Shown here: piece by piece, positions 1-64,000 of the stretch | Numbering within the stretch: the stretch's first letter is position 1 | Layout: each line of letters opens with the position of its first letter | Assembly (NCBI GenBank): GCA_037176725.1 | Contig: JAZBRS010000074.1 | Span: 64,980,001 to 65,044,000, forward strand | DNA: 64,000 nucleotides | Origin: Posidonia oceanica | Lineage: Eukaryota; Streptophyta; Magnoliopsida; Alismatales; Posidoniaceae | Direction of reading: 5' to 3' | Made by a program: the position numbers and the translations under genes | The notes under the pieces: generated by a model | What the model was told of the DNA's origin: nothing | Database searches by the model: none | Seen by the model: only the letters and a program-made list of their open reading frames with translations

Positions 1-21
1 TTACATCCTACCCCCTTAAAA
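1..21 (-). other. R1 polypurine tract and start of 3' LTR
   Basis: On the minus strand bases 21-6 read TTTTAAGGGGGTAGGA, a purine-rich tract, immediately followed by TGTAA at 5-1. The R1 5' LTR also starts TGTAA (at 15710), so this marks the U3 boundary of the 3' LTR. The rest of that LTR lies left of the window. Confidence 0.8.
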
Positions 22-45
22 GAATTTCATTCCCAAGTTTCATCT

Positions 46-1400
46 CTAACAGAATAGATGGGGGTACCACGAACGAATGTCCATCTCACGCTCCCTGGTA
101 GCCTCCTTTGAGCCATGATGCAGCCACTGAACTAGCACAAAGGGAATCACTTTATTCTTGAGAACCTGTTCCTTTTGGTCAAGAATCTGAACGGCATCCT
201 CCACCTTAGTTAGGTCGTCCTGTAATTCTTCTGACTGTACTAGAATCACTTGGGACGAATCTGCCAAGCACTTCCTCAACATCGTGATATGGAACACATT
301 ATGCACACCTGATCGTTCCAGAGGCAAATCCAACTTATATGCAACTTAACCAACCCTTTTGGAAATCCTGTAGGGCCCAATGTAGCAAGGGCTCAACTTT
401 CTCTGCTTGCCAAACCTCATTATCCCTTTGGTTGGTGATACCTTTAGAAAAATGAAGCCTCTTCTTTGAATTCCAAAGGTCACCGCCTCCTGTCTGCATA
501 GCTTTTTTGCCTGCTCTGTGCAGCTATCAATCTCTTGCGAATCAACTCCACTCAATCTGCATATTGTTGCATGATCTCTGGACTCAAAAGTTGGCATTCA
601 CCTACCTCGCTCTAACAAGTGGGTGTTCTGCACGATCTACCATATAAATCTAGTATGGCACCATCCCAATGCTGGAGTGATAACTATTATTGTAGGCAAA
701 CTTGATCAATGGCAAGTGCTCCTCCCAATTGCCTTCCAGATCCAAAGCACAGGCTCTCAACATGTCTTCCAGTGTCTGAGTGGTTCTTTTGGTCTAACCG
801 TCTGTTTGAGGATGGAAGGCGGTGCTGAAATTCAATACAGTGCCAAAAGCTTCCTGCAATGCCCTCCAAAATCTCAATGTAAAGAATGTGTCTCTGTCTG
901 ACACGATCGACACAGGAACCCCATGCAGATGAACTATCTCAGACACATACAAATCTGACAGCTATGACAATGGAAGATTCACCCGCATAGGCAGGAAATA
1001 TGATGACTTTGTGAGCTGGTCTACGATTATCCACACTATGTCATTCTTTCTTCTGGTCTTGGGTAATCGTATCATGAAGTCCATAGTAACGTGCTCCCAT
1101 TTCCAAACTGGAATATTCAGAGGTTGCAGAGTTCCCCCTGGTCTCTAGTGCTCAGTCTTCACCAGCTAGTAGATTGCATACTTGGCTACATGTTCAGCAA
1201 TGTCTCTCTTCATTCCAGGCCACCAAAAATTCCTTTTCATATCATTGTACATCTTGGTGCTTCCTAGATGAATTGTGTATTTGGACCAGTGGGCTTCGTC
1301 CAACAACCTCTTCTTCACTTCTTCTACCTGAGGCACATACAAGTGCAAATCATACCCCAGCCCACCACCAACACCAACAGAGAAGTAGGGTGCCTCTCCT
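46..1400 (-). pseudogene. R1 integrase with C-terminal chromodomain (inactivated)
   Basis: This is the decayed 3' part of pol. The integrase should insert element cDNA, and the chromodomain should direct it to marked chromatin. The N-terminal zinc region (about 1348-1166) keeps the two His, but the CxxC pair has become YxxY (codons 1178-1180 and 1169-1171), followed by a stop at 1166-1168. The core can be followed through MDF, then SDRD, then HPQTDG. The catalytic Glu codon after TDGQ is now AAA (Lys, 788-790), and the Gln codon before it is a stop (794-796). The last 96 codons (333-46) hold VFHITMLRKCL and the chromodomain segment ending YPHLF; the usual Trp in EATWE is Arg. These changes fit G-to-A decay on the coding strand. 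Confidence 0.88.
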
Positions 1401-1479
1401 GCCTCCAGTTTTCCCTAAGTTTCCTGTACAAAGGGATCTAATTGCTGAGCAGTAACAATCGCTTCTACTAACCTTGGGT

Positions 1480-2158
1480 GGATAGATAAGTTAGCCACCC
1501 AAAGTCCAATAGGTCCCTGAGACTACCTCTAAGGTCTGCTCTCGACCAGACCCTCCAGCATGTACCATTCTTTAACCATCAAGTTGGCCATAGCATGAGT
1601 TCGTCTACTTAGTGCATCTGCAACCACATTGGCCTTTCCTAGGTGGTAGGACAAACTAAAATCATAGTCCTTAAGATATTCCACCCACCTTCACTGTCTC
1701 AGGTTCAAATCCTTATGAGTAAAAATGTACTTTATACTCCGATGATCTGTGAACACTTCAAACTGCTCACCATACAAGTAGTGCCGCCAAATCTTCAGTG
1801 CAAACACCACTGCAGCCATCTCCAAGTCATGCGTGGGGTAGTTTCTCTCATGGTCCTTCAATTGGTGAGAAGCATAAGCTACCACCTTGCCATGCTGCAT
1901 CAAAACATACCCTAATCCGGTTCCACAAGCATCACTGTACACCGTGAAACCCCCACTCCCAGCAGGTAGCGTGAAGACTGGAGATGCGACCAGACGAGCC
2001 TTCAATATAAACGGAACTTCCTTCTGAGTCAGCCTGGTCAGAGGTGCAGCAATCTTGGAAAAATCCTGAATAAACCTCCGATAATATCCTGCCAAGCCCA
2101 AGAAGCTTCTGATCTCTGACACATTCTTGGGTTTGGCCCAGCTGTTCGCCACTTCCAC
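1480..2158 (-). pseudogene. R1 RNase H domain and tether, internally deleted
   Basis: This segment follows RT and should degrade the RNA of the RNA:DNA hybrid. [12 protein letters not shown] and APLT mark the connection. The catalytic residues are visible in YSDA, DLEM and FTDHRS, and IKYIF ends the core. A stop falls after DLNLRQ (about 1690), but reading continues in frame as [10 protein letters not shown] and [11 protein letters not shown], which is normal for the family. Between VPF and LKARLV about 20 residues are missing compared with the usual Ty3 sequence, so an internal deletion is inferred. The frame also changes near 2160, where the RT segment ends. Confidence 0.85.
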
Positions 2159-2810
2159 TTAGTAGGATCCACCTTAATACCCTCTCCCGAGAAGATGTGG
2201 CCAAGGAATGTGACTTCTTCTAGCCAAAACTCACATTTAGAGAACTTTGCGTAGAGTTGATGCTGTCTCAGCGTCTCCAGCACTGTCCTTAAGTGCATCT
2301 GATGAGTTTCCATATCAGGAGAGTAAACCAGCACATCATCCACAAATACTACCACAAATTGATCCAAATAGGGCCTGAACACCCTATTCGTCAGATCCAT
2401 GAATGCAGATGGGGCATTTGTCAACCCAAATGGCATGACCAAGAGCTCGTAATGGCCATACCGAGTCCGGAATGCCGTCTTGTGCACATTTGATTCCAGG
2501 ATCCTGAGTTGGTGATAGCTTGACTTCAAGTCAATCTTTGAAAAGACTGAGGCTCCCTCCCTGTAGCTGGTCAAACAAATCATCTATTGTGGGAAATGGA
2601 TACTTGTTCTTTACAGTTATCTGGTTCAGCATCCAATAATCTATACACAGCTAGAGTGAACCATCATTCTTCTTGACAAACAAGACAGGCGCACCCCAAG
2701 GTGACACACTTGGCCTGATGAACCCCTTGTCCAATAGCTCTTGCAACTGTTTACTAAGCTATCACAATTCAGCAGGTGCTATTCTGTAAGGAACCTTTGA
2801 GATGGGGCCT
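2038..2810 (-). pseudogene. R1 reverse transcriptase (fragmented)
   Basis: This is the reverse transcriptase, which copies element RNA to [13 protein letters not shown] and a broken LCIDY motif lie upstream (about 2700-2640), with in-frame stops at LW and in the YRxLN block. The open stretch 2583-2038 holds [37 protein letters not shown], the active-site block FVDDVLVYS with both catalytic Asp intact, and CEFW plus FLGHI. The C-terminal 40 residues of that reading run out of frame. The sister plus-strand copy at 62446-62890 has lost its catalytic pair. This one has not, but the stops make it non-functional. Confidence 0.9.
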
Positions 2811-3418
2811 AACCTTGGCACTAATTCAATTAGAAACTCAACCTCCCTGTGCGGCGGCATACCAGGTAAATCCTCAGGAAAGACATCAAGGTACTCGCAA
2901 ACAACTGGTATATCTTGTACCCTAATAGTAGGCGAGGAGGACACAACAACGCTGGCCAAATACCCCACACAACCTTTTGCCAGAGAGTGGTAGGCCATTA
3001 TTGCGGAGATCACTTGCTTTGGCTCACCTGGTCTTACACCTTGCACCAAGCACAAGCCCTGCCCTGGGCATTCCGCTAGCACCCTTTTCTTAGTACAATC
3101 GATCATTGCTGAGTGCTGCGCTAGCTAGTCCATGCCTAATATAACATCGTACTCCTGTATATCCATTATTATCAAACCAGCCTTGAAATCCTTAACACCC
3201 ATCTTAATGCCGACTGACCGCAGATATTTCGATGTCAAATTGTGCTCCCCCAACGAAGTCACCACGTCGAGGTGAAAAGCTAACCTAGCTGGCCTGTCCC
3301 CAATTTCTGCTGCAAATGATTCAGAGATAAAAGAGAATGAACTCCTTGAGTCAAATAATATTCTGACCATACGGTTTGCTACCCGAAAAGAAACTAAGAA
3401 TAGCACATACAACCACAA
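2762..3418 (-). pseudogene. R1 aspartic protease and PR-RT linker
   Basis: This is the retropepsin that should cut the Gag-Pol polyprotein. The motif ILFDSRSSFSFIS (near 3358-3330) is the DSG active site with Gly changed to Arg (codon 3344-3346). The flap and tail follow as LRSVGIKMG, YDVILGMD, then a stop, then IDCTKKRVLAECPGQGL and the linker ending PPHREVEFLIELVP, which leads into RT. A one-residue stop at about 3122-3125 breaks the reading between ILGMD and the next segment. The plus-strand relative R5 shows the same order at 61740-62254. Confidence 0.85.
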
Positions 3419-3489
3419 ACCATGATTATTATTAAGAACAGTATAGGATACATAACTACATAAGAGAGTGGAGATTTACAATACACAAC

Positions 3490-4626
3490 TCACTGCTACG
3501 CCTTACCCTTTACTACATCCCTTGAAGGCCTAGCATCCGGAGCAGATATCGTGAACACACGTCCTCTGGTAGGTTGACGCGGTGCATCCCTTGCTTTCTT
3601 TGGAGGATCGAGGCAGTTCCACTGTAAATGCCTAGCCTACCCACAGTTGAAACACACCATGCTGCCCAAATTCTACTGCCAATGAGGACACTGTACCGCC
3701 ATGTGCCCCATTTATCCACAAGCAAAACAAGCTCTCTCCTTCTGCGAGCCACTGTTTGACCCTATCTGACTAAATCTGGCACTGCTCCTCTCAACAAAAC
3801 TGCGTCTCCCATGGTTGTTTGTGCTGGTGCACTCCTTCCTCTTCTTTCCAGAGCACCCAGAACTCTCAGAGCTTGGTATCCCAGAGGTAGAAGGTCGTGG
3901 GGTGAACATCTTGCCCTTTCCTTTGAGCTAGCTTTCCATATACTGCTTATGTTCATCCTCAAAGCGGGAGGCCAAATCCATCGCATCCAGTAAAGTCCAG
4001 CATCGGTAGCCCATGACCTTCAATCTAAGTCCCGGATTCAGGCCTTCCACGAACCTCTTGGCTCTGCGCTCTTCTATATCAAAGGACTGCGTAAGCCGCT
4101 CAAGATGAGAAAAGATAGCTTCTTATTCAGCCACCGACTTGCTTCCTTGCTATAGGCTTCGGAATTCTCTGTCCAGTCTGTCTTTCTTGTGATCTGGAAA
4201 GTACTTCTCATAAAAGACATCTCAAAAATCTACCCAAGAGATCATCAGCAAGTCCAAGTTCGGAAACTTCAGACATCGCGTGGCTCTCCACCATTGGTCG
4301 GCGTCACCCTCGAACAGGAAGGAAGCCAGTCGCACCCATTTCTCCTCCGGGCACTCCATACTTTCCAGTATCTTTTCTATCTTCAGCATCCATGCTTCAC
4401 ATTCCTCGGGTTTGCCTCTGTCGTTGAAAGCAAGAGCATGCAGATGGCTGAGCTGCTTTAACCATGGATCATCCTTGGTTTCATCGGTATTTTCCTTCCC
4501 AAGGGACTGCACGATCCCCCGCATCATGCTGCTTAACTCCTCCTACATCCCGTGCCATCGACTCTCCTCTCCAACCTCTGAACTTGATGCGGGAGCCTTC
4601 CCTCTGCCTCTTCCTTGGAGTGGCAT
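3490..4626 (-). pseudogene. R1 Gag with two zinc knuckles (fragmented)
   Basis: This is the capsid/nucleocapsid protein. A plausible start is the ATG at 4626-4624 (MPLQGRGRGKAP), with a CAG-to-TAG stop 27 codons later. The capsid block at 4527-4222 reads DDPWLKQLSHLHA, ECEAWMLKIEKIL, EEKWVRLASFLFEGDADQWW, the standard plant Ty3 Gag signature. Nucleocapsid follows near 3745-3620 with two CCHC knuckles (CFACG-MGHMAVQCP and CFNCG-ARHLQWNC), each carrying a Gln-to-stop change. Frame changes between 4222 and 3990 split the protein. The segment homologous to the R5 Gag is 60640-61420. Confidence 0.85.
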
Positions 4627-4748
4627 TCTGCAACCATCGCAAAATCACACAAAATCGGAAAACAATTCTGGTGCAGGTGATTTACACCATGCCATCCTAT
4701 GGAGCCACTACACCGGACACCCTAAGCTAGTACATTTAGTGTACTTAG

Positions 4749-4760
4749 GCTCTGATACCA
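4749..4760 (-). promoter_or_regulatory. R1 primer binding site (tRNA-iMet)
   Basis: The minus strand reads TGGTATCAGAGC, complementary to the 3' end of plant initiator tRNA-Met. It sits 3 bases inside the end of the 5' LTR (LTR edge at 4764), where minus-strand DNA synthesis is primed. Confidence 0.93.
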
Positions 4761-4763
4761 ATC

Positions 4764-5276
4764 TATAACACCCCCGGTGCCACAAACTAGCATCAACACT
4801 ACCCAAGGCAATTATTAACTAAACAATACTGCAGAAAATTAAAAGGATAAGCTAATAACAATAATAAAATCAACAAAGTCTACTCTACCCAGGACTTGTG
4901 GTGTGTGGCTATGTGGCTCCAACTATGTGCACTAGAATGGACTGCAACTCCTTAATCTGCACCTGCAAACAAAACCACAAAGAAACATGCATGAGCGACA
5001 TCCATTGTCACCTAGTACACGCCCACCAAAACCAAAAGACCTCGAACCACAAACTGGAGCTGCCCCAACCAGCTCCCAAAGTCACACAGCTAACATTCTG
5101 AAAACACCAAAATCAAATCAGAAAGAAACACCAAAATCTCGCCAAACACAACTGTCGATCAACTAGAAAATCCTTTTCTTAAAACATGCCTTACAATCAG
5201 AATCTCTATTTTCTTTGAAACCACGTGCATCTTTGAAATCACTTTATGCATTTTCAGAAAGCCAAAACCACGGCTA
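4764..5276 (-). repeat. R1 5' LTR, inner (3') part
   Basis: This is the end of the R1 5' LTR next to the primer site. On the plus strand it starts TATAACACCCCC and contains the block GTGTGTGGCTATGTGGCTCC (about 4900), which recurs near 25752 (R8) and 54263 (R4). The LTR stops at the target copy GGCTA (5272-5276), where R2 is inserted, and resumes at 14027. Confidence 0.88.
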
Positions 5277-6779
5277 TGTAGACGTGGATTTTGGAGTGTT
5301 GGAAGTAGACGTTGACTTCCATTACGTCGACGACTTATGTGATCGCCACTTACCGATTCGCAGTGTCGGCTGACATGATGCCTACGGGAGATGGAAATGT
5401 GGGGCCTCGGCTCACTAGATTAGCGGCAAGGTGCTGTCCAGCGGCGTCCTCGTGCTATGCAGCGTACTCCTTTCCTTCAAAGCAAATGAAATAGATCTAG
5501 ATTAGCTCAGGTGTGTAGTAAACAATGTCAGAAAAAGCAATAAATGACATAAACAAATGAAACTAAAACTAACCGGGGGTGATTCCTCGCATGCATATGC
5601 AATGGGCCTATTTAAGGAATGCAATACTGTAATAAAAATAGAGATTGGAATGAATACTCCCTTTACCTGTATACTACATGGCGTGGATGAGGAAGTGGAG
5701 GCACGGATAGAGCTCCGGCTATGGATCTCTTGGATCTAGGCTTTTTCTCACTAGATTTCGACAGAGGTTTTCAGAGAAGAGGGGCTATGGATCTCTCAGG
5801 ATGTAGCACTCTAACTCTCAGATGTCTATCACAAACACTCTCAGGATCTCAGAGAATGGCTCCTAACTTTAAGAAATGTCTCACCACTCTGGGCCTTACA
5901 ATTTTATTCTAGAAATTCCCTCCACAACTCTAGCCAATGTCTCCCCTTGAGCCCTGGCTCTAGGGGCCTATTTATAGACTCTAGGGGTGCTAGAGGACGA
6001 GTGGATAAGCTCTAGATTTTTTTAATTAAAAATAAGATATTTCTTCTTGTCGCCACATCTAGCGGCGACAAGCACAAATATCCTATTTTAATGACATGGA
6101 AATGATGTGGAGGCTCGCTTATCCGATTATAAGATAGTCCACGTCAGCTAGTCGCCGCTATAAGCGACGCTGAGCTACAAATATTCTTCTGTTAATGACG
6201 TGGAAATGACGTGGAGGATTATATTAAAATATTCCATGTAAGCTAGTCACCGTTAGAAAAGGTGCCGAGCTGACGTGGAAGATTGCTAATCAGATAAAGG
6301 AATATTCCACGTCAGCTAGTCGCTGGTGAGGGCGGCACCGAGCTACTGGAATATTCTAGACTTATCCTTACTATTTTTAAATGTGGTTTTGAATTAAATG
6401 GATATAACACATTAAAAACGTGATAATTAATTCAAAACCAAGATAATATTATATTGTCATCCAATTTCTAGGGTTTTCTAGAACCTTCCTTAATTTGTTG
6501 CTATTTTTATATGATATACCATATACCATATATTTAAGTGCTAGAAAAGTCGTAGAAATATTAATAATTATGAGAAAAATGTTATAATACTTTATAAAAA
6601 TCCCATATATTATATCAAAGCCCAGGATGACAGAATATATTGAGAGAGATTGGCAGGATTCTCGTCGCCTTTTGTAATGGCGACGACACTCAACAAGTCG
6701 CCACTCACAGTGGCGACAAGCAGTGTCGCCGCATAGTGGGGCAACGAGTTGGTCTTTTTGCATTTTCTCCCTATCTTTT
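5277..6779 (-). repeat. R2 3' LTR, truncated
   Basis: It matches 12066-13566 of the R2 5' LTR and lacks the part equivalent to 13567-14026. From about 5277 to 5850 it differs from the sister LTR at roughly one base in ten. From about 5850 to 6770 the two are almost identical. It contains the GTCGCC/GGCGAC palindrome cluster (6046-6072, 6151-6168, 6663-6685, 6697-6717). The minus-strand reading frame of 104 codons at 6449-6763 is LTR sequence, not a gene. Confidence 0.9.
5968..5977 (-). promoter_or_regulatory. TATA box of R2 3' LTR
   Basis: The minus strand reads CTATAAATAG in a GC-richer context (AGTCTATAAATAGGCCCC). The same box is at 12761-12770 in the 5' LTR, which would be the functional U3 promoter copy. 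Confidence 0.7.
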
Positions 6780-7786
6780 TGCTCACAACCGGAGAAGCTT
6801 GAGACCCTTTTGAAGCTTTACAGAGTCCTCTTTTACAACTCCAAGTAAATTTGATCTCCCAATCACTAATTCAATGTTGAGTGTATGTGGAATTGAAGCT
6901 CACTAGTTTCACTCTATGGGAATATTGGGAAACTACTTGGAAAACTCTTCTTAGAATGAAAATTGGGCACTTGAGCTTGGAAATCTTTCAATATGAAGTG
7001 AGTGTCGCTTGTGATCAACTTCTGTGTTAAACATGGGTTAAGGGGTGTCCTATTTATAGAAACAAATGAATTAAGACATGTGTTAAACACCTACATTTTT
7101 CTCTCTAACGGATACAAACGACTACTGATTCGGTATGTCGAAATACTTCGGTCGGCCGAAACCCTTTAGTAGCTTACAACGGTTGAGACATTCGGCAGTC
7201 TAAAAATAATTCGGTGTGCCGAAGTGGGTCTCAGTTGTAAACCCTGTTTGCCCCTGATTCGGTATACCGAACCCATTCGTTATGCTTGAACCAAAAATTG
7301 ATTTTTCTAAAGTTTTTACTTAGGATCAAAGGTAACCCATATATACCAGATTTCGGTATACTGATCCCATCTGGTATGTCGAAATCAACCCTGAACCTAT
7401 ATGCAAGATTTTTCTAAGGTTTTCCTACTTGGTTCATGGGTATCCCTATTTTCCTAGGATATTTACTTGTTTTGGGAGATCATTACATATCCTAGATATT
7501 ACAAAGAAAGATAGAAAAAATTACATCCATAATTTTACAAATATAATTGATATTCTTTCTTGGCTCTTGATTTCCTTGATTCTTTCTTCAATCCTTTAGA
7601 AAGCCTTCATGATTCTTCTTTCATAGATACTTGCTTTTCCTTTTCTTCATGTTTTTCTCCTTGTGAATCATCTATCGATATCTCTTCATATTCATGCTAG
7701 ACATTTCTCAAACAATAGCATATCTAGAAATAAACAATATAATTTATTATCATCAAAAAAAAACATTCAAGTGTATATTTCCAACA
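6780..7786 (-). repeat. Sirevirus-like (copia) LTR inside R2
   Basis: This 1007-bp segment starts TGTTGGAAATATACACTTG on the minus strand (at 7786) and ends GTTGTGAGCA (at 6780), so it has TG...CA ends. A TATA box (minus CTATAAATAG) lies at 7050-7059. The start, and the run into TTGATGATAATAAA, resembles plant copia LTRs of the SIRE type. That lineage call is inference, because no coding region accompanies it. The flanks are CTTTT and AGTGA, so no target duplication is present. It joins the cut R2 LTR directly to the R2 protease, as expected after recombination or deletion. It carries at least four TTCGG-N4-CCGAA palindromes (7129-7271). Confidence 0.7.
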
Positions 7787-8700
7787 AGTGATTCAGCCAG
7801 CCCCTCCTCCATTACTATAACTGTGGTAGTGCTAATGAGGGGGCCTATAGTAATATCCAGTTTGACGGTCCCCATCGCTTCTCTTTGGCTTTTGTCATAG
7901 GCTGCACAAGCGAAGCAATGCTTGGTGATCTGATCTTCTCCAATGTCCAGGTAGTCGAGAGTAGTCAGGGAGCAGACACTTCCACTTGCCCCTGTGTCAA
8001 CAAGCACTCCAGGAAGCGAGTAGTCATTGATGTCTACAGAGATGATCAATGGGCGCAGACGCTCTTCCGGAGCCAATAGTTCTGTATCTCTGAAGACTAT
8101 ATTCCTCTATTCAAAGCCCTCGATGATTTCCCTGGCCAGCACAAATGGATCCTCATTGCCAGAGCTGTCAGATCCTTGCTGTTGTTCGCCTTCAGGGAGG
8201 AAGTTGAAGTGATGAAGCAGAGCGAGCTCATTCGTAGTTTTTTCCTCGTCCTGTGGTCCTTCCCATGTGTCATCTACCTAGACTTCCCATTCTACAGACC
8301 CTTCATCAAACCATGCTTCTGGAGTAGGCATCGAGGGTGCATCAGGATCACCGTCTTCCTCGATTGATGGGCTTTGGTTTGGATCTGCTTGTATATGTTG
8401 AATAGTTACTAGTTCAGATCTAGCTGCTGATAGGACGCCTTCGGTTTCTACATGAACCACTGCAAGATTGGGCATGGGGTTCTGATGTTTCTGCATCTCA
8501 TGCTATTCTATCCGGGCTGCCTTCAATCTGTCTCTAAGGGCTGGCCACATGATCTCCCCATTATCATTCAGATCATAAATTTTGTCCTTTACTGTGAAAC
8601 ATTCTTCGAGCATATGCCTGTTCTTCTAGTGATACGGATAGTACTTGGACAAATTAGCATTTGGGGCATTCGGCTTGGGTGCTAGAGGTTGTAGATCTCC
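7787..8700 (-). pseudogene. R2 protease and acidic linker, cut at its C terminus
   Basis: The retropepsin segment (8076 to 7787) reads LRPLIISVDIN, then LVDTGASGSVCS with an intact DTG active site, then TIGPLISTTTVIVMEEG. It runs without a stop into the Sirevirus-like LTR at 7786, so the natural C terminus is missing. Upstream, 8496-8090 encodes an acidic, Pro-rich linker (SPSIEEDGDPDAPS) of the kind seen before PR in Tat-type polyproteins, with one stop. A degenerate knuckle-like stretch (YYPYH-KNRHMLEEC, then IYDL) lies near 8640-8560, where other Tat elements have their single zinc motif. RT should follow PR but is absent. Confidence 0.78.
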
Positions 8701-10541
8701 ACTCTCGACCAAAATTCTAAAAACATCGTGGAGTGGCTTTGGAAATGGCGGATAGCTCTACCTCTTAGGTCTCTAGTAGCTTCGTGGGGGAGGGATGTTG
8801 TGGTAGCTGCTCTGCCCCTGTTGTTGCCCCTTGTACTGATTACTTGACTGCCCTTGTTGAGCATACACCAGGTAGGTTGGAGGCTGCTGGTGCTGATATT
8901 GTTGGGGTTGCTATGATTGTTGGGTCTGGCATTGCCCCTGTTTGTATTGTTGATGCTGTATCGACTGCCCTATTTGACCCTGGTACTGAACCAGTTGGCC
9001 CTGATACTGGACTGACTGCCCTTGGTAATGAACTAGCTGCCCTTGGGATTGAACTTGGTACTCAGGTTGGTTTTGGGGATTCCTCTGCCCCTTCTGTCCT
9101 TACTGAGCTGAGACCTGTGCCATACTGCCAGTGACACCTTCAAGTGTATAGCCAGAGGTTTTCTTTTTGCCCCTTCCTTCAAACTGTAAGAATGGTAAGT
9201 CCTCTTTGTTGCAGAGAACTCTTGCAGCACGGTCGTACAGCTGACAGTATGTTTGAAAGTCACCAACCAGTAACCCCACTCTGAGTGCCCCAGTGGTATT
9301 CTGGGCAATGACCTCAACTGCTTGGCTCTCTGGGATGTAGCATTCGGATTGGGCCGCCATGTCCCTCCATCTGCTTGCAAAGGTGACAAACTCCTCATCA
9401 GGTTTCATCTTTTCGGTGAGGAGGTCTCCTATTGTGGGCTTGTGCTAGTTGCGGTGGCTATATTGGTGCAAAAAAAATTTCAGCACTATCTTGAAATCAC
9501 TGAGGTTAGATGTTGTGAGCATGTTGAACCATCTCAGTGCTTCTCCCTCAAGGCTCTTGAAGAAGAGGTATATAGTGAGTCCATTGTCATATTGACAGGG
9601 TAGGGCATCCATGGTAAAAGTGGCTAAGTGATTCCTTGGGTCGCCCATCCCATCATACTTCTGCATTTTGGGCATCTTGAATCCCAAAGGCAGGCTGAAA
9701 CGAGGGAATTTGGAGGTGTCAAAGCCAACCGGTGCTTTAGGAGTGACTCCTACTTCTGCAAGTACATTTGAGATCATTCTTTTAATGTTCGGACCCGGGT
9801 TGACTTGTTGCCCCTAGATTTGGTACCCCTGAGCTTGATGGAATTGCTGCGATGGAGGGGTGTTGTATTGCAGAGGGAAAGGTAAAGATTGAGCCGGAGT
9901 ATAGTAGGACTACATGGCCTGGAGTGGTAGTGGTGATTGAGATGTCCCTAGGTATTGTGGCGGGAGGTAGCTTGTTAGGGATGGTGTGGTTTGCTAGGTG
10001 GAAGGGTAGGTTGGAGCTATATGATATTGTGTGGGTGGACCTTGGGTAAGGAAGTTTATTGTAGGGTTTGGCGGCGTGGTGTAGGTGTGAGTGGGTGCGG
10101 TTAACAAGCCTTGGTGAAGGCTTAGGAAGGAGGGTCCATGTATGGATGGAAGTTGTGAGCTCCTAAATGCGGGGTTGTGTTGAGCCATGAATTGGTGGGC
10201 CTCTTTAGTTGCTTCCTCGGGCAATTGGTGTGAATTGATCGACAATGGCAGTACTGTGTAAGAGGTTGCCCTTGGGAGCATGTGTTCATATGGGAGCACT
10301 CCATGATTGAGAATAGCTTACTTCTCCTTCCCCTTCAACTTCCTCTTGATTCCCATGGTAATTTGGTGAGGTGACCGTCGGGGTAGGGCCCCCAGAGGAA
10401 TAATTGTATGGTATGGTTACATGGGGAAACTTCTAATGGCCATCTTGTTGTACGAACCTAGGGGTCTCCGGCCCTTCTGAAGTTGGGGCGTTAAACAGGA
10501 ACTCGCTTTGGCTCATTGAACTACTTGCTTGTGCTGTAGAA
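8700..10541 (-). pseudogene. R2 Gag with Gln-rich repeat tail
   Basis: This is a Tat-like capsid protein. The Pro/His-rich N-terminal part is at 10304-9994. The capsid core at 9777-9445 has FSLPLGFKMPKMQKYDG, GDPRNHLATF and SLEGEALRWFN, and it continues at 9408-9100 as PDEEFVTFASRWRDMAAQ. A tail (about 9100-8780) reads as imperfect copies of GQLVQYQGQ followed by long Gln runs. Stops and one frame change near 9430 split it. The first ATG cannot be fixed because the N-terminal half is poorly conserved. Confidence 0.78.
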
Positions 10542-12065
10542 ATTGAGGCGGATGACATATTGATATGAGAGTGATGTGCTCTTGATAGTGTTGATCGGCC
10601 TCCTTAGTGAAACTGTTTCTTAAGTTGTTACAAGTGTTTAGAAAATGAAATTATAGACTCCTTTAACGACACTACTTTTTAAACTATTGCAGACTCGATT
10701 TGAGGAAATAAAAGGAAAGTAATTACAACTCTTTGAACACAATAATCACCCAGTAGTTGCTCTGATGTTTTGTAACCCGTATTATCAGTCTCAACAAACC
10801 ACCCTACAAACAAGGCACCCATACGTGGCCTACCTAAGTCACCGGTGACTGAGGCGACGCGACTCGTCGTTGACTAGAACGGCAACGAAACCCGACGTTG
10901 GTAAGACAGGTGGCGAGCATGCCTGTCTTCCAGCAATCAGAATCTGTCCTTGACAGTTCGCTCGTCACACAATGTTGATTAAACAAACAAGTTTCAAACA
11001 GAACGCTGGTTTTACTTGTTCAAATAGTTAATTAATTGATTGATTTAACCTGTGTTCTCTCAACTGTCAGGTTGCTAGGGCAAGGGTAAGGCTAACTTCA
11101 TGGGATCTATGGGTCATACAATAGGATTTTGTCTCTTCGGGTACCTCCCTTTGACCTTCGTTAGGGTCCATCAAGAGGACCTAGGTAGTGTGTTTGTCTC
11201 TCTATAGCAGGGCCCACAACCCAGGATTCTATCCTTAGGGTCGTATCCTAACAAACCACAAAGCAATAAATAAACAGAAAATACTAGAGTAACAAATATC
11301 TACCAAGGACTATTACTAACTTAGGGAGAAGAAATGAGTAGGTAATAATACCTTAGGACACCTTAAGTTCTCAATCTAACTATCACAATCAAATGCAGAG
11401 TATGGGAGAGCGACTTGCACTGGCCCGGTTCACAGCCTAGTTCACTCGGCTTGATTATTCTAACTAGAGAGATTCCCTTAAGGAACTTTAACTTTAATAT
11501 AAATCAAATAGCTTCCACCCTAGTGGTGGACACAAACAAAACCTAGAAACCGTTAAAAAAAACTAAAAACACAGTGGATATGAATCTTTTATTTTTATGC
11601 GACTACAGATCTAAAAAAACGACATAAATAGAGAAAAAACGAATGATCTGCAAAGGGAGACCGTATCCAGATCTGGTTGCCGGTAAGACAGGCACCAAGT
11701 TGAATCGCTGCCTCTAAGCGCGATGAGACTCGACGCAGCGTATACTGGTGGCTAGATATAAAGGCTATCTGACGTCAGAGCAGAACTGATCCGGTCGTCA
11801 GAGATATAGGTGTTGAAGTGAGTCATTGCCTCTAAGTGTTAACGAGACTCAGCGCCTTAAGCAGTGGTGACTAGACTTGAGGTTTTTTCTAACGACAAAA
11901 TAAAAAACCCGATAAAGGGTCTGGGTGTCGTGAAACCCTATACGCACGACTTCCAGACCCAAAACGACACCTAGATCTAAGAAAATAAATGAATAAGGGA
12001 AAGGAGATGCTCACGTAGCACGGAGGATTGGCTCAAGCCGGTCCCACCATGATTGCCAATTTTTC
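10541..12065 (-). other. R2 leader (5' untranslated region)
   Basis: The 1.5 kb between the R2 5' LTR and Gag has no convincing reading frame. It has short repeated phrases such as TGCCTCTAAG with GAGACTC (about 11707 and 11827) and AAGACAGG (about 10902 and 11685). Next to the LTR the minus strand reads TTGGCAATCATGGTGGGACC (12058-12039). TGG at this position is where a primer site should start, but I could not match the tRNA with confidence. Confidence 0.6.
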
Positions 12066-14026
12066 TGTAGACGTGGATTTTGGGGGTATTGGATGAAGAC
12101 GTCGACACTTCCACTACGTCGACAACTAATGTGATCGCCACTTGTCGATTCACGGTGTCAGCTGACAAGATGCCTACGGGAGATGGAAATGTGGTGCCTC
12201 GGCTCACTGGATCAGCGACAGGGTGTTGTCCAACGGCATCCTCGTGTTATGCAGCATACTCCTTTCCTTCAAAGCAAATGAAATAGATCTAGATTAGCTC
12301 AGGTGTGTAGTAAACAATGTCAGAAAAAGCAATAAATGACATAAACAAATGAAACTAATACTAAACGAAGTTGGTTCTGCGCATGCATATACAATGGGCC
12401 TATCTAAGGAATGCAATAATGTAATAAAAATAGAGAATGGAACGAATACTCCCTTCACCCATATGCTACGTGGCGTGGATGAGGAAGTAGAGGCACAGAC
12501 AGAGCTCTGGCTATGGATCTCTTGGATCTAGGCTTTTTCTCATAGGATTTCAACAGAGGTTTATCAGATAAGAGGGGCTATGGATCTCTCAGGATATAGC
12601 ACTCTAACTCTCAGAGGTCTCTCACAAACTCTCTCAGGATCTCAGAGAATGGCTCCTAACTTTAAGAAATGTCTCACCACTCTGGGCCGTACAATTTTAT
12701 TCTAGAAATTCCCTCCACAACTCTAGCCAATGTCTCCCCTTGAGCCCTGGCTCTAGGGGCCTATTTATAGACTCTAGGGGTGCTAGAGGACGAGTGGATA
12801 AGCTCTAGATTTTTTTAATTAAAAATAAGATATTTCTTCTTGTCGCCACATCTAACGGCGACAAGCACAAATATCCTATTTTAATGACATGGAAATGATG
12901 TGGAGGCTCGCTTATCCGATTATAAGATAGTCCACGTCAGCTAGTCGCCGCTATAAGCGATGCTGAGCTACAAATATTCTTCTGTTAATGACGTGGAAAT
13001 GACGTGGAGGATTATATTAAAATATTCCATGTAAGCTAGTCGCCGTTAGAAAAGGTGCCGAGCTGACGTGGAAGATTGCTAATCAGATAAAGGAATATTC
13101 CACGTCAGCTAGTCGCTGGTGAGGGCGGCACCGAGCTACTGGAATATTCTAGACTTATCCTTACTATTTTTAAATGTGGTTTTGAATTAAATGGATATAA
13201 CACATTAAAAACGTGATAATTAATTCAAAACCAAGATAATATTATATTGTCATCCAATTTCTAGGGTTTTCTAGAACCTTCCTTAATTTGTTGCTATTTT
13301 TATATGATATACCATATACCATATATTTAAGTGCTAGAAAAGTCGTAGAAATATTAATAATTATGAGAAAAATGTTATAATACTTTATAAAAATCCCATA
13401 TATTATATCAAAGCCCAGGATGACAGAATATATTGAGAGAGATTGGCAGGATTCTCGTCGCCTTTTGTAATGGCGACGACACTCAACAAGTCGCCACTCG
13501 CAGTGGCGACAAGCAGTGTCGCCGCATAGTGGGGCAACGAGTTGGTCTTTTTGCATTTTCTCTCCTATCTTTTATATTAATCCGGAGAAATGTACTAAAA
13601 GTTCGGAATAACTTCAGAAATTCCATAAAATCATAAAAACATGTGATTTAACATTAAAATACTCAAATCTGCCACTAATTTGAGTGCAACGAAAGTATTA
13701 ACTCTACCATAGCTAATAAACTTGCATTAAATAATGTTAAAGGGACTCAAACCTGCCACTAGTTTGAGCAGAATGAGGGTGTTAACTCTACCACAGCTAA
13801 CAAACTCACTCCAAGAAATATGTTCAAGGTACTCAACCTTGCCACTAGTTTAAATGTGACAGCTCTGCCATAGCTAACGACCTTGAACCAAGTAAGATCA
13901 AGTGATGTTTTTAAAGTAAATCATGGAAAATCTGGAAAATGTGTTATAAGTCCTTAGTTATGTGATTGCCTCAAAGGTTTCCTATCCTTAATTGACTATC
14001 GGAAATGCGAAAATGGGATATCTACA
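12066..14026 (-). repeat. R2 5' LTR, complete
   Basis: This is a 1961-bp LTR with TG...CA ends on the minus strand (TGTAGA at 14026, ...TCTACA at 12066). It has a TATA box at 12761-12770 and the same GTCGCC/GGCGAC palindromes as the left copy (for example 13491-13510 with one base changed). The U3 start contains three imperfect tandem units (see 13655-13890). Confidence 0.9.
13655..13890 (-). repeat. Tandem repeat in R2 U3, about 80-90 bp, three units
   Basis: On the plus strand the phrase ACTCAAAYCTGCCACTARTTTGAG, followed by TTAACTCTACCAYAGCTAAYAAACT, occurs at about 13661 and 13743 and, more decayed, at about 13829. Only this LTR copy has them, because the other is truncated. Confidence 0.7.
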
Positions 14027-15710
14027 GGCTAAAACCATCACAAAACCACAACACACGCACACAGCACAAAACCTGTCAAGTCACCCTAGCCACAGGCAAC
14101 CGATCAGCCACAAGCAGTCGCTGGGGACTCGAACCTCGGTCCCTACTGCACTACCGCGAAGGACCACTCCGTGCTAGAGTCTGTCCGCCCCAGGAACTCA
14201 TCCCTTAAAGTCTATATATATATAACCACACGGGTACGTCCACCGACGTCCCTTGGTGCTCGAGCTACCCGAGGACTCTAATCCCGTACCCTACCAGCAC
14301 TGCACCCAAGTTCCCCGGGGACTCAAACCCCGGACCCTACAGCACACCTCAAGCCTTGGGGACTCGAACCCCAGACTCTTCCAGCAGCACGTCTAGGGGA
14401 CTCGAACCCCTGGCCCTACTAGGAAAAATACGGCAACCACAACCTCAGACTCCCACCCAACCTTTCAGAGGTATCAAACACCTTTGGTCTGCCGATATGA
14501 TCTTATAGCTTTGTGGCTCCATCCAAAAACTACGGAAAACTCTTTTCAAAACCATATGCAATTTTCCTCAAACCACTTTTCAAAACATTTTTCATCACAA
14601 GATTATCCGTGGGATTACACATTACATATAAACATTTGAATCATCAAAAGCAATCCAAAACACCATCAAACAGGGTCTAAACAGACCCAAAACACAGTAG
14701 CTACCCGTGGTAGGGATACGCGGTAGCTACACGCGGACAACCCAAAACAGAGCAGAAAACCAGAAACTCGCAGTGAATCCAAAAATCACCCTTTTTGGGA
14801 ACTTGATCTGATCTCAGCACAAGACACCAAAAATTCTACAAAATATACCAAAACGAAGAGCTCGAATTAATCTACCATTTGAAACAAAAATCACATGAAT
14901 TCGCTACTCGTAGCTCAAGATACAAAAATCTAAAGAGAGGAAGCTCATTGAGGTAAACAGTAGCCAAGCTATCAAAAAACCACTATAAAATCTTCGAAAA
15001 ATCCCAAAAACTTATGAAAACTCTACCATACAACGAAATCAAGCTGAGCAACACATTCTTATCATTTTTCATGCATAATTAGGAGGATAAAAATGGGTAG
15101 GATGCGTACTCGTATGCGCTGGCGAGCTCTCCTCCCTCTTCCGACCTCTGCTTCACCTCCTCTCCCTCTCCCTCTCTCTCTCTGGCTCTGGTCCTCACCT
15201 CTTCCTCTCTCTCTTGCTTTGCTCGCCCGACGCCCGTCCCCTCCTTTTATCAACCTCCCACCGTCGATAGCCACCCGAAAACACGGGTTGAACGGCAAAG
15301 GGCATGGCATGCATGATGGGGGCGGCGGCATGGAAATTATGAATTCCACTATGCTTTCTTGGCATTTCTTCCCATCTCAGGGTCCCACACATTCGTAGGT
15401 CACAATACGCCAAAATACCACACAATAAAGAGATAGACAGGGAAAGCCACAAACACAATAAGAGGATAACAAACACAAAGCCATCATGATTACCCAACAA
15501 ATGTACATATAATTATAAGTAATCAAATCTCAGTTCATCCAGATTATACTCAAACGGAAATCAATTTTCGATATAAGTCTTACATTATTTCTGAATTCTG
15601 AACTGGCCAAAATGTGCATCCAATCTGTCGTGGTAAAACGCGATGGAAACCCACGGTTGTCATTCATGGTAGATAACCGCAGCTGACCCATACAGACCTT
15701 AGGTGTTACA
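14027..15710 (-). repeat. R1 5' LTR, outer (U3) part
   Basis: This resumes the R1 LTR after R2. It aligns by phrase with R4 (54545-55806 and 60294-60627), for example CAAAACCTGTC, GAGCTCGAATTAATC and AGCCACCCGAAAACACGGG. It contains four tRNA T-arm-like hairpins (14123-14413), palindromes at 14673-14730, and a CT-rich stretch (15125-15220). It ends GTGTTACA at 15710. Confidence 0.85.
14123..14413 (-). repeat. Four T-arm/B-box-like hairpins in R1 LTR
   Basis: On the minus strand the phrase GGGGTTCGAGTCCCC or a one-base variant occurs at 14393-14413, 14355-14374, 14315-14333 and 14123-14137. Each has the form of a tRNA T stem-loop and matches the RNA polymerase III B-box consensus GGTTCGANTCC. 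No A box or cloverleaf was found, so these are not called tRNA genes. Confidence 0.6.
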
Positions 15711-15774
15711 GTTATACATCATCTTCAAAGTACAAGTAAACTAAAGACTTCCAAAGAAGAACCAACAATAATAA

Positions 15775-16020
15775 ATGTCCAACACTACATGCATGGTACA
15801 GCTCCAGGGAGGCTTCATCACAGGTGACAGGACAAAGCACATTTTGCTGAAATTCTTCTATACACATGAACTCCAAAAGAACGGTGAAATTGATGTCAAG
15901 CAAATCGGATCATGCGAGAATCTAATAGATCTGCTCACAAAATCACTCTTTCCCACGTCATTTAAGAAGCTGATCCAAAAGATAAGAATGAGGTGTTTTC
16001 AAGACCTTACTTCATAATTA
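15775..16020 (+). pseudogene. Ty1/copia RNase H C-terminal fragment
   Basis: The frame contains DRTKHI, KFFYTHELQKNGEIDVKQI, ENLIDLLTKSL and ends at a natural TAA (16018-16020). This is the usual C terminus of copia Pol, where RTKHI marks RNase H and the L-T-K motif is near the end. The part upstream of about 15775 is disrupted at the R1 insertion point (15710/15711). It is therefore the 3' tail of a copia element that R1 interrupted; the rest of its pol should lie left of R1, outside the window. Confidence 0.85.
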
Positions 16021-16246
16021 TTGTAATTTTAGTTTGTAAGTCTTGTAGTAAATAGGGGAGATATAATGAGAATTGTACTCTTTTTCCTTCGCTTTGGCTT
16101 TTTTCCACTGGATTTTCCCATAAGCAAGGTTTTAACAAGGCATATCTCATTCTCTCTGGATCTTGAAGTATCCACCTCATATTTCATGCGAATACTGAAG
16201 CATTTGGAAATATTTATTTTTTAACCTTATTTCTTAGGTACAATCA

Positions 16247-16427
16247 AATAAGAAAAGGGTGAGTGTTATAAAATATTTGTAATTACCATATATATCTTCT
16301 TGTACCCATTGTACCATTATGCTTGCCTATAAATAAAGAGGAGAGACTTATGCCTTCATATGCTTTTAGGGTTTACTTTTCCTCTACATCTTTTCCACGT
16401 CTTTCTATACTTTTCTTGGTTACAACA
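16247..16427 (+). repeat. Short copia LTR with polypurine tract
   Basis: The tract AATAAGAAAAGGGTGAG (16247-16263) is followed by TGTTATAAAATATTTG (from 16264), and the segment ends GGTTACAACA at 16427, giving an LTR of about 164 bp with TG...CA ends. A TATA-like TATAAATAAAGA is at about 16330. Very short LTRs are typical of the Ale/Retrofit group of copia, which fits the adjacent Pol tail. The target duplication cannot be tested. Confidence 0.7.
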
Positions 16428-16782
16428 AATCTAATTTATTCCTTAAAAAATGACCACAGAGCTCTCTAGTAGCTCTGTGGAATACCCCTCCCCACTTAGT
16501 TTATAGGATGATATGAAATTCATTATTAATTATATAAAATTAAACTTCCAAAATAAAATAAATAAATAAACAAATTTAAGTAAATTAACAAAGCAATTAA
16601 ATGAGGAAACTATTAAACCAATGTGGCTAACGTACTTGTTTTTGGAAAGTTATGTTATATAAAGAAATAAATTTAAAATTTTAAAAACAAAATCCAATCT
16701 ACTCCTTAAAAAAAGATTATGTAACTCTCTCATTACTTCCTAAAAAATCCCACCCACTTCATTTATAAGATGGACTCTTGTT
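16428..16782. other. AT-rich intergenic stretch
   Basis: No gene is visible. The phrase around 16440-16505 is loosely repeated at about 16695-16775 (both have CTCCTTAAAAAA-like starts and CCCACTT-TTTATA-GATG ends), which suggests an old duplication. Confidence 0.4.
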
Positions 16783-17732
16783 AAGCTCACTAGGAGTACA
16801 CATGGTTCGGTTCGGTTCGATTCTGACAAGAACGATGAACCGAACCATATCTATTGATTCTGACTATATTAGAACCAAACTGAACCATATATGTACTTGG
16901 AATCGAACCGAACTGAACTGTCAAAAAGTCGATCGGTTCGGTTTGGTTTTCGGTTTTCTATCTAAATATATATCAAAACATGATTCAATAATATTATTAA
17001 AAAATAATTAGTGAGAGTTTCAACTAAGATTATCATTTGCAACCATGAAAGTCGAACATTATGCATGCTGCCTCTAACTTTATAAACTTATAATCCAACT
17101 AAGATTATCTCGATTTACAATTAGTCCACGATGGTCAAGAATGCTATCATAATCTAGTTTGTTATAAACTTATAATCTAGTTTGTCAAGAATACCATTCA
17201 TTTACATAAATAAATGTAAATCAGTTGATATAAATAGATAGTGCAGAACCATTCAATTATTGCATGAAATGAAATGAAATGTGTAAGTCAATAATGAATT
17301 GCTAAGTCAACAATCTAATCTCCATTCAACCATTTAGAATACTCATTTCAATTTTTAAATGTATTATACTAAAGATGAATCAAATAAAACAATAAATATC
17401 CTGTGATAGTACACTATCAAAATTAATTTTAAGAAAATATGTTATCAACTAATGGTAGAAATTTAAACCCAATTAATCTAATGGTAGATGAAAAGTGGAG
17501 ATGTAAAATATTTATCTATATATAATATATTAATATATGGATCGGTTCTTGGTTCGATTTGGTTAACCATACTCAGAACCAAGAATCGAACCATTAAGAA
17601 CGGTTCTAAAATTTGAAAATCTAATCGAACCATTAAACAAATTTAAATCAAACCGAACTATCAAAAATAAAAAATATTGGTCCGATTCGGTTAATCAGTT
17701 ATGATCGAACCGTATGCACCCCTAAAGCTCAC
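16783..17732. mobile_element. Non-autonomous hAT-like element with 8-bp target duplication
   Basis: AAGCTCAC occurs exactly at 16783-16790 and 17725-17732. Between them is a 934-bp element starting TAGGAGTACACATGGTTCG and, read inward from the other end, TAGGGGTGCATACGGTTCG: 15 of 19 bases match and all mismatches are transitions. GGTTCG/CGAACC subterminal repeats are frequent on both sides (for example 16795-16945 and 17540-17715). The inside is AT-rich and encodes nothing recognisable. An 8-bp duplication with such ends is the hAT superfamily pattern. Confidence 0.88.
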
Positions 17733-18778
17733 AATGTCTTCACTACACGAATGCCAATTTGGATCAAGATTAATTCACCATGTTTCAAAAAAAATCGACT
17801 TTTAATAGAATAAGGATGAAATCCTGAGGTTGATTATATTCAAGACCATAAAAGGAAAAAGTTATATCTGAATCGTTTGCAAAAATGTTATATCTGAATC
17901 ATCAATTAAAAAAAAAACCACAAAAAATAAATCCAGATTCTCTCCAAATCAATTTCAACTAATTTGATTTTCTGTTGATCTCCTATTCTCCTCAGAAGCT
18001 TGCCAAATACATTATCTTCGTTCTGTTCCAAATTGTATTCTCTAATGAGAAATATAGCTCCATGAGGAAGGTATATTGTTTTTAATGCATGACTTCAAGT
18101 TCATTAACACCGTGTAAATTACATTGTTTACATAAATTCGTTAACAGGCTTAACTGTCGGCCATTTGCAATTATCTTGTCCAACAGAAGATGGAATAAAT
18201 TATCTCAGACAATAGCTCATAGCTCTGCAGATACAAAAACCATCACGAATTCATAACGTGATATACACTAAAAATTCAGTTGTATTCAACGTGATATGGC
18301 TGATCCAACTCTTTTATGGTCTGTGTTTAAATTCTATAAATGCCCATGGCATCAATAACATATATAATGCAAACAAAATCATCTCATAAGTAGATTAAAA
18401 AATAGAGATGCCATTGGGTCGTAAATTTTATTTTCAAAGTAAACCCATCGCATCTCAAAATCTGAACCCCAGTTGTTAACTATTAACCACGGAATTTATC
18501 AGATGCGCTCCCCTCCTCTCCGCACGTTTGTGATTAAAAAACCACTATGGAATCAATCTCCCTTGTCAACCAAAACCAATCTTATAAATGAAAATATATA
18601 CTAAGGTCAGGCCAAACCAGACCATCCACTAAGAAATCCCAAATCCACAACGTTTTAATTTAGTCAAGCGAATTAAAAGCTTCAATCATGATAAACTACT
18701 AGCAAAAAATGGAACAAGTTTGCTGAGAACAAAAAGAGACGATCCCTAAAGCAAAGTATCATTGTAAAGCAGATTCTA
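17733..18778. other. Intergenic DNA including eL13 3' untranslated region
   Basis: The bases just below 18779 are the 3' untranslated region of eL13 on the minus strand (T-rich, about 150-200 bp judged by composition). No clear polyadenylation signal could be fixed. The rest is AT-rich with no recognisable gene. Confidence 0.5.
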
Positions 18779-19889
18779 TTACTTCTTCTCTTGCTTTTCT
18801 GCCTCAGCAGCCTTCTTCAATCTGGCACCAACTTGACGCTTGTTCATCCGCTCAACACGAAGTTTTGCGTATGCCTTGAAGGCCTTCATCTCACTACTAA
18901 CCTTCACCATCTCCACAGTAGCCTTCTCACGGACAACAGGCATGTAATCACCCTGGACTTGAGTAGCAGTAGCAAGTTCCTCCGGAGCAGAATCACCAGC
19001 CTGTAACAGCCAGATTACATTGTGTAAAAGTTGCCAATCCAATTAGGAAGTAAATAGGTAAGCATAGAAATTTTAATTCAAGATTCTTAGATTCCTGAAG
19101 TCCAACAAGGTGTACAAGATCCTTTAGGAAAACTACCAAATCACCTTAAATTTGCCAGCACGCCTGGGAAAGATGACTAGCTTGGCCTTGTAAGTCTTCA
19201 ACCTCTGAACATTAGCTTGCAGTCCCTCAAGGGAACGGTTCTTGCGGCGATGATCCACTGAAATACCAATAGTAGGAGCAAGTTTCTTTGGTATCCCAGC
19301 AGCCTGAAGATTACACCAAAGACAAAAAAAAATCAGCATTGATGCAAACTAATATTCCCTGAGATAAATAAATCCTTCAAATACTGGCTTCTTAAGTGAG
19401 CTCGTGTATATCAATGAAATTACTGTCTCCTAAAGAACATCTCACCCACATTCATCACAAACTCACTGCCAAGAATCAAGATACACATGCAATTACAGAA
19501 AAAGAAATATATATATATTAATTGCCTTGAGCTCTTCAAGGGTGAAACCCCTTCCAGCCCTTGATTTCATGTTGTACTTCAGTGTTGGACATTGAACAAT
19601 AGGTCGAAGTGGACCTGTTGTAGGGCGTGGGAAAATCTTCACAGCCTTCTTCTGCCTAGCTGCAAGATTAATATAGAACAAACAATGTTACGGCAAAACA
19701 AATATGACAATTGACAACGTTATCAATCAACCAGATTGTAACATATACAGAAACCATGATGATAAACAATTAAAACCTACCAATGCGTCTTCTAGTTTTG
19801 CGGGCTGGCTGGTTGAACCAGCACTTGACATAATTCTGCCAATGCTTTTTGAAGTGAGAACCAACTACTTGATTGTTACCCTTCACCAT
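18779..19889 (-). CDS. RPL13: 60S ribosomal protein eL13 (four coding exons)
   Basis: This is a component of the large subunit of cytosolic ribosomes. The coding exons on the minus strand are 19889-19781, 19659-19526, 19303-19145 and 19000-18779 (stop TAA at 18781-18779), giving 207 residues, the normal length for plant eL13. Recognisable blocks are [21 protein letters not shown], then [10 protein letters not shown] and TLKYNMK, then [20 protein letters not shown] and LVIFPRR, then [13 protein letters not shown] and a basic [10 protein letters not shown] tail. Introns 1 and 3 are GT-AG. Intron 2 (19525-19304) reads AAG|GC at its donor, so it is GC-AG; the protein is continuous across it. No stop or frameshift is seen, so the gene is probably functional. 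The start is the first ATG, 10 bases after a predicted 5'UTR splice acceptor (19900). Confidence 0.96.
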
Positions 19890-19899
19890 AGTTAATCAC

Positions 19900-22265
19900 C
19901 TGGACAACAATGTACGTGAATTAGAGAAAACTACATGGGTATCCTTCCCATTTCAAAATCATCAAATATGTAGACATTTGATAGTGATAACATCGATTAT
20001 TAGTGACAAACTGCAAGAAACAACAGCAACAGAATGCAGACAAGAACAAAGAAGTCATTTGTAAGATGGAATCAGTAGACAAATAGGTGTGCATGAACAT
20101 TTATCAGTGGATCCATCCCAATGGTTGTCTGGCCATTGCCAACTGAATGGCTTTTGTTGTATGCACTGTTGCTTATGACTCCCACAATAAACAAATAGGG
20201 CCTCATTTATGAACATATGCAATAGAATATAAAGAGATCTCAAAACAACTCATTTCACTATACTTGGTAGAAACTAAACGAAGATAATGCATTATCGTAA
20301 AACAAAAAGTAGAATAGAAATTGGAAAGACAGCTAATATGAGATGGAATCAGTAGAAAAACAGCTTAAAAGACCATTTTTCCGTGGATCCATCCCTACAG
20401 TTGTCTGTCTGCTGCCGACTGCACGACTTTCACTTTATGCACTGTTGCTTATAACTCCCACAATAAACAAAAGGGTCTCATATGTTGAACATATGCAATA
20501 TAAAATCACTCATTTCACTACAGTTACATAGTAGAAATTAAAACTTAGATAATGCATTGTCGTTAAACAAAAGGTAGCATGGAAAGACAGCAAATATGAG
20601 ATGGAATCAGTAGAAAAACAGTGTAAAAGACCATTTCTCTGTGGATCCATCCCCACGGTTGTCTGGCCGCTGTCGACTGAACAACTTTCAATCTATGCAT
20701 TGTCATGATAGACCCCAATACTCCATTACTACAAATGGAGGGGCCTAGATATTAAACAAATGCAATATTAGCAATACAGGTCAAGTTATGAACTCTCAAC
20801 TCTAAATTAGATAGTAGAAATTAAAACTTAGATAATGCATTGTCACTAATCATAAGGTAGCATGGAAAGACAGCAAATATGATTAGGAATCAGTAGAAAA
20901 ACAGCGTAAAAGACCATCTTTCTGTGGATCCATCCCCACGGTTGTCTGGCCGCTGCCGAATGAACGACTTTCAATCTATGCATTGTCGTGATAGACCCCA
21001 TTACTACAAACAGAGGGGCCTAGATATTAAACAAATGCAATATCAGCAATACAGGTCAAGTTATGAACTCTCAACTCTAAATTAGTCTACGTTCTTCCAA
21101 TACCATTTCACTAGTGTATAAGAATATGGCTACTTTGACTTTTTCTCATCGAGTTACAAGCAAAAAAATAATTTTCTCGCTCAATTTTGCACAAATAAAG
21201 GACTTTCCATCTATGCACTATTTATAGATCCTACTTGTACATACAGGACTGTCTGAATAGAAAACAAATGCAATAAAAGCAAAATTACTCAATTATTAAT
21301 GATCTATCCCACAACAATGGTACACATATCTGTAGTGGAGATGTAAGCAAGCATGTGTAATCCTCCCAAAAATACACTTATTACACTACAATTATGTGCT
21401 AGACATTTAGACAAAGCGTCAACAGATAAAAAAGGTAGCATGGAAACTTGGAAAGACACCAAGTATGAGATGAAATCAGTAGAAAAACAGCTTAGAAGAC
21501 CATTTTCCTGTGGATCCATCCCTACGGTTGTCTGGCCGCTGTCGACTGAACGACTTTCAATCTATGCATTCTTCTCATAGACCCCACTACTACAAATAGA
21601 GAGGTCTAGATATATTGAACAAATGCAATATCAGTAATATGGGTCTAGTTATGAACTCTCAACTCTAAATTAGTCTATTTTAATCCTATACCATTTCACT
21701 AATGTACAAGAATGTAATTATAAGTTAAAGCCCAGAGAACGGTGTTTTCCACTTGTGCACTATTTATAGATCCCAGTTCTACACACAAGCGTGCCTAAAA
21801 ATAAAACAGAAGCAAATTGTTACTCAATTAAGTATCTATCCCACAGCTACGTCATGCATATATCCTATCCAAAAATGCATCAGAAACAAGAATAAAACCC
21901 CACTACTCTAATTTGTCCAACCAAACAAGAAAAAAAATTACCCATCGAATTCATTCTGGAAAACAAACACTTACACTATATCTATTTAAATTAAAAAAAA
22001 ATAGCTTGAAATGTTTGGAATAATTTCTTCTTCTTCAAGTCAACATGGACAAGAATGAAAGTGAAAAAAAAAACATAGAACTGAGATGTAGCAGAGTACG
22101 AGCAAGACGATCTTTAAAAAGAAACTGGACAAGCACAAAGAACCCTGATCGAAAGATTCCATTTTGGAGTTCCCAAACGACCCAGATCCATCAAATGCAG
22201 ACACAGGAGGAGAAGTTCAGCTCAGGAGTGGAAGGCGCGAGATGGGAAAGGGAGTTGAAACTCAC
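19900..22265 (-). other. eL13 5'UTR intron (predicted)
   Basis: The donor is TCG|GTGAG at 22266/22265 and the acceptor is TCCAG|GTG at 19900/19899, 10 bases before the ATG. Leader introns are common in plant ribosomal protein genes. At 2366 bp it is long, mainly because of the internal repeats at 20060-21860. The prediction rests on splice signals and the promoter-like sequence upstream; RNA evidence is needed to confirm the first exon. Confidence 0.7.
20060..21860. repeat. Higher-order tandem repeats inside the eL13 leader intron
   Basis: Five copies of a 250-300-bp unit start near 20063, 20341, 20598, 20886 and 21470. The best conserved core is about 100 bp: GGAATCAGTAGAAAAACAG, then GTGGATCCATCCCCAC, then GGTTGTCTGGCCGCTG, then CGACTTTCAATCTATGCA. 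Copies 4 and 5 are each followed by a second related block (about 21085-21350 and 21665-21860, sharing ATACCATTTCACTA and GCACTATTTATAGATCC), which gives a longer period of roughly 590 bp. No coding sequence is seen. Confidence 0.85.
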
Positions 22266-22335
22266 CGAGTTTGGGCGCTGCCCTCCTCTGCTCCCTGCGG
22301 CCTGGTGTTGGAGGTGAGGTGGAGAGCAAGCGCAC
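22266..22335 (-). other. eL13 first exon, untranslated
   Basis: Bases between the telo box and the predicted donor at 22266. The minus strand starts with a pyrimidine-rich CTTGCTCTCCACCTCACC, as is common at the 5' end of ribosomal protein mRNAs. The exact transcription start is inferred from the TATA-like box 25-30 bases upstream. Confidence 0.6.
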
Positions 22336-22378
22336 AAACCCTAGGAACGACTTATATTGGCCCACCCAAAACCCTAGG
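22336..22378 (-). promoter_or_regulatory. eL13 core promoter: telo boxes, site II, TATA-like
   Basis: Two telo boxes (AAACCCTAGG on the plus strand, 22336-22345 and 22369-22378) flank a site II element (TGGGCC on the minus strand, 22359-22364) and a TATA-like CCAATATAAG (minus, 22360-22351). Telo box plus site II is the established promoter code of plant ribosomal protein genes. It links their expression to growth through TCP and telo-box factors. Confidence 0.8.
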
Positions 22379-22390
22379 TTGGACGGCCAC

Positions 22391-23540
22391 GATTCCACGG
22401 TCTTCTAAGCGTACGTTGTTGCTGGGTCTTGTGCTGGATCCGGTTAAGTTCTCAGTTTCCTCTGTTAGTATACTTCTCCCATCAAGCGGATTAATCCTAA
22501 CCATTTATATATTCATTACGAAATATAAAAACTTGCAATGAAATGGGAAATAAAAAAGAAATTATGATATGTTCACATTGGAGAAACAAGTGAAAAATCT
22601 GCGGGATGTGTAGGGAAAAAATAAATTACAATAATAAAATATAAAAGATTCCAACATTTACATATATTAATTGGTCCATGTATATATATATATATGAGTG
22701 TGTCTATGGTATTGAAATTTTTTAATTTTGACCATTCATTCAAATACATGAATAGTGGAATTTGTAATTATAAATAAATAATTGTAACTACCAATAGGTA
22801 GTTATAACTTTGTGAGACAATATCATGGGTACTATAAAATTTTCATATATATATATATTTATATATAAGCAAATTATCAGGTAAGGTCTGTCCTTACTTT
22901 TGTTAGATAAAACCCTTCATCATCTACCGTTAATAATACATTTCATGATTGAAATTAAATCTAGATTTTAAATTAGCAAAATCATCTATATTGTAATGGT
23001 GGTTTTGTGAATTTTCATTTTCCCTCTATTTCCATTTATTGATAGATTTTTATGTTAACTGAATCACATTAATATCCTATTACACTTTAATATTCTTTTT
23101 TATATGGTAATATCAAATTTTTTTATTTATAATGTTTTTATTTTTTAGTTTTAGTTTTAGTTTTAAATTCACATTCTCTTGTTTTTGTTTTAGTATTACT
23201 ATTTTTTCCTATTTTAGTTTCAATGTCAATTTTACACTTACTTGTTTTTATTTTAGTGTTACTGTTTTTTCCTGTTTTAGTTTGAATATTTGAGATGTTT
23301 ATTGTTTCAATATCACTGTTTTTTAGTTTGTGTTGCTGTAAAAAAAATTCAAGATCTCCCTTTCTTCCCCTCTTTCACTTCCCGCAGTTGCAGAAAAGAA
23401 ACAAAGAAGGAGATGGAGAGGAGCAGGGGCGGAGCACTACCCACTTCCTAAATCTCTTCCATCTCCTCAACTCACGCTGTTCATGATCTGTATATTTTTT
23501 TTTATTTTGGGTTCGTTTCCATTTCTCACGTACCAAAGAT
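22391..23540. other. AT-rich intergenic stretch with small repeats
   Basis: No gene is visible. AT dinucleotide runs lie at about 22679-22696 and 22846-22867 and may bound a small MITE, since GTCTATGGTATTGAAATTTT is roughly inverted at the far end. A 63-bp phrase with TTTTAGTATTACTATTTTTTCC is duplicated in tandem at about 23178 and 23240. Confidence 0.45.
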
Positions 23541-23559
23541 GGGGTTTGGGTCTCACGGG

Positions 23560-24220
23560 ACTGTACAACACACCATTGTCGCGGGAGGGTGGGGGGTGGT
23601 TGAAGGGCAGTGCGAGGGGAGGGTGTTGGACATTTGAGCCCACCGATCACTCGCTCGATCTCATCGATGGATGCCAGCTATGGCCAGGAGAGCGGGGTCA
23701 AGGAGGGCGTTGAGGGGGAAGGGGCATGAGGGAGGATTGCGCAACGAGAGGGAGGGCGGCGGGAGGGGAGGGTGTCGGGCATCCGAGCCTGCCGATCACT
23801 CGCTCGATCTCGTCGTTGGATGCGAGTTGTGGCGAGGAGGACAGGGTTGGGGAGGGCGTTGGGGGGGAGGCAGTGTGAGGGAGGACTGTGCTATGAGAGG
23901 GAGGGCATCGCGGACTGTGCGGGGGCATCAGGTCGGGGATTGCGTGGGGGCGTGAGGGAGGGCGTCGGGTGGGGGGGAGCTGTGGTGAGGGGGCATCGGC
24001 TTTGAGGAGGGCATCAAGGGGTTTGGAGGGGAGGGCGGTTGTGGCGTCGGGGGGTTGAGGCGGCATGAGGGAGGAGGATTGCACGGCGAGAGGCGTGAGG
24101 GCATTGGGGGTGGGCGTGGATGGCGAGAGGGGATGAGGATAGGCTAGCATCCGGGGGGCGGGGATGGAGGCTGTGACAAGCAGCGGGCGTGGGGGAGGGT
24201 GTGCGAGGGTTTTTTCCTGC
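23560..24220. repeat. GC-rich block with tandem duplication
   Basis: This is a strongly G-rich island (plus strand) in AT-rich surroundings. A unit of about 149 bp containing CCGATCACTCGCTCGATCTC is present at about 23643 and 23792, and GAGGGAGGGCG-like phrases continue to 24140 in shorter, more degenerate copies. Open frames on both strands here are a consequence of base composition. No protein family is recognised. Confidence 0.6.
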
Positions 24221-25600
24221 GAGAGAAGGGGAATGGGTTTTAATAATAAGATGATGTGAGGGATTTTGAAATTTAAATTTTAAAATTTTAGTGGTTTTTA
24301 AAGTAATTTCTGATTTTAATCAAAATCAAATCTATATATGATCTTCATTATGGATGCACAGAATGGAGAGTCTTACCAATAAAAATAAGGATGGATCTCT
24401 CCTGATATTAACTATACACACAGAGAGCATATCTCATGCATACCTCCTTTAGATAAGGTTTCATTTCAACTATTCATCAATAACTAGTAGATCAATTAAA
24501 AACCATTAAATAGAGAAAACCAAAAAACCAAAACTAGGTGAAATTTGCTTAAAATTTAAATTTAATTTTTAAAATTAAAAAAGAAAATAATTAATAACAA
24601 TAACCTTAACAATTCATGATTTTCTATCTCACCCCCACATCCCCCCTCTCTCTCTCTCTCTCACTTTTCACTCCCACCTTTCTCTCTCCCTCCCTCTCTC
24701 TCACTCTCTCCTCTCTCGCTCGTGCGCGCATACACACACTCTCTCTCTCTCTTGTTCCTCTTTCTTTCTCTCCTCACCTCTTTCTCTCTCACTCTCGATT
24801 CATGAAGACCAATAAAAGTCTTCATCGATGCAGTAATGAGGACGGTGTTGGTGTAACAAAGAGGCTATTCTTACCTTTCCTATTTCCTTCTCTAGCGACA
24901 TAAATCCACTTTCGATTCTAGAAACCCATTCTTCATCAAGCTTCAAGAAATTCTGGCACCACCATGATGTCTCTTCCTCACTTCGACTAATGAACCACCC
25001 TCGCTTTTTCACATGAAGCATTATTTTTTTTCCAGCATCAAGGTTCTAAGATCTGAAACATGTTGTCTCCTACAACTTTGATGCAAAAGGATTTATTTTT
25101 CTACAATAAACGACCTTCTTCTTTGACTTCAATCATGGATAGCAATGGGATTGCTTCATGTGTGCAGTGGGTTATGATCCAAAGTGGGAGAAGTGTGGTG
25201 ATCTTGATAGCATGGGTTTGGGATATGTTGGTTAAGCATCTTTTGTTTCGTATTTTAATTTATTATATGGACTTTAGGGTATAGATGTAGTATTTCTTGA
25301 TGGTTTTTTATTGGAATGCATGTAGGATGCTTGTAGAAATGACATGATGATGAAATCTTTTATGGTTCTTAATTTGGTTTGTCTTTAGTGGTGTTGTTTA
25401 TTTTTTTTTATGGTTTTTTGGACTAGTATAACGCTAATACTAAAATATACTTTACAATATAAACACTAAATTGCAGTGATTTGAATGCTAAAATTGATGC
25501 AATACGAACACTAATTCAATCCAAACACTTAAAATTGATACAATTTGGAAATTAGTGCAACCAGAACACTAAAATATAAAATAAAAGACTAAAGGACTAC
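24221..25600. other. Intergenic DNA with a CT-rich microsatellite
   Basis: 24640-24800 is a CT microsatellite (CTCTCTCT runs with short interruptions). A 74-codon frame at 25060-25284 has no recognised relative. The stretch before 25601 repeats phrases such as AACACTAAAAT. I see no gene. Confidence 0.4.
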
Positions 25601-27690
25601 TGTAACGCCCCCGACGTTACAAACTAGTACCAAACCCACCTAAACCTATTATTAAATAAATAATTCAATAAAGTGTAGGAAATTTAAATAAATAAACAAA
25701 TAAATAAACGAGAACAAAACTCAACAAAACCTAATTCTACCTAGAACCTATGGTATGCGGCTATGTAACTCCAACTACATGCACTAGACTGGATTGCAAC
25801 TCTACAATCTGCACCTGCAAGAAAACACCAAAAGCATGCATGAGTGACATCTAATCGTCACCCAGCACACGCCTAGCACTACTAAAAACAACAAATCGAA
25901 ACTGGAGCTGCTAGTACTCACCTCCCAAAGCCACACAACTGCCCCTCTCGGCAGCACCAAGGCTGAAGCCTATAAAGGCATCAAAACCTGCAAAACTCTA
26001 TTGCAGATAAGCATAAAATCCTTTTAAAACATGCTATTTCAAAACCATTTCTCTTTTCTCTTGCAAAACACGTGCATCTTTAAAATCTCTTTATGCACCC
26101 TTGGAATGGCTACTTTATGCCAAACCAAGTCCAAAAACCAGCACAAAGCCGCATCTCAAAACCAAGGTCTCCTCTAGATTAGAGTCTAAAAACCTCAATC
26201 AGAGCTCAGAAAAACACCAATCACAAAACCAAGGTCTTCTTTAGACTAGAGCCTGAAAACCTAAATCAGTGCTTGAGAAACCACAATCACAACTCACACA
26301 CACAGCATGAAAACCTGTCATGTCACTCTAGCCACAAGCGACCGACCAGCTCACAAGCAGCCGTCAAAGCGCACTGCACTGTCATGGCAGGACCACCCTA
26401 TGTAAGAACCCTCTGCCCTGGGTCTTTACTTTAAGAACCCTCTAAAGGTCTACTCTAGGACAAACACAAGGTACGCTCTCTCAGCATCCTAACTCAGGCC
26501 ACCAGGGAACTCTAACCTCAGACTCTACTAGCACTGTGCCCGGGCCACCTAGAGACTTTAACCCTGGACACTACCGACACTCAACTCGGCAACCACAACC
26601 TCGGACTCGTACCTAATCGTTTAGAAGTATTAATCGTCATTGGTTTGCCAATACGATCCTACGGCCGTTGTGATTCCCATAACTCGACAACCACAACCTC
26701 GTACTCGTATTCGACCCTTTAGAGGTATCAATCATCCCTGGTCCGCCAGTACGATCCTACGTTCCTTGTGGTTCTTACAGAAAACAACGGAAAACATGCG
26801 GACCTCATTCTAGGCAACTGACTCTAGACCATCTAGGGGTATCAGTTGTCCCTAATCCGCCGACCAAAAGCTTCGACCTCTTAGTCCCTCAAAACCTCAA
26901 AAATTATTTTCCAAAAGCCTTTGCAAATCTTATGCATTTTTTTTCTAAATTCTTTTTGGAAAACCATTTCAAAAGCCATTTCAAAATCAACTCAAAATAC
27001 CACAAAAACCATGCCAAACGTTGTACAAAAAGCCATGTCAAAACCACGCAAAACTTCATTCAAAATACCACCTAAAACCCCAAGGAAAGACCGTACTGCA
27101 GTTCACTGCAGTAGGGAGGCGCGTTAGAGATACGCGCCACCCCCACGCACTGGGAATACGTGCTAGAGGCACTCGTTGGGGACACACGCCTGTCCCCCGC
27201 GCCCCCAATGCAGAAAAGCTCAAGGCACCTTGCTCGAACCCAAACCTCAATCCCTGCCAAAACCAATAAATTCAACCACAAAACTCGAGGAAATTGAAAT
27301 TTAAACTATAAACCACACATTCACACAATAAACATACCAATCCACTCAAGAATCGGCTCAAAATCACACAAATGGGATGGATTCACTCGTGGAACCCATT
27401 CCCTTGCGCACGGCCTTCTCTGGCTGCCATGGCCACATGATCTCACTTGCGAGATCACATACACAATCCACACAATAACATGCAAACAATGAGCTAGATA
27501 GAGCATGTACCGTTCACCGATGATTGACTGTCACGCTCGCTTGATCACAGCAACGACGATGATCATAGTGGCTCCTTGGCATCATGACAGCAGCAGCAGC
27601 AACACGTCAGTAGCGGTGACGGCAATCGACGAACACGGACGGCCTCCTCATCCCCTCTTCTTCTTCTTCTTCCTAACCTCTCTCTCTCTC
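25601..27690 (-). repeat. R8: partial Tekay-type LTR
   Basis: It begins TGTAACGCCCCCGACGTTAC at 25601 (the 3' LTR end in minus orientation) and shares ordered phrases with R1 and R4: GGTATGCGGCTATGTAACTCC (25752), CTGCACCTGCAA, CATGAAAACCTGTCATGTCAC (26306). A palindrome cluster with ACTGCAGT twice (27095-27112) and GGCGCGT/ACGCGCC (27118-27138) sits where the other Tekay LTRs carry their own clusters. The right end is not clear, and no TTACA end with a duplication of GACTAC was found, so it is probably truncated. Confidence 0.72.
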
Positions 27691-28386
27691 TCTCATAAAA
27701 AATAACAGCAACACTAATACTAAAAATACAAGAAAAACATGTGTTTGCACTAATGAAAACAATAATAGATAACACAAAGCAATGCTTACCGCTCAGTTTA
27801 GTTTTAGTTTTGAATTTAGTTTTACTATATGATAAGTTTTTAGTTTTGGATGTTTTGGTTTTGAATTTAGTTTTAGTGATTGTGTTTTTTGTGAGAAGAA
27901 AGGTGAAGCACGTTCTTCATTTTTTTCAAAAAGAAGTCAAAAAAGAAATTTCACGATTCCCTCAAAATATTTTGTGCAATAACCGCAATTTCCTTTTTTG
28001 AAATGTTGTGCAATAATAGCACTAATTTGTGTTTTACAAGTGAATCCTAAAAATTAGTAACTAACTACAAAAGAAATCCACAATAAAAGGAAAGACGTGA
28101 TGAAATATTTATCCACAATATTTATTATTTCAAAAAAGAATTAAGAAATCCCACGTTTCCTTATAGATATTTTGACGAATCCTAAAAATTAGCAACTAAC
28201 CATAAAATAATCCATAATAAAAGGAAAGACGTGTTAAAATTTGTTATCATAAAACCATAAGCAATACAAAATAGAGGGAAATTAAAAACCACAAAACCAC
28301 CTAGACGTTTTAGTTGTTTTAGTAATAAGCCGGTGAATCGAGATCCAACTGACACTATGAACTTTACCTCATTTTATCTAGAGTAC
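27691..28386. other. AT-rich intergenic stretch
   Basis: No gene is visible. TTTAGTTTTAGTTTTGAATTTAG-like phrases repeat at 27795-27880, and a segment containing CCTAAAAATTAG-AACTAAC-AAA recurs at about 28048 and 28181 (an imperfect direct repeat). Confidence 0.4.
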
Positions 28387-29121
28387 ATTTTATATAAACT
28401 CCTGACTTTTCAACTTATTACAAATCGATCCCTCACTTTTAAAAAATAAATACCAAACCCTTCTATTTTCAGCTTATTATAAAAACACCCTTTAAGCTAG
28501 AATCTACCAGTTTTCCACTAATGGCGTTAGTATTGACATAAATACCTTTATGTTAAATTTTTGAATAACCCCATGTAATTTTAAATAACCCCTTCTAGTC
28601 ATTTAAACTAGTAACTATATAAAATCTTTTTAAATCACACCTTACATTTTGTAATAACCCATCTACTATCGTTGCCTCCTCCACTGCTGCCATTACCGCC
28701 TCCACCACCACCACCACTTTTGTCACCTCCTCTGCCACTACCACCACCACCACCATTGCCACTGCCACCGCTGTCACCTCTGTCACTACCACTGCCACCA
28801 CTACTGTTGCCTTCTCTACCACCTCATCCGCCATCGCCACTGCCACCGTTGCCACCTCATCGATGGATGCGTCGAAGGTGGAGGTAGAGGAGAAAGGTAG
28901 GGTTTGAGTTGGTTCATAAAATAATAGGGCAAAAAGGTCATTTCATGATCTCAAGTTAGTAGTTAACAATAGTTACAACCTTAAACCACCATTTGACTAC
29001 CATTCAACTAATGTTAGGGGTGTTTTTATAATAAAATAAAAATATAAGGGTTTGATATTGACTTTTTAAAAGTGAGGGATCGATTTGTAATAAGCTGAAA
29101 AGTTAAGGGTTTATATAAAAT
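28387..29121. mobile_element. Element with about 105-bp terminal inverted repeats
   Basis: The left arm (28387-28490) and right arm (29121-29018) are inverted copies. Shared phrases on the arm strand are ATTTTATATAAAC, CTTATTACAAATCGATCCC, TCACTTTTAAAAA, TACCAAACCCTT (TATCAAACCCTT on the other side) and TATAAAAACACCC. The 527-bp centre contains a CCA/CTG-type trinucleotide microsatellite (28670-28870). Long arms and no coding capacity suggest a Mutator-like or foldback element. I could not find a clean target duplication. Confidence 0.75.
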
Positions 29122-29163
29122 TTATTCTTTTAGCTATTTTGAGGAAAAATGCATTAGAAGCTA

Positions 29164-29232
29164 TGTATGTATGTATGTATGTATGTATGTATGTATGTAT
29201 ATAAATATATGTATGTGTATATATATATATAC
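29164..29232. repeat. TATG tetranucleotide microsatellite
   Basis: About ten uninterrupted TATG units from 29164 to 29200, then mixed ATATATG and TA runs to 29232. Confidence 0.95.
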
Positions 29233-29695
29233 GATTAGCTTCAAATGAAGACAATCCTCATTTTAAGTTTTTAACGACAACTTTTTATATCTCAACATCT
29301 AACTATTAGATTAAAATCTAAATTGCTAAATATGATCGAAACTATTTAAAATGCTTGTATAACATTTTAAGTTTCTAAATAATGAATTTAACATGTACTT
29401 ATTATAGCTTTGTATAACTTATAGAGAACCATTGAATTTGTATATGATTAGATTTATACGTTATGAGTTTCTAAATGACATGGATTTTGGTATGTATCTG
29501 ATCTAGATGATGTATATTAAGATCCATGAATTACATTTTGGTTTTGAAACTTACAATTTAGAGATCTAGTGATTTTTGCTTTAAAACCATTAAATTTATA
29601 TGTGAATAGATATGTATGCTAAGAGTTTTTAAATAATGTAGATTTGGACGTGTATCTGATCTAGATAGTGTAAATTAAAATTCATGGATACATTA

Positions 29696-29726
<31 letters not shown>

Positions 29727-30530
29727 AAGGGGAGTATTTGAATGAGACTAGGGACTTAACTAATTTATAATGAGCCCCCACAATATCTGCCCTTAGAAAC
29801 ACATCCAACGTCCCACATTAATTGAAGTTTATTTTGATTTGGTGGGGAAAATACATCATTTTACCCTATCTTCCCTTGTCTTCTTGAAACAATTCGCTCT
29901 CTCTCATCCTTCCCTCCTCTTCGAGTACTTTCCAGTTCTTCTATCACTCTCTAGGTTACAGCTCCAACACACCACTCTTTTAAGATGCTGCGACCTTCGA
30001 GTACTTTCCATCTTCTAGTTTGTTTTGCTCCGGTGTCAACTTCCTTCATCACCAAGGTGCTGTTGTAAACTTCCTCTTCTTCAACGTCGACGTCCACAAG
30101 GGTGATTTTCATCCTACTCTTTACTTTTTCCACAGTAAATGTCATTTTCTTCGATACCCACAAAATGTAGTTTCTTCGACGTTTGTTTTTTCGCTTCTAC
30201 ACTTTTTTCGTCGACCTTTGTTATTCACTCTATTTCTTACAATACCCTAAGGATTACTCTGGTTACCAAAGTAATTATTTAGGTTACCAAATTATTATTC
30301 TTATTACCATATGTGTTCATCCAAAAAGTATTTACAGTGGATTAATTGCATCTGAAAAATTATTGCCAAAGAAAATCATCTGGTTACCATAGAAAATCCT
30401 TCTATCACCATAGAAAAACATAAGGATACTGTTGGAATTCCTATTGTTACTATACAAATTCATCTATTTATCATTGAAAACCATCTAGTTACCATAGGAA
30501 ATGTTTTGATTACTATATAAAATCAGAAAT
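29233..30530. other. AT-rich intergenic DNA with TTACCA phrases
   Basis: A TA/GA microsatellite lies at 29694-29727. TTCGAGTACTTTCCA is present twice (about 29919 and 29996). From 30250 to 30510 the phrase GTTACCATAGAAAAT or a variant recurs about eight times at irregular spacing. I see no gene. Confidence 0.45.
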
Positions 30531-30544
30531 TCATCTTATTACGA

Positions 30545-33500
30545 AATTAATTCTTCTGATTATTGCCAATGCGTATTGCTTGCACGGTTTGGCATCGCAG
30601 TTTCTTGCCGCGGGTTGATACCACGTTTTGTTAGCGCGTATTGCTAGCACGTGTATCTGGCACGCATTGCTAGTGCGGAATGCTGGTGCGGAAAGTGCAG
30701 TATTCATGACCCAGAACTTAAGCTGCATTTGAGTGGTCTGGGCATTGCAGCCTTGTTTTGGATGTAGTGCTTTGGTGTTTTAAGGGTGAGGTGTTGTGTG
30801 TGGGCCCTTGTGGAAGTCTTAAGGGTCCATTCCGGGTTGTCGTGGCCAGTTGGCGAGCCTGGGAGGCTGATCTCCACTTGCTTGAGCCACTTGAGTTGTA
30901 AGTGGTTGAGTGGTTGTGGTTCTGTGCTCGTGGCCTTACATGTACGTGGTAATGGATTGGTGTTGTTTGCCGTGTGGTCTCGAAGTTGGTGCGCAGGGTT
31001 GTTGAGTGTTGGACTTGTGGTTGTGTGCACGAACTCATGGCCACTAATACGTGCATGGATTCTTCCTTAGCTTGTAGCCTTGCTCGAGCGTGGCTTCCTT
31101 CGCACGCCACATCTCCTTTACTCTTTCTCCCCCTTCTTATTCTTCTTCTTGACTCCTCTCCACCCTTTTTCTTATAACGAGAGAGAGAGAGAGGGGGAGG
31201 GGGAGAGGGGAGACAGAGAGGGAGAAGGGAGGCAGAGAAGATAGGGGAGGTCGTGGCCGTCATCGTCGCTGTAGTGCTGCCGTCGCCGTTGTCGAGAGGA
31301 GGAGGAGATCTAGAGTAGGCCAAGATGGAGGAGAGATGCGTCATCACTCGCCGTCGTTGTGTCGTTGTTGGCATCGTCGATGGAGGTACACACCCCGTAG
31401 ACCTTCTTTTTGAATTCATGGAATGATTGTAGGGGCATGTTAGTGTGGATTTGATGTGTGTGGAGGCTTGAAAGATTTTTAGAGGATTTTTGGTGGATTT
31501 TATTGTCATTTATGGACGACTGTTGGGTGAATAGTGTTTATATGTTTGTTTGATGTTTTCTTAGGCTACAGGCAGTGGATTTTGATGATTTCTATTCCAA
31601 ATGGAAGATCATCTCGAGATCTTCAATTTGGTATATTATTTGTGATTTTTGGTTGAGTGTGGTGGAATTGAGGTATTTTAGTTTGTCGTGGGTTTTACTG
31701 TACATGTGCATAGTAACCACGAGCTTTGGTTGGTGTTTTCTTGCGATCTGTTCAACGGATCTTTGTGATTTTTGTCTCGGATTGTAGGGTTCGTCGAGAT
31801 CTTCAATTCGGTATATCGTTTGTAATTTTTGGGGAAGGATGGATTTTTGGTCGTGAAAATTTAAAGTTGGTTTATACTAATCAATTAATGGGTCGTCTAT
31901 AGGAAGAACAATAGTTTTGGGAAATTTTGCATCCTTGTCCCTTATATTTTTTAGAACTGTATTTAAGTCTCTAGTTTTATATATTTATTGTATTTCAGTC
32001 CCTAACTTTTATATTAGATTTGCATTTTTGTTTCTAGTTTTATGTTAGTTTGCATTTAGGTCTCTAACTTTATATTAAATTACGTTTTGGTCCCTGAGTT
32101 TGGTGGATAGTTACTTTTTAATCCCTGAACTTTGTGGAACTTGCTTTTCAGTCCATGACTTTTGTTTGAATTACTTTCCAGCCCTTTATTTACATGATAA
32201 ATTGCATTTGGGTCCATAATGACTTGTTTTTTGTGGTTTTTAGTATGTTTAGTGTTACATTAATTTTGTATGTATTTATGGCATAATAATGATTAGGAAA
32301 ATCACTAGAATAATCTAAGGAATGCCTAAAATGGATTAGCAAGATCCCACTTGGACTGTAGCTAGATTAAAAGACTATAGAACTTAGAAATACTAAGTTC
32401 TCCCGTAAGTGGTTTAGATGAACATTAGGGATCATGACTTAACCCTAGGATTAGATGTTGGCTTGGTGTTTGATGTGGTGCACTTAATGAGTTATTCAGT
32501 GGCACTGTTTGGGTGTTTGACACTGAGCTGGCTGTGTCTTATGTAAGACACAGGCCAGTAGGCGTCTTACACTTTGGCACCAGGACTTAGGCTACATTTG
32601 TTTGTAGCTCTAGGTTGCTCTAGCTGCTCCAGTTTCCATGTAGAGCAGTTTCTTTACGCAAACAACATTGCTCTCGGAGGGCGAGAGTTATGAATATGCT
32701 AGCATTTTACTGTAGACAATGAGGAAATGGTGATCTTCCAGGGAGTGGGGTGCAGAAGGATCTTTCGGGCAGCAGCTACAATGCCGACTCCCAACTAGCA
32801 TTCTCTTGTTGGGATCCCCAAACAAATGTAGCCTTAGAGTTCTGGGTGTGTTTGGTGTTGCCGTTCAGTGTTGTAAGCTAAATGGGACTTCAAGACCATT
32901 GTTCTGGTTTTTGTGAGGCCTCTTCTGGGTAAACTCTATACCCAGAAAGTGTCTTTGGGTGATTTTAAATAGTTTTCAAATGGTTTTAGAAAATGTGGAG
33001 TGCTTGGGAATGGCTTCCCAAGGTTTTGGAAAAGTATTTTGAGGACCAAGAATCCTAAGCTCTCGGTCGGCCTTCAGGGACGAGTGATACCCCTAGGGCT
33101 GTTAGCTGTTTGCTTAGGGTGAGGTCCAGGTGTTTTTTGGCTTTGTGGGACCAAGAGACTGAGGCTCTCGGCCGGCCTTTAGGGATGAGTGATACCTCTA
33201 GGGTTGCGAGCTGTTTGCTTAGGGTGAGGTCCGTGTGGTTTTTGTGGCTGTAGAGGTTAGGACGCCGAGAGGGTGTATCTTGTGGTTTGTCCTTCAGGTG
33301 GAGGGACAACTCGCCCGAGTGTAAGGTGAGCGGCTTTCCCAGGTGGGGTTAGCCTTTTGAGGGTCCTTCAGGTGGAAGGACGTTGGGACGAACAGACTCC
33401 TCCACAAGGTGGTTGTCCGTGGCAGTGCAAACACTATGGTAGCTCCTTGGTGGACTACTTGTGGCCAATGTTGGTTGCTTGGCATCGGGCAGCACGACAC

Positions 33501-34295
33501 ACGACTGGTGTTTTGTTTGAGGTGGTGTTTGTGCCTATGTGGCGTTGCGGTTGCGCTAAAGTAGTGGGGTGGTTGTTGCGCCTGTGTGAAATTGTTGTTT
33601 GGCCTATGTAGCTTTGGATTTTTGACTGTCTGGTGGTTACTGTGTTGCATGTTCTAGATGCAATTGAAAGCCTTCAGACATCGTTGGCCGTCTGATCCGC
33701 ATAGAGAGTGCACGGGGTTTCAGACTGTGTGGTTTTGGGCTTGATCTGACAAGAGCAGCCATTTCATGTGTGCGTAAAGGGTTTGAATGAGCGTGCATAT
33801 GGTTTTGGTTTGAAATAAAGAAAAGAATGGTTTTAAATGCATGTTTTAAAGGTTTTGCTACTTGTTGGCAATAGGAAAGTGCTTTGGTGTGGTGTTGTGG
33901 CTTCCAGGTGAGATGCTGAGGTTCTGTTGCTTGTGGCGCAATTATGTCTGGTTCCTCGATGTTGTTTGCCGAGTTGGTTGTGTGTGTGTTTAGGAGGGGT
34001 GTGTGCTGGGTGACTGTTTTGAGTGATCACTCATGTGTACTTTGTTTTGGTGTTTTCACAGGTGCAGGATAGGAGCCGTATTTTACTAGTGCACATAGGA
34101 AGGAGTTACACTACCACACATCAGGGGTTATGGGTAAGTGAGTTAGTTTTATTTTTAGTTGTTTATTAGATTTATTTATGATAGCAGTGCTTATAGTATT
34201 TGTTAGATTTAACCTCCTGTAGTTAATAAATGTTAACTAAAAAGATTAAAAAAAATGTAGCTAGGTTTGAGAGGTAGCAACTTGAGGGTCGTTAC
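30545..34295 (+). repeat. R7: Tekay-type LTR, plus orientation
   Basis: The right end GAGGGTCGTTACA (to 34295) matches the 3' end of Tekay LTRs. Inside, the block ATTTCTATTCCAAATGGAAG, then CGAGATCTTCAATTTGGTATAT (31588-31636) is the plus-strand form of R1 14820-14930. It is present a second time at about 31795-31825. Other contents are a GCA/GCACG-rich start (30570-30700), a CT/GA-rich stretch (31100-31250), a degenerate TTTTGGTCCCT array (31920-32230) and the palindrome at 32532-32553. No primer site follows 34295, so it is a solo or broken LTR. The left end is only approximate. Confidence 0.72.
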
Positions 34296-34296
34296 A

Positions 34297-34520
34297 AGGT
34301 CTGTTAACTTGTCATCTTCCTTTTGCCGGTAGGTCTGTTAACCTGTCATCTCCTCTTCTGTGGCAGGTCTGTTAGCCTGTCATCTTCCTTTTGCTGGTAG
34401 GTTTGTTAACCTATCATCTGCCTCGTTCTGTGGTAAGTTTGTTAACCTACCATCTGTTCCCATTCTGCGGTAGGTCTATTAACCTATCATCTTTCCTTTT
34501 GGCAACAGGTCTGCCACATG
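34297..34520. repeat. 34-bp minisatellite
   Basis: The phrase AGGTCTGTTAACCTGTCATC recurs at 34297, 34331, 34365, 34399, 34435, 34472 and (half) 34508, with a 34-37 bp period and TTCCTTTTGCCGGT-like spacers. It lies between R7 and the Tat A LTR, starting at the R7 edge. Confidence 0.9.
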
Positions 34521-34585
34521 TCATCCCCTCTCTAGGCTGGTAACCCCAACTACCCAGATGACATCCGTCAAACTGTCTGGCATTC

Positions 34586-37550
34586 TGTAGACACCTCGTT
34601 TTGACAACTGGTCATTGGTGGATCCATCTGGAAGCATGCTTGGATCGTGGCATGGCAAACTTAAACCCCCACTTAAACCCAAACCCTAATCCCAACCTAA
34701 ACCTCACCTAAATCCCACCTAAGCCTACCCTAATCCTAAGCCTAAACCTTAACCTAAGCCAACCCTAGAAAATCCTTAAAACACCCCTAAAACATCTCTA
34801 GGTTGTTGGACGCTGCCTAGGCTAGCGTCCTATGTTGGACGCTGCCTGTGCCAGCGTCTTACGTAGGATGCAGCTCAGGTGAGCATCCAACACGCTGGCT
34901 GTGATAGTGCCTTTGGCCTGAGCTCCGACACACCCGGAGCCGTCCACCGCCAGCTCCGCCGCTCCCCACGGACTGCCTCGTCACTTGGCTCGGCCCAGGA
35001 GCCGACGTTGCACCATGGAGCCACCCGTCCAAGCCTCAGCTGGCCACACAGTTCTTCTCCCGTGCAAACGGCCGCCCACGACCTCCATGCTGGCCTGACA
35101 CCTCCTCTTGACTTTCACCACCCCTGACACCTCCCACGACCTCGCAACAATGCCACCACGTCCTCCCACGATCTCCCCACCTTGCCCTGCCACTAGGATC
35201 CCCTGTGCAGCTTGACTGAACAAAACCAAGCAACCCAACCCATCTTCCACCATCAGCAACCAATTCCGAGAGAGAGCGAGAGAACCAGAGCCCTCCCAGC
35301 CACCTCGAGCGATCTTGAGTGCTCCCCCCGTGTGCGAGAAGGCTTCTCGTGTGTTCCCCAGCCTCCTGGCCACCCTCCGAGCTCGCCGTTCGTTCACCAT
35401 CACCAACGCCAGTCGGCCACAGCGCACATCCTCGGTCGCTCCACAAGTGAATTTTCTTCACCCATAGCGTAGGAGTGTTCGTGGTAGCTTTATGTGCCAT
35501 GTTTTACACGTAATATACATGCATTCATTCCTTTCCCCTTGCTTCCCGGAGTCCAGTGATGGGTTCACCACCTGCACGAGGCCACCGGCCTGTGAGCGCG
35601 TGGCAGCCCTCATCTCGGCCACTGTGGCTTGCTTGAGGTCACTGGAACCTTCCCAACCCCTCTCCTCCTCTGTTCGACTTGCCAGGCACGTTCTTTGAGC
35701 TCCCGGCTGTCTCAACGGCTGGTGATGCGAGCAGCCGTCGACGATCATTAGGTGGAGGTGGGTGGAGTGATCCAGAAGCCCATTTAGCATAAATTATGCA
35801 TGTTTGAGTTCGTTTTCACTCGCTCATGCTTACTAGGTAGCTAGTTTTCCATTTTCAGTCGATTTGGATGCTTAATCATGCTCTGAGTTTTCCCGATCTG
35901 TTAGATGCAGAAACTAGTGCATCTTACGTATGACGCACCCTGTCACAGCGTCTAACGTCCCTGTTTGTTTTTTTAAATAAGCTTCCTTGCAAATGTGGTT
36001 CGGATGTTGTTCTATGTGGATTAATATGATGCATGCTTTCTCATGAACTCTTGGATACCATGTTTTGGATCACATGTGGTTTTTTGCTTGGAATTCTTTT
36101 CCTTTTTAAAAAAAAATATCTATCCTAGGCGTAAGATGTAAGGATCCCTGTGTCTTATGTAAGACGCAGGCTCCCTCAACGTCTTACACTCCAGTTTACT
36201 ATTTTGCAAATAACATCTAAAAAATCATTTTCTTTGGAATGCTTATATGGTTAACGAATGCATGTCAATTTTTGGGCCACTTTCAGTCATCTTCTGGTTT
36301 GCATGATACATATTTTCTGATTGAGTGCTAAGTCTTTTTTGAATCAGCCTTCTCTGTGTTGGACGCAGCATTTCCTACGATTTTACATAAGATGCAGGGG
36401 GTTGCAACATCTTACGCCCCAAAGCTTTATTTTTAATATCTGCACCTAAAATCTTTCTCTTTTAGGGTGTTGGTTTGATTCTTGAATGTATGCCAAGTTC
36501 TTATCCCTTTTTTCAGTTGCTCTGTGATTTTCATGGCTAATGGTCCCTGAATGCATGCCAGTTTTGACAGAATATGTTCTCTGCGTTAGACGCTATGAAC
36601 ACCTGCATCTTATGTAAGACGCAGGGATTGTAGCGTTTAACACCCTGAGTTTGTAACATCCAGATTTCATGCTTGCTCTTTGTTTCTGTGCTTTGATTGT
36701 TATTGCACTGATTATCTGGCTTGATCTATTTGTCCATGGCTTTCATATGGCATTAAAATCCTTGTTTTCCCAAATGAGCGCCCTTTCTGCAGATTTCTGT
36801 CCCCTGTGTTGGACGCTGAGTATTCCAGCGTCTTACATAAGACGCTGGCTACTCCAGTGTCCAACATTTTAAAACTGCTGCACTTTGGTTTTAAGCTCTA
36901 CTTTGATTCAAACATCATTTTTTCACCTTTAGTCGCTTCTATGTGCATGTTCTAGCATCCAGACATGTAGTCTAATACTGGTTTTCTAGTTTTTGCGCCG
37001 TGGTTTTGTTTCCCCGATTTGTTTATCATCACACCAGGGCATGTTTACTTTAATTAGCCATTTTGGCATGGTTTTACTAAGCTTTGCATGGTTTATAAAT
37101 GCATGTTGCATACCGCCCTCGGGCAAACATAAACCGGCGTTATACGCCAACATTAGCCACACAAGAGCAGATTAGCCAAGAAAGACGGACTTCCTTGGAC
37201 GTATCGGGGGTGCCTAACATTTTCCCCGTGAGTAATAGGAGTCCTTACCCTTTCTCTGGACCGCATTGACCTTGTGTCATATATATTTTGATCGGATTTG
37301 CATATTTTCGAACTGCATGAGTTTTTCTACATATTTTTGCATACGGTTTTCCTAGTCTTTCGGTTTTAATAGATTAGGTAGTGACTCCATGTCTTTTCTC
37401 TTATTTTCCTTTGCGTTTGCCTCTGTTTTTTCCGATGTTTTCGAGTCAATTTCTCCGCAGATCCACCATTAGCCGTGGCCCCTCTCCTCGACCGGCGCAC
37501 GCGAGCTTTGGCAGCATGTGCCCACATCGCCGAGAACAGTCATAGCAATA
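34586..37550 (+). repeat. Tat A 5' LTR
   Basis: It starts TGTAGACACCTCGTTTTGAC and ends near CATAGCAATA, one base before the primer site. Contents are degenerate telomere-like CCTAAACC phrases (34666-34790), at least six inverted-repeat units built on GCGTCTTA/TAAGACGC (34807-36870), and the conserved 3' block GTATCGGGGGTGCCTAACA (about 37200), shared with Tat B and R6. It is about 2.97 kb. Confidence 0.88.
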
Positions 37551-37551
37551 G

Positions 37552-37569
37552 TGGCGACTCCGCTAGGGA
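37552..37569 (+). promoter_or_regulatory. Tat A primer binding site (tRNA-Arg)
   Basis: TGGCGACTCCGCTAGGGA is complementary, with two mismatches, to the 3' end of plant tRNA-Arg(ACG). This is the primer used by Ogre and related Tat elements. It sits one base after the LTR. Confidence 0.85.
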
Positions 37570-38716
37570 TACTAGAATCCGGCTTTCGTTTTTCGCCTTT
37601 TCGCTTCTATGTGGCTTACTCTTTTGCTTAGCTTAGCATTTCATTACCATGTTTGCCTGATTATCATGTTAATCCATGCTTTTGCTTAGCTTAGCATTTA
37701 ATTACCATGTTTTGCTTGATTATCATGTTAATCCATGCCTTTTGCTTGGTGTTTGGCTTATTTTACATAAATATGCTATGCCACTTCACTTATGCACATG
37801 CCATGCTTATACATGCCTTTTGATGTGTTGATTATCTTTTATTTTCACTAATCATGTGACACAACACTAACACATACCATGAGCATGCCTTTTGTAATGA
37901 TGTGTGATACTTTGCTTGCCATAATTGGGTGGTTTTCTTCCCCTTTTGTACTAATCCTAAGGACAATTAGAGATTGATTGTTTCCTCCCCATGGCTAATT
38001 AAAAATGGCAAGTAAAATCAATTCTAGGAACAACTAGAGACATAAACACACCTTCATCCCCCTTGAGTTAATAAAACATGCAAGTAAAAGCTTTAATCAT
38101 GTTTGCATGAATGATCATATAGGGCATGCATCTTCTTATCTCTGAGTCCACCAACTAGTTTGAGAAGGGCAGTACCGGTCTCTTGTTCCATTGCTTTGGC
38201 ATGGGGCGAGTTGGTCGATCTGTCCCCCCTTATCAGGGGTTGTGTCGGTGTTAGTAAAGGGTACAACCCATGCTTTGGCAGGGTCGAGGCTCCTAACGCA
38301 CCACCCGTTATTGCCTGAGCTTTGACCAGGGTTTAGACGGGGACCTTTCTTTTTGCCTAAGTCAGTGACCCGTACACCTGTGAGAGTCCGAAGTAGACAG
38401 CCTACTAGGACACACTAGACTGGTGAGAGAGAGCATGCTAGAAAGCATCCATTTGCATGAGTGCATTCATGCCATAATTAAAAACACTTGCATTTTTTCT
38501 TTAGGTTTTAACACCTGTTTGTTGTGTTTGTTGCACAGGTCAGTGAGCGAGTTCCCTAGCCAGAGCTTGAGTTCTTTCTTTCACTGACGCCCCTGTTGCG
38601 ACACATTTTCTCGACCATCCTCTCCCGAGCTGTCTGCCCTTGCAACGATAGCTTGTCCTAGGACCCGTCCTCTCGTTTACCGTCGCAGTCCCATTCGCAC
38701 TCGCTCACGGTCAGCC
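37570..38716 (+). other. Tat A leader
   Basis: This is untranslated sequence between the primer site and gag. A phrase of about 58 bp with GCTTAGCTTAGCATTT and ATTATCATGTTAATCCATGC is duplicated in tandem at about 37625 and 37683. The second half (38150-38440) has a collinear match in Tat B (49190-49440), including CTCTTGTTCCATTGCTTTGGC. Confidence 0.75.
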
Positions 38717-40830
38717 ATGGCCCAGCGCGCCGTTGAGCCCCATCCTTCTGTTGCTCCGGAGGGGATTTCCACTTCGGTCCCTCTGACTCTCACTTTGACT
38801 CCTACTGTGCCTCTTTCGACACCAGTATCCCACCCTTTGGTGCATGGGGTGCTCCTGTATTCTGTGGGGCATTGGCAGACCTTCGCCCCTCCAGAGCCTG
38901 TCACTGAGTCTGTCTCGGTGACCGCCACTCGCGCTCCAGAGACTCTGCTGATGGCCTCCTCTCCCCAGGGCTATGTCAATTTTGACACCCATTCTGTTAC
39001 GGCGGCCTCTGTTGTAGGATCCCTGCCTTCTGGATAGTCTGTGTCCTTGCCACCTCTGGCATCTGTTCCTTTGTTTGTCTTGCCTCTCGGTCTTCCCACC
39101 GAGGGGGCCCCTGCCACGCAAGCATAGTATTTGAGGGTGCTTGCCCAGAAGCTGCAAGGCGTGGCTCTGTCTCTCGACCCTCTTGTAATCCCTGAGGTCC
39201 CCCTGCAGCCTGCTCCTGCATTCTAGGCTTTTCCCACTGCACCTCTGCTTAGGCCGTTGCTCCAACTACTCACTGCTCCGGCGATGGGGGTGCAGCCTCC
39301 ACCTTCTGCATTCACACCACTCACGGCACAACATATGACTTCACCACCTGGTGGCCAGCCCCTTGGGCTGGTAGGAGCGCAGTACCCCTCGAGCCCGCTG
39401 CCCAGCACCATGCCAGCGCAGTAGCTGTTGCTCTCGCACTTAGCACCGATCACTGCACAGCATTCTGCCTACCCATATCCAGTGCATCAGCAGACTCCTT
39501 CCCCAACATGCATGCCACCACACGCTGCACCCACACACGGATACGCTGACCCTCACATCGCATCACCAGGCGGCGCGATGGTGGATCCGGAGGAGCACTT
39601 AGGTGCGACCCATTCAACGTATGCGACCCCAGATGCTCTCCTCACCAAGGTGGGCGACCTGGAAAGAGCACTACGTCTAGTGCAGGGTGGTGATCGCCAG
39701 TCCTACCAGTTTCGGGACCTCTGCTATTTCCCATAGGCAATGCTCCCACTGAACATCTATATCCTGGACTTCGACAAGTACAATGGTAAGGGCTGCCCTA
39801 TTTCCCATCTGAGGGTGTATTGCGGAGATCTTGCTCAGCTTCAGGCTGTCGAGAGGTTGTTGGTCTGCTTGTTCCAAAAGAGTTTGACTGGCCAGCCCTC
39901 AAGTGGTTCACTTCCCTTGATATGGCCACCATCAAGACTTAGAGCGACCTCAGTCAGGCGTTTTTGGAACAGTACTCCTTCAATCTGGACCTGGTCCCAA
40001 AGCATGAGGATCTGGTTGCCACCAAGCATGAAGCCCAACGAGCCGTTCGGGGAGTACGTCAGCCGCTGGCGCAGCCTCGCCTCACAGGTTCACGATAGGC
40101 CCTCTGACGAGGAGTCTATCGAGATCATCATCTGAGGTGCGCAACCATCAACTGGGGCTCTGCTTAGCATACAGCCTGTCACCACTTTTGCATCTCTGAA
40201 TTGGGCTGGTGCTCGTGTAGAGAGCTCACTACGGAGTGGCAACTTCCCTGCGCTCTCCGCGTTCGCTAAGCAGGCCACCGCCCCCAACAACAACAACAGT
40301 GGCAGCAGCAGCAACACCAACAACAACAACAGCAACAACAACAGCCACCCCAGGAGAAAGGACCCTTCGAGAACCGCCGTTGCGTACGTCGACTCCCCTG
40401 CCATGCCCGTGCATGTGGTGCTCAGCCTGGCCTGTATCAGGTAATCTACACACCTGCACCTAGGGCACCACCCACTCCACAAATCACCACCACTGCTTGA
40501 CTGGTCTATCCTACCGCATCGGTTCGGCAAGGACAACACTAAGCGCAGAGATGGCCTTACACAAATCAACATCGCTTCACTCCACTTGTGGAACTGCTGA
40601 GTGTCGTCTTCCCTAAGGTTGTGTCGCTCCTTAGGCTCCCCGAGATTTGCCCACCACTGAACCCACTCCTAGTGTGGTATCACGCGAATTTGTTCTACAA
40701 CTACGATCGAGTCATGGGACACTCGACGGATAATTGCTTCACGCTGTGGGGTGCTATTCAGGACTTGATTGACCGAAAGGTCATCATCATTAACACGCAG
40801 GAGGCAGCATCCACATCCGCACCTCCACTA
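38717..40830 (+). pseudogene. Tat A Gag
   Basis: The start is ATG at 38717 (MAQRAVEP), equivalent to Tat B 49721. After a Pro-rich N-terminal region with stops at 39036, 39127 and 39223, the capsid begins at about 39715 (DLCYFP, DFDKYNGKGCP, HLRVYCGDLAQLQ, LFQKSLTGQ). It shifts frame where Tat B reads LKWFTSLDMA and resumes at NEPFGEYVSRWRSLASQV. A poly-Asn stretch encoded by CAA/CAG-type repeats is at 40285-40350. The single zinc-like motif (FYNYDRVMGHSTDNCFTL) is at about 40690. Every stop that can be compared with Tat B is a Gln or Arg codon changed by C to T. Confidence 0.85.
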
Positions 40831-42040
40831 GCATCCACACCTGCATTAGGACCAGCACTCTCCCATGCTAGCATCGTCCGCCAGCCTTTGCCGGAGCATT
40901 CTAGCCCGGGAGGTGCGGGGACCTCAGGAATACACTCCATCTTCTCCTCCGGGTCCACTACGTCCGTGGTGGACCCCTCTGATCTCATTCAGGATATCTC
41001 TGAGGCTTTTCACTCCTCTCTCTATCTTGCAGCAGTTGCCGACTTTGAGTCAAGAATCCATATGATCCAGCTGGCCACCAAGCCGGAGCGCTGTACCACA
41101 CAGCCCACCATGCAACCCCAAGCTCAACCACCTGTCTGCCTGCTAGCTAGGTCCCAGCCAGAGCCCTCATGGCCTTCCCAGCAACATTCCCAATTCCCCC
41201 ACCATCCAGCAAACATCCCAGCAGCCCCTCTGGAGCTTGCATCTCATGCTCCCCTGGTTGTTAACCTGACCAGGGATACCCATCATGTGCCATATGACTA
41301 CGTCATAGAGATGTGCGTGGAAATCACGCGGTCGGGGAGGGTTTACAAGCTTGCAGCACCGGTAGCCAAGCCTAGCCGTCCAGAGCCCACTCTACCCCCA
41401 CCAGCAAGCCAACTCTCTAGTCCCACCATAGAAGAACCTTCTGCCAAAGCCACCCCTTCTGCCACCAAAAAGGACCAACCCATGGTCGACATCACTGCCC
41501 AACTCAAAAATGTCAAGGCCGACATTTCCATTTGGGAGCTTATCCATACATCCTCTGAGCACCGAGAGGCTTTCCTCTGTGTGTTCCAGGCCGCACACGT
41601 GTCCCCAACCATTAAGCCAACAACCCTTGAAAGCATGGTGGGCATGATCGTGGTTCCCTAGGTCATCTCTTTTTCAAGTGATGAGCTGCCTACAGTAGGA
41701 ATTAATCATAACCAACCCCTTTTCGTCACGGTGCAGTTCAAGAACTTCCACATTCCCCTGACGCTGGTTGATAATGGCGCAGGCCTTAATGTCTGCCCCT
41801 TGCGTATAGTAATTAAGCTCGGATTCAAGGCCGAGGATATCATGCCAGCCACAAAGGGAATGACGACTTTTGACAACACGCATCATGACTCCTTGGGGAT
41901 TCTGATTATTCCCCTTACTATTGGCCTAGTCGTATTCGATGTGGAATTCTATATCGTCGACTTGGAACCTACCTTTAATCTTCTGCTTGGCGGCCCATGG
42001 TTGCATAGGCATCAAGTTACCCCTTGACCCTCCACCGCAT
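40831..42040 (+). pseudogene. Tat A linker and aspartic protease
   Basis: The Gag-PR linker is Pro/Ser-rich (QEAASTSAPP..., TTSVVDPSDLIQDIS). Near 41500 it has DISIWELIHTSSEHREAFL, a block found at the same place in Tat B. A CAA/CAG-to-TAG stop is at about 41660. Protease follows at 41690-42027: FHIPLTLVDNGAGLNVCPL with the catalytic Asp, then KGMTTFDNTHHDSLGIL and LLLGGPWLHRH. The active site has DNG rather than DTG/DSG, which is normal in Tat elements. Confidence 0.85.
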
Positions 42041-42077
42041 GATCAAGTTCCGCTAGGGCGACAACGTTGTCGTTGTC

Positions 42078-43610
42078 ATGGCAGAGAACTTCGACAAGGA
42101 GCGAGTTGAGGCAGTTTCTTCCATGTCTCAGCAGACTGTCCAGTTCGATCCCAAGCCTTCTGATACTTTGTACCGCATTAATTGGTTTGAACTGGTTAAC
42201 TATATCCCCGATCTTGAGCGTGTCAGCTGTCTGGCCGTTCACAGCAACCCCTTTCGGATGGTCGAGAACCTCTATCATAGGTGGGGCTACGTGAAGGGAA
42301 CACGACTCAGGTGGTACGGCCAAGGGATCGCCGAGCCGATCGCGGTTGAAGAGCGAAGAGACTTCAAAGGTCTCAGGTATGACTGGCAGCCCCAGGGAGA
42401 TGGACGCCTACACTCGAAGAACCGGAGGATTTTCATCCCTCAGGATCTCACTAACTTTACCAGTGCAAGTGTCTTGGATCTAAACAAAAGCCAAGCTGCA
42501 ACACAACAAGTGCCGTGCCAGAGTCCCCCACTACCGATAGAGGAGTGGCTATGTATTGAAGAGTACTATTCAGATGAGGAAGAGTCTGAGACACAGGTAG
42601 TTCGGATCGACAGGGAGGTCTTGGCACATCCAGCAGCTCCCACAATTCCACTACTGCTCCTGTCAGCTACGGCAACAACCCTATCAGCACACCAGCCAGT
42701 CGCGCCATTGGCCAGTCTGTTTGCATCCCTGATCACCACAGCACCGCAGTCAGTCATGCCGGAGGATCAGTCAGTCAGTCAACCAGCGCAGCCGATAGCA
42801 GAATAGACACCCCAATTAGCGGTACAGTTAAGAGCCAGAGGCATCAGCATAGGCGAAGGAGCAGCCGAGCAAAAGTCTCAAGAGGCCGTTAGCGCGTACT
42901 ATGTCGACTTGCCCTTATATGAGGAGGAAGGAGTGACTGCAGAGGCTCAAGTAGACAGCCTGCTCGGAGACTTGGAACTACTGTTCCAAGAGCAGCTTGC
43001 AGCACTGGCGGAGGATATTGCAGAACAACAGGCGGTGAAGAAAGGGAAAGCTGTGGTCACAGATCCCTCTCAGCAGGAAGACCATCCATCTATCATGGTC
43101 TTAGAAGAAGAATCAGCAACAACACCCACTAGACTAGTTGAGTTAATCACTCCGCAGCCAGGAGGCGGGTCTAGATGGTTTGTACAGTACATGCCCTGCT
43201 CAGGCAGTGCAGCAGGCGGCAATAGACAGATTATTCATTCAGAGGACAGTCACCAATCTGACGTACCCCCTGTAAGTACATCAGAAGATGCGGAGGAGGA
43301 AACAGCAGCAGCAGCGACAGCAGTGGTAGTAGCCCAAGCAGTGGTAGCAGCAACAGAACAGGTAGAAGAGCCAGATCAGTCGGCGAGTCTGGAGATCGCT
43401 AGAGCAGAGGTCGCACACCGAGCCTATAGAAACACTCGGGTGAGCGTGACCATCTTGAGGCGTAATCAGGGCCAGGAAGCGGAACACATCCACACCTTCA
43501 ACATCACAAACCCAACCTTCGAGAAGGAGATCCTTTCTGTACTCATTGCATATGGAGAGGAGGACGATGCAGGCGTAGATGAGAATGATGAACCATCGCC
43601 TGAGTTCTAG
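42078..43610 (+). pseudogene. Tat A G-patch-like segment and acidic linker before RT
   Basis: Directly after protease, MAENFDKERVEAVS leads to RINWFELVNYIPDLE and then WGYVKGTRLRWYGQGIAEP (about 42280-42340). Its spacing of Gly and the QGI..P motif resembles a G-patch. Tat B has the same segment (53171-53475) with LGRYGQGIAEPI. After a stop at 42805, a 234-codon acidic, Ala/Glu-rich frame (42909-43610) ends SPEF. It includes ILRRNQGQEAEHIHTFNI, a conserved Tat-type phrase just before RT. The G-patch name is inference from the Gly pattern. Confidence 0.7.
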
Positions 43611-43679
43611 TCCCACGACGACAACCCAAAAGGCCCTAACCTCCACATCGAAGAAGAGACGGAGGTTATCAACATTGGC

Positions 43680-44655
43680 ATGGCAGAGGAGGTCAAAGAG
43701 GTACGCATCAGCGCCAAACTGTCACCCCAGGCCAAAGCAGAGTTTATAGCCTTCCTTAGGGAATATGCAGACGTTTTCGCCTGGAGTTATGATGACATAG
43801 TCGGCCTCAACGTCGAGATAGTGGTACACACTCTGCTACTAAAGCCAGATGCAAAGCCTGTGAAGCAGAAACTCAGGAGATGGCAACCACAATGGCTGCT
43901 GAAGATCAAAGAAGAAATCATGAAACATAATGTCAACTTCCTCAAGGTCGTCCTATATCCAGAGTGGCTCGCTAATGTCGTGCCAGTGCCTAAGAAAGAC
44001 GGCCGGGTCCGCATGTGCATAGACTACAGAGATCTGAACAAGGCGAGTCCCAAGGATGACTTCCCGCTGTCGCACATTGACATCCTGGTCGACAACACAG
44101 CGAGCCACAAAATGCTCTCATTCATGGACGGCTTCTCCGGCTACAACCAGATCAGAATGGCAGAGGGGGATATGGAAAATCCATCCTTTATCACCCATTG
44201 GGAGTCTTCTGCTATCAAGTAATGCCATTTGGGCTCAAGAATGAGGGGGCAACTTATCAAAGGGCCATGACAGCGCTGTTCCATGACCTCATGCACCAAG
44301 AAGTTGAGGTCTATATGTACGAAATGATTGCCAAGTCAAAGAGCCTGAGGATCACCTCGCTTGCCCAAAGAAGCTCTTCGATCACTTGAAGAAATACAAG
44401 CTCTGCCTCAACCCCAACAAGTGTGCATTCAGAGTATCTTCCAGAAAGCTCCTCCATTACAGTAGCAACCAAAGGGGAATCGAGCTGGACCCCAGTAAAG
44501 AAAGAGCCATCGTGGAGATGCCATCCCTAAGAACCAAAAAGGAGATCCGGGGGCTGTTAAGGCGATTGCAATACATCAGTCGGTTCATAACGCAGCACAC
44601 TCCCATCTGTGAACCGATTGTCAAGCTCCTGAGGAAGAATGCACAGATCACCTAG
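43680..44655 (+). pseudogene. Tat A reverse transcriptase, catalytic motif lost
   Basis: The N-terminal part (43680-44222) has YADVFAWSYDDI, NVVPVPKKDGRVRMCIDYRDLN, SFMDGFSGYNQI. A frameshift near 44200 leads to QVMPFGLKNEGATYQRAM (from 44198). The YVDD box is YMYE at 44312-44323, so both catalytic Asp are replaced. A second frame change near 44385 leads to CLNPNKCAF, then GIELDPSKERAI and YISRFI. The enzyme cannot be functional. Confidence 0.88.
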
Positions 44656-45786
44656 AGCGACGAGTGCTAGGCTGCATTTGACAAGATCAAGCAGCTCCTA
44701 ATCAAGCCTCCGATCCTGGTTCCCCTCAAGCTAGGGCGACCTCTGCTCCTATACCTCTCTACCACACAGCTTTCCATAGGCGCAGTCTTGGGCCAACATG
44801 ATGAAACAGGCAGAAAAGAACGAGCCATCTACTACCTGAGCAAGAAATTTAATGACTGCGAAGCCAGGCACACCACCATAGAGAAAGTATGCTTATCCCA
44901 TGTCTGGGCTGCACAGAGACTGAGGCACTATATGATGGCATATCCCGTCCTGCTTCTGTGTCGGCACAATCGGATGAAGTTTCTCTTCCAGAAGCCAGCC
45001 ATGGTAGGCAGATGCGTCAAGTGGCAGGTGTTGCTGTTTTAGTATGACATCATCTTCGTCATGCAAAAGTCCATGAAGGGGCAAGCTATGGCAGACCAAT
45101 TGGCTGACTTCCCATTGCCAGAATATCAGCCTCTGCAGACACAGTTCCCCGATAAGGACATCCTGTTTGCTATGGAGGATTATGAGCAAAAGGACCTTGA
45201 AGACGAGGAGCAGTGGCGGTTGTACTTTGATGGCGCCGTCAACAGAAGAGGCTGAGGCATAGGTGCAGTATTGGCAATGCCACAGGGACAGCTGATCCCT
45301 TTTGCAAGGAAGTTGACCTTCGAATGCACCAACAATGAGGCAGAATATGAAGCGTGCATCCTGGGACTGAGAGTCGCACTTGAGCATGAGGTGCGAAAGC
45401 TGCATGTGCACAGCGATGCAATGTTGGAGATCTCCCAAGTAAACGGCAACTGGAAGACAAAGGATCCAAAGCTCGTGCCATATCATGAACATCTGCTGAA
45501 GCTCATTAAGGAGTTTGAGGATGTCCGCTTCACGTTCATGAACAGTGCAAGGAATGCATATGCAGATGCGCTAGCAACCTTGGCATCCTGGCTCAGCATA
45601 CCTGAAGATCGTGCAGTAGACGTATCGGTCAGTCGCATGGAGCAGCCTGCACATTGCATGAGCATAGAAAAGGTAAATCCAGCAGAAGAGTAACCATGGT
45701 ACCATGACATCAAAGTCTTCCTGGAATCTGACAACCTCCCACGTGACGCCTCAACAGTAGATAGAAAGACTTTGGCGCGTCTAGCG
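44656..45786 (+). pseudogene. Tat A RNase H plus second archaeal-type RNase H, then cut
   Basis: The first RNase H (44690-45042) has AAFDKIKQLL, LSTTQLSIGAVL, ERAIYYLSKKF and KVCLSHVWAAQRLRHYM. It follows two stops at 44655-44670 and ends in a stop at 45040. The second domain (45200-45600) reads WRLYFDGAVNRRG, a stop, IGAVLAMPQGQ, NNEAEYEACILGLRVAL, LHVHSDAMLEISQVNG, NAYADALATLAS, with the catalytic Asp-Glu-Asp-Asp visible. This is the extra RNase H that marks Tat elements. After a stop at 45691 the integrase N terminus begins (WYHDIKVFLES) but is cut at 45786 by the Tat B LTR. Confidence 0.87.
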
Positions 45787-48544
45787 TGTAGACACCCTAT
45801 TTTGACAGGATTTTCAGTTGGGGAATTTTCGGAGATTTGTTCGTTGTGGCACAGCAAAGCCCATTTCAAAATCATCCAATTCCAAACCCAAAACCAATTC
45901 AAAACCACTCAAATCCATTTTACAAACATAACCTAAGCTTTAAACCAGCCCAAGCCCATTTGCAGCTCAGTTTACTGAACTGCACGTTTAGGCGCCGCAT
46001 GCACAAGCGACTGGACTTGGTCGCAACTCTAAGTGGCGACTGAGTTAGGTGCCACTGCAACCGGCGACTTTCTACAACTCAGAACCACCGCTCAAACTTC
46101 ACCGCCACTCACCGCCCGTCCCTTTCCGCACTTACTCGTCCACTCCTGGCCACCCACTAGCCGCCAAGTTGCACTAACTTCCCACTGCCGCACTTACTTC
46201 TCACCGGCCACTTGCCAGACACAGCTCCTTCCACCGCCTTCGCCAGCTGCCCGCCATCGACGATTTCGTCAGCCCGCACTTACCACCTATCCCTTTCCCA
46301 CTTATTTCAGTTGCAAACACTAGAGCAGAACCCACTCTCACGCCCCTCACTGTGCCTTCTTCCTTGCGCCAAAGGCCAGTCGTTTGAACAAAACCCCGCA
46401 TGGCCACCGCTTAAACCCATCACCGCATTCACTTCACACCCCCCACATTTGCAATTCGAGAGCTCCAAAGCAAATTCAATCCTCCCAGAGCTTTCCCCCA
46501 CCTTCCTTGTGCGATCCCGTGCTTCCCAGAGTGACCCTAAGCCTTCCTAAGCCCGCTGTTGCCTTTGAACCCATCGCCGGATTTCCTTCCACAAATTCCG
46601 ACCATCCCTCTTCGACGAGCCTCTGAGGTCGATTCCTCACCCTCATTGCATGTCTGAGGATCTGGGAACGTTCCCGGACTTCCACCTTTCATGGCCATAT
46701 TGGCCGCTAACCTCCTTGTGCCTTCAGTCGTGCCAACGGCTGAGGAGGTGCGGTAACGCCGACCATCCACCGGCAGAGGCGGGAAAGAGATGCTTGTCTC
46801 TTTTCTCAGTCCGCAAGCATTCCCTCACATTCCCCTCGATCCCTTGACGCTTCCTAGCCAGTTTGTCGGGTCATTGGCCGCTCACATGGCCGGCCTCCGG
46901 CAAGCCACGGTAGCGCAAAGAGGCGGAGGTGGGTGGAGTGCTACAGGCCATCGTTTTCCATACTGAATGTGTGGTTGGATTCGTGGGAACGTCGTTGATG
47001 TTTTTCGATCCTCCTTGGCCTTTTTCGCATCGCCTGGAGCAAGCAGTTCGCCGTTGAAGTCCGTCCATCGGAATGCCAGGTCAGGTGCCGCTCCTAGTGG
47101 CGACTGACCTGCAATTTCAGCTGCTGTCGGCCGATCTTTGGGCCGACGCTCCGGACGATCCATGCCACCATTTTGCTTGCTGTTTGTTTCTCTGTGATCG
47201 TGGTTTTTGATCTTTAATTTCGCATGCTTAGTTGTTAGTTTTGCATCGTGTGTGGAGCGGGATTTGGCTCCAAAGTCCGCTATTTGGTATGCTGAGTTGT
47301 AGAGGTGACGCCGATCCAAGCGACGACTAACCTACAACTTTAGCAGACCACCGGTCGGACTTTGAGCTGGTATTTCTCGTTGCCCAAGCCTCCATTTTGC
47401 ATGATTTTTGTTTCTTTGTCATCATGGTTGATTGCTCTGCATGTTTGCATCATTAGTTTTCAATCTTGCATGGCTTTGGGTGCTAGATTTGGCCTTTAAG
47501 TTTGGTCAGGACTGCCAGTTGAGCCGCCGCTCACTCCAGTGACTCGACTGTATTTTTCAGTAGCCCACTGGCCAGACTTTAGGCTGCCGTATCTCGTGAC
47601 CCATATTGGCCTTTTACAAAGTGATTGCATGGTTTTGATCGTGGATATGCCATGTGTGATCCTGCATGTTTGGTTTCTTATTTAGCTTAGTCCACATAGC
47701 ATGTTTTCTGTAGCAAAAGCTCCTGCTTACCAATACTGTGCATGGCCTTGTTGCCAGGGAGCCCGACGACTGGTTTGGGCGCCACTCACAGTGGCGACCA
47801 ACTCAGTTGCTACTCTCAGCGGTGACTTGGTTGCAGTCCAGGCAGTGGGCTTCGCCGCTCGCTTGCCGCCTCCTTACTTTGTTGATCAACTTGTTTTAAT
47901 GCCAGTTTTATCTCAGAGCATGCATCTTTATTGTTTTGTCGTCGATTTCAAGTTTTGCATGATTTCCATAGCCTTCCTTGGCGACTCCTTTGGCTTTACT
48001 TTTGCCTTTCTCGCTTGTTTATCGCCTGTTTGCAATGCTTTAACTTTATTTAATTGCTTTTAAACAAGTTTTCTAAGTTTTGCATGGTTTATTAATTGCA
48101 TCCTGCATACCGCCCTAGGGCGAATATAAACTGGCATTCATTTGCCAACATTTGCCACACAATTGCGGATCAGTTAAGAAAGGTCGATTCCCCGGGCGTG
48201 TCGGGGGTGCCTAACACCTTCCCCACACATAACAGGAGTCCTTACCTTTTCTCTGGACTGCAATGACCTTGTGTCACGCATTTGCATTGATTTTCGCATG
48301 CTTCTAAAATGCATAGGTTTTTCTTGCATGTTCTTTATACGGTTTTCCTAATTTTCCTGTTTTAATAAATCAGGTGGCGACTCTGTGTCTTTTCTTTATT
48401 TCTCTTTGGCTTTCGTCTCTGCTTTTCGGTGTTTTTGAGTCGAGTTTCCTTCCTCGGATTCACCGCATATAGTAACCTACTTTCGGTCAGTGCACGCGAG
48501 CTTTGGCATCGTGTATGGACGCACTGATTTTCAAGATTACTACA
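45787..48544 (+). repeat. Tat B 5' LTR
   Basis: It starts TGTAGACACCCTATTTTGAC and ends ATTACTACA, one base before the primer site. It contains GTCGCC/GGCGAC-type palindromes at 46007-46067, 47080-47105, 47300-47330 and 47781-47798. The last, GCCACTCACAGTGGCGAC, is identical to one in the R2 LTR (6700-6717). The 3' block GTGTCGGGGGTGCCTAACACC (about 48200) is shared with Tat A and R6. It is about 2.76 kb. Confidence 0.88.
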
Positions 48545-48545
48545 G

Positions 48546-48563
48546 TGGCGACTCCGCTGGGGA
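48546..48563 (+). promoter_or_regulatory. Tat B primer binding site (tRNA-Arg)
   Basis: TGGCGACTCCGCTGGGGA is complementary, with one mismatch, to the 3' end of plant tRNA-Arg(ACG). It lies one base after the LTR end, at the same position as in Tat A. Confidence 0.88.
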
Positions 48564-49720
48564 TACTAGACTCCGGCTTTCGTTTCCGCTCTTCCCCTTT
48601 CTGTGTGGCTTATTTCTTTGCTTAGCTTAGCACTTGTTGCCTTGTTTATTTACTTGCAGCATCATGCTTTATTCATTGCTTATCTCAGCATTTATCTGCT
48701 TATCTATTGCTTTAATTCATGCACTTTCTTTACTCTAGCATCTGATTGCCATGTTTGCATGATTTATTGCTTTAATCCATGCCTTTTGTCTGATGCTTGG
48801 GTTATTTCACACAAGTATGCCATGTCACCGCACTAATACACATGTCATGCTTGCATATGCCTTTTGATGTGCTAATTGTCTTTCATTTTCACTGATTATG
48901 ACCACAACATTAGCACATACCATGCGCATGCCTTTTGCAATGATGTGTGTTGCTTGCTTACCATGTTTGGGTGATTTTCTTCCCCTTTGTTGCACTAAGC
49001 CTAAGGACAATTAAAGACTGATTGCTTCCCCCATGGCTAACTAAAAATGGCAAGTAAAAATCAACTCTAGGAGCAACTAGAGACCTCAACACACCTGCAT
49101 TTCCTTTGAGTTAATAAAACGCGCAAGATAAAAAACTCTAAGCATTTGCATGAAGCATCATATAAGGCATGCATCTTCTCATCTGTGTCCACCTACCAGT
49201 CTGAGAAGGATAGTCCCGGCCTCTTGTTCCATTGCTTTGGCATGGCCCAAGTCAGCCGGTCTGTCCCCCCTTGTCAGGGGTCGTGTCGGTGCTAGTGGAG
49301 GGTACCACCCATGCTCCATGCTTTTGGCAAGGTCAAGGCCACCAACGCACCACCCCGTTACTACCTGAGCTCTGGCCAGGATTTAGACAGGGACCTACAT
49401 TTTCTGGCCTGAGTCGGTGACCCATACACCTGTAAGTGTCCGAAGTAGACTGGTGAGAGAGAGCATGCTAGACAGCATACATCTGCATGAATGCATTCAT
49501 ATCATACACCTGCTTTTGTTTGTTTTGTGCCTTGTCGAACAGGTCAGTGAGTGAGTTCCCTAGCAGGAGCTTGAGTTCTTTCTCTTACTAACGCCCTTGT
49601 TGCGACACCTATTCCCGACCATCCTCTGCCGAGCTACTCGCCTTCACGATAATAGCTCCTCGTAGGACTCGTTCTCTTACTTTTCGTCGCAACCCTGTTC
49701 TCACTCGCTCTCAGTCAGCG
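48564..49720 (+). other. Tat B leader
   Basis: This untranslated region is collinear with the Tat A leader. Shared phrases are TTGCTTAGCTTAGCA, ATGGCTAA-TAAAAATGGCAAG (about 49033) and the block 49195-49440. It ends at the gag ATG in AGTCAGCGATGGCCCAG. Confidence 0.75.
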
Positions 49721-51880
49721 ATGGCCCAGTTTGCTGGTGAGTCCTAGATTCTTGTTGCCTCGGAGGAGATTTCCTCTTTGCTCCCTCCGACTCTCGCTTC
49801 GACTCCCTCTGTGCCCCTTGTGACACCAGGGTTTCACCCTCTAGTGCTTGGGGCACCCCAGTTTGCTGCAGGGCATTGGCAGACCCACGCCCCACTGGAT
49901 CCGGTCACTGAGCCCATCTTGATGACCCCTACTCGCGCTCCGAAGGCACCTCTGACCCCTCTGTCTAAGGGCTATGTCGCTCTCGACATCCCTTCTGCTG
50001 CAGCTACCTTTGCCATAGATTCTCTATCTCCTAGACAGTCTGTGTCCCGACCTCTTGAATCTGGTCCCCCGCCGGTCCTGCAACTCAGTATACCCACTGA
50101 TGGGTCCCCTGATGAGCAGTATCAGCATCTGATGGAGACTGCTCAGAGACTGCAGGGCATGGCTCTATCTCTTCGCCCTTCCTTCGCTCCCGCTGCTCCC
50201 AAGGTTCCTCTGTAGCCTACTCCCGCCTTTTAGGCTTTCTCCTCTACACTCCCGCCTAGACCATCGCCCCAGTTTCTCACTGCTCCGGTGATGGGGGCAC
50301 AGCTTCTGCCTCCTGCATCTACACAACACTATACACAGCATGCACCTTCGCCACCTGGTGGCCAGTCCTTCAGGTTGGTTAGAGCACAGTACCCCACAGG
50401 CTCGCTACCTGGCACCGTGCCAGTGCAGCAACTGTTGCTCCCGCACTTTACATCACCCACTGCATTGCATCCTAGCTATCCTTACCCCATGCATCAATTT
50501 CCTACCCCAGCATGCATCCCAGCATACACTGCAACAATGCATGGATAAGACAGCCATCACGTCGCGCCACCAGGCAACGCGATGGTGGACCCAGAGGAGC
50601 ACCTCGGTGCGACCCAAACGGCGTATGTGGTCCCTGCCCCTGCTGTCCCATCACCTTCGGTAGCCAATCCATACCCCATCAATAACAGGATGGACGTTCT
50701 GGAGAATGCACTACGTCTAGTGCAGGGCGCTGACCACCAGTCCTACCAATTCCAGGACCTCTGCTACTTTCCAGAGGCGGTGCTCCCATCGAAATTCCGT
50801 ATCCCAGATTTTGATAAATACAATGGTAGAGGCTGCCCTGTCGCCCATCTGAAGGCATACTACGGAGATCTCGCTCAGCTTCAGGTTGACGAGAGGTTGC
50901 TGATCCGCTTGTTCTAGAAAAGTCTGACCGGCCCGACCCTCAAGTGGTTCACCTCGCTTGACATGGCCGCCATCAAGACGTGGAACAACCTTAGCCAGGC
51001 GTTCCTGGAGCAATACTCCTTCAACCTCGACTTGGTCCCAAAGCACACGGACCTAGTCGCAACCAAGCAGAATCCCAACGAGCCGTTCGGGGAGTACATC
51101 GGCCGCTGGCGCGCCCTTGCCTCACAAGTTTGAGATGGACCCTCTAACGAGGAGTCCCTCGAGATCGGTATCAGAGGTGTGCAGCCATCCACTAGGGCTC
51201 TGCTCAGCATTCAACCTATCACAACCTTTACAGCACTGATTCGGGCTGGCACCCGCGTAGAGAGTTTACTACGGAGTGGCAACTTCCCTGCACTCTCTGC
51301 GTTTGCCAAGCAGGCTACCATTAGCAACAACAACAGTAGCAGCACCACCAACAACAAGAACAGCGGTAGCAGCAGTAGCCGTCCTAGGAAAAAGGATTCA
51401 CCGAAGACCGCTGTTACATACGTCGACCCCTCGCCCATGCCTGTTCTTCTGTCGATTCAGCCTCCCCCGAATCAAGTACTATTTACACCAGCACCTAGGG
51501 CACCCCCCACTCCACAAATCACTACCACTGCCCAACCGGTCTATCCTACTGCATCGATCCGGCAAGGGCAACACCAAGGGCAGAGACGACATTTCAGAGA
51601 GCGGAGCCAATGCACTCCACCGGTGGAACCGTTGAGTGTCGTCCTCCCCAAGGTCGCACCATACCTGAGGTTTCCCGAGGTTCGCCTACCACCAATCCCA
51701 CTTCCACATTGGCATAAAGCGAATCTTTTCAGCGACTTCCATCGAGCCGTAGGGCACTTGACGGATAGTTGTTTCACTTTGCAGGACGTTGTTCAGGACC
51801 TGATCGAATCGAAAATGATTATGATCTACATGCACGAGGCATCCACTTCTGCACCTCCATCAACATCTGCCCCTGCCTTA
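49721..51880 (+). pseudogene. Tat B Gag, better preserved than A
   Basis: The start is ATG 49721 (MAQFAGES, then a stop at 49745). The Pro-rich region is open from 49778 to 50211, with stops at 50212, 50230 and 50548. The capsid at 50740-51130 reads PEAVLPSKFRIPDFDKYNGRG, HLKAYYGDLAQLQ, a TAG where Tat A has Gln (50917-50919), then KSLTGPTLKWFTSLDMA, QAFLEQYSFNLDLVPKH, NEPFGEYIGRWRALASQV, and a TGA (Arg codon, 51133). The Ser/Asn/Lys-rich nucleocapsid (51320-51400) and the zinc-like motif (FHRAVGHLTDSCFTL, about 51735-51780) follow. Confidence 0.86.
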
Positions 51881-53146
51881 GCATTAGCATCTCCCCATTC
51901 CAGCATCGTCCACCAGCCTCTGCCAGAGCATTCCAACCTGGGAGGCGCGGGGACCTCAGGAATCCACTCTCTCTTCCCTTCCGGGCCTGCCACGTCTGTG
52001 GTAGACCCCTCTGAGCTTATTCATGACATCTCTGAGCCCTTTCCCTTCTCCCTCTACCGTACGGCAGTTGCCGGCTCCGAGTCGGGGATTCATATGATCC
52101 AACCGCGCGCTAGGCCGGAGCGCTCTACCGCGCGACCTGCCATGCATCCTCAGGCTCAAGCCCCTGTTCACCTTCAGGCTAGACCTCAGACCCAAGCCCC
52201 TGCCTCCCTCTTAGGTAGACCCCAATTAGGACCCCCTGTCTGCCTACTAGCTAGGTCTCAACCAGGGCCCTCATCACCTTCTCAGTAGCATCAACCATCC
52301 CCCCATCGCCCAGTAAATACCCCTATAGCACCTCTTGTGCTCGCAGCACATGCTCCCGTAGTTATCAACCTAACCAGGGACACCCATTGCGTGCCCTACA
52401 ACTACGCCATGGAAACATGCACGGAAGTCATGCGATTGGAGAGGGTCTACAAGCCTACAGCACCAGTGTTTAGGCCTAGCTATCCAGTACCCGCTGTACC
52501 TCCACCAGCAGGCCAACCTGCAGCACCTCCACCATCAGGCCAATCCTCTGGTCCCACCGCAGTAGTGCCTACCACCAAAGCCACTTCCCCTACCACCAAA
52601 AAGAGCCAACCCAAGGCTGACATCACCTCCCAGCTTAAGAAGGTTAGGGCAGACATTTCCATTTGAGACCTCATACACACATCCTCTGAACACCGTGAGG
52701 TTTTCCTCTGCGTGTTCCAAGCTGCCCATGTGTCCCAAACCATTGAGCCTGCAGCCCTGGAAAGCATGGTAGGCATGATCGTGGAGCCCCAAGTCATCTC
52801 TTTCACGAGCGATGAGCTGCCTCCGGTGGGGATTAATCACAACCAACCCCTGTTTGTCACGGTGCAATTTGACAACTTCCGCATTCCCCTTTCGCTGATT
52901 GATAATGGTTCAGGCCTTAGCGTCTATCCCTTACGTACAGCAACCAGGCTCGGATTCAAAGCCGAGGATATCACTCCAGCTATAAAGGGAATGACAGCTT
53001 TTGATAACACCCACCATAACTCCTTAGGGATTTTGATTATTCCCCTCACCATTGGCCCGGTCGTATTCGATGTAGAATTTTACATTGTCAACTTGGAGCC
53101 CAATTTCAATCTTCTGCTTGGGCACCCTTGGCTGTACAAGCATTAG
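51881..53146 (+). pseudogene. Tat B linker and aspartic protease
   Basis: The Pro-rich linker runs to a stop at 52287 (Gln codon in Tat A), then a second frame to a TGG-to-TGA stop in ISIW (about 52664). Protease at 52850-53146 reads FRIPLSLIDNGSGLSVYPL, KGMTAFDNTHHNSLGIL, IVNLEPNFNLLLGHPWLYKH, then a TAG where Tat A keeps Gln. The protease itself is open and has the catalytic Asp. Confidence 0.86.
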
Positions 53147-53170
53147 GTCATCCCCTCGACCCTCCATCGC

Positions 53171-54235
53171 ATGATCAAGTTCCGCTGCGGCGACGATGTC
53201 ATCGTCGTCATGGCGGAAAACTTTGAGAATGAGCGGATCGAGGCAGTTTCTCCCGTCTCTTCACAGACTGTCCCCTTTGACCTTGAACTTTCAAATGCTT
53301 TATACCGCATTAACCGGTCTGAGCAGGTTAACTTTATTCCTGATCTTGAATGCGTCAACTCCTTGGCCATTCACAGTAACCCCTTCTGGATGGTTGAAAA
53401 CGTCTGTCACAGATGGGACTATGTCAAGGGAACGCCGCTCGGGCGATATGGCCAGGGGATCGCTGAGCCAATCGTCGCAGAGGAGCGAAGAGACTCCGAA
53501 GGTCTCGAATACGACCCACAGTCCAATGGAGATAGACGCATGCAACCAAAGAATCGGAGGATCACCATCCGTCGGGACCTCACTAACTTTACCAGTGCAG
53601 GTACCCTTGGTTCGAGCAGCAGTGAAGCCCCAGCACAGCAGGTGTCGTGCCCGAGCTCGCCACTGCCGATAGATGAGTGGGTCTGCATTGAGGACTACTA
53701 CTCGGATGAGGAGCAGTCTGGCACAGTTGATGCAGCCCGGACCAGCAGTGAGGTCCAGCTCAACGCGACAGCATCTCGGTCAGTTTGTCTGGCACTCTCC
53801 TCTACAGATACAATAGCAAAATTAGCAGGCCCTGTGGCACGATTTACAGTCTCTCCCCTTTCTGCAGTTTCACTAGCATCATGGAGAGCCACAGCAGCAG
53901 CTTTGGAGTCAAGAGCACGTCCTCAGGCACTGTTAGCCAATCTGCCCATGGCCGTAGTCGCATCAGCACAGCTGTCACCCATTCTGGAGGGTCAGTTAGT
54001 CAGTTCAGCCAGCAGCGTGACTCAACCCATTTCAGCAGTCGCATCACCAGTGACATAGGTGGCTCCATCAGTCATACAGCCTCCTGCCTCAGGACATCAA
54101 GCCTCGTGGTGGGCCCCCATGGCATCTCCGGCCGCACAACCACTATCACCAGCAGATGCAGGCTACTTGACGGCCGGCGCAACCGCCTGGTCATCGGCCC
54201 TCCAGAGGAGCACTTTTGCCTCCCCTCCAGCAACA
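53171..54235 (+). pseudogene. Tat B G-patch-like segment and linker, cut at R4
   Basis: The frame 53171-54058 is open: MIKFRCGDDVIVVMAENFE, RINRSEQVNFIPDLE, WDYVKGTPLGRYGQGIAEP, DEWVCIEDYYSDEE. It is collinear with Tat A 42050-42780 and ends in an Ala/Ser-rich linker. Homology to Tat stops at about 54235. Confidence 0.75.
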
Positions 54236-57200
54236 TAATAACTACCCAGATCCTGTGATGTGCGGCTACATGGCTCCAACTATAAACTTATGCACCAGAC
54301 TAGACTGCAAACCTTAAATGCATCTGCAACAAAACAAGGAAAACACGCGTGAGTGACACTATTGTCACCTAGTACGCACCTACCAAAAACCAGGCAGGAG
54401 AAAAGCACAAAAACTGAACAAGGCATATCTATCAGAGTAAGTAGGGAAATCTCTTTTTAATCATGCCTTTCTCTGAAAATCACTTTGCAACTAAAGGCAA
54501 GCCAAAACCCTAGCTAAGACTGTCACAAAACTATGACACACGCACATCGTGTTCAAAACCTGTCGAGTCGCCCTGGCCATAGGTGCTCGACCCAACCACA
54601 AGCAGCCATTAGGGGCCTCAGCCCTTTACCGTGCACTGCACTGCTGCAGCAGAACCACCCTGTGCAGGAGTTCACTGCCTCGGATTCATGAGTCACGAAC
54701 CCTCAAAGTCCACATCGAACAACAAACACACAGGGTACACCTAAAGGTGTCCTAACTACTGCGGTCACCTGGACCATGGGCCACCCTGAGGACTCTTTCA
54801 CCCCTAACCTGACCAGTATCTAGCTGGAACGACCTGGGAATTTCATTCCCAGCTTCAGGACACCGTGGGGACTCTTTCACCCCTAGCCCGTTCCAAAGCA
54901 TTTCTCAATTTCCCAGAAATCATTTGGAAATCATTATCATATTGCCAAAACATTTACAAAACCATTACACTATTTGGCAACTCCAAGAACTCAAAACCAT
55001 CTGGCAAGAAAACCACACAAATATGGCTCAGGGGTCACTTTCGGTAGACCAAAATTATTCGGTCTACCAAACCTAGACCAATGTCCACACCCAAACCCTG
55101 ATTCGGCATATCGGAAATGTCCAGTCGACCGAACAGCTTGCTATCCCAGTATACCGAAATGGGTCGGTCGACCGAACCAAACCCTGGGCTCACATCCTGG
55201 AGCAAAATCGGCATAATGAAACAGCTCGGTATACTGGAACTTGGGCACAAACGGCATACCAAAATAGTTCGGCATGCCAAACCTAACGATTCAGGAAAAC
55301 CTCAAAACAGGGCAATCAAAAATCGCCCAAAATGGGAACCTCAACGAGTCCCAACACAAGCTACGAGAAATTCCACAAAATACACCGAATGAAAGAACAC
55401 GAAGTGCTCTATCATTCAAAATAAAAATCACAATATTTCATCCATTGTAGCTCGAGAAATAAAATTCCAAAGACATAAAGCCCATTCGGCCAAACCGATG
55501 AATTTTCAACAAAATCCACTGTAAAATTCATCCAATAAATCCATAAGGCCATACAATCTCATTCATGCATTAAGAATTAGCTAATCAACCTATCATTAGG
55601 GATTTTGCATGAGATCTAAGAAGGAAAATGGAGTAGGACGCGTACGAGTCGCCGGCAAGCTTCTCCTACTATCTTCTTCCTTTTCCGGTTGCTGCCCTCT
55701 CGCACGCACGCTATCCTTCTCCTCCCACCAGTCCTTCTCCTCCAGCTTTCCTCTCTTGCCCTCCACCCTATGACTGGCCACCCATCTATTATCAGCCACT
55801 GCTGCCTGTTGACACCCCATTTTTTTCGATTTTTGTGGCTCTCTCTCTCTCTGGTGGCTTCACAACCCTAAACCTAAACCTTAAACCCAACTAAACCCTA
55901 AACCCTAGAGAAACCCTAGGTAAACCCTAAACCCTAGAAAAAAACCTAGCAAAAATCCTAGGAAAAACCTCCCAAAACCCTAGAAACCCTAGGTCACACA
56001 CTCACACAAAACCCCTTTCAAATCTAAGCCATTATTCTTCTTTCTCTCCTCATTATTCTTTTCTCTCTCCTCATTATTCTTTTCTCTCTCCTCCTTCTTT
56101 TCTTACTCCCTAGTGGGCCCAGCCGACTCTTGCTCCTCCTCACTTCTTCCCCTTCCTTCCTTCTATTTTTATTTTATTTTATTCCATTTTATTTGATTTT
56201 TAATTTCCTCTTTCCCTTTCTTTCCTCTTTCTTCTTTTTTTCTTTCTTTCTTTCTTTCTTTCTTTCCTATCTTCCCATTTCTTTTTTCTCCCCTTTTATT
56301 CCTCACCCAACACCAAAGCCCAATCCACCTCCCTTCCTTTCCCTTTTCCTTTATTTATTTTTCTTCTTCTTCCAAAGCCCACTCCATTTTCCTTCCCTTC
56401 CCTCTCCTTTTCCTCTTTTTTCCACAGGCCCAAGCCCACTGCCATCTCTCCCCCTCTTTCTTTTCTTTTCAACTTCCTCCCATAGCCAGCCCACTCCTCC
56501 AGCCCGTTTCCCTTCCTCCTTCTCCTTCTGTTTTTTCCTTCTTTCTTTTCCTTTCCCCAGCACACGATTCCCTCCTTTTCCCTCTACTTCAAAAGCCTGC
56601 ACTCACAAGCCTCACACAACACTCAACCAACACAGCAACACTCCATCACCTGCACTCACAAGCCTCTCACAAGTCTCAGCCACCACTCAACACTCCAACT
56701 CCTCCTACACTCCCCCTCCTCCTCACCAGACCACTCCACCCTCTGCCATTGCCAGCGGACCACCTACAAACAAGCCAGACCCATGCCCTGCCAGCCTCCT
56801 CACTTGAGTGGCCAAGCTAGAACAAAACCAACTCCATCTTCATCCTTGAAACCGAGGGGGGGAGGAAAAACACAAGAAAAAACACCCAGAGAGCACCCAC
56901 ACACTCACTCAGACCAGAGGGAGGGAGGAGAAGAGGAGAACGACCCCAGAAAACACCCATAACCCACACCCAGGAACACTTAGACATTCCCACGCAATTC
57001 CCACACCTCCAGAGCCTCTCCAACTCCCATAAATCACCCCAGAACCCATCTCCTCCACCACTGCCTCCTCCAGCCCAGAACGACCTCCACAGCTCCTAGA
57101 ACCCAACCAAACCTCTCCAGCCAACTCACCAGACAATCACCTTCCCAGGCCTACCAACACCTCAGCCTGACACCCCCTGTGGCCCCAGAAATCCACCACA

Positions 57201-60200
57201 AACACTTGTGAGCCTCCTTCTGCCCGAAACTCCAAAAAATCACACCTCACTCCTCAGCCATCACCACTCCAATTCGAGCCCTCCACCACCTTCCTGGAAC
57301 CCCCACGAAGCCACCGGAACCTTCCCAGCAGCCTAGAGAGCTACAGACCTCCCCGGCGACCTGCCACTCTTCCTTTGGCACCTAGAAAAGCCAGATCCTC
57401 CCTTGAGCCACTGAGCTTGCTTCTGACTGGCCTCTGAGCTCCGGACCACCTCCAGCAATGCCACCCAAGCTCCGCACGCCGCCGAGGACGCCCGTAGCGC
57501 CGTCGCAAGCTCCACCGACAGCATAGAAACCACCTGAGGTCGGTGGACTCCTCCAGCCGCCCAAACAGGTAACTCTCTCTTCCTGGAGGTTCGTGACCTT
57601 CGTCTTGTGCTTTTCCACCTTTATTTCGTGCATTTCGACCCCTAGTGTGCGCTCCCCACCTCGTCGGACTTGCCCTTCTTCCCCGCGACGACCGTTGGCG
57701 CGATCGGACGCTCGCCGCACCGGACCGCTGTGCTGCCTGTAGACCGCCTCCAGATCCTCTCCAGACCTCGCCGGATCTCCTTGAGCGCCGCCCGTGCCCT
57801 ACCGACCCCTAGAGTGCCGGCGCAGAGCCTTCTTCCCCGGCGAGCACGGCCATTCACTGTTCATCCCTTTTTTTATTTGCATTAGTTTAGGTTTCGTTTT
57901 ATTTTTTTCTTAACTTATTAAGTTTACGTTACATTAAAGTTTAGTTTGTTTAGTTTTATTTATTTACATGCAGGTCCAGTTATATTTAGATTTCATTTAA
58001 TTTTCTTTAGAAATCTTATTGCAATACATTTTAATCTGCTGATTTATTTTTATTACAAATAGGTCCTGTGTTGATTGTTAAATCATTTAATTTGCATTAG
58101 AATCATACTGCATTACATTTTAGTCCTGCATTTAATTTTATTTGCACTTTAGTGCTCCTGAAGTTGATTAAAATCATTTAAATCACATGTTTACCTTAAT
58201 ACATTGCATGCAAGTCCTCTGATTAACTTTTATTTACATTTTAGTCCTCTACCAGTTGATAAAATCATTTAAATCACATGTTTATCTTACTGCATTGCAT
58301 AAAAGTCCCCCAGTTTACTTTATTTGCATTTTAATCCTCTGTTGGTTGATCAGATCATTTAATTTGCATTTATTATCTTATTACAATGCATAAAAGTACT
58401 GCAGGTTTCTTTTATTGCATTTTAATCCTCAGAGCATGCATTAACATCATTTAAATGCCATGTTTACCTTACTGCATTGCATCAAAAAATCAGAAAAATG
58501 TTTTAATTGCATTTAAGTCCATCTATTGTGAATCAGTAGCTTTTTTAAACTTATTTGCATTGCATAAAACCCCATCACTTTGTTTTATTTGCATACAGGT
58601 CCATTCATAGCATGCATTTAAGTCCTGTTCTATTTTTCTGCATTGCATCCACACCCCTGGCTTTTAAAATATTTGCATCTAGGTCCTGCATCATTTCAGT
58701 TCATTTAATTCACATTTTTGAACTTTATTGCATTAATAAAAAACCCAACAGCTTCTAAAAATTACATTTAGGTCCTGTTTTGTTGTAAACTTGATTTAAA
58801 TGTGGTTTTTCTACTTCATTGCATTGTTTTAAGGTTCACTGATTTCTGAAATTGCATGTCAGTCCCTATCTTCAGTTTTTTGCATGTTTGCATGCTTTCT
58901 TTGCATTGCATTTAGGTCCTGTAAGTTTTTAAAACTGCATTTAGGTACTTTTCCTGCAATTTTGCATGTATAACTCCTGATTAGCCTTGCATTGCTGCAT
59001 TATCATTTCTGCATGCATTTAGACCTGTTTCACACACAGTTAGGGACATTTTGCACATAGGACCCTGTAGTTTTCCCAAATCACACTTAGGTCCCTGCAT
59101 TGCATTTCTGCATGCATTTGCATTCCCATGTCAACAATCATTGCATTTTTGCATGCATTTGCATTCCCATGTCATCAATCATTGCATCCTTGCATGCATT
59201 CAAGCATCCTCAGCACTTTTGCATGCACACATCTTGCATTGCACACTCTTAGAGACTATTTGCACTTAGGCCCCTATCTTTTCTGGCCCTTGAGCCTTCT
59301 GACTTGAAACCTGAATAACTTTAGATCGGACCGTTGGATTTCCACGATCTAACTGTCCAGGTCTTCCTGGTTAAATGATCTTTCATTTGAACGAAAGTTA
59401 TCTCAGATCAGGCCTCAGATTCTCAAGATAAGCCCATCTGAACACTGCACAGCATTCATTGCTTCTTCATTTGCATTGCATACATCGTTTTGCATGCCAA
59501 CATCTGCTTTTGCCTGTTTTTGCACCGTTTTGCGTGCCTACTATCGCTTTTGCACCGTTTTGCACGCCCGCTCCTGTTTTCGCTTGTTTTGCACCATTTT
59601 ACGTGCCGACTCTTGTTTTCCCTTGCATGTCGCTTGCATTTGCATTAGGACAGTGATGCTTACTGTCTGAAGTTCTCACGAACCTGGGTTGCCCGGTTCG
59701 GAACACTGACAGCGCTGCTGAGCACATAGGTTGCACGTTTACTTTCCTTGTGCACCGCATCATTTAGAACACACGTTTGAGCATGCAATCACAGCATACC
59801 TAGCATTTAAGCATTCAGGCGCATCATTTAGCAAGCATTCATGGCACTTAGGCATTCAAAGCATGCATTATCCCTCAAAAGCGAGCGTAAGCCTAGAAAG
59901 ACCGATTCCTCGGGCGTGTCGGGGGTGCCTAACACCTTCCCCACGTGTAACAGGAGTCTTTACCCTTTCTTTGGCCCGTAATGACCCTTTTGCCCTCTTT
60001 TTGGCACGAGCCATCTTCTTTGCATAGCATTTGCATTGCATTGCATCTTTTTGTGTGGTTTTGCATGTTTTTCATGCCTTTCCCCGGTTTTCCTTGTCTC
60101 CCGACTTAATAGACACGGTGGCGACTCCCTTTTATCTTTTCTTTTTTTTTCCCTTTGATTTCGTCCTTGTTTTCGGTGTTTTGAGTCGAGTTTCCTCCTC

Positions 60201-60627
60201 GAATCACCCGCTAATGGTGAACCTGATTTCCGATCAGTGCACGCGAGCTCTGGCAGCGTCCACGGACGATCGCGAACTCACAGGATCACTACACCGCCAA
60301 CAGCCACCCGGAAACGCGGGTGAAGGCGGCACAGGGTATGGTGCCTGCAGGAGAGAGACGACACGCCACTGTGCACTCTTGGCATCCCCCACTTTTTACA
60401 TAAAGGTCCCACACATTAAAATGCCAACTACCACACAGCACAGAGAGCCAAAAAAAGCCACAAACACCACATGAGAACACAAACATATATCTAATATGAT
60501 TGCTTAAAGATTATCATTATATCTACAAGCAATCAACTCTAATTCATACAAAAAAAATAATATGGGAAATAATTTCCCAAAATCCATTCAACAAAAAGTT
60601 TGGGTCTTGAAAGACCCGGATATTACA
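54232..60627 (-). repeat. R4: Tekay LTR in minus orientation, split by R6
   Basis: Ordered matches to the R1 LTR run from GTGATGTGCGGCTACATGGC (54258) through CAAAACCTGTCGAGTCGCC, CTACGAGAAATTCCACAAAATACACC (about 55360) and, beyond R6, CAGCCACCCGGAAACGCGGG (60299) to the 5' end GATATTACA at 60627 (TGTAATATC on the minus strand). About 120 bases of the left (3') end are missing at the join with Tat B. It carries the TTCGG/CCGAA palindromes at 55030-55275. Without R6 the LTR is about 1.9 kb. Confidence 0.85.
55807..60293 (+). repeat. R6: 4.5-kb solo LTR of a Tat-type element
   Basis: It starts TGTTGACACCCC and ends GATCACTACA. It is flanked by CTGCC (55802-55806) and CCGCC (60294-60298), a 5-bp target duplication with one difference, and R4 resumes exactly after it. 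Contents in order are telomere-like AAACCCTA phrases (55862-55990), CT/T-rich and C-rich tracts (56030-57100), a long array of degenerate TTGCATTTAGGTCC units (57880-59290), four TTTTGCRYGCC phrases (59490-59610) and the Tat-type 3' block GTGTCGGGGGTGCCTAACACC (about 59918). Open frames inside are compositional. Confidence 0.85.
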
Positions 60628-61680
60628 CTAAGTGTGACCCATGATTGAATCAGCTGAACATCTGCATGCTCCGTATTTCAAGGGCGAAGATAGACCCAAG
60701 GAGTGTGAGGCCTAGTTGTTGAGGGAGGGAAAGATTCTAGAGAGTGTGTCGTGCCAGAAAGAGAATTGGGTATGACTGATTTCCTTCCTACTAGAAGGTG
60801 ACGTCGATCAGTGGTAGAGAGCCATGCACCATCTGAAGTTCCCAACTCCAACTTGTTGATGATTTCATGGAAGTATTTTTGAGAAGTCTTCTATAAGAAG
60901 TACTGCCCTAGTCATGAGAGAGACAGGTTGGACAGGGAATTTAGAGGACTGCAGCAAGGGAATATGTCAGTGGCTAAGTACGAGGCTATTTTCTCTCTCC
61001 TCGAGCAATTTGCTAAGACCTTCAACTCAGAAGGCCGTAAAGCCAAGAGATTCCTAGAAGGCTCACAGTCGGGATTGAAGACGAAGGTCAAGGACTACTG
61101 GTGTCAGACTTTGCAGGAAACGGTGGACATGGCATTCCACTTTGAGGATGAGTACAAGTGGTTTAGAGAAAGCCAACCAAAGGGAAAGAGCAAGATGTTT
61201 GCACCACGATCCTCTATCTTTGCAGTGGTGAACTCCGATAGTTCTGGGAACTCAGAAAGAAAGGAGCGCATCGGCAAGTTAGCCCAAGGAAGGCACAGTT
61301 TTGTTGGGATGAGCAGTGTTGGATTCAGTCAGGCAAGATTCAGTGGTGGTCCGCAGGTGGGGAAAGCTTATTTCCTCTGCGGTCAGGCGGGGTTTTTGGT
61401 GGTACAGTGTCCTCATCGGTAGTAGACACTGGACAACGTGGTGTGCTATAACTGCGGGAAACCATGGCATGCATAGAGAAACTATCAGGATCTACCCAAT
61501 AGAATTGGGGAAGCACCGCGCTAGCCTACCAGAGGACGTGTGTTCACGATTGCTAATCCAGATACTAGGTCCTCAGAGGATGTCGTGGAGGGTAAGCAAT
61601 AGTAGATTGACTGTGTTGTCTACCTCTCTACTCTTTGTGTTGTAATTGTTTATGTCCAACACCTGAAATAAATGATGATT
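60628..61680 (+). pseudogene. R5 Gag (Tekay-type), plus strand
   Basis: Reading starts directly at the R4 edge. HLHAPYFKGEDRPKECEA is followed by TAG where R1 has Trp, then KENWV followed by TGA, and GDVDQW followed by TAG. The open part 60928-61422 has EFRGLQQGNMSVAKYEAIF, FLEGSQSGLKTKV and the first knuckle (FLCGQAGFLVVQCP), then CYNCGK-WHA for the second. The Trp-to-stop changes are G to A. The N terminus is lost at 60628. Confidence 0.85.
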
Positions 61681-62254
61681 GTTGATTGTGGTTGCTGTGC
61701 ATGTTGACCCTAGGACCATTTCTGGTAGTAGACTAGATAGCTAGGGTGTTGTGCGACTCAGGGGATGCATTCTCTTTCATCTCCGAGTCTTTTGCGGCAA
61801 AGATTGGAGGTAGGCCGACTAGATTGGATCTTATCTCAATGTGATGACTCTACTAGGGGAGCACGATCTGGTAGGGAAATACTTGCGGTCGGTTGGTATT
61901 AAGCTGGGTGATAGGAGTTTCAAGGTCAGTCTAATAGTGATGGACATGCAAGAGTATGATGTCATACTAGGCATGGATGGGCTGACGCAGCACTCAGCAA
62001 TAATCGACTACGCTAAGAAGAGGGTACTAGTGGAGTACCTGGGCCAAGGATTGTGTTCTGTGTAGAGAGTGAGGTTAGGTAAGCCAAAGTTCGTGATTTT
62101 TGCAATGAAGGCTTACCGCTCTCTAGCAAGAGGTGGTGTGGGGTACTTGGCCAGTGTTGTTGTTTCGTCCTCGCCAACTCTAGGAGTATGCGATGTCTTT
62201 CCTGAGGAGTTACTTGAAGTACCACCACACAGGGAGATTGAGTTCTTGATTTAA
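61681..62254 (+). pseudogene. R5 protease and PR-RT linker
   Basis: Around 61735-61800, RVLCDSGDAFSFISESF gives an intact DSG. After a frame break at about 61845 come LGEHDLVGKYLRSVGIKLG, YDVILGMDGLTQHSAIIDY, a stop at 62063, then AYRSLARGGVGYLASVVVSSS and [10 protein letters not shown] ending in TAA. The order and sequence match R1 3418-2790 on the minus strand. Confidence 0.85.
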
Positions 62255-62892
62255 TTGGTGACGAGGTCAGGCTTATTTCAAAGGCTCCATATAGAATGGC
62301 ACTTACAGAGTTGCAGGAACTCAGGAAACAGTTGCAAGAGTTGCTGGACAAAGGATTCATCAAGTCAAGTGTGCCACCTTGGGGTGCACTTGTCTTGTTC
62401 GTCAAGAAGAAGGATGGTTCACTTTGACTGTGCATAGATTATCAAATGTTGAACCAAATCATAGTGAAGAACAAGTATCCTTTGTCCAAAGTGGATGACC
62501 TGTTTGACCAGCTACAGCCAACCTTAGTCTTTTCGAAGATCGACCTGAGGTCAGGCTATCACCAGTTGAGGATCTGGAAGTCAGATGTCCATAAGACGGC
62601 ATTTTGGACTTGGTATGGTCATTACGAATTCTTGGTGATGCCTTTTGGACTGACAAATACACCAACCACATTTGTGGACCTAATGAATAGAGTGTTCAGG
62701 CCATACCTGGATCAGTTTGTGGTGGTAGTTGTGGGTGGTGTGTTGGTCTACTCTTCGGATGTGGGAACTCACCAAACACACCTAAGGATAGTGCTGGAGA
62801 CACTAGGGCAGTATCAACTATATGTTAAGTTCTCTGAGTGTGAGTTCTGGCTAAGTGAAGTTATGTTCCTTAACCACATCATCTTGGGAGAG
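62255..62892 (+). pseudogene. R5 reverse transcriptase with VGG in place of VDD
   Basis: The fingers region is out of frame to 62430 ([26 protein letters not shown]). The open part from 62446 has [54 protein letters not shown], then [13 protein letters not shown]. The two catalytic Asp are Gly (62734-62739). Homology ends after FLNHIILGE at about 62892, and no RNase H or integrase follows. Confidence 0.88.
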
Positions 62893-63490
62893 AGGTTCCC
62901 GTTACGACTCCAGTATCACCAAGGCTTGAGCAGGACGTACCCAAAGGAGTATTGGACACGTCGGTTTGCTTATCAATTGGAGAAGGCGTCAAATTACGGT
63001 GGAGTGTTTTCGGCAGTTGGAATTTCAGAACATCAACCTGATGGAGACCCATTGATGGAGTAGGTCGGTGGTGGAGTTCGAGACAGCAACTGCTAATCCA
63101 GAGTGGTTCACTTAAGGTCTTCTACTCTAAGGAGTGTGGATCGGAGAGGTTGATGTAGTTTGGCGGCATTGTGAACAATAGGGATCGCATTGCTGGAGGG
63201 TGAGATGACATTTCCAGTTAGGCAGGATTCGGTGCAGGCATGCAGGGTAGGAGACCTTGCTGTCTGTGTGGCTAAGTGAGCTGGGTCACTAGGAGTAGTC
63301 TGCGCCTATAGTGAGCACTGGTCTGCTTAGTGTGGCATGGTTGCGGGAAGGTAGGGAGTTCATGGAGAAACTGCCAGATTCTCCCAAGAGGGTTGGAGAC
63401 ACACCATGTTAGTCAACCAGAGGATGTGTTTTCTCAGTCGCTACTCCTGGAACTGGACTGTCTTGTGATGTCGTTGTGGAAGGGGAGGTG
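62893..63490 (+). pseudogene. Rearranged segment with a second Gag zinc-knuckle region
   Basis: From about 63210 to 63480 the sequence is collinear with 61300-61600 of the same element: CAGTTAGGCAGGATTCGGTG versus CAGTCAGGCAAGATTCAGTG, GGTTGCGGGAAGG-like and GAGAAACTGCCAGATTCTCCC versus GAGAAACTATCAGGATCTACC, then CAACCAGAGGATGTGTTTTC versus CTACCAGAGGACGTGTGTTC. So a nucleocapsid region lies downstream of RT. 62893-63210 is not recognised. Confidence 0.65.
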
Positions 63491-64000
63491 TAGTAGGTGA
63501 TTGCCTAGTGTGACCCTCCATGGTTGTTGTTTGTTATCTTTTTCTTTATGGTTTGAGTTTAGTGTTTGTGTGCAGGATGCTCTCAGTTTCATCCTCTTGT
63601 TGTTGCATCAGGGTAAAGCATGTGGCTTCCTAGATGTATGGTGTGCTCCGGATGCTTTAAATGAGGACATAGTATTCGGGGAGGTGTTATGCGCTGATGT
63701 TGCGCGTTGGTGTCGCACGTTGGTGGTGCGAGTTGATGTTGCTTGTATGGAGATTGGTCTATTGAGTGGCACGGCCCGATGTTTGCTTGCTTCTGGTTTG
63801 TTTTGGATATTTTGGTTAGTTTTTGCTTTTGTGGTGGGTCGAATGGCTTAATGCTATTCGATTTGGTGGAGTTCCTTTCTCCACCAGTTCTTTGGGATCT
63901 TCCGTGGTGGAGATTGAGATTAAGCTAGAGAGGTTGGCTTTCCATCTCTTTGTGGTGTGGCCGTCAGATGACCAGCTTGGTGTGATCCAAGCAGTCCCTG
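63491..64000. other. Unassigned stretch at the window end
   Basis: A 116-codon frame (63501-63851) encodes a hydrophobic, Cys/Val-rich sequence with no recognised family. The phrases TGTTGCGCGTTGGTG and CGCACGTTGGTGGTGCGAG (63699-63732) resemble the GCA/GCACG-rich start of R7 (30570-30690), so this may be the start of another Tekay LTR. Confidence 0.35.

What the first reader, a model, noticed from the sequence alone, without database searches (positions are those of the whole stretch)
14673..55275. Tekay LTRs carry a position-conserved but sequence-variable palindrome cassette
Four Tekay-type LTRs (R1, R8, R7, R4) share a block with the phrase CTCGAG-CTTC-TTTGGTATAT or its decayed forms. Just downstream in LTR direction, each has a different set of short palindromes. 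R1 has GTAGCTAC twice (14697, 14723) and GGGTCT/AGACCC (14673-14688). R8 has ACTGCAGT twice (27095-27112) and GGCGCGT/ACGCGCC (27118-27138). R7 has a 22-bp palindrome (32532-32553). R4 has TTCGG/CCGAA units (55030-55275). The flanking LTR sequence aligns but the cassette does not. A site that keeps its architecture while its sequence is replaced suggests selection for dyad symmetry, for example sites for dimeric DNA-binding factors, or a swapping process. I know of no standard LTR feature that explains this.
Basis: partly seen in the sequence, partly recalled or inferred. Interest (0 to 1): 0.82.

Follow-up and report, generated by a model that had tools for sequence, protein, structure and literature searches.

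The report
Palindrome-word arrays in plant retrotransposon LTRs
Four old retrotransposon control regions in this stretch of plant-type DNA each carry a cluster of short palindromic DNA words; two of the four share their word and its spacing with different elements nearby, so the clusters are likely landing sites for paired DNA-binding proteins, a kind of feature already described in another group of retrotransposons.

Summary
The palindromes are where the finding says. Plain palindrome counts equal chance (185 vs 188); repeated palindromes do not. R1, R8 and R4 hold them at homologous LTR positions. R7's lies in the same interval, which there is 1.1 kb wide and carries inserts. "Sequence-variable" needs correcting. 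R1 and R8 share a hairpin word. R4's cassette is ten degenerate TTCGG-N4-CCGAA palindromes in five pairs 18 bp apart; the same word and pairing recur at 7129-7383 in another element. R7's palindrome is one four-half-site module (18/19-10-18/19 bp) that recurs at 34.8-36.9 kb.

"No standard LTR feature" is wrong: Sireviruses carry such palindromic repeats, often with a CGG-CCG core (PMC2829016), and Del/Tekay LTRs have a plastic CpG island (PMC4029996). New are the arrays in Ty3/gypsy LTRs, downstream of the presumed start site, with word and spacing shared between elements. Mismatches show no strand bias (12:12), so I favour DNA sites for dimeric proteins over RNA hairpins (about 0.5). The window's own genome could not be searched, so the sample is four LTRs.

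The parts
13574..15710 (-). R1 LTR, upstream part (starts TGTAACACC at 15710)
4764..5276 (-). R1 LTR, downstream part (ends GTGTTATA at 4764, next to TTGGTATCAGAGC 4749-4761); split from the rest by element B
14673..14739 (-). R1 cassette: GTAGCTAC twice, GGGTCT/AGACCC, hairpin word CGCGTATCCCTACC
   Evidence: (fold peak 14620-14739, z -4.57)
25601..27700 (-). R8 LTR; ends GGGGGCGTTACA at 25601, upstream end not defined
27090..27200 (-). R8 cassette: ACTGCAGT twice, GGCGCGTATCTCTAACGCGCC and two related hairpins
   Evidence: (fold peak 27070-27189, z -4.56); 11 CpG, 2 of 182 same-length LTR windows have as many
54232..55990 (-). R4 LTR; both ends approximate
55040..55281 (-). R4 cassette: ten degenerate TTCGG-N4-CCGAA units, start-to-start 18,44,18,25,18,44,18,25,18 (105-bp period)
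31165..34296 (+). R7 LTR; upstream end not defined, ends GGGTCGTTACA; carries 30-bp tandem repeats and a MITE-like insert 32586-32837
32516..32569 (+). R7 cassette: one four-half-site module around the 22-bp palindrome 32532-32553
   Evidence: (fold peak 32510-32629, z -5.19)
7129..7383 (-). B array: eight TTCGG-N4-CCGAA-like units in four pairs 18-19 bp apart, inside nested element B
7050..7059 (-). CTATAAATAG about 70 bp from the B array (one of five places with this 10-mer on either strand)
34806..36864 (+). seven four-half-site modules of R7's kind (inner palindromes at 34825, 34854, 35919, 36150, 36378, 36605, 36828; the first two overlap and share half-sites)
5277..6779 (-). B terminal repeat, left copy, with GTCGCC-N9-GGCGAC inverted words (three exact)
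12066..13573 (-). B terminal repeat, right copy, same words (three exact)
15173..15250 (-). R1 GA-rich leader with TATA-like GATAAAAGG upstream; in LTR sense upstream of the cassette

Best explanation
Four Tekay-type LTRs in this window each hold a cluster of palindromic DNA words in one homologous interval (a wide one in R7), and these clusters likely act as arrays of binding sites for dimeric, probably host-encoded DNA-binding proteins that would regulate transcription of the element. Shown: the words, their repetition, the fixed spacing in R4 (pairs 18 bp apart) and in R7's module (18/19-10-18/19 bp), and the reuse of the same word and spacing in other elements at 7.1-7.4 kb and 34.8-36.9 kb. 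Inferred: that a protein reads them, that it binds as a dimer to DNA and not to RNA, and that LTR lineages gain and lose words as they change their regulator. The cassettes lie roughly 0.4-1.4 kb downstream of a GA-rich leader (with a TATA-like box just before it in R1 and R7), so they would work as downstream, transcribed enhancers, unlike the Sirevirus motifs, which lie upstream of TATA.
For: Same palindromic 8-mer twice within 60 bp: 7 pairs vs 0.30, R1 and R8 among five places. TTCGG-N4-CCGAA with at most one mismatch: 8 sites in 64 kb (shuffled mean 0.74, max 3), four in R4, four in the B array, none elsewhere. Pairs at 17-20 bp: five in R4 (shuffled mean 0.31, max 5), four in B (max 3). 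Four-half-site module: R7 28/32, seven others 25-31, next in window 19, best of 100 shuffled windows 24. Fold peak on the cassette in 3 of 4 LTRs, close second in R4. No strand bias of mismatches (12 G-T, 12 A-C in LTR sense) and no excess pairing between partners, as expected for DNA dyads. CpG enriched in R4, B and R8. In Sireviruses such motifs stand near the promoter (PMC2829016), and in ONSEN a host factor is shown to bind inverted half-sites in an LTR (PMC3907296, passages).
Against: No binding, expression or selection data. Four decayed LTRs only; own genome unreachable. Simple palindrome counts and a coarse scan give nothing for R1, and the exact-word test picks none of the four cassettes. 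R7's position is loose and its cassette is CpG-poor (o/e 0.18). The module and word consensus were written after seeing the sites, so their scores are partly circular. Pair spacing in R4 partly reflects a 105-bp tandem duplication. At least one shuffle of R4 reached five spaced pairs. The start site is guessed from sequence; R4 and R8 lack a TATA-like box. No single known factor matches these words in any call.
Confidence: 0.5

Rival explanations
1. The cassettes act at the RNA level: transcribed palindrome clusters would fold into miRNA-like hairpins that feed small RNAs and silence the element, with change of the letters as escape.
For: The cassettes are the fold peaks of R1, R8 and R7 and nearly of R4. 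Windows of 110 nt under -40 kcal/mol, the published miRNA-like cut-off, cover the cassettes of R8, R4 and R7 (PMC10760457 passages). In maize, palindrome-rich Sirevirus LTRs attract small RNAs (PMC10760457 passages citing Bousios 2016, which is not held).
Against: R1's cassette and the B array do not reach -40, and R1, R8, R4 and R7 each have one or more low-energy regions outside the cassette. Stability is alike on both strands in R1, R8, R7 and B; only R4 is clearly stronger in sense. Mismatches show no sense bias (12:12).
Confidence: 0.2
2. The arrays have no function: short palindromes arose by template switching or slippage and were multiplied by tandem duplication in fast-changing, unconstrained LTR sequence.
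For: R4 has a 105-bp tandem period at 52% identity; R1 has a 13-bp tandem repeat over its palindromes; unit copies are degenerate.
Against: Arms are kept while spacers are not: R4 and B share arms and 18-bp pairing but no spacer homology, and eight modules keep 18/19-10-18/19 spacing with unlike flanks. Simple duplication does not explain the same word in two different elements.
Confidence: 0.2
3. Chance plus hand-picking: the reader chose the best palindromes in each LTR and they happen to lie in roughly the same interval.
For: Total 8-mer palindromes equal shuffles; coarse scan zero for R1 and weak for R8 and R4; R7 alone is reached by 30% of shuffled windows; R7's interval is wide.
Against: Repeated-palindrome and word tests.
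Confidence: 0.05
4. RNA dimerisation: the words would be self-complementary contact sites that let two copies of one element's RNA pair, which needs symmetry but no fixed sequence.
For: Only self-complementarity is conserved; the cassette is probably transcribed, since it lies downstream of the presumed start.
Against: No sense-strand wobble excess; sharing of words between unlike elements would defeat self-recognition.
Confidence: 0.05

Closest known systems
Sirevirus (Ty1/copia) repeated motifs, RM boxes (PMC2829016; passages and section 9 seen)
   Same: Clusters of palindromic words in the LTR, element-specific in sequence, mostly with a CGG-CCG core, tied to CpG islands; the Vitis word CGGTCGACCG is contained in R4.
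   Different: There upstream of a TATA box and called Sirevirus-specific; here in Ty3/gypsy LTRs, downstream of the presumed start site, and only R4 and the B array have the CGG-CCG core.
Plastic 5' CpG island of Del/Tekay LTRs (PMC4029996; abstract, passages and section 14 seen)
   Different: That paper does not mention palindromes (0 occurrences) and finds the island in monocot groups only; R7's cassette is CpG-poor.
[quoted passage not shown] passages about it in PMC10760457)
   Same: Palindrome cluster with high predicted structure in the LTR.
   Different: PMC10760457 reports that Ty3 elements of maize generally lack an obvious peak of miRNA-like structure; here the cassette is the peak or second peak in four Ty3-type LTRs.
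TRAYC-like satellites of Silene latifolia (PMC3212565; passages seen)
   Same: A palindrome is the only similarity between otherwise unlike repeats.
   Different: Satellites of 165 and 200 bp with a 73-bp imperfect palindrome, not LTR word arrays.
ONSEN heat response element (PMC3907296; passages seen)
   Same: Works like: inverted half-sites in an LTR read by a multimeric host factor.
   Different: One known motif with proven factor and binding; the ONSEN LTR lacks CG sites.

Membership tests
Sirevirus RM boxes | Host element is a Ty1/copia Sirevirus | tested here: not met
   R1's element has RVT_1 (E 5.4e-26) and RT_RNaseH (E 5.4e-29) domains, the Ty3 type by general knowledge; R4, R7 and R8 are assigned by LTR similarity only.
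Sirevirus RM boxes | At least eight copies of one palindromic word | tested here: inconclusive
   R4 has ten units, but only four at one mismatch or fewer; B array eight units, four at one mismatch or fewer. R1, R8 and R7 have fewer.
Sirevirus RM boxes | CGG-CCG core (12 of 13 published words) | tested here: inconclusive
   Met in R4 and the B array; not in R1, R8 or R7.
Sirevirus RM boxes | Cluster lies shortly upstream of a TATA box | tested here: not met
   The four cassettes lie downstream of the GA-rich leader and, in R1 and R7, of a TATA-like box. The B array does lie about 70 bp upstream of CTATAAATAG.
[quoted passage not shown]
   R1, the one LTR with both ends defined: cassette starts about 970 nt into some 2.65 kb.
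Del/Tekay plastic 5' CpG island | CpG-enriched | tested here: inconclusive
   Cassette vs rest of LTR, CpG o/e: R4 0.95/0.51, R8 0.92/0.71, R1 0.87/0.71, R7 0.18/0.56. No CpG-island program was run.
[quoted passage not shown]
   R1 and R4 align up to the cassette and again beyond it, not across it; no rate was measured.
Del/Tekay lineage | Chromodomain in the integrase | not tested
   R1's element runs off the window before that domain; the other three LTRs have no assigned coding region.
ONSEN-like factor-bound LTR element | Demonstrated binding of a host factor | not testable with these tools
   No binding data available.

The most novel reading that the evidence does not exclude
Different retrotransposon lineages in one genome converge on, or trade, the same spaced palindromic operator modules: the Tekay LTRs R4 and R7 carry the operators of other elements (the B array; the modules at 34.8-36.9 kb), possibly read by a regulator encoded by a Tat/Retand-type element, so that one retrotransposon rides on another's control protein.
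Probability: 0.12. Interest if true: 0.85.

Novelty: new variant of a known kind. Interest (0 to 1): 0.5.

Why it matters
If true, palindromic repeated motifs described as specific to Sireviruses are a wider device of plant LTR retrotransposons. Sharing of word and spacing between different elements gives a direct handle on the unknown protein that reads them, and a testable reason why the LTR is such a fast-changing part of these elements.

Tried and rejected
Coarse palindrome density scan: the three strongest windows (22751, 29201, 24501) are AT-rich or TA-repeat stretches outside the four LTR cassettes; the scan gives no support. Exact repeated inverted words: 4 cases, none in the four cassettes. 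Integration preference for palindromes (PMC6911290, passages): no effect in Tekay there (5.4 vs 5.4, p 0.61), and it concerns insertion sites; rejected. A shared insert behind R4 and B: unmasked arrays align better than shuffles (46 vs max 36) but with palindromes masked the score is 19 against a null mean of 18.3 (124 of 300 as high); no detectable homology outside the words. Hairpin between members of a pair: no excess. Relatives elsewhere: viral contigs by protein (13 stretches matched, none a relative) and by pattern (0); genome contigs 1 locus, L001, whose LTR-like part has one repeated palindromic 6-mer and no 8-mer, so no cassette is evident there. Own genome: all unanswered. A Retand-type antisense DNA-binding ORF: not found in 11 of the 13 minus-strand ORFs of 120 aa or more listed between 34.9 and 57.9 kb (cut-offs 0.01 to 1). 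Paper search with six short sequences: 2 papers, judged from the listing only, neither on retrotransposon LTRs. Two reviews or surveys holding both 'Tekay' and 'palindrom' were checked by passage: one gave the Silene precedent, the other nothing of use.
Full report
The window holds nested LTR retrotransposons. R1 is a minus-strand LTR that starts TGTAACACC at 15710 and ends GTGTTATA at 4764, next to TTGGTATCAGAGC. It is split by element B (terminal repeats 5277-6779 and 12066-13573, 95.7% alike). R8 and R4 (minus) and R7 (plus) align to R1 or to each other (R1-R4 E 1e-41, R1-R8 1e-32, R7-R8 1e-28, R1-R7 1e-16). R1's element has RVT_1 and RT_RNaseH domains, so it is of Ty3/gypsy type.

The named palindromes are there. 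In R1 and R4 they begin directly after the shared block (R1 to 14755, R4 to 55295). In R8 they lie between homologous flanks with a weak left anchor. In R7 they lie in the same interval, but it is about 1.1 kb wide and carries 30-bp tandem repeats and a MITE-like insert with 19-bp inverted ends.

Chance controls are mixed. The 185 non-AT 8-mer palindromes match the shuffled mean of 187.9. A coarse arm-length scan gives R1 nothing and R8, R4 and R7 scores that 85, 93 and 30% of shuffled windows reach somewhere. Repetition is different: the same palindromic 8-mer twice within 60 bp occurs 7 times against 0.30 (0 of 300 shuffles), in R1, in R8, in both terminal repeats of B, and three times in a 41-bp tandem array at 59.1 kb. 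Exact 5-base inverted words repeated three or more times within 300 bp occur 4 times against 0.01; one is the B array, one lies at 55904-55993 in R4's LTR outside the cassette, two are at 59.1 kb; none is in the four cassettes.

They peak on the cassette in R1 (-4.57, 67 windows), R8 (-4.56, 69) and R7 (-5.19, 101). In R4 the cassette is second (-3.46) to 55350-55469 (-3.52) of 55 windows. The interval holds 13, 14, 39 and 24% of the windows in R1, R8, R7 and R4; the product, 0.0018, would be the chance of all four falling inside, and three did. Over the whole window 1.6% of 1598 windows fall below -4, and the strongest are elsewhere; reading those led to R7's sister modules.

R4 is an array of one word. 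Ten degenerate TTCGG-N4-CCGAA units (up to three mismatches; shuffles give 4.5 on average, at most 9) stand at start-to-start distances 18, 44, 18, 25, 18, 44, 18, 25, 18, a 105-bp period of paired palindromes. Five pairs at 17-20 bp compare with a shuffled mean of 0.31 and a maximum of 5. At one mismatch or fewer the word occurs 8 times in 64 kb (shuffled mean 0.74, max 3): four in R4, four at 7129-7271, none elsewhere. The second array, inside B, has distances 18, 44, 19, 48, 18, 76, 18 and ends about 70 bp from a minus-strand CTATAAATAG, a 10-mer found at five places. B has an aspartic-protease match on that strand, below Pfam's cut-off. With the palindromes masked the two arrays show no detectable homology.

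R7's palindrome is a decayed copy of a four-half-site module: outer TTGGACGC-like, inner GCGTCTTA-N2-TAAGACGC, outer GCGTCYAA-like, 18-19, 10 and 18-19 bp apart. Seven more modules lie at 34.8-36.9 kb, two of them overlapping (scores 25-31 of 32; R7 28; next best in the window 19; best of 100 shuffled windows 24). They stand upstream of a plus-strand element with weak RVT_1 and good RNase H matches; a Tat-type primer-binding motif, by recall, is at 37553, one of seven hits of that 8-mer. R7 matches them over the module only. The consensus was written after seeing the sites, so the scores are partly circular.

R1 and R8 are not independent words: CGCGTATCYCTAMC occurs twice in the window, once in each cassette (shuffled mean 0.02). 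So R1 and R8 seem to diverge from a common state, while R4 and R7 carry words that other elements in the window also carry.

DNA or RNA? In LTR sense the outer arms show G-T and A-C mismatches of 10:5 in R4 and 2:7 in B, 12:12 in all; pairing between partners equals self-pairing (45 and 45 of 70; 36 and 36 of 56). This gives no support for a sense RNA hairpin or RNA dimer, but the numbers are small and the two arrays lean opposite ways. R4's fold is stronger in sense. Low-energy 110-nt windows cover the cassettes of R8, R4 and R7 but not R1 or the B array, and occur outside the cassettes too. CpG o/e is 0.95 in R4 and 1.17 in B against 0.51 and 0.26 around them, 0.92 and 0.87 in R8 and R1 against 0.71, and 0.18 in R7 against 0.56.

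Comparison. Sireviruses carry at least eight palindromic copies of an element-specific word, 12 of 13 with a CGG-CCG core, mostly upstream of TATA; the Vitis word is CGGTCGACCG, and the authors call the feature Sirevirus-specific (PMC2829016, section 9 and passages). Del/Tekay LTRs of monocot groups have a 5' CpG island variable in length and sequence (PMC4029996, abstract, passages and section 14). In maize, Ty3 elements generally lack an obvious peak of miRNA-like structure while Copia LTRs have one; the same palindrome is also the commonest motif of structured Helitron regions (PMC10760457, passages), so a word shared between element types has a precedent. In Silene, otherwise unlike satellites share only a palindrome (PMC3212565, passages). 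Retand elements often carry antisense ORFs with a predicted DNA-binding domain (PMC11963269, passages); none turned up in 11 of 13 ORFs scanned here. ONSEN shows that a host factor can read inverted half-sites in an LTR (PMC3907296, passages).

Verdict. The best reading is an array of sites for dimeric DNA-binding proteins, which is inferred, not shown. New, as far as ten searches of open-licence papers go (of their hits eight papers were opened, by passage or section), is the presence of such arrays in Ty3/gypsy LTRs and the sharing of word and spacing between different elements.

Noticed in passing
R1 15100-15109 and 4958-4968 (-); R8 27501-27510 and 25810-25820 (-); R4 55636-55645 and 54319-54329 (-); R7 31386-31395 and about 34060 (+): All four LTRs share a GTACRYRYYC motif before the cassette, and near the LTR end a T-rich tract with CAG before RTGCA (R7: TTTTCACAGGTGCAG). 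These look like 5' and 3' splice sites, so the cassette may lie in a leader intron. GTACRYRYYC also occurs at three other places in the window.
   Followed up: partly
14120-14420 (-), R1 LTR: Repeated GGGGTTCGAGTCCCC-type hairpins that resemble the T-arm/B box of tRNA genes (recalled); decayed forms in R8 and R4.
   Followed up: no
6049-6745 and 12842-13538: Terminal repeats of element B carry GTCGCC-N9-GGCGAC inverted words (three exact in each) and five copies each of CCACGTCA, a bZIP-type site by recall; 10 of the 11 CCACGTCA in the window lie in these two repeats.
   Followed up: partly
59098-59250: 41-bp tandem array with TGCATGCA repeated, upstream of a third plus-strand gypsy element with gag and RVT_1 matches.
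   Followed up: no
53147-54058 (+): Open frame with a G-patch match just above Pfam's cut-off (E 0.00013) in the element 48069-53720 and beyond; odd for a plant LTR element.
   Followed up: no
32586-32837: MITE-like insert in R7 with 19-bp inverted ends (18 of 19 pairs) and TTA on both sides.
   Followed up: partly
16790-17725: Stretch with GGTTCGGTTCG/CGAACCGAACC arms at both ends, like a DNA transposon; two of the strongest fold windows of the scan.
   Followed up: no
L001 1-6891: Contig of an uncultured Trichormus MAG that holds a plant-type gypsy retrotransposon, probably host-plant DNA binned with the cyanobacterium.
   Followed up: partly
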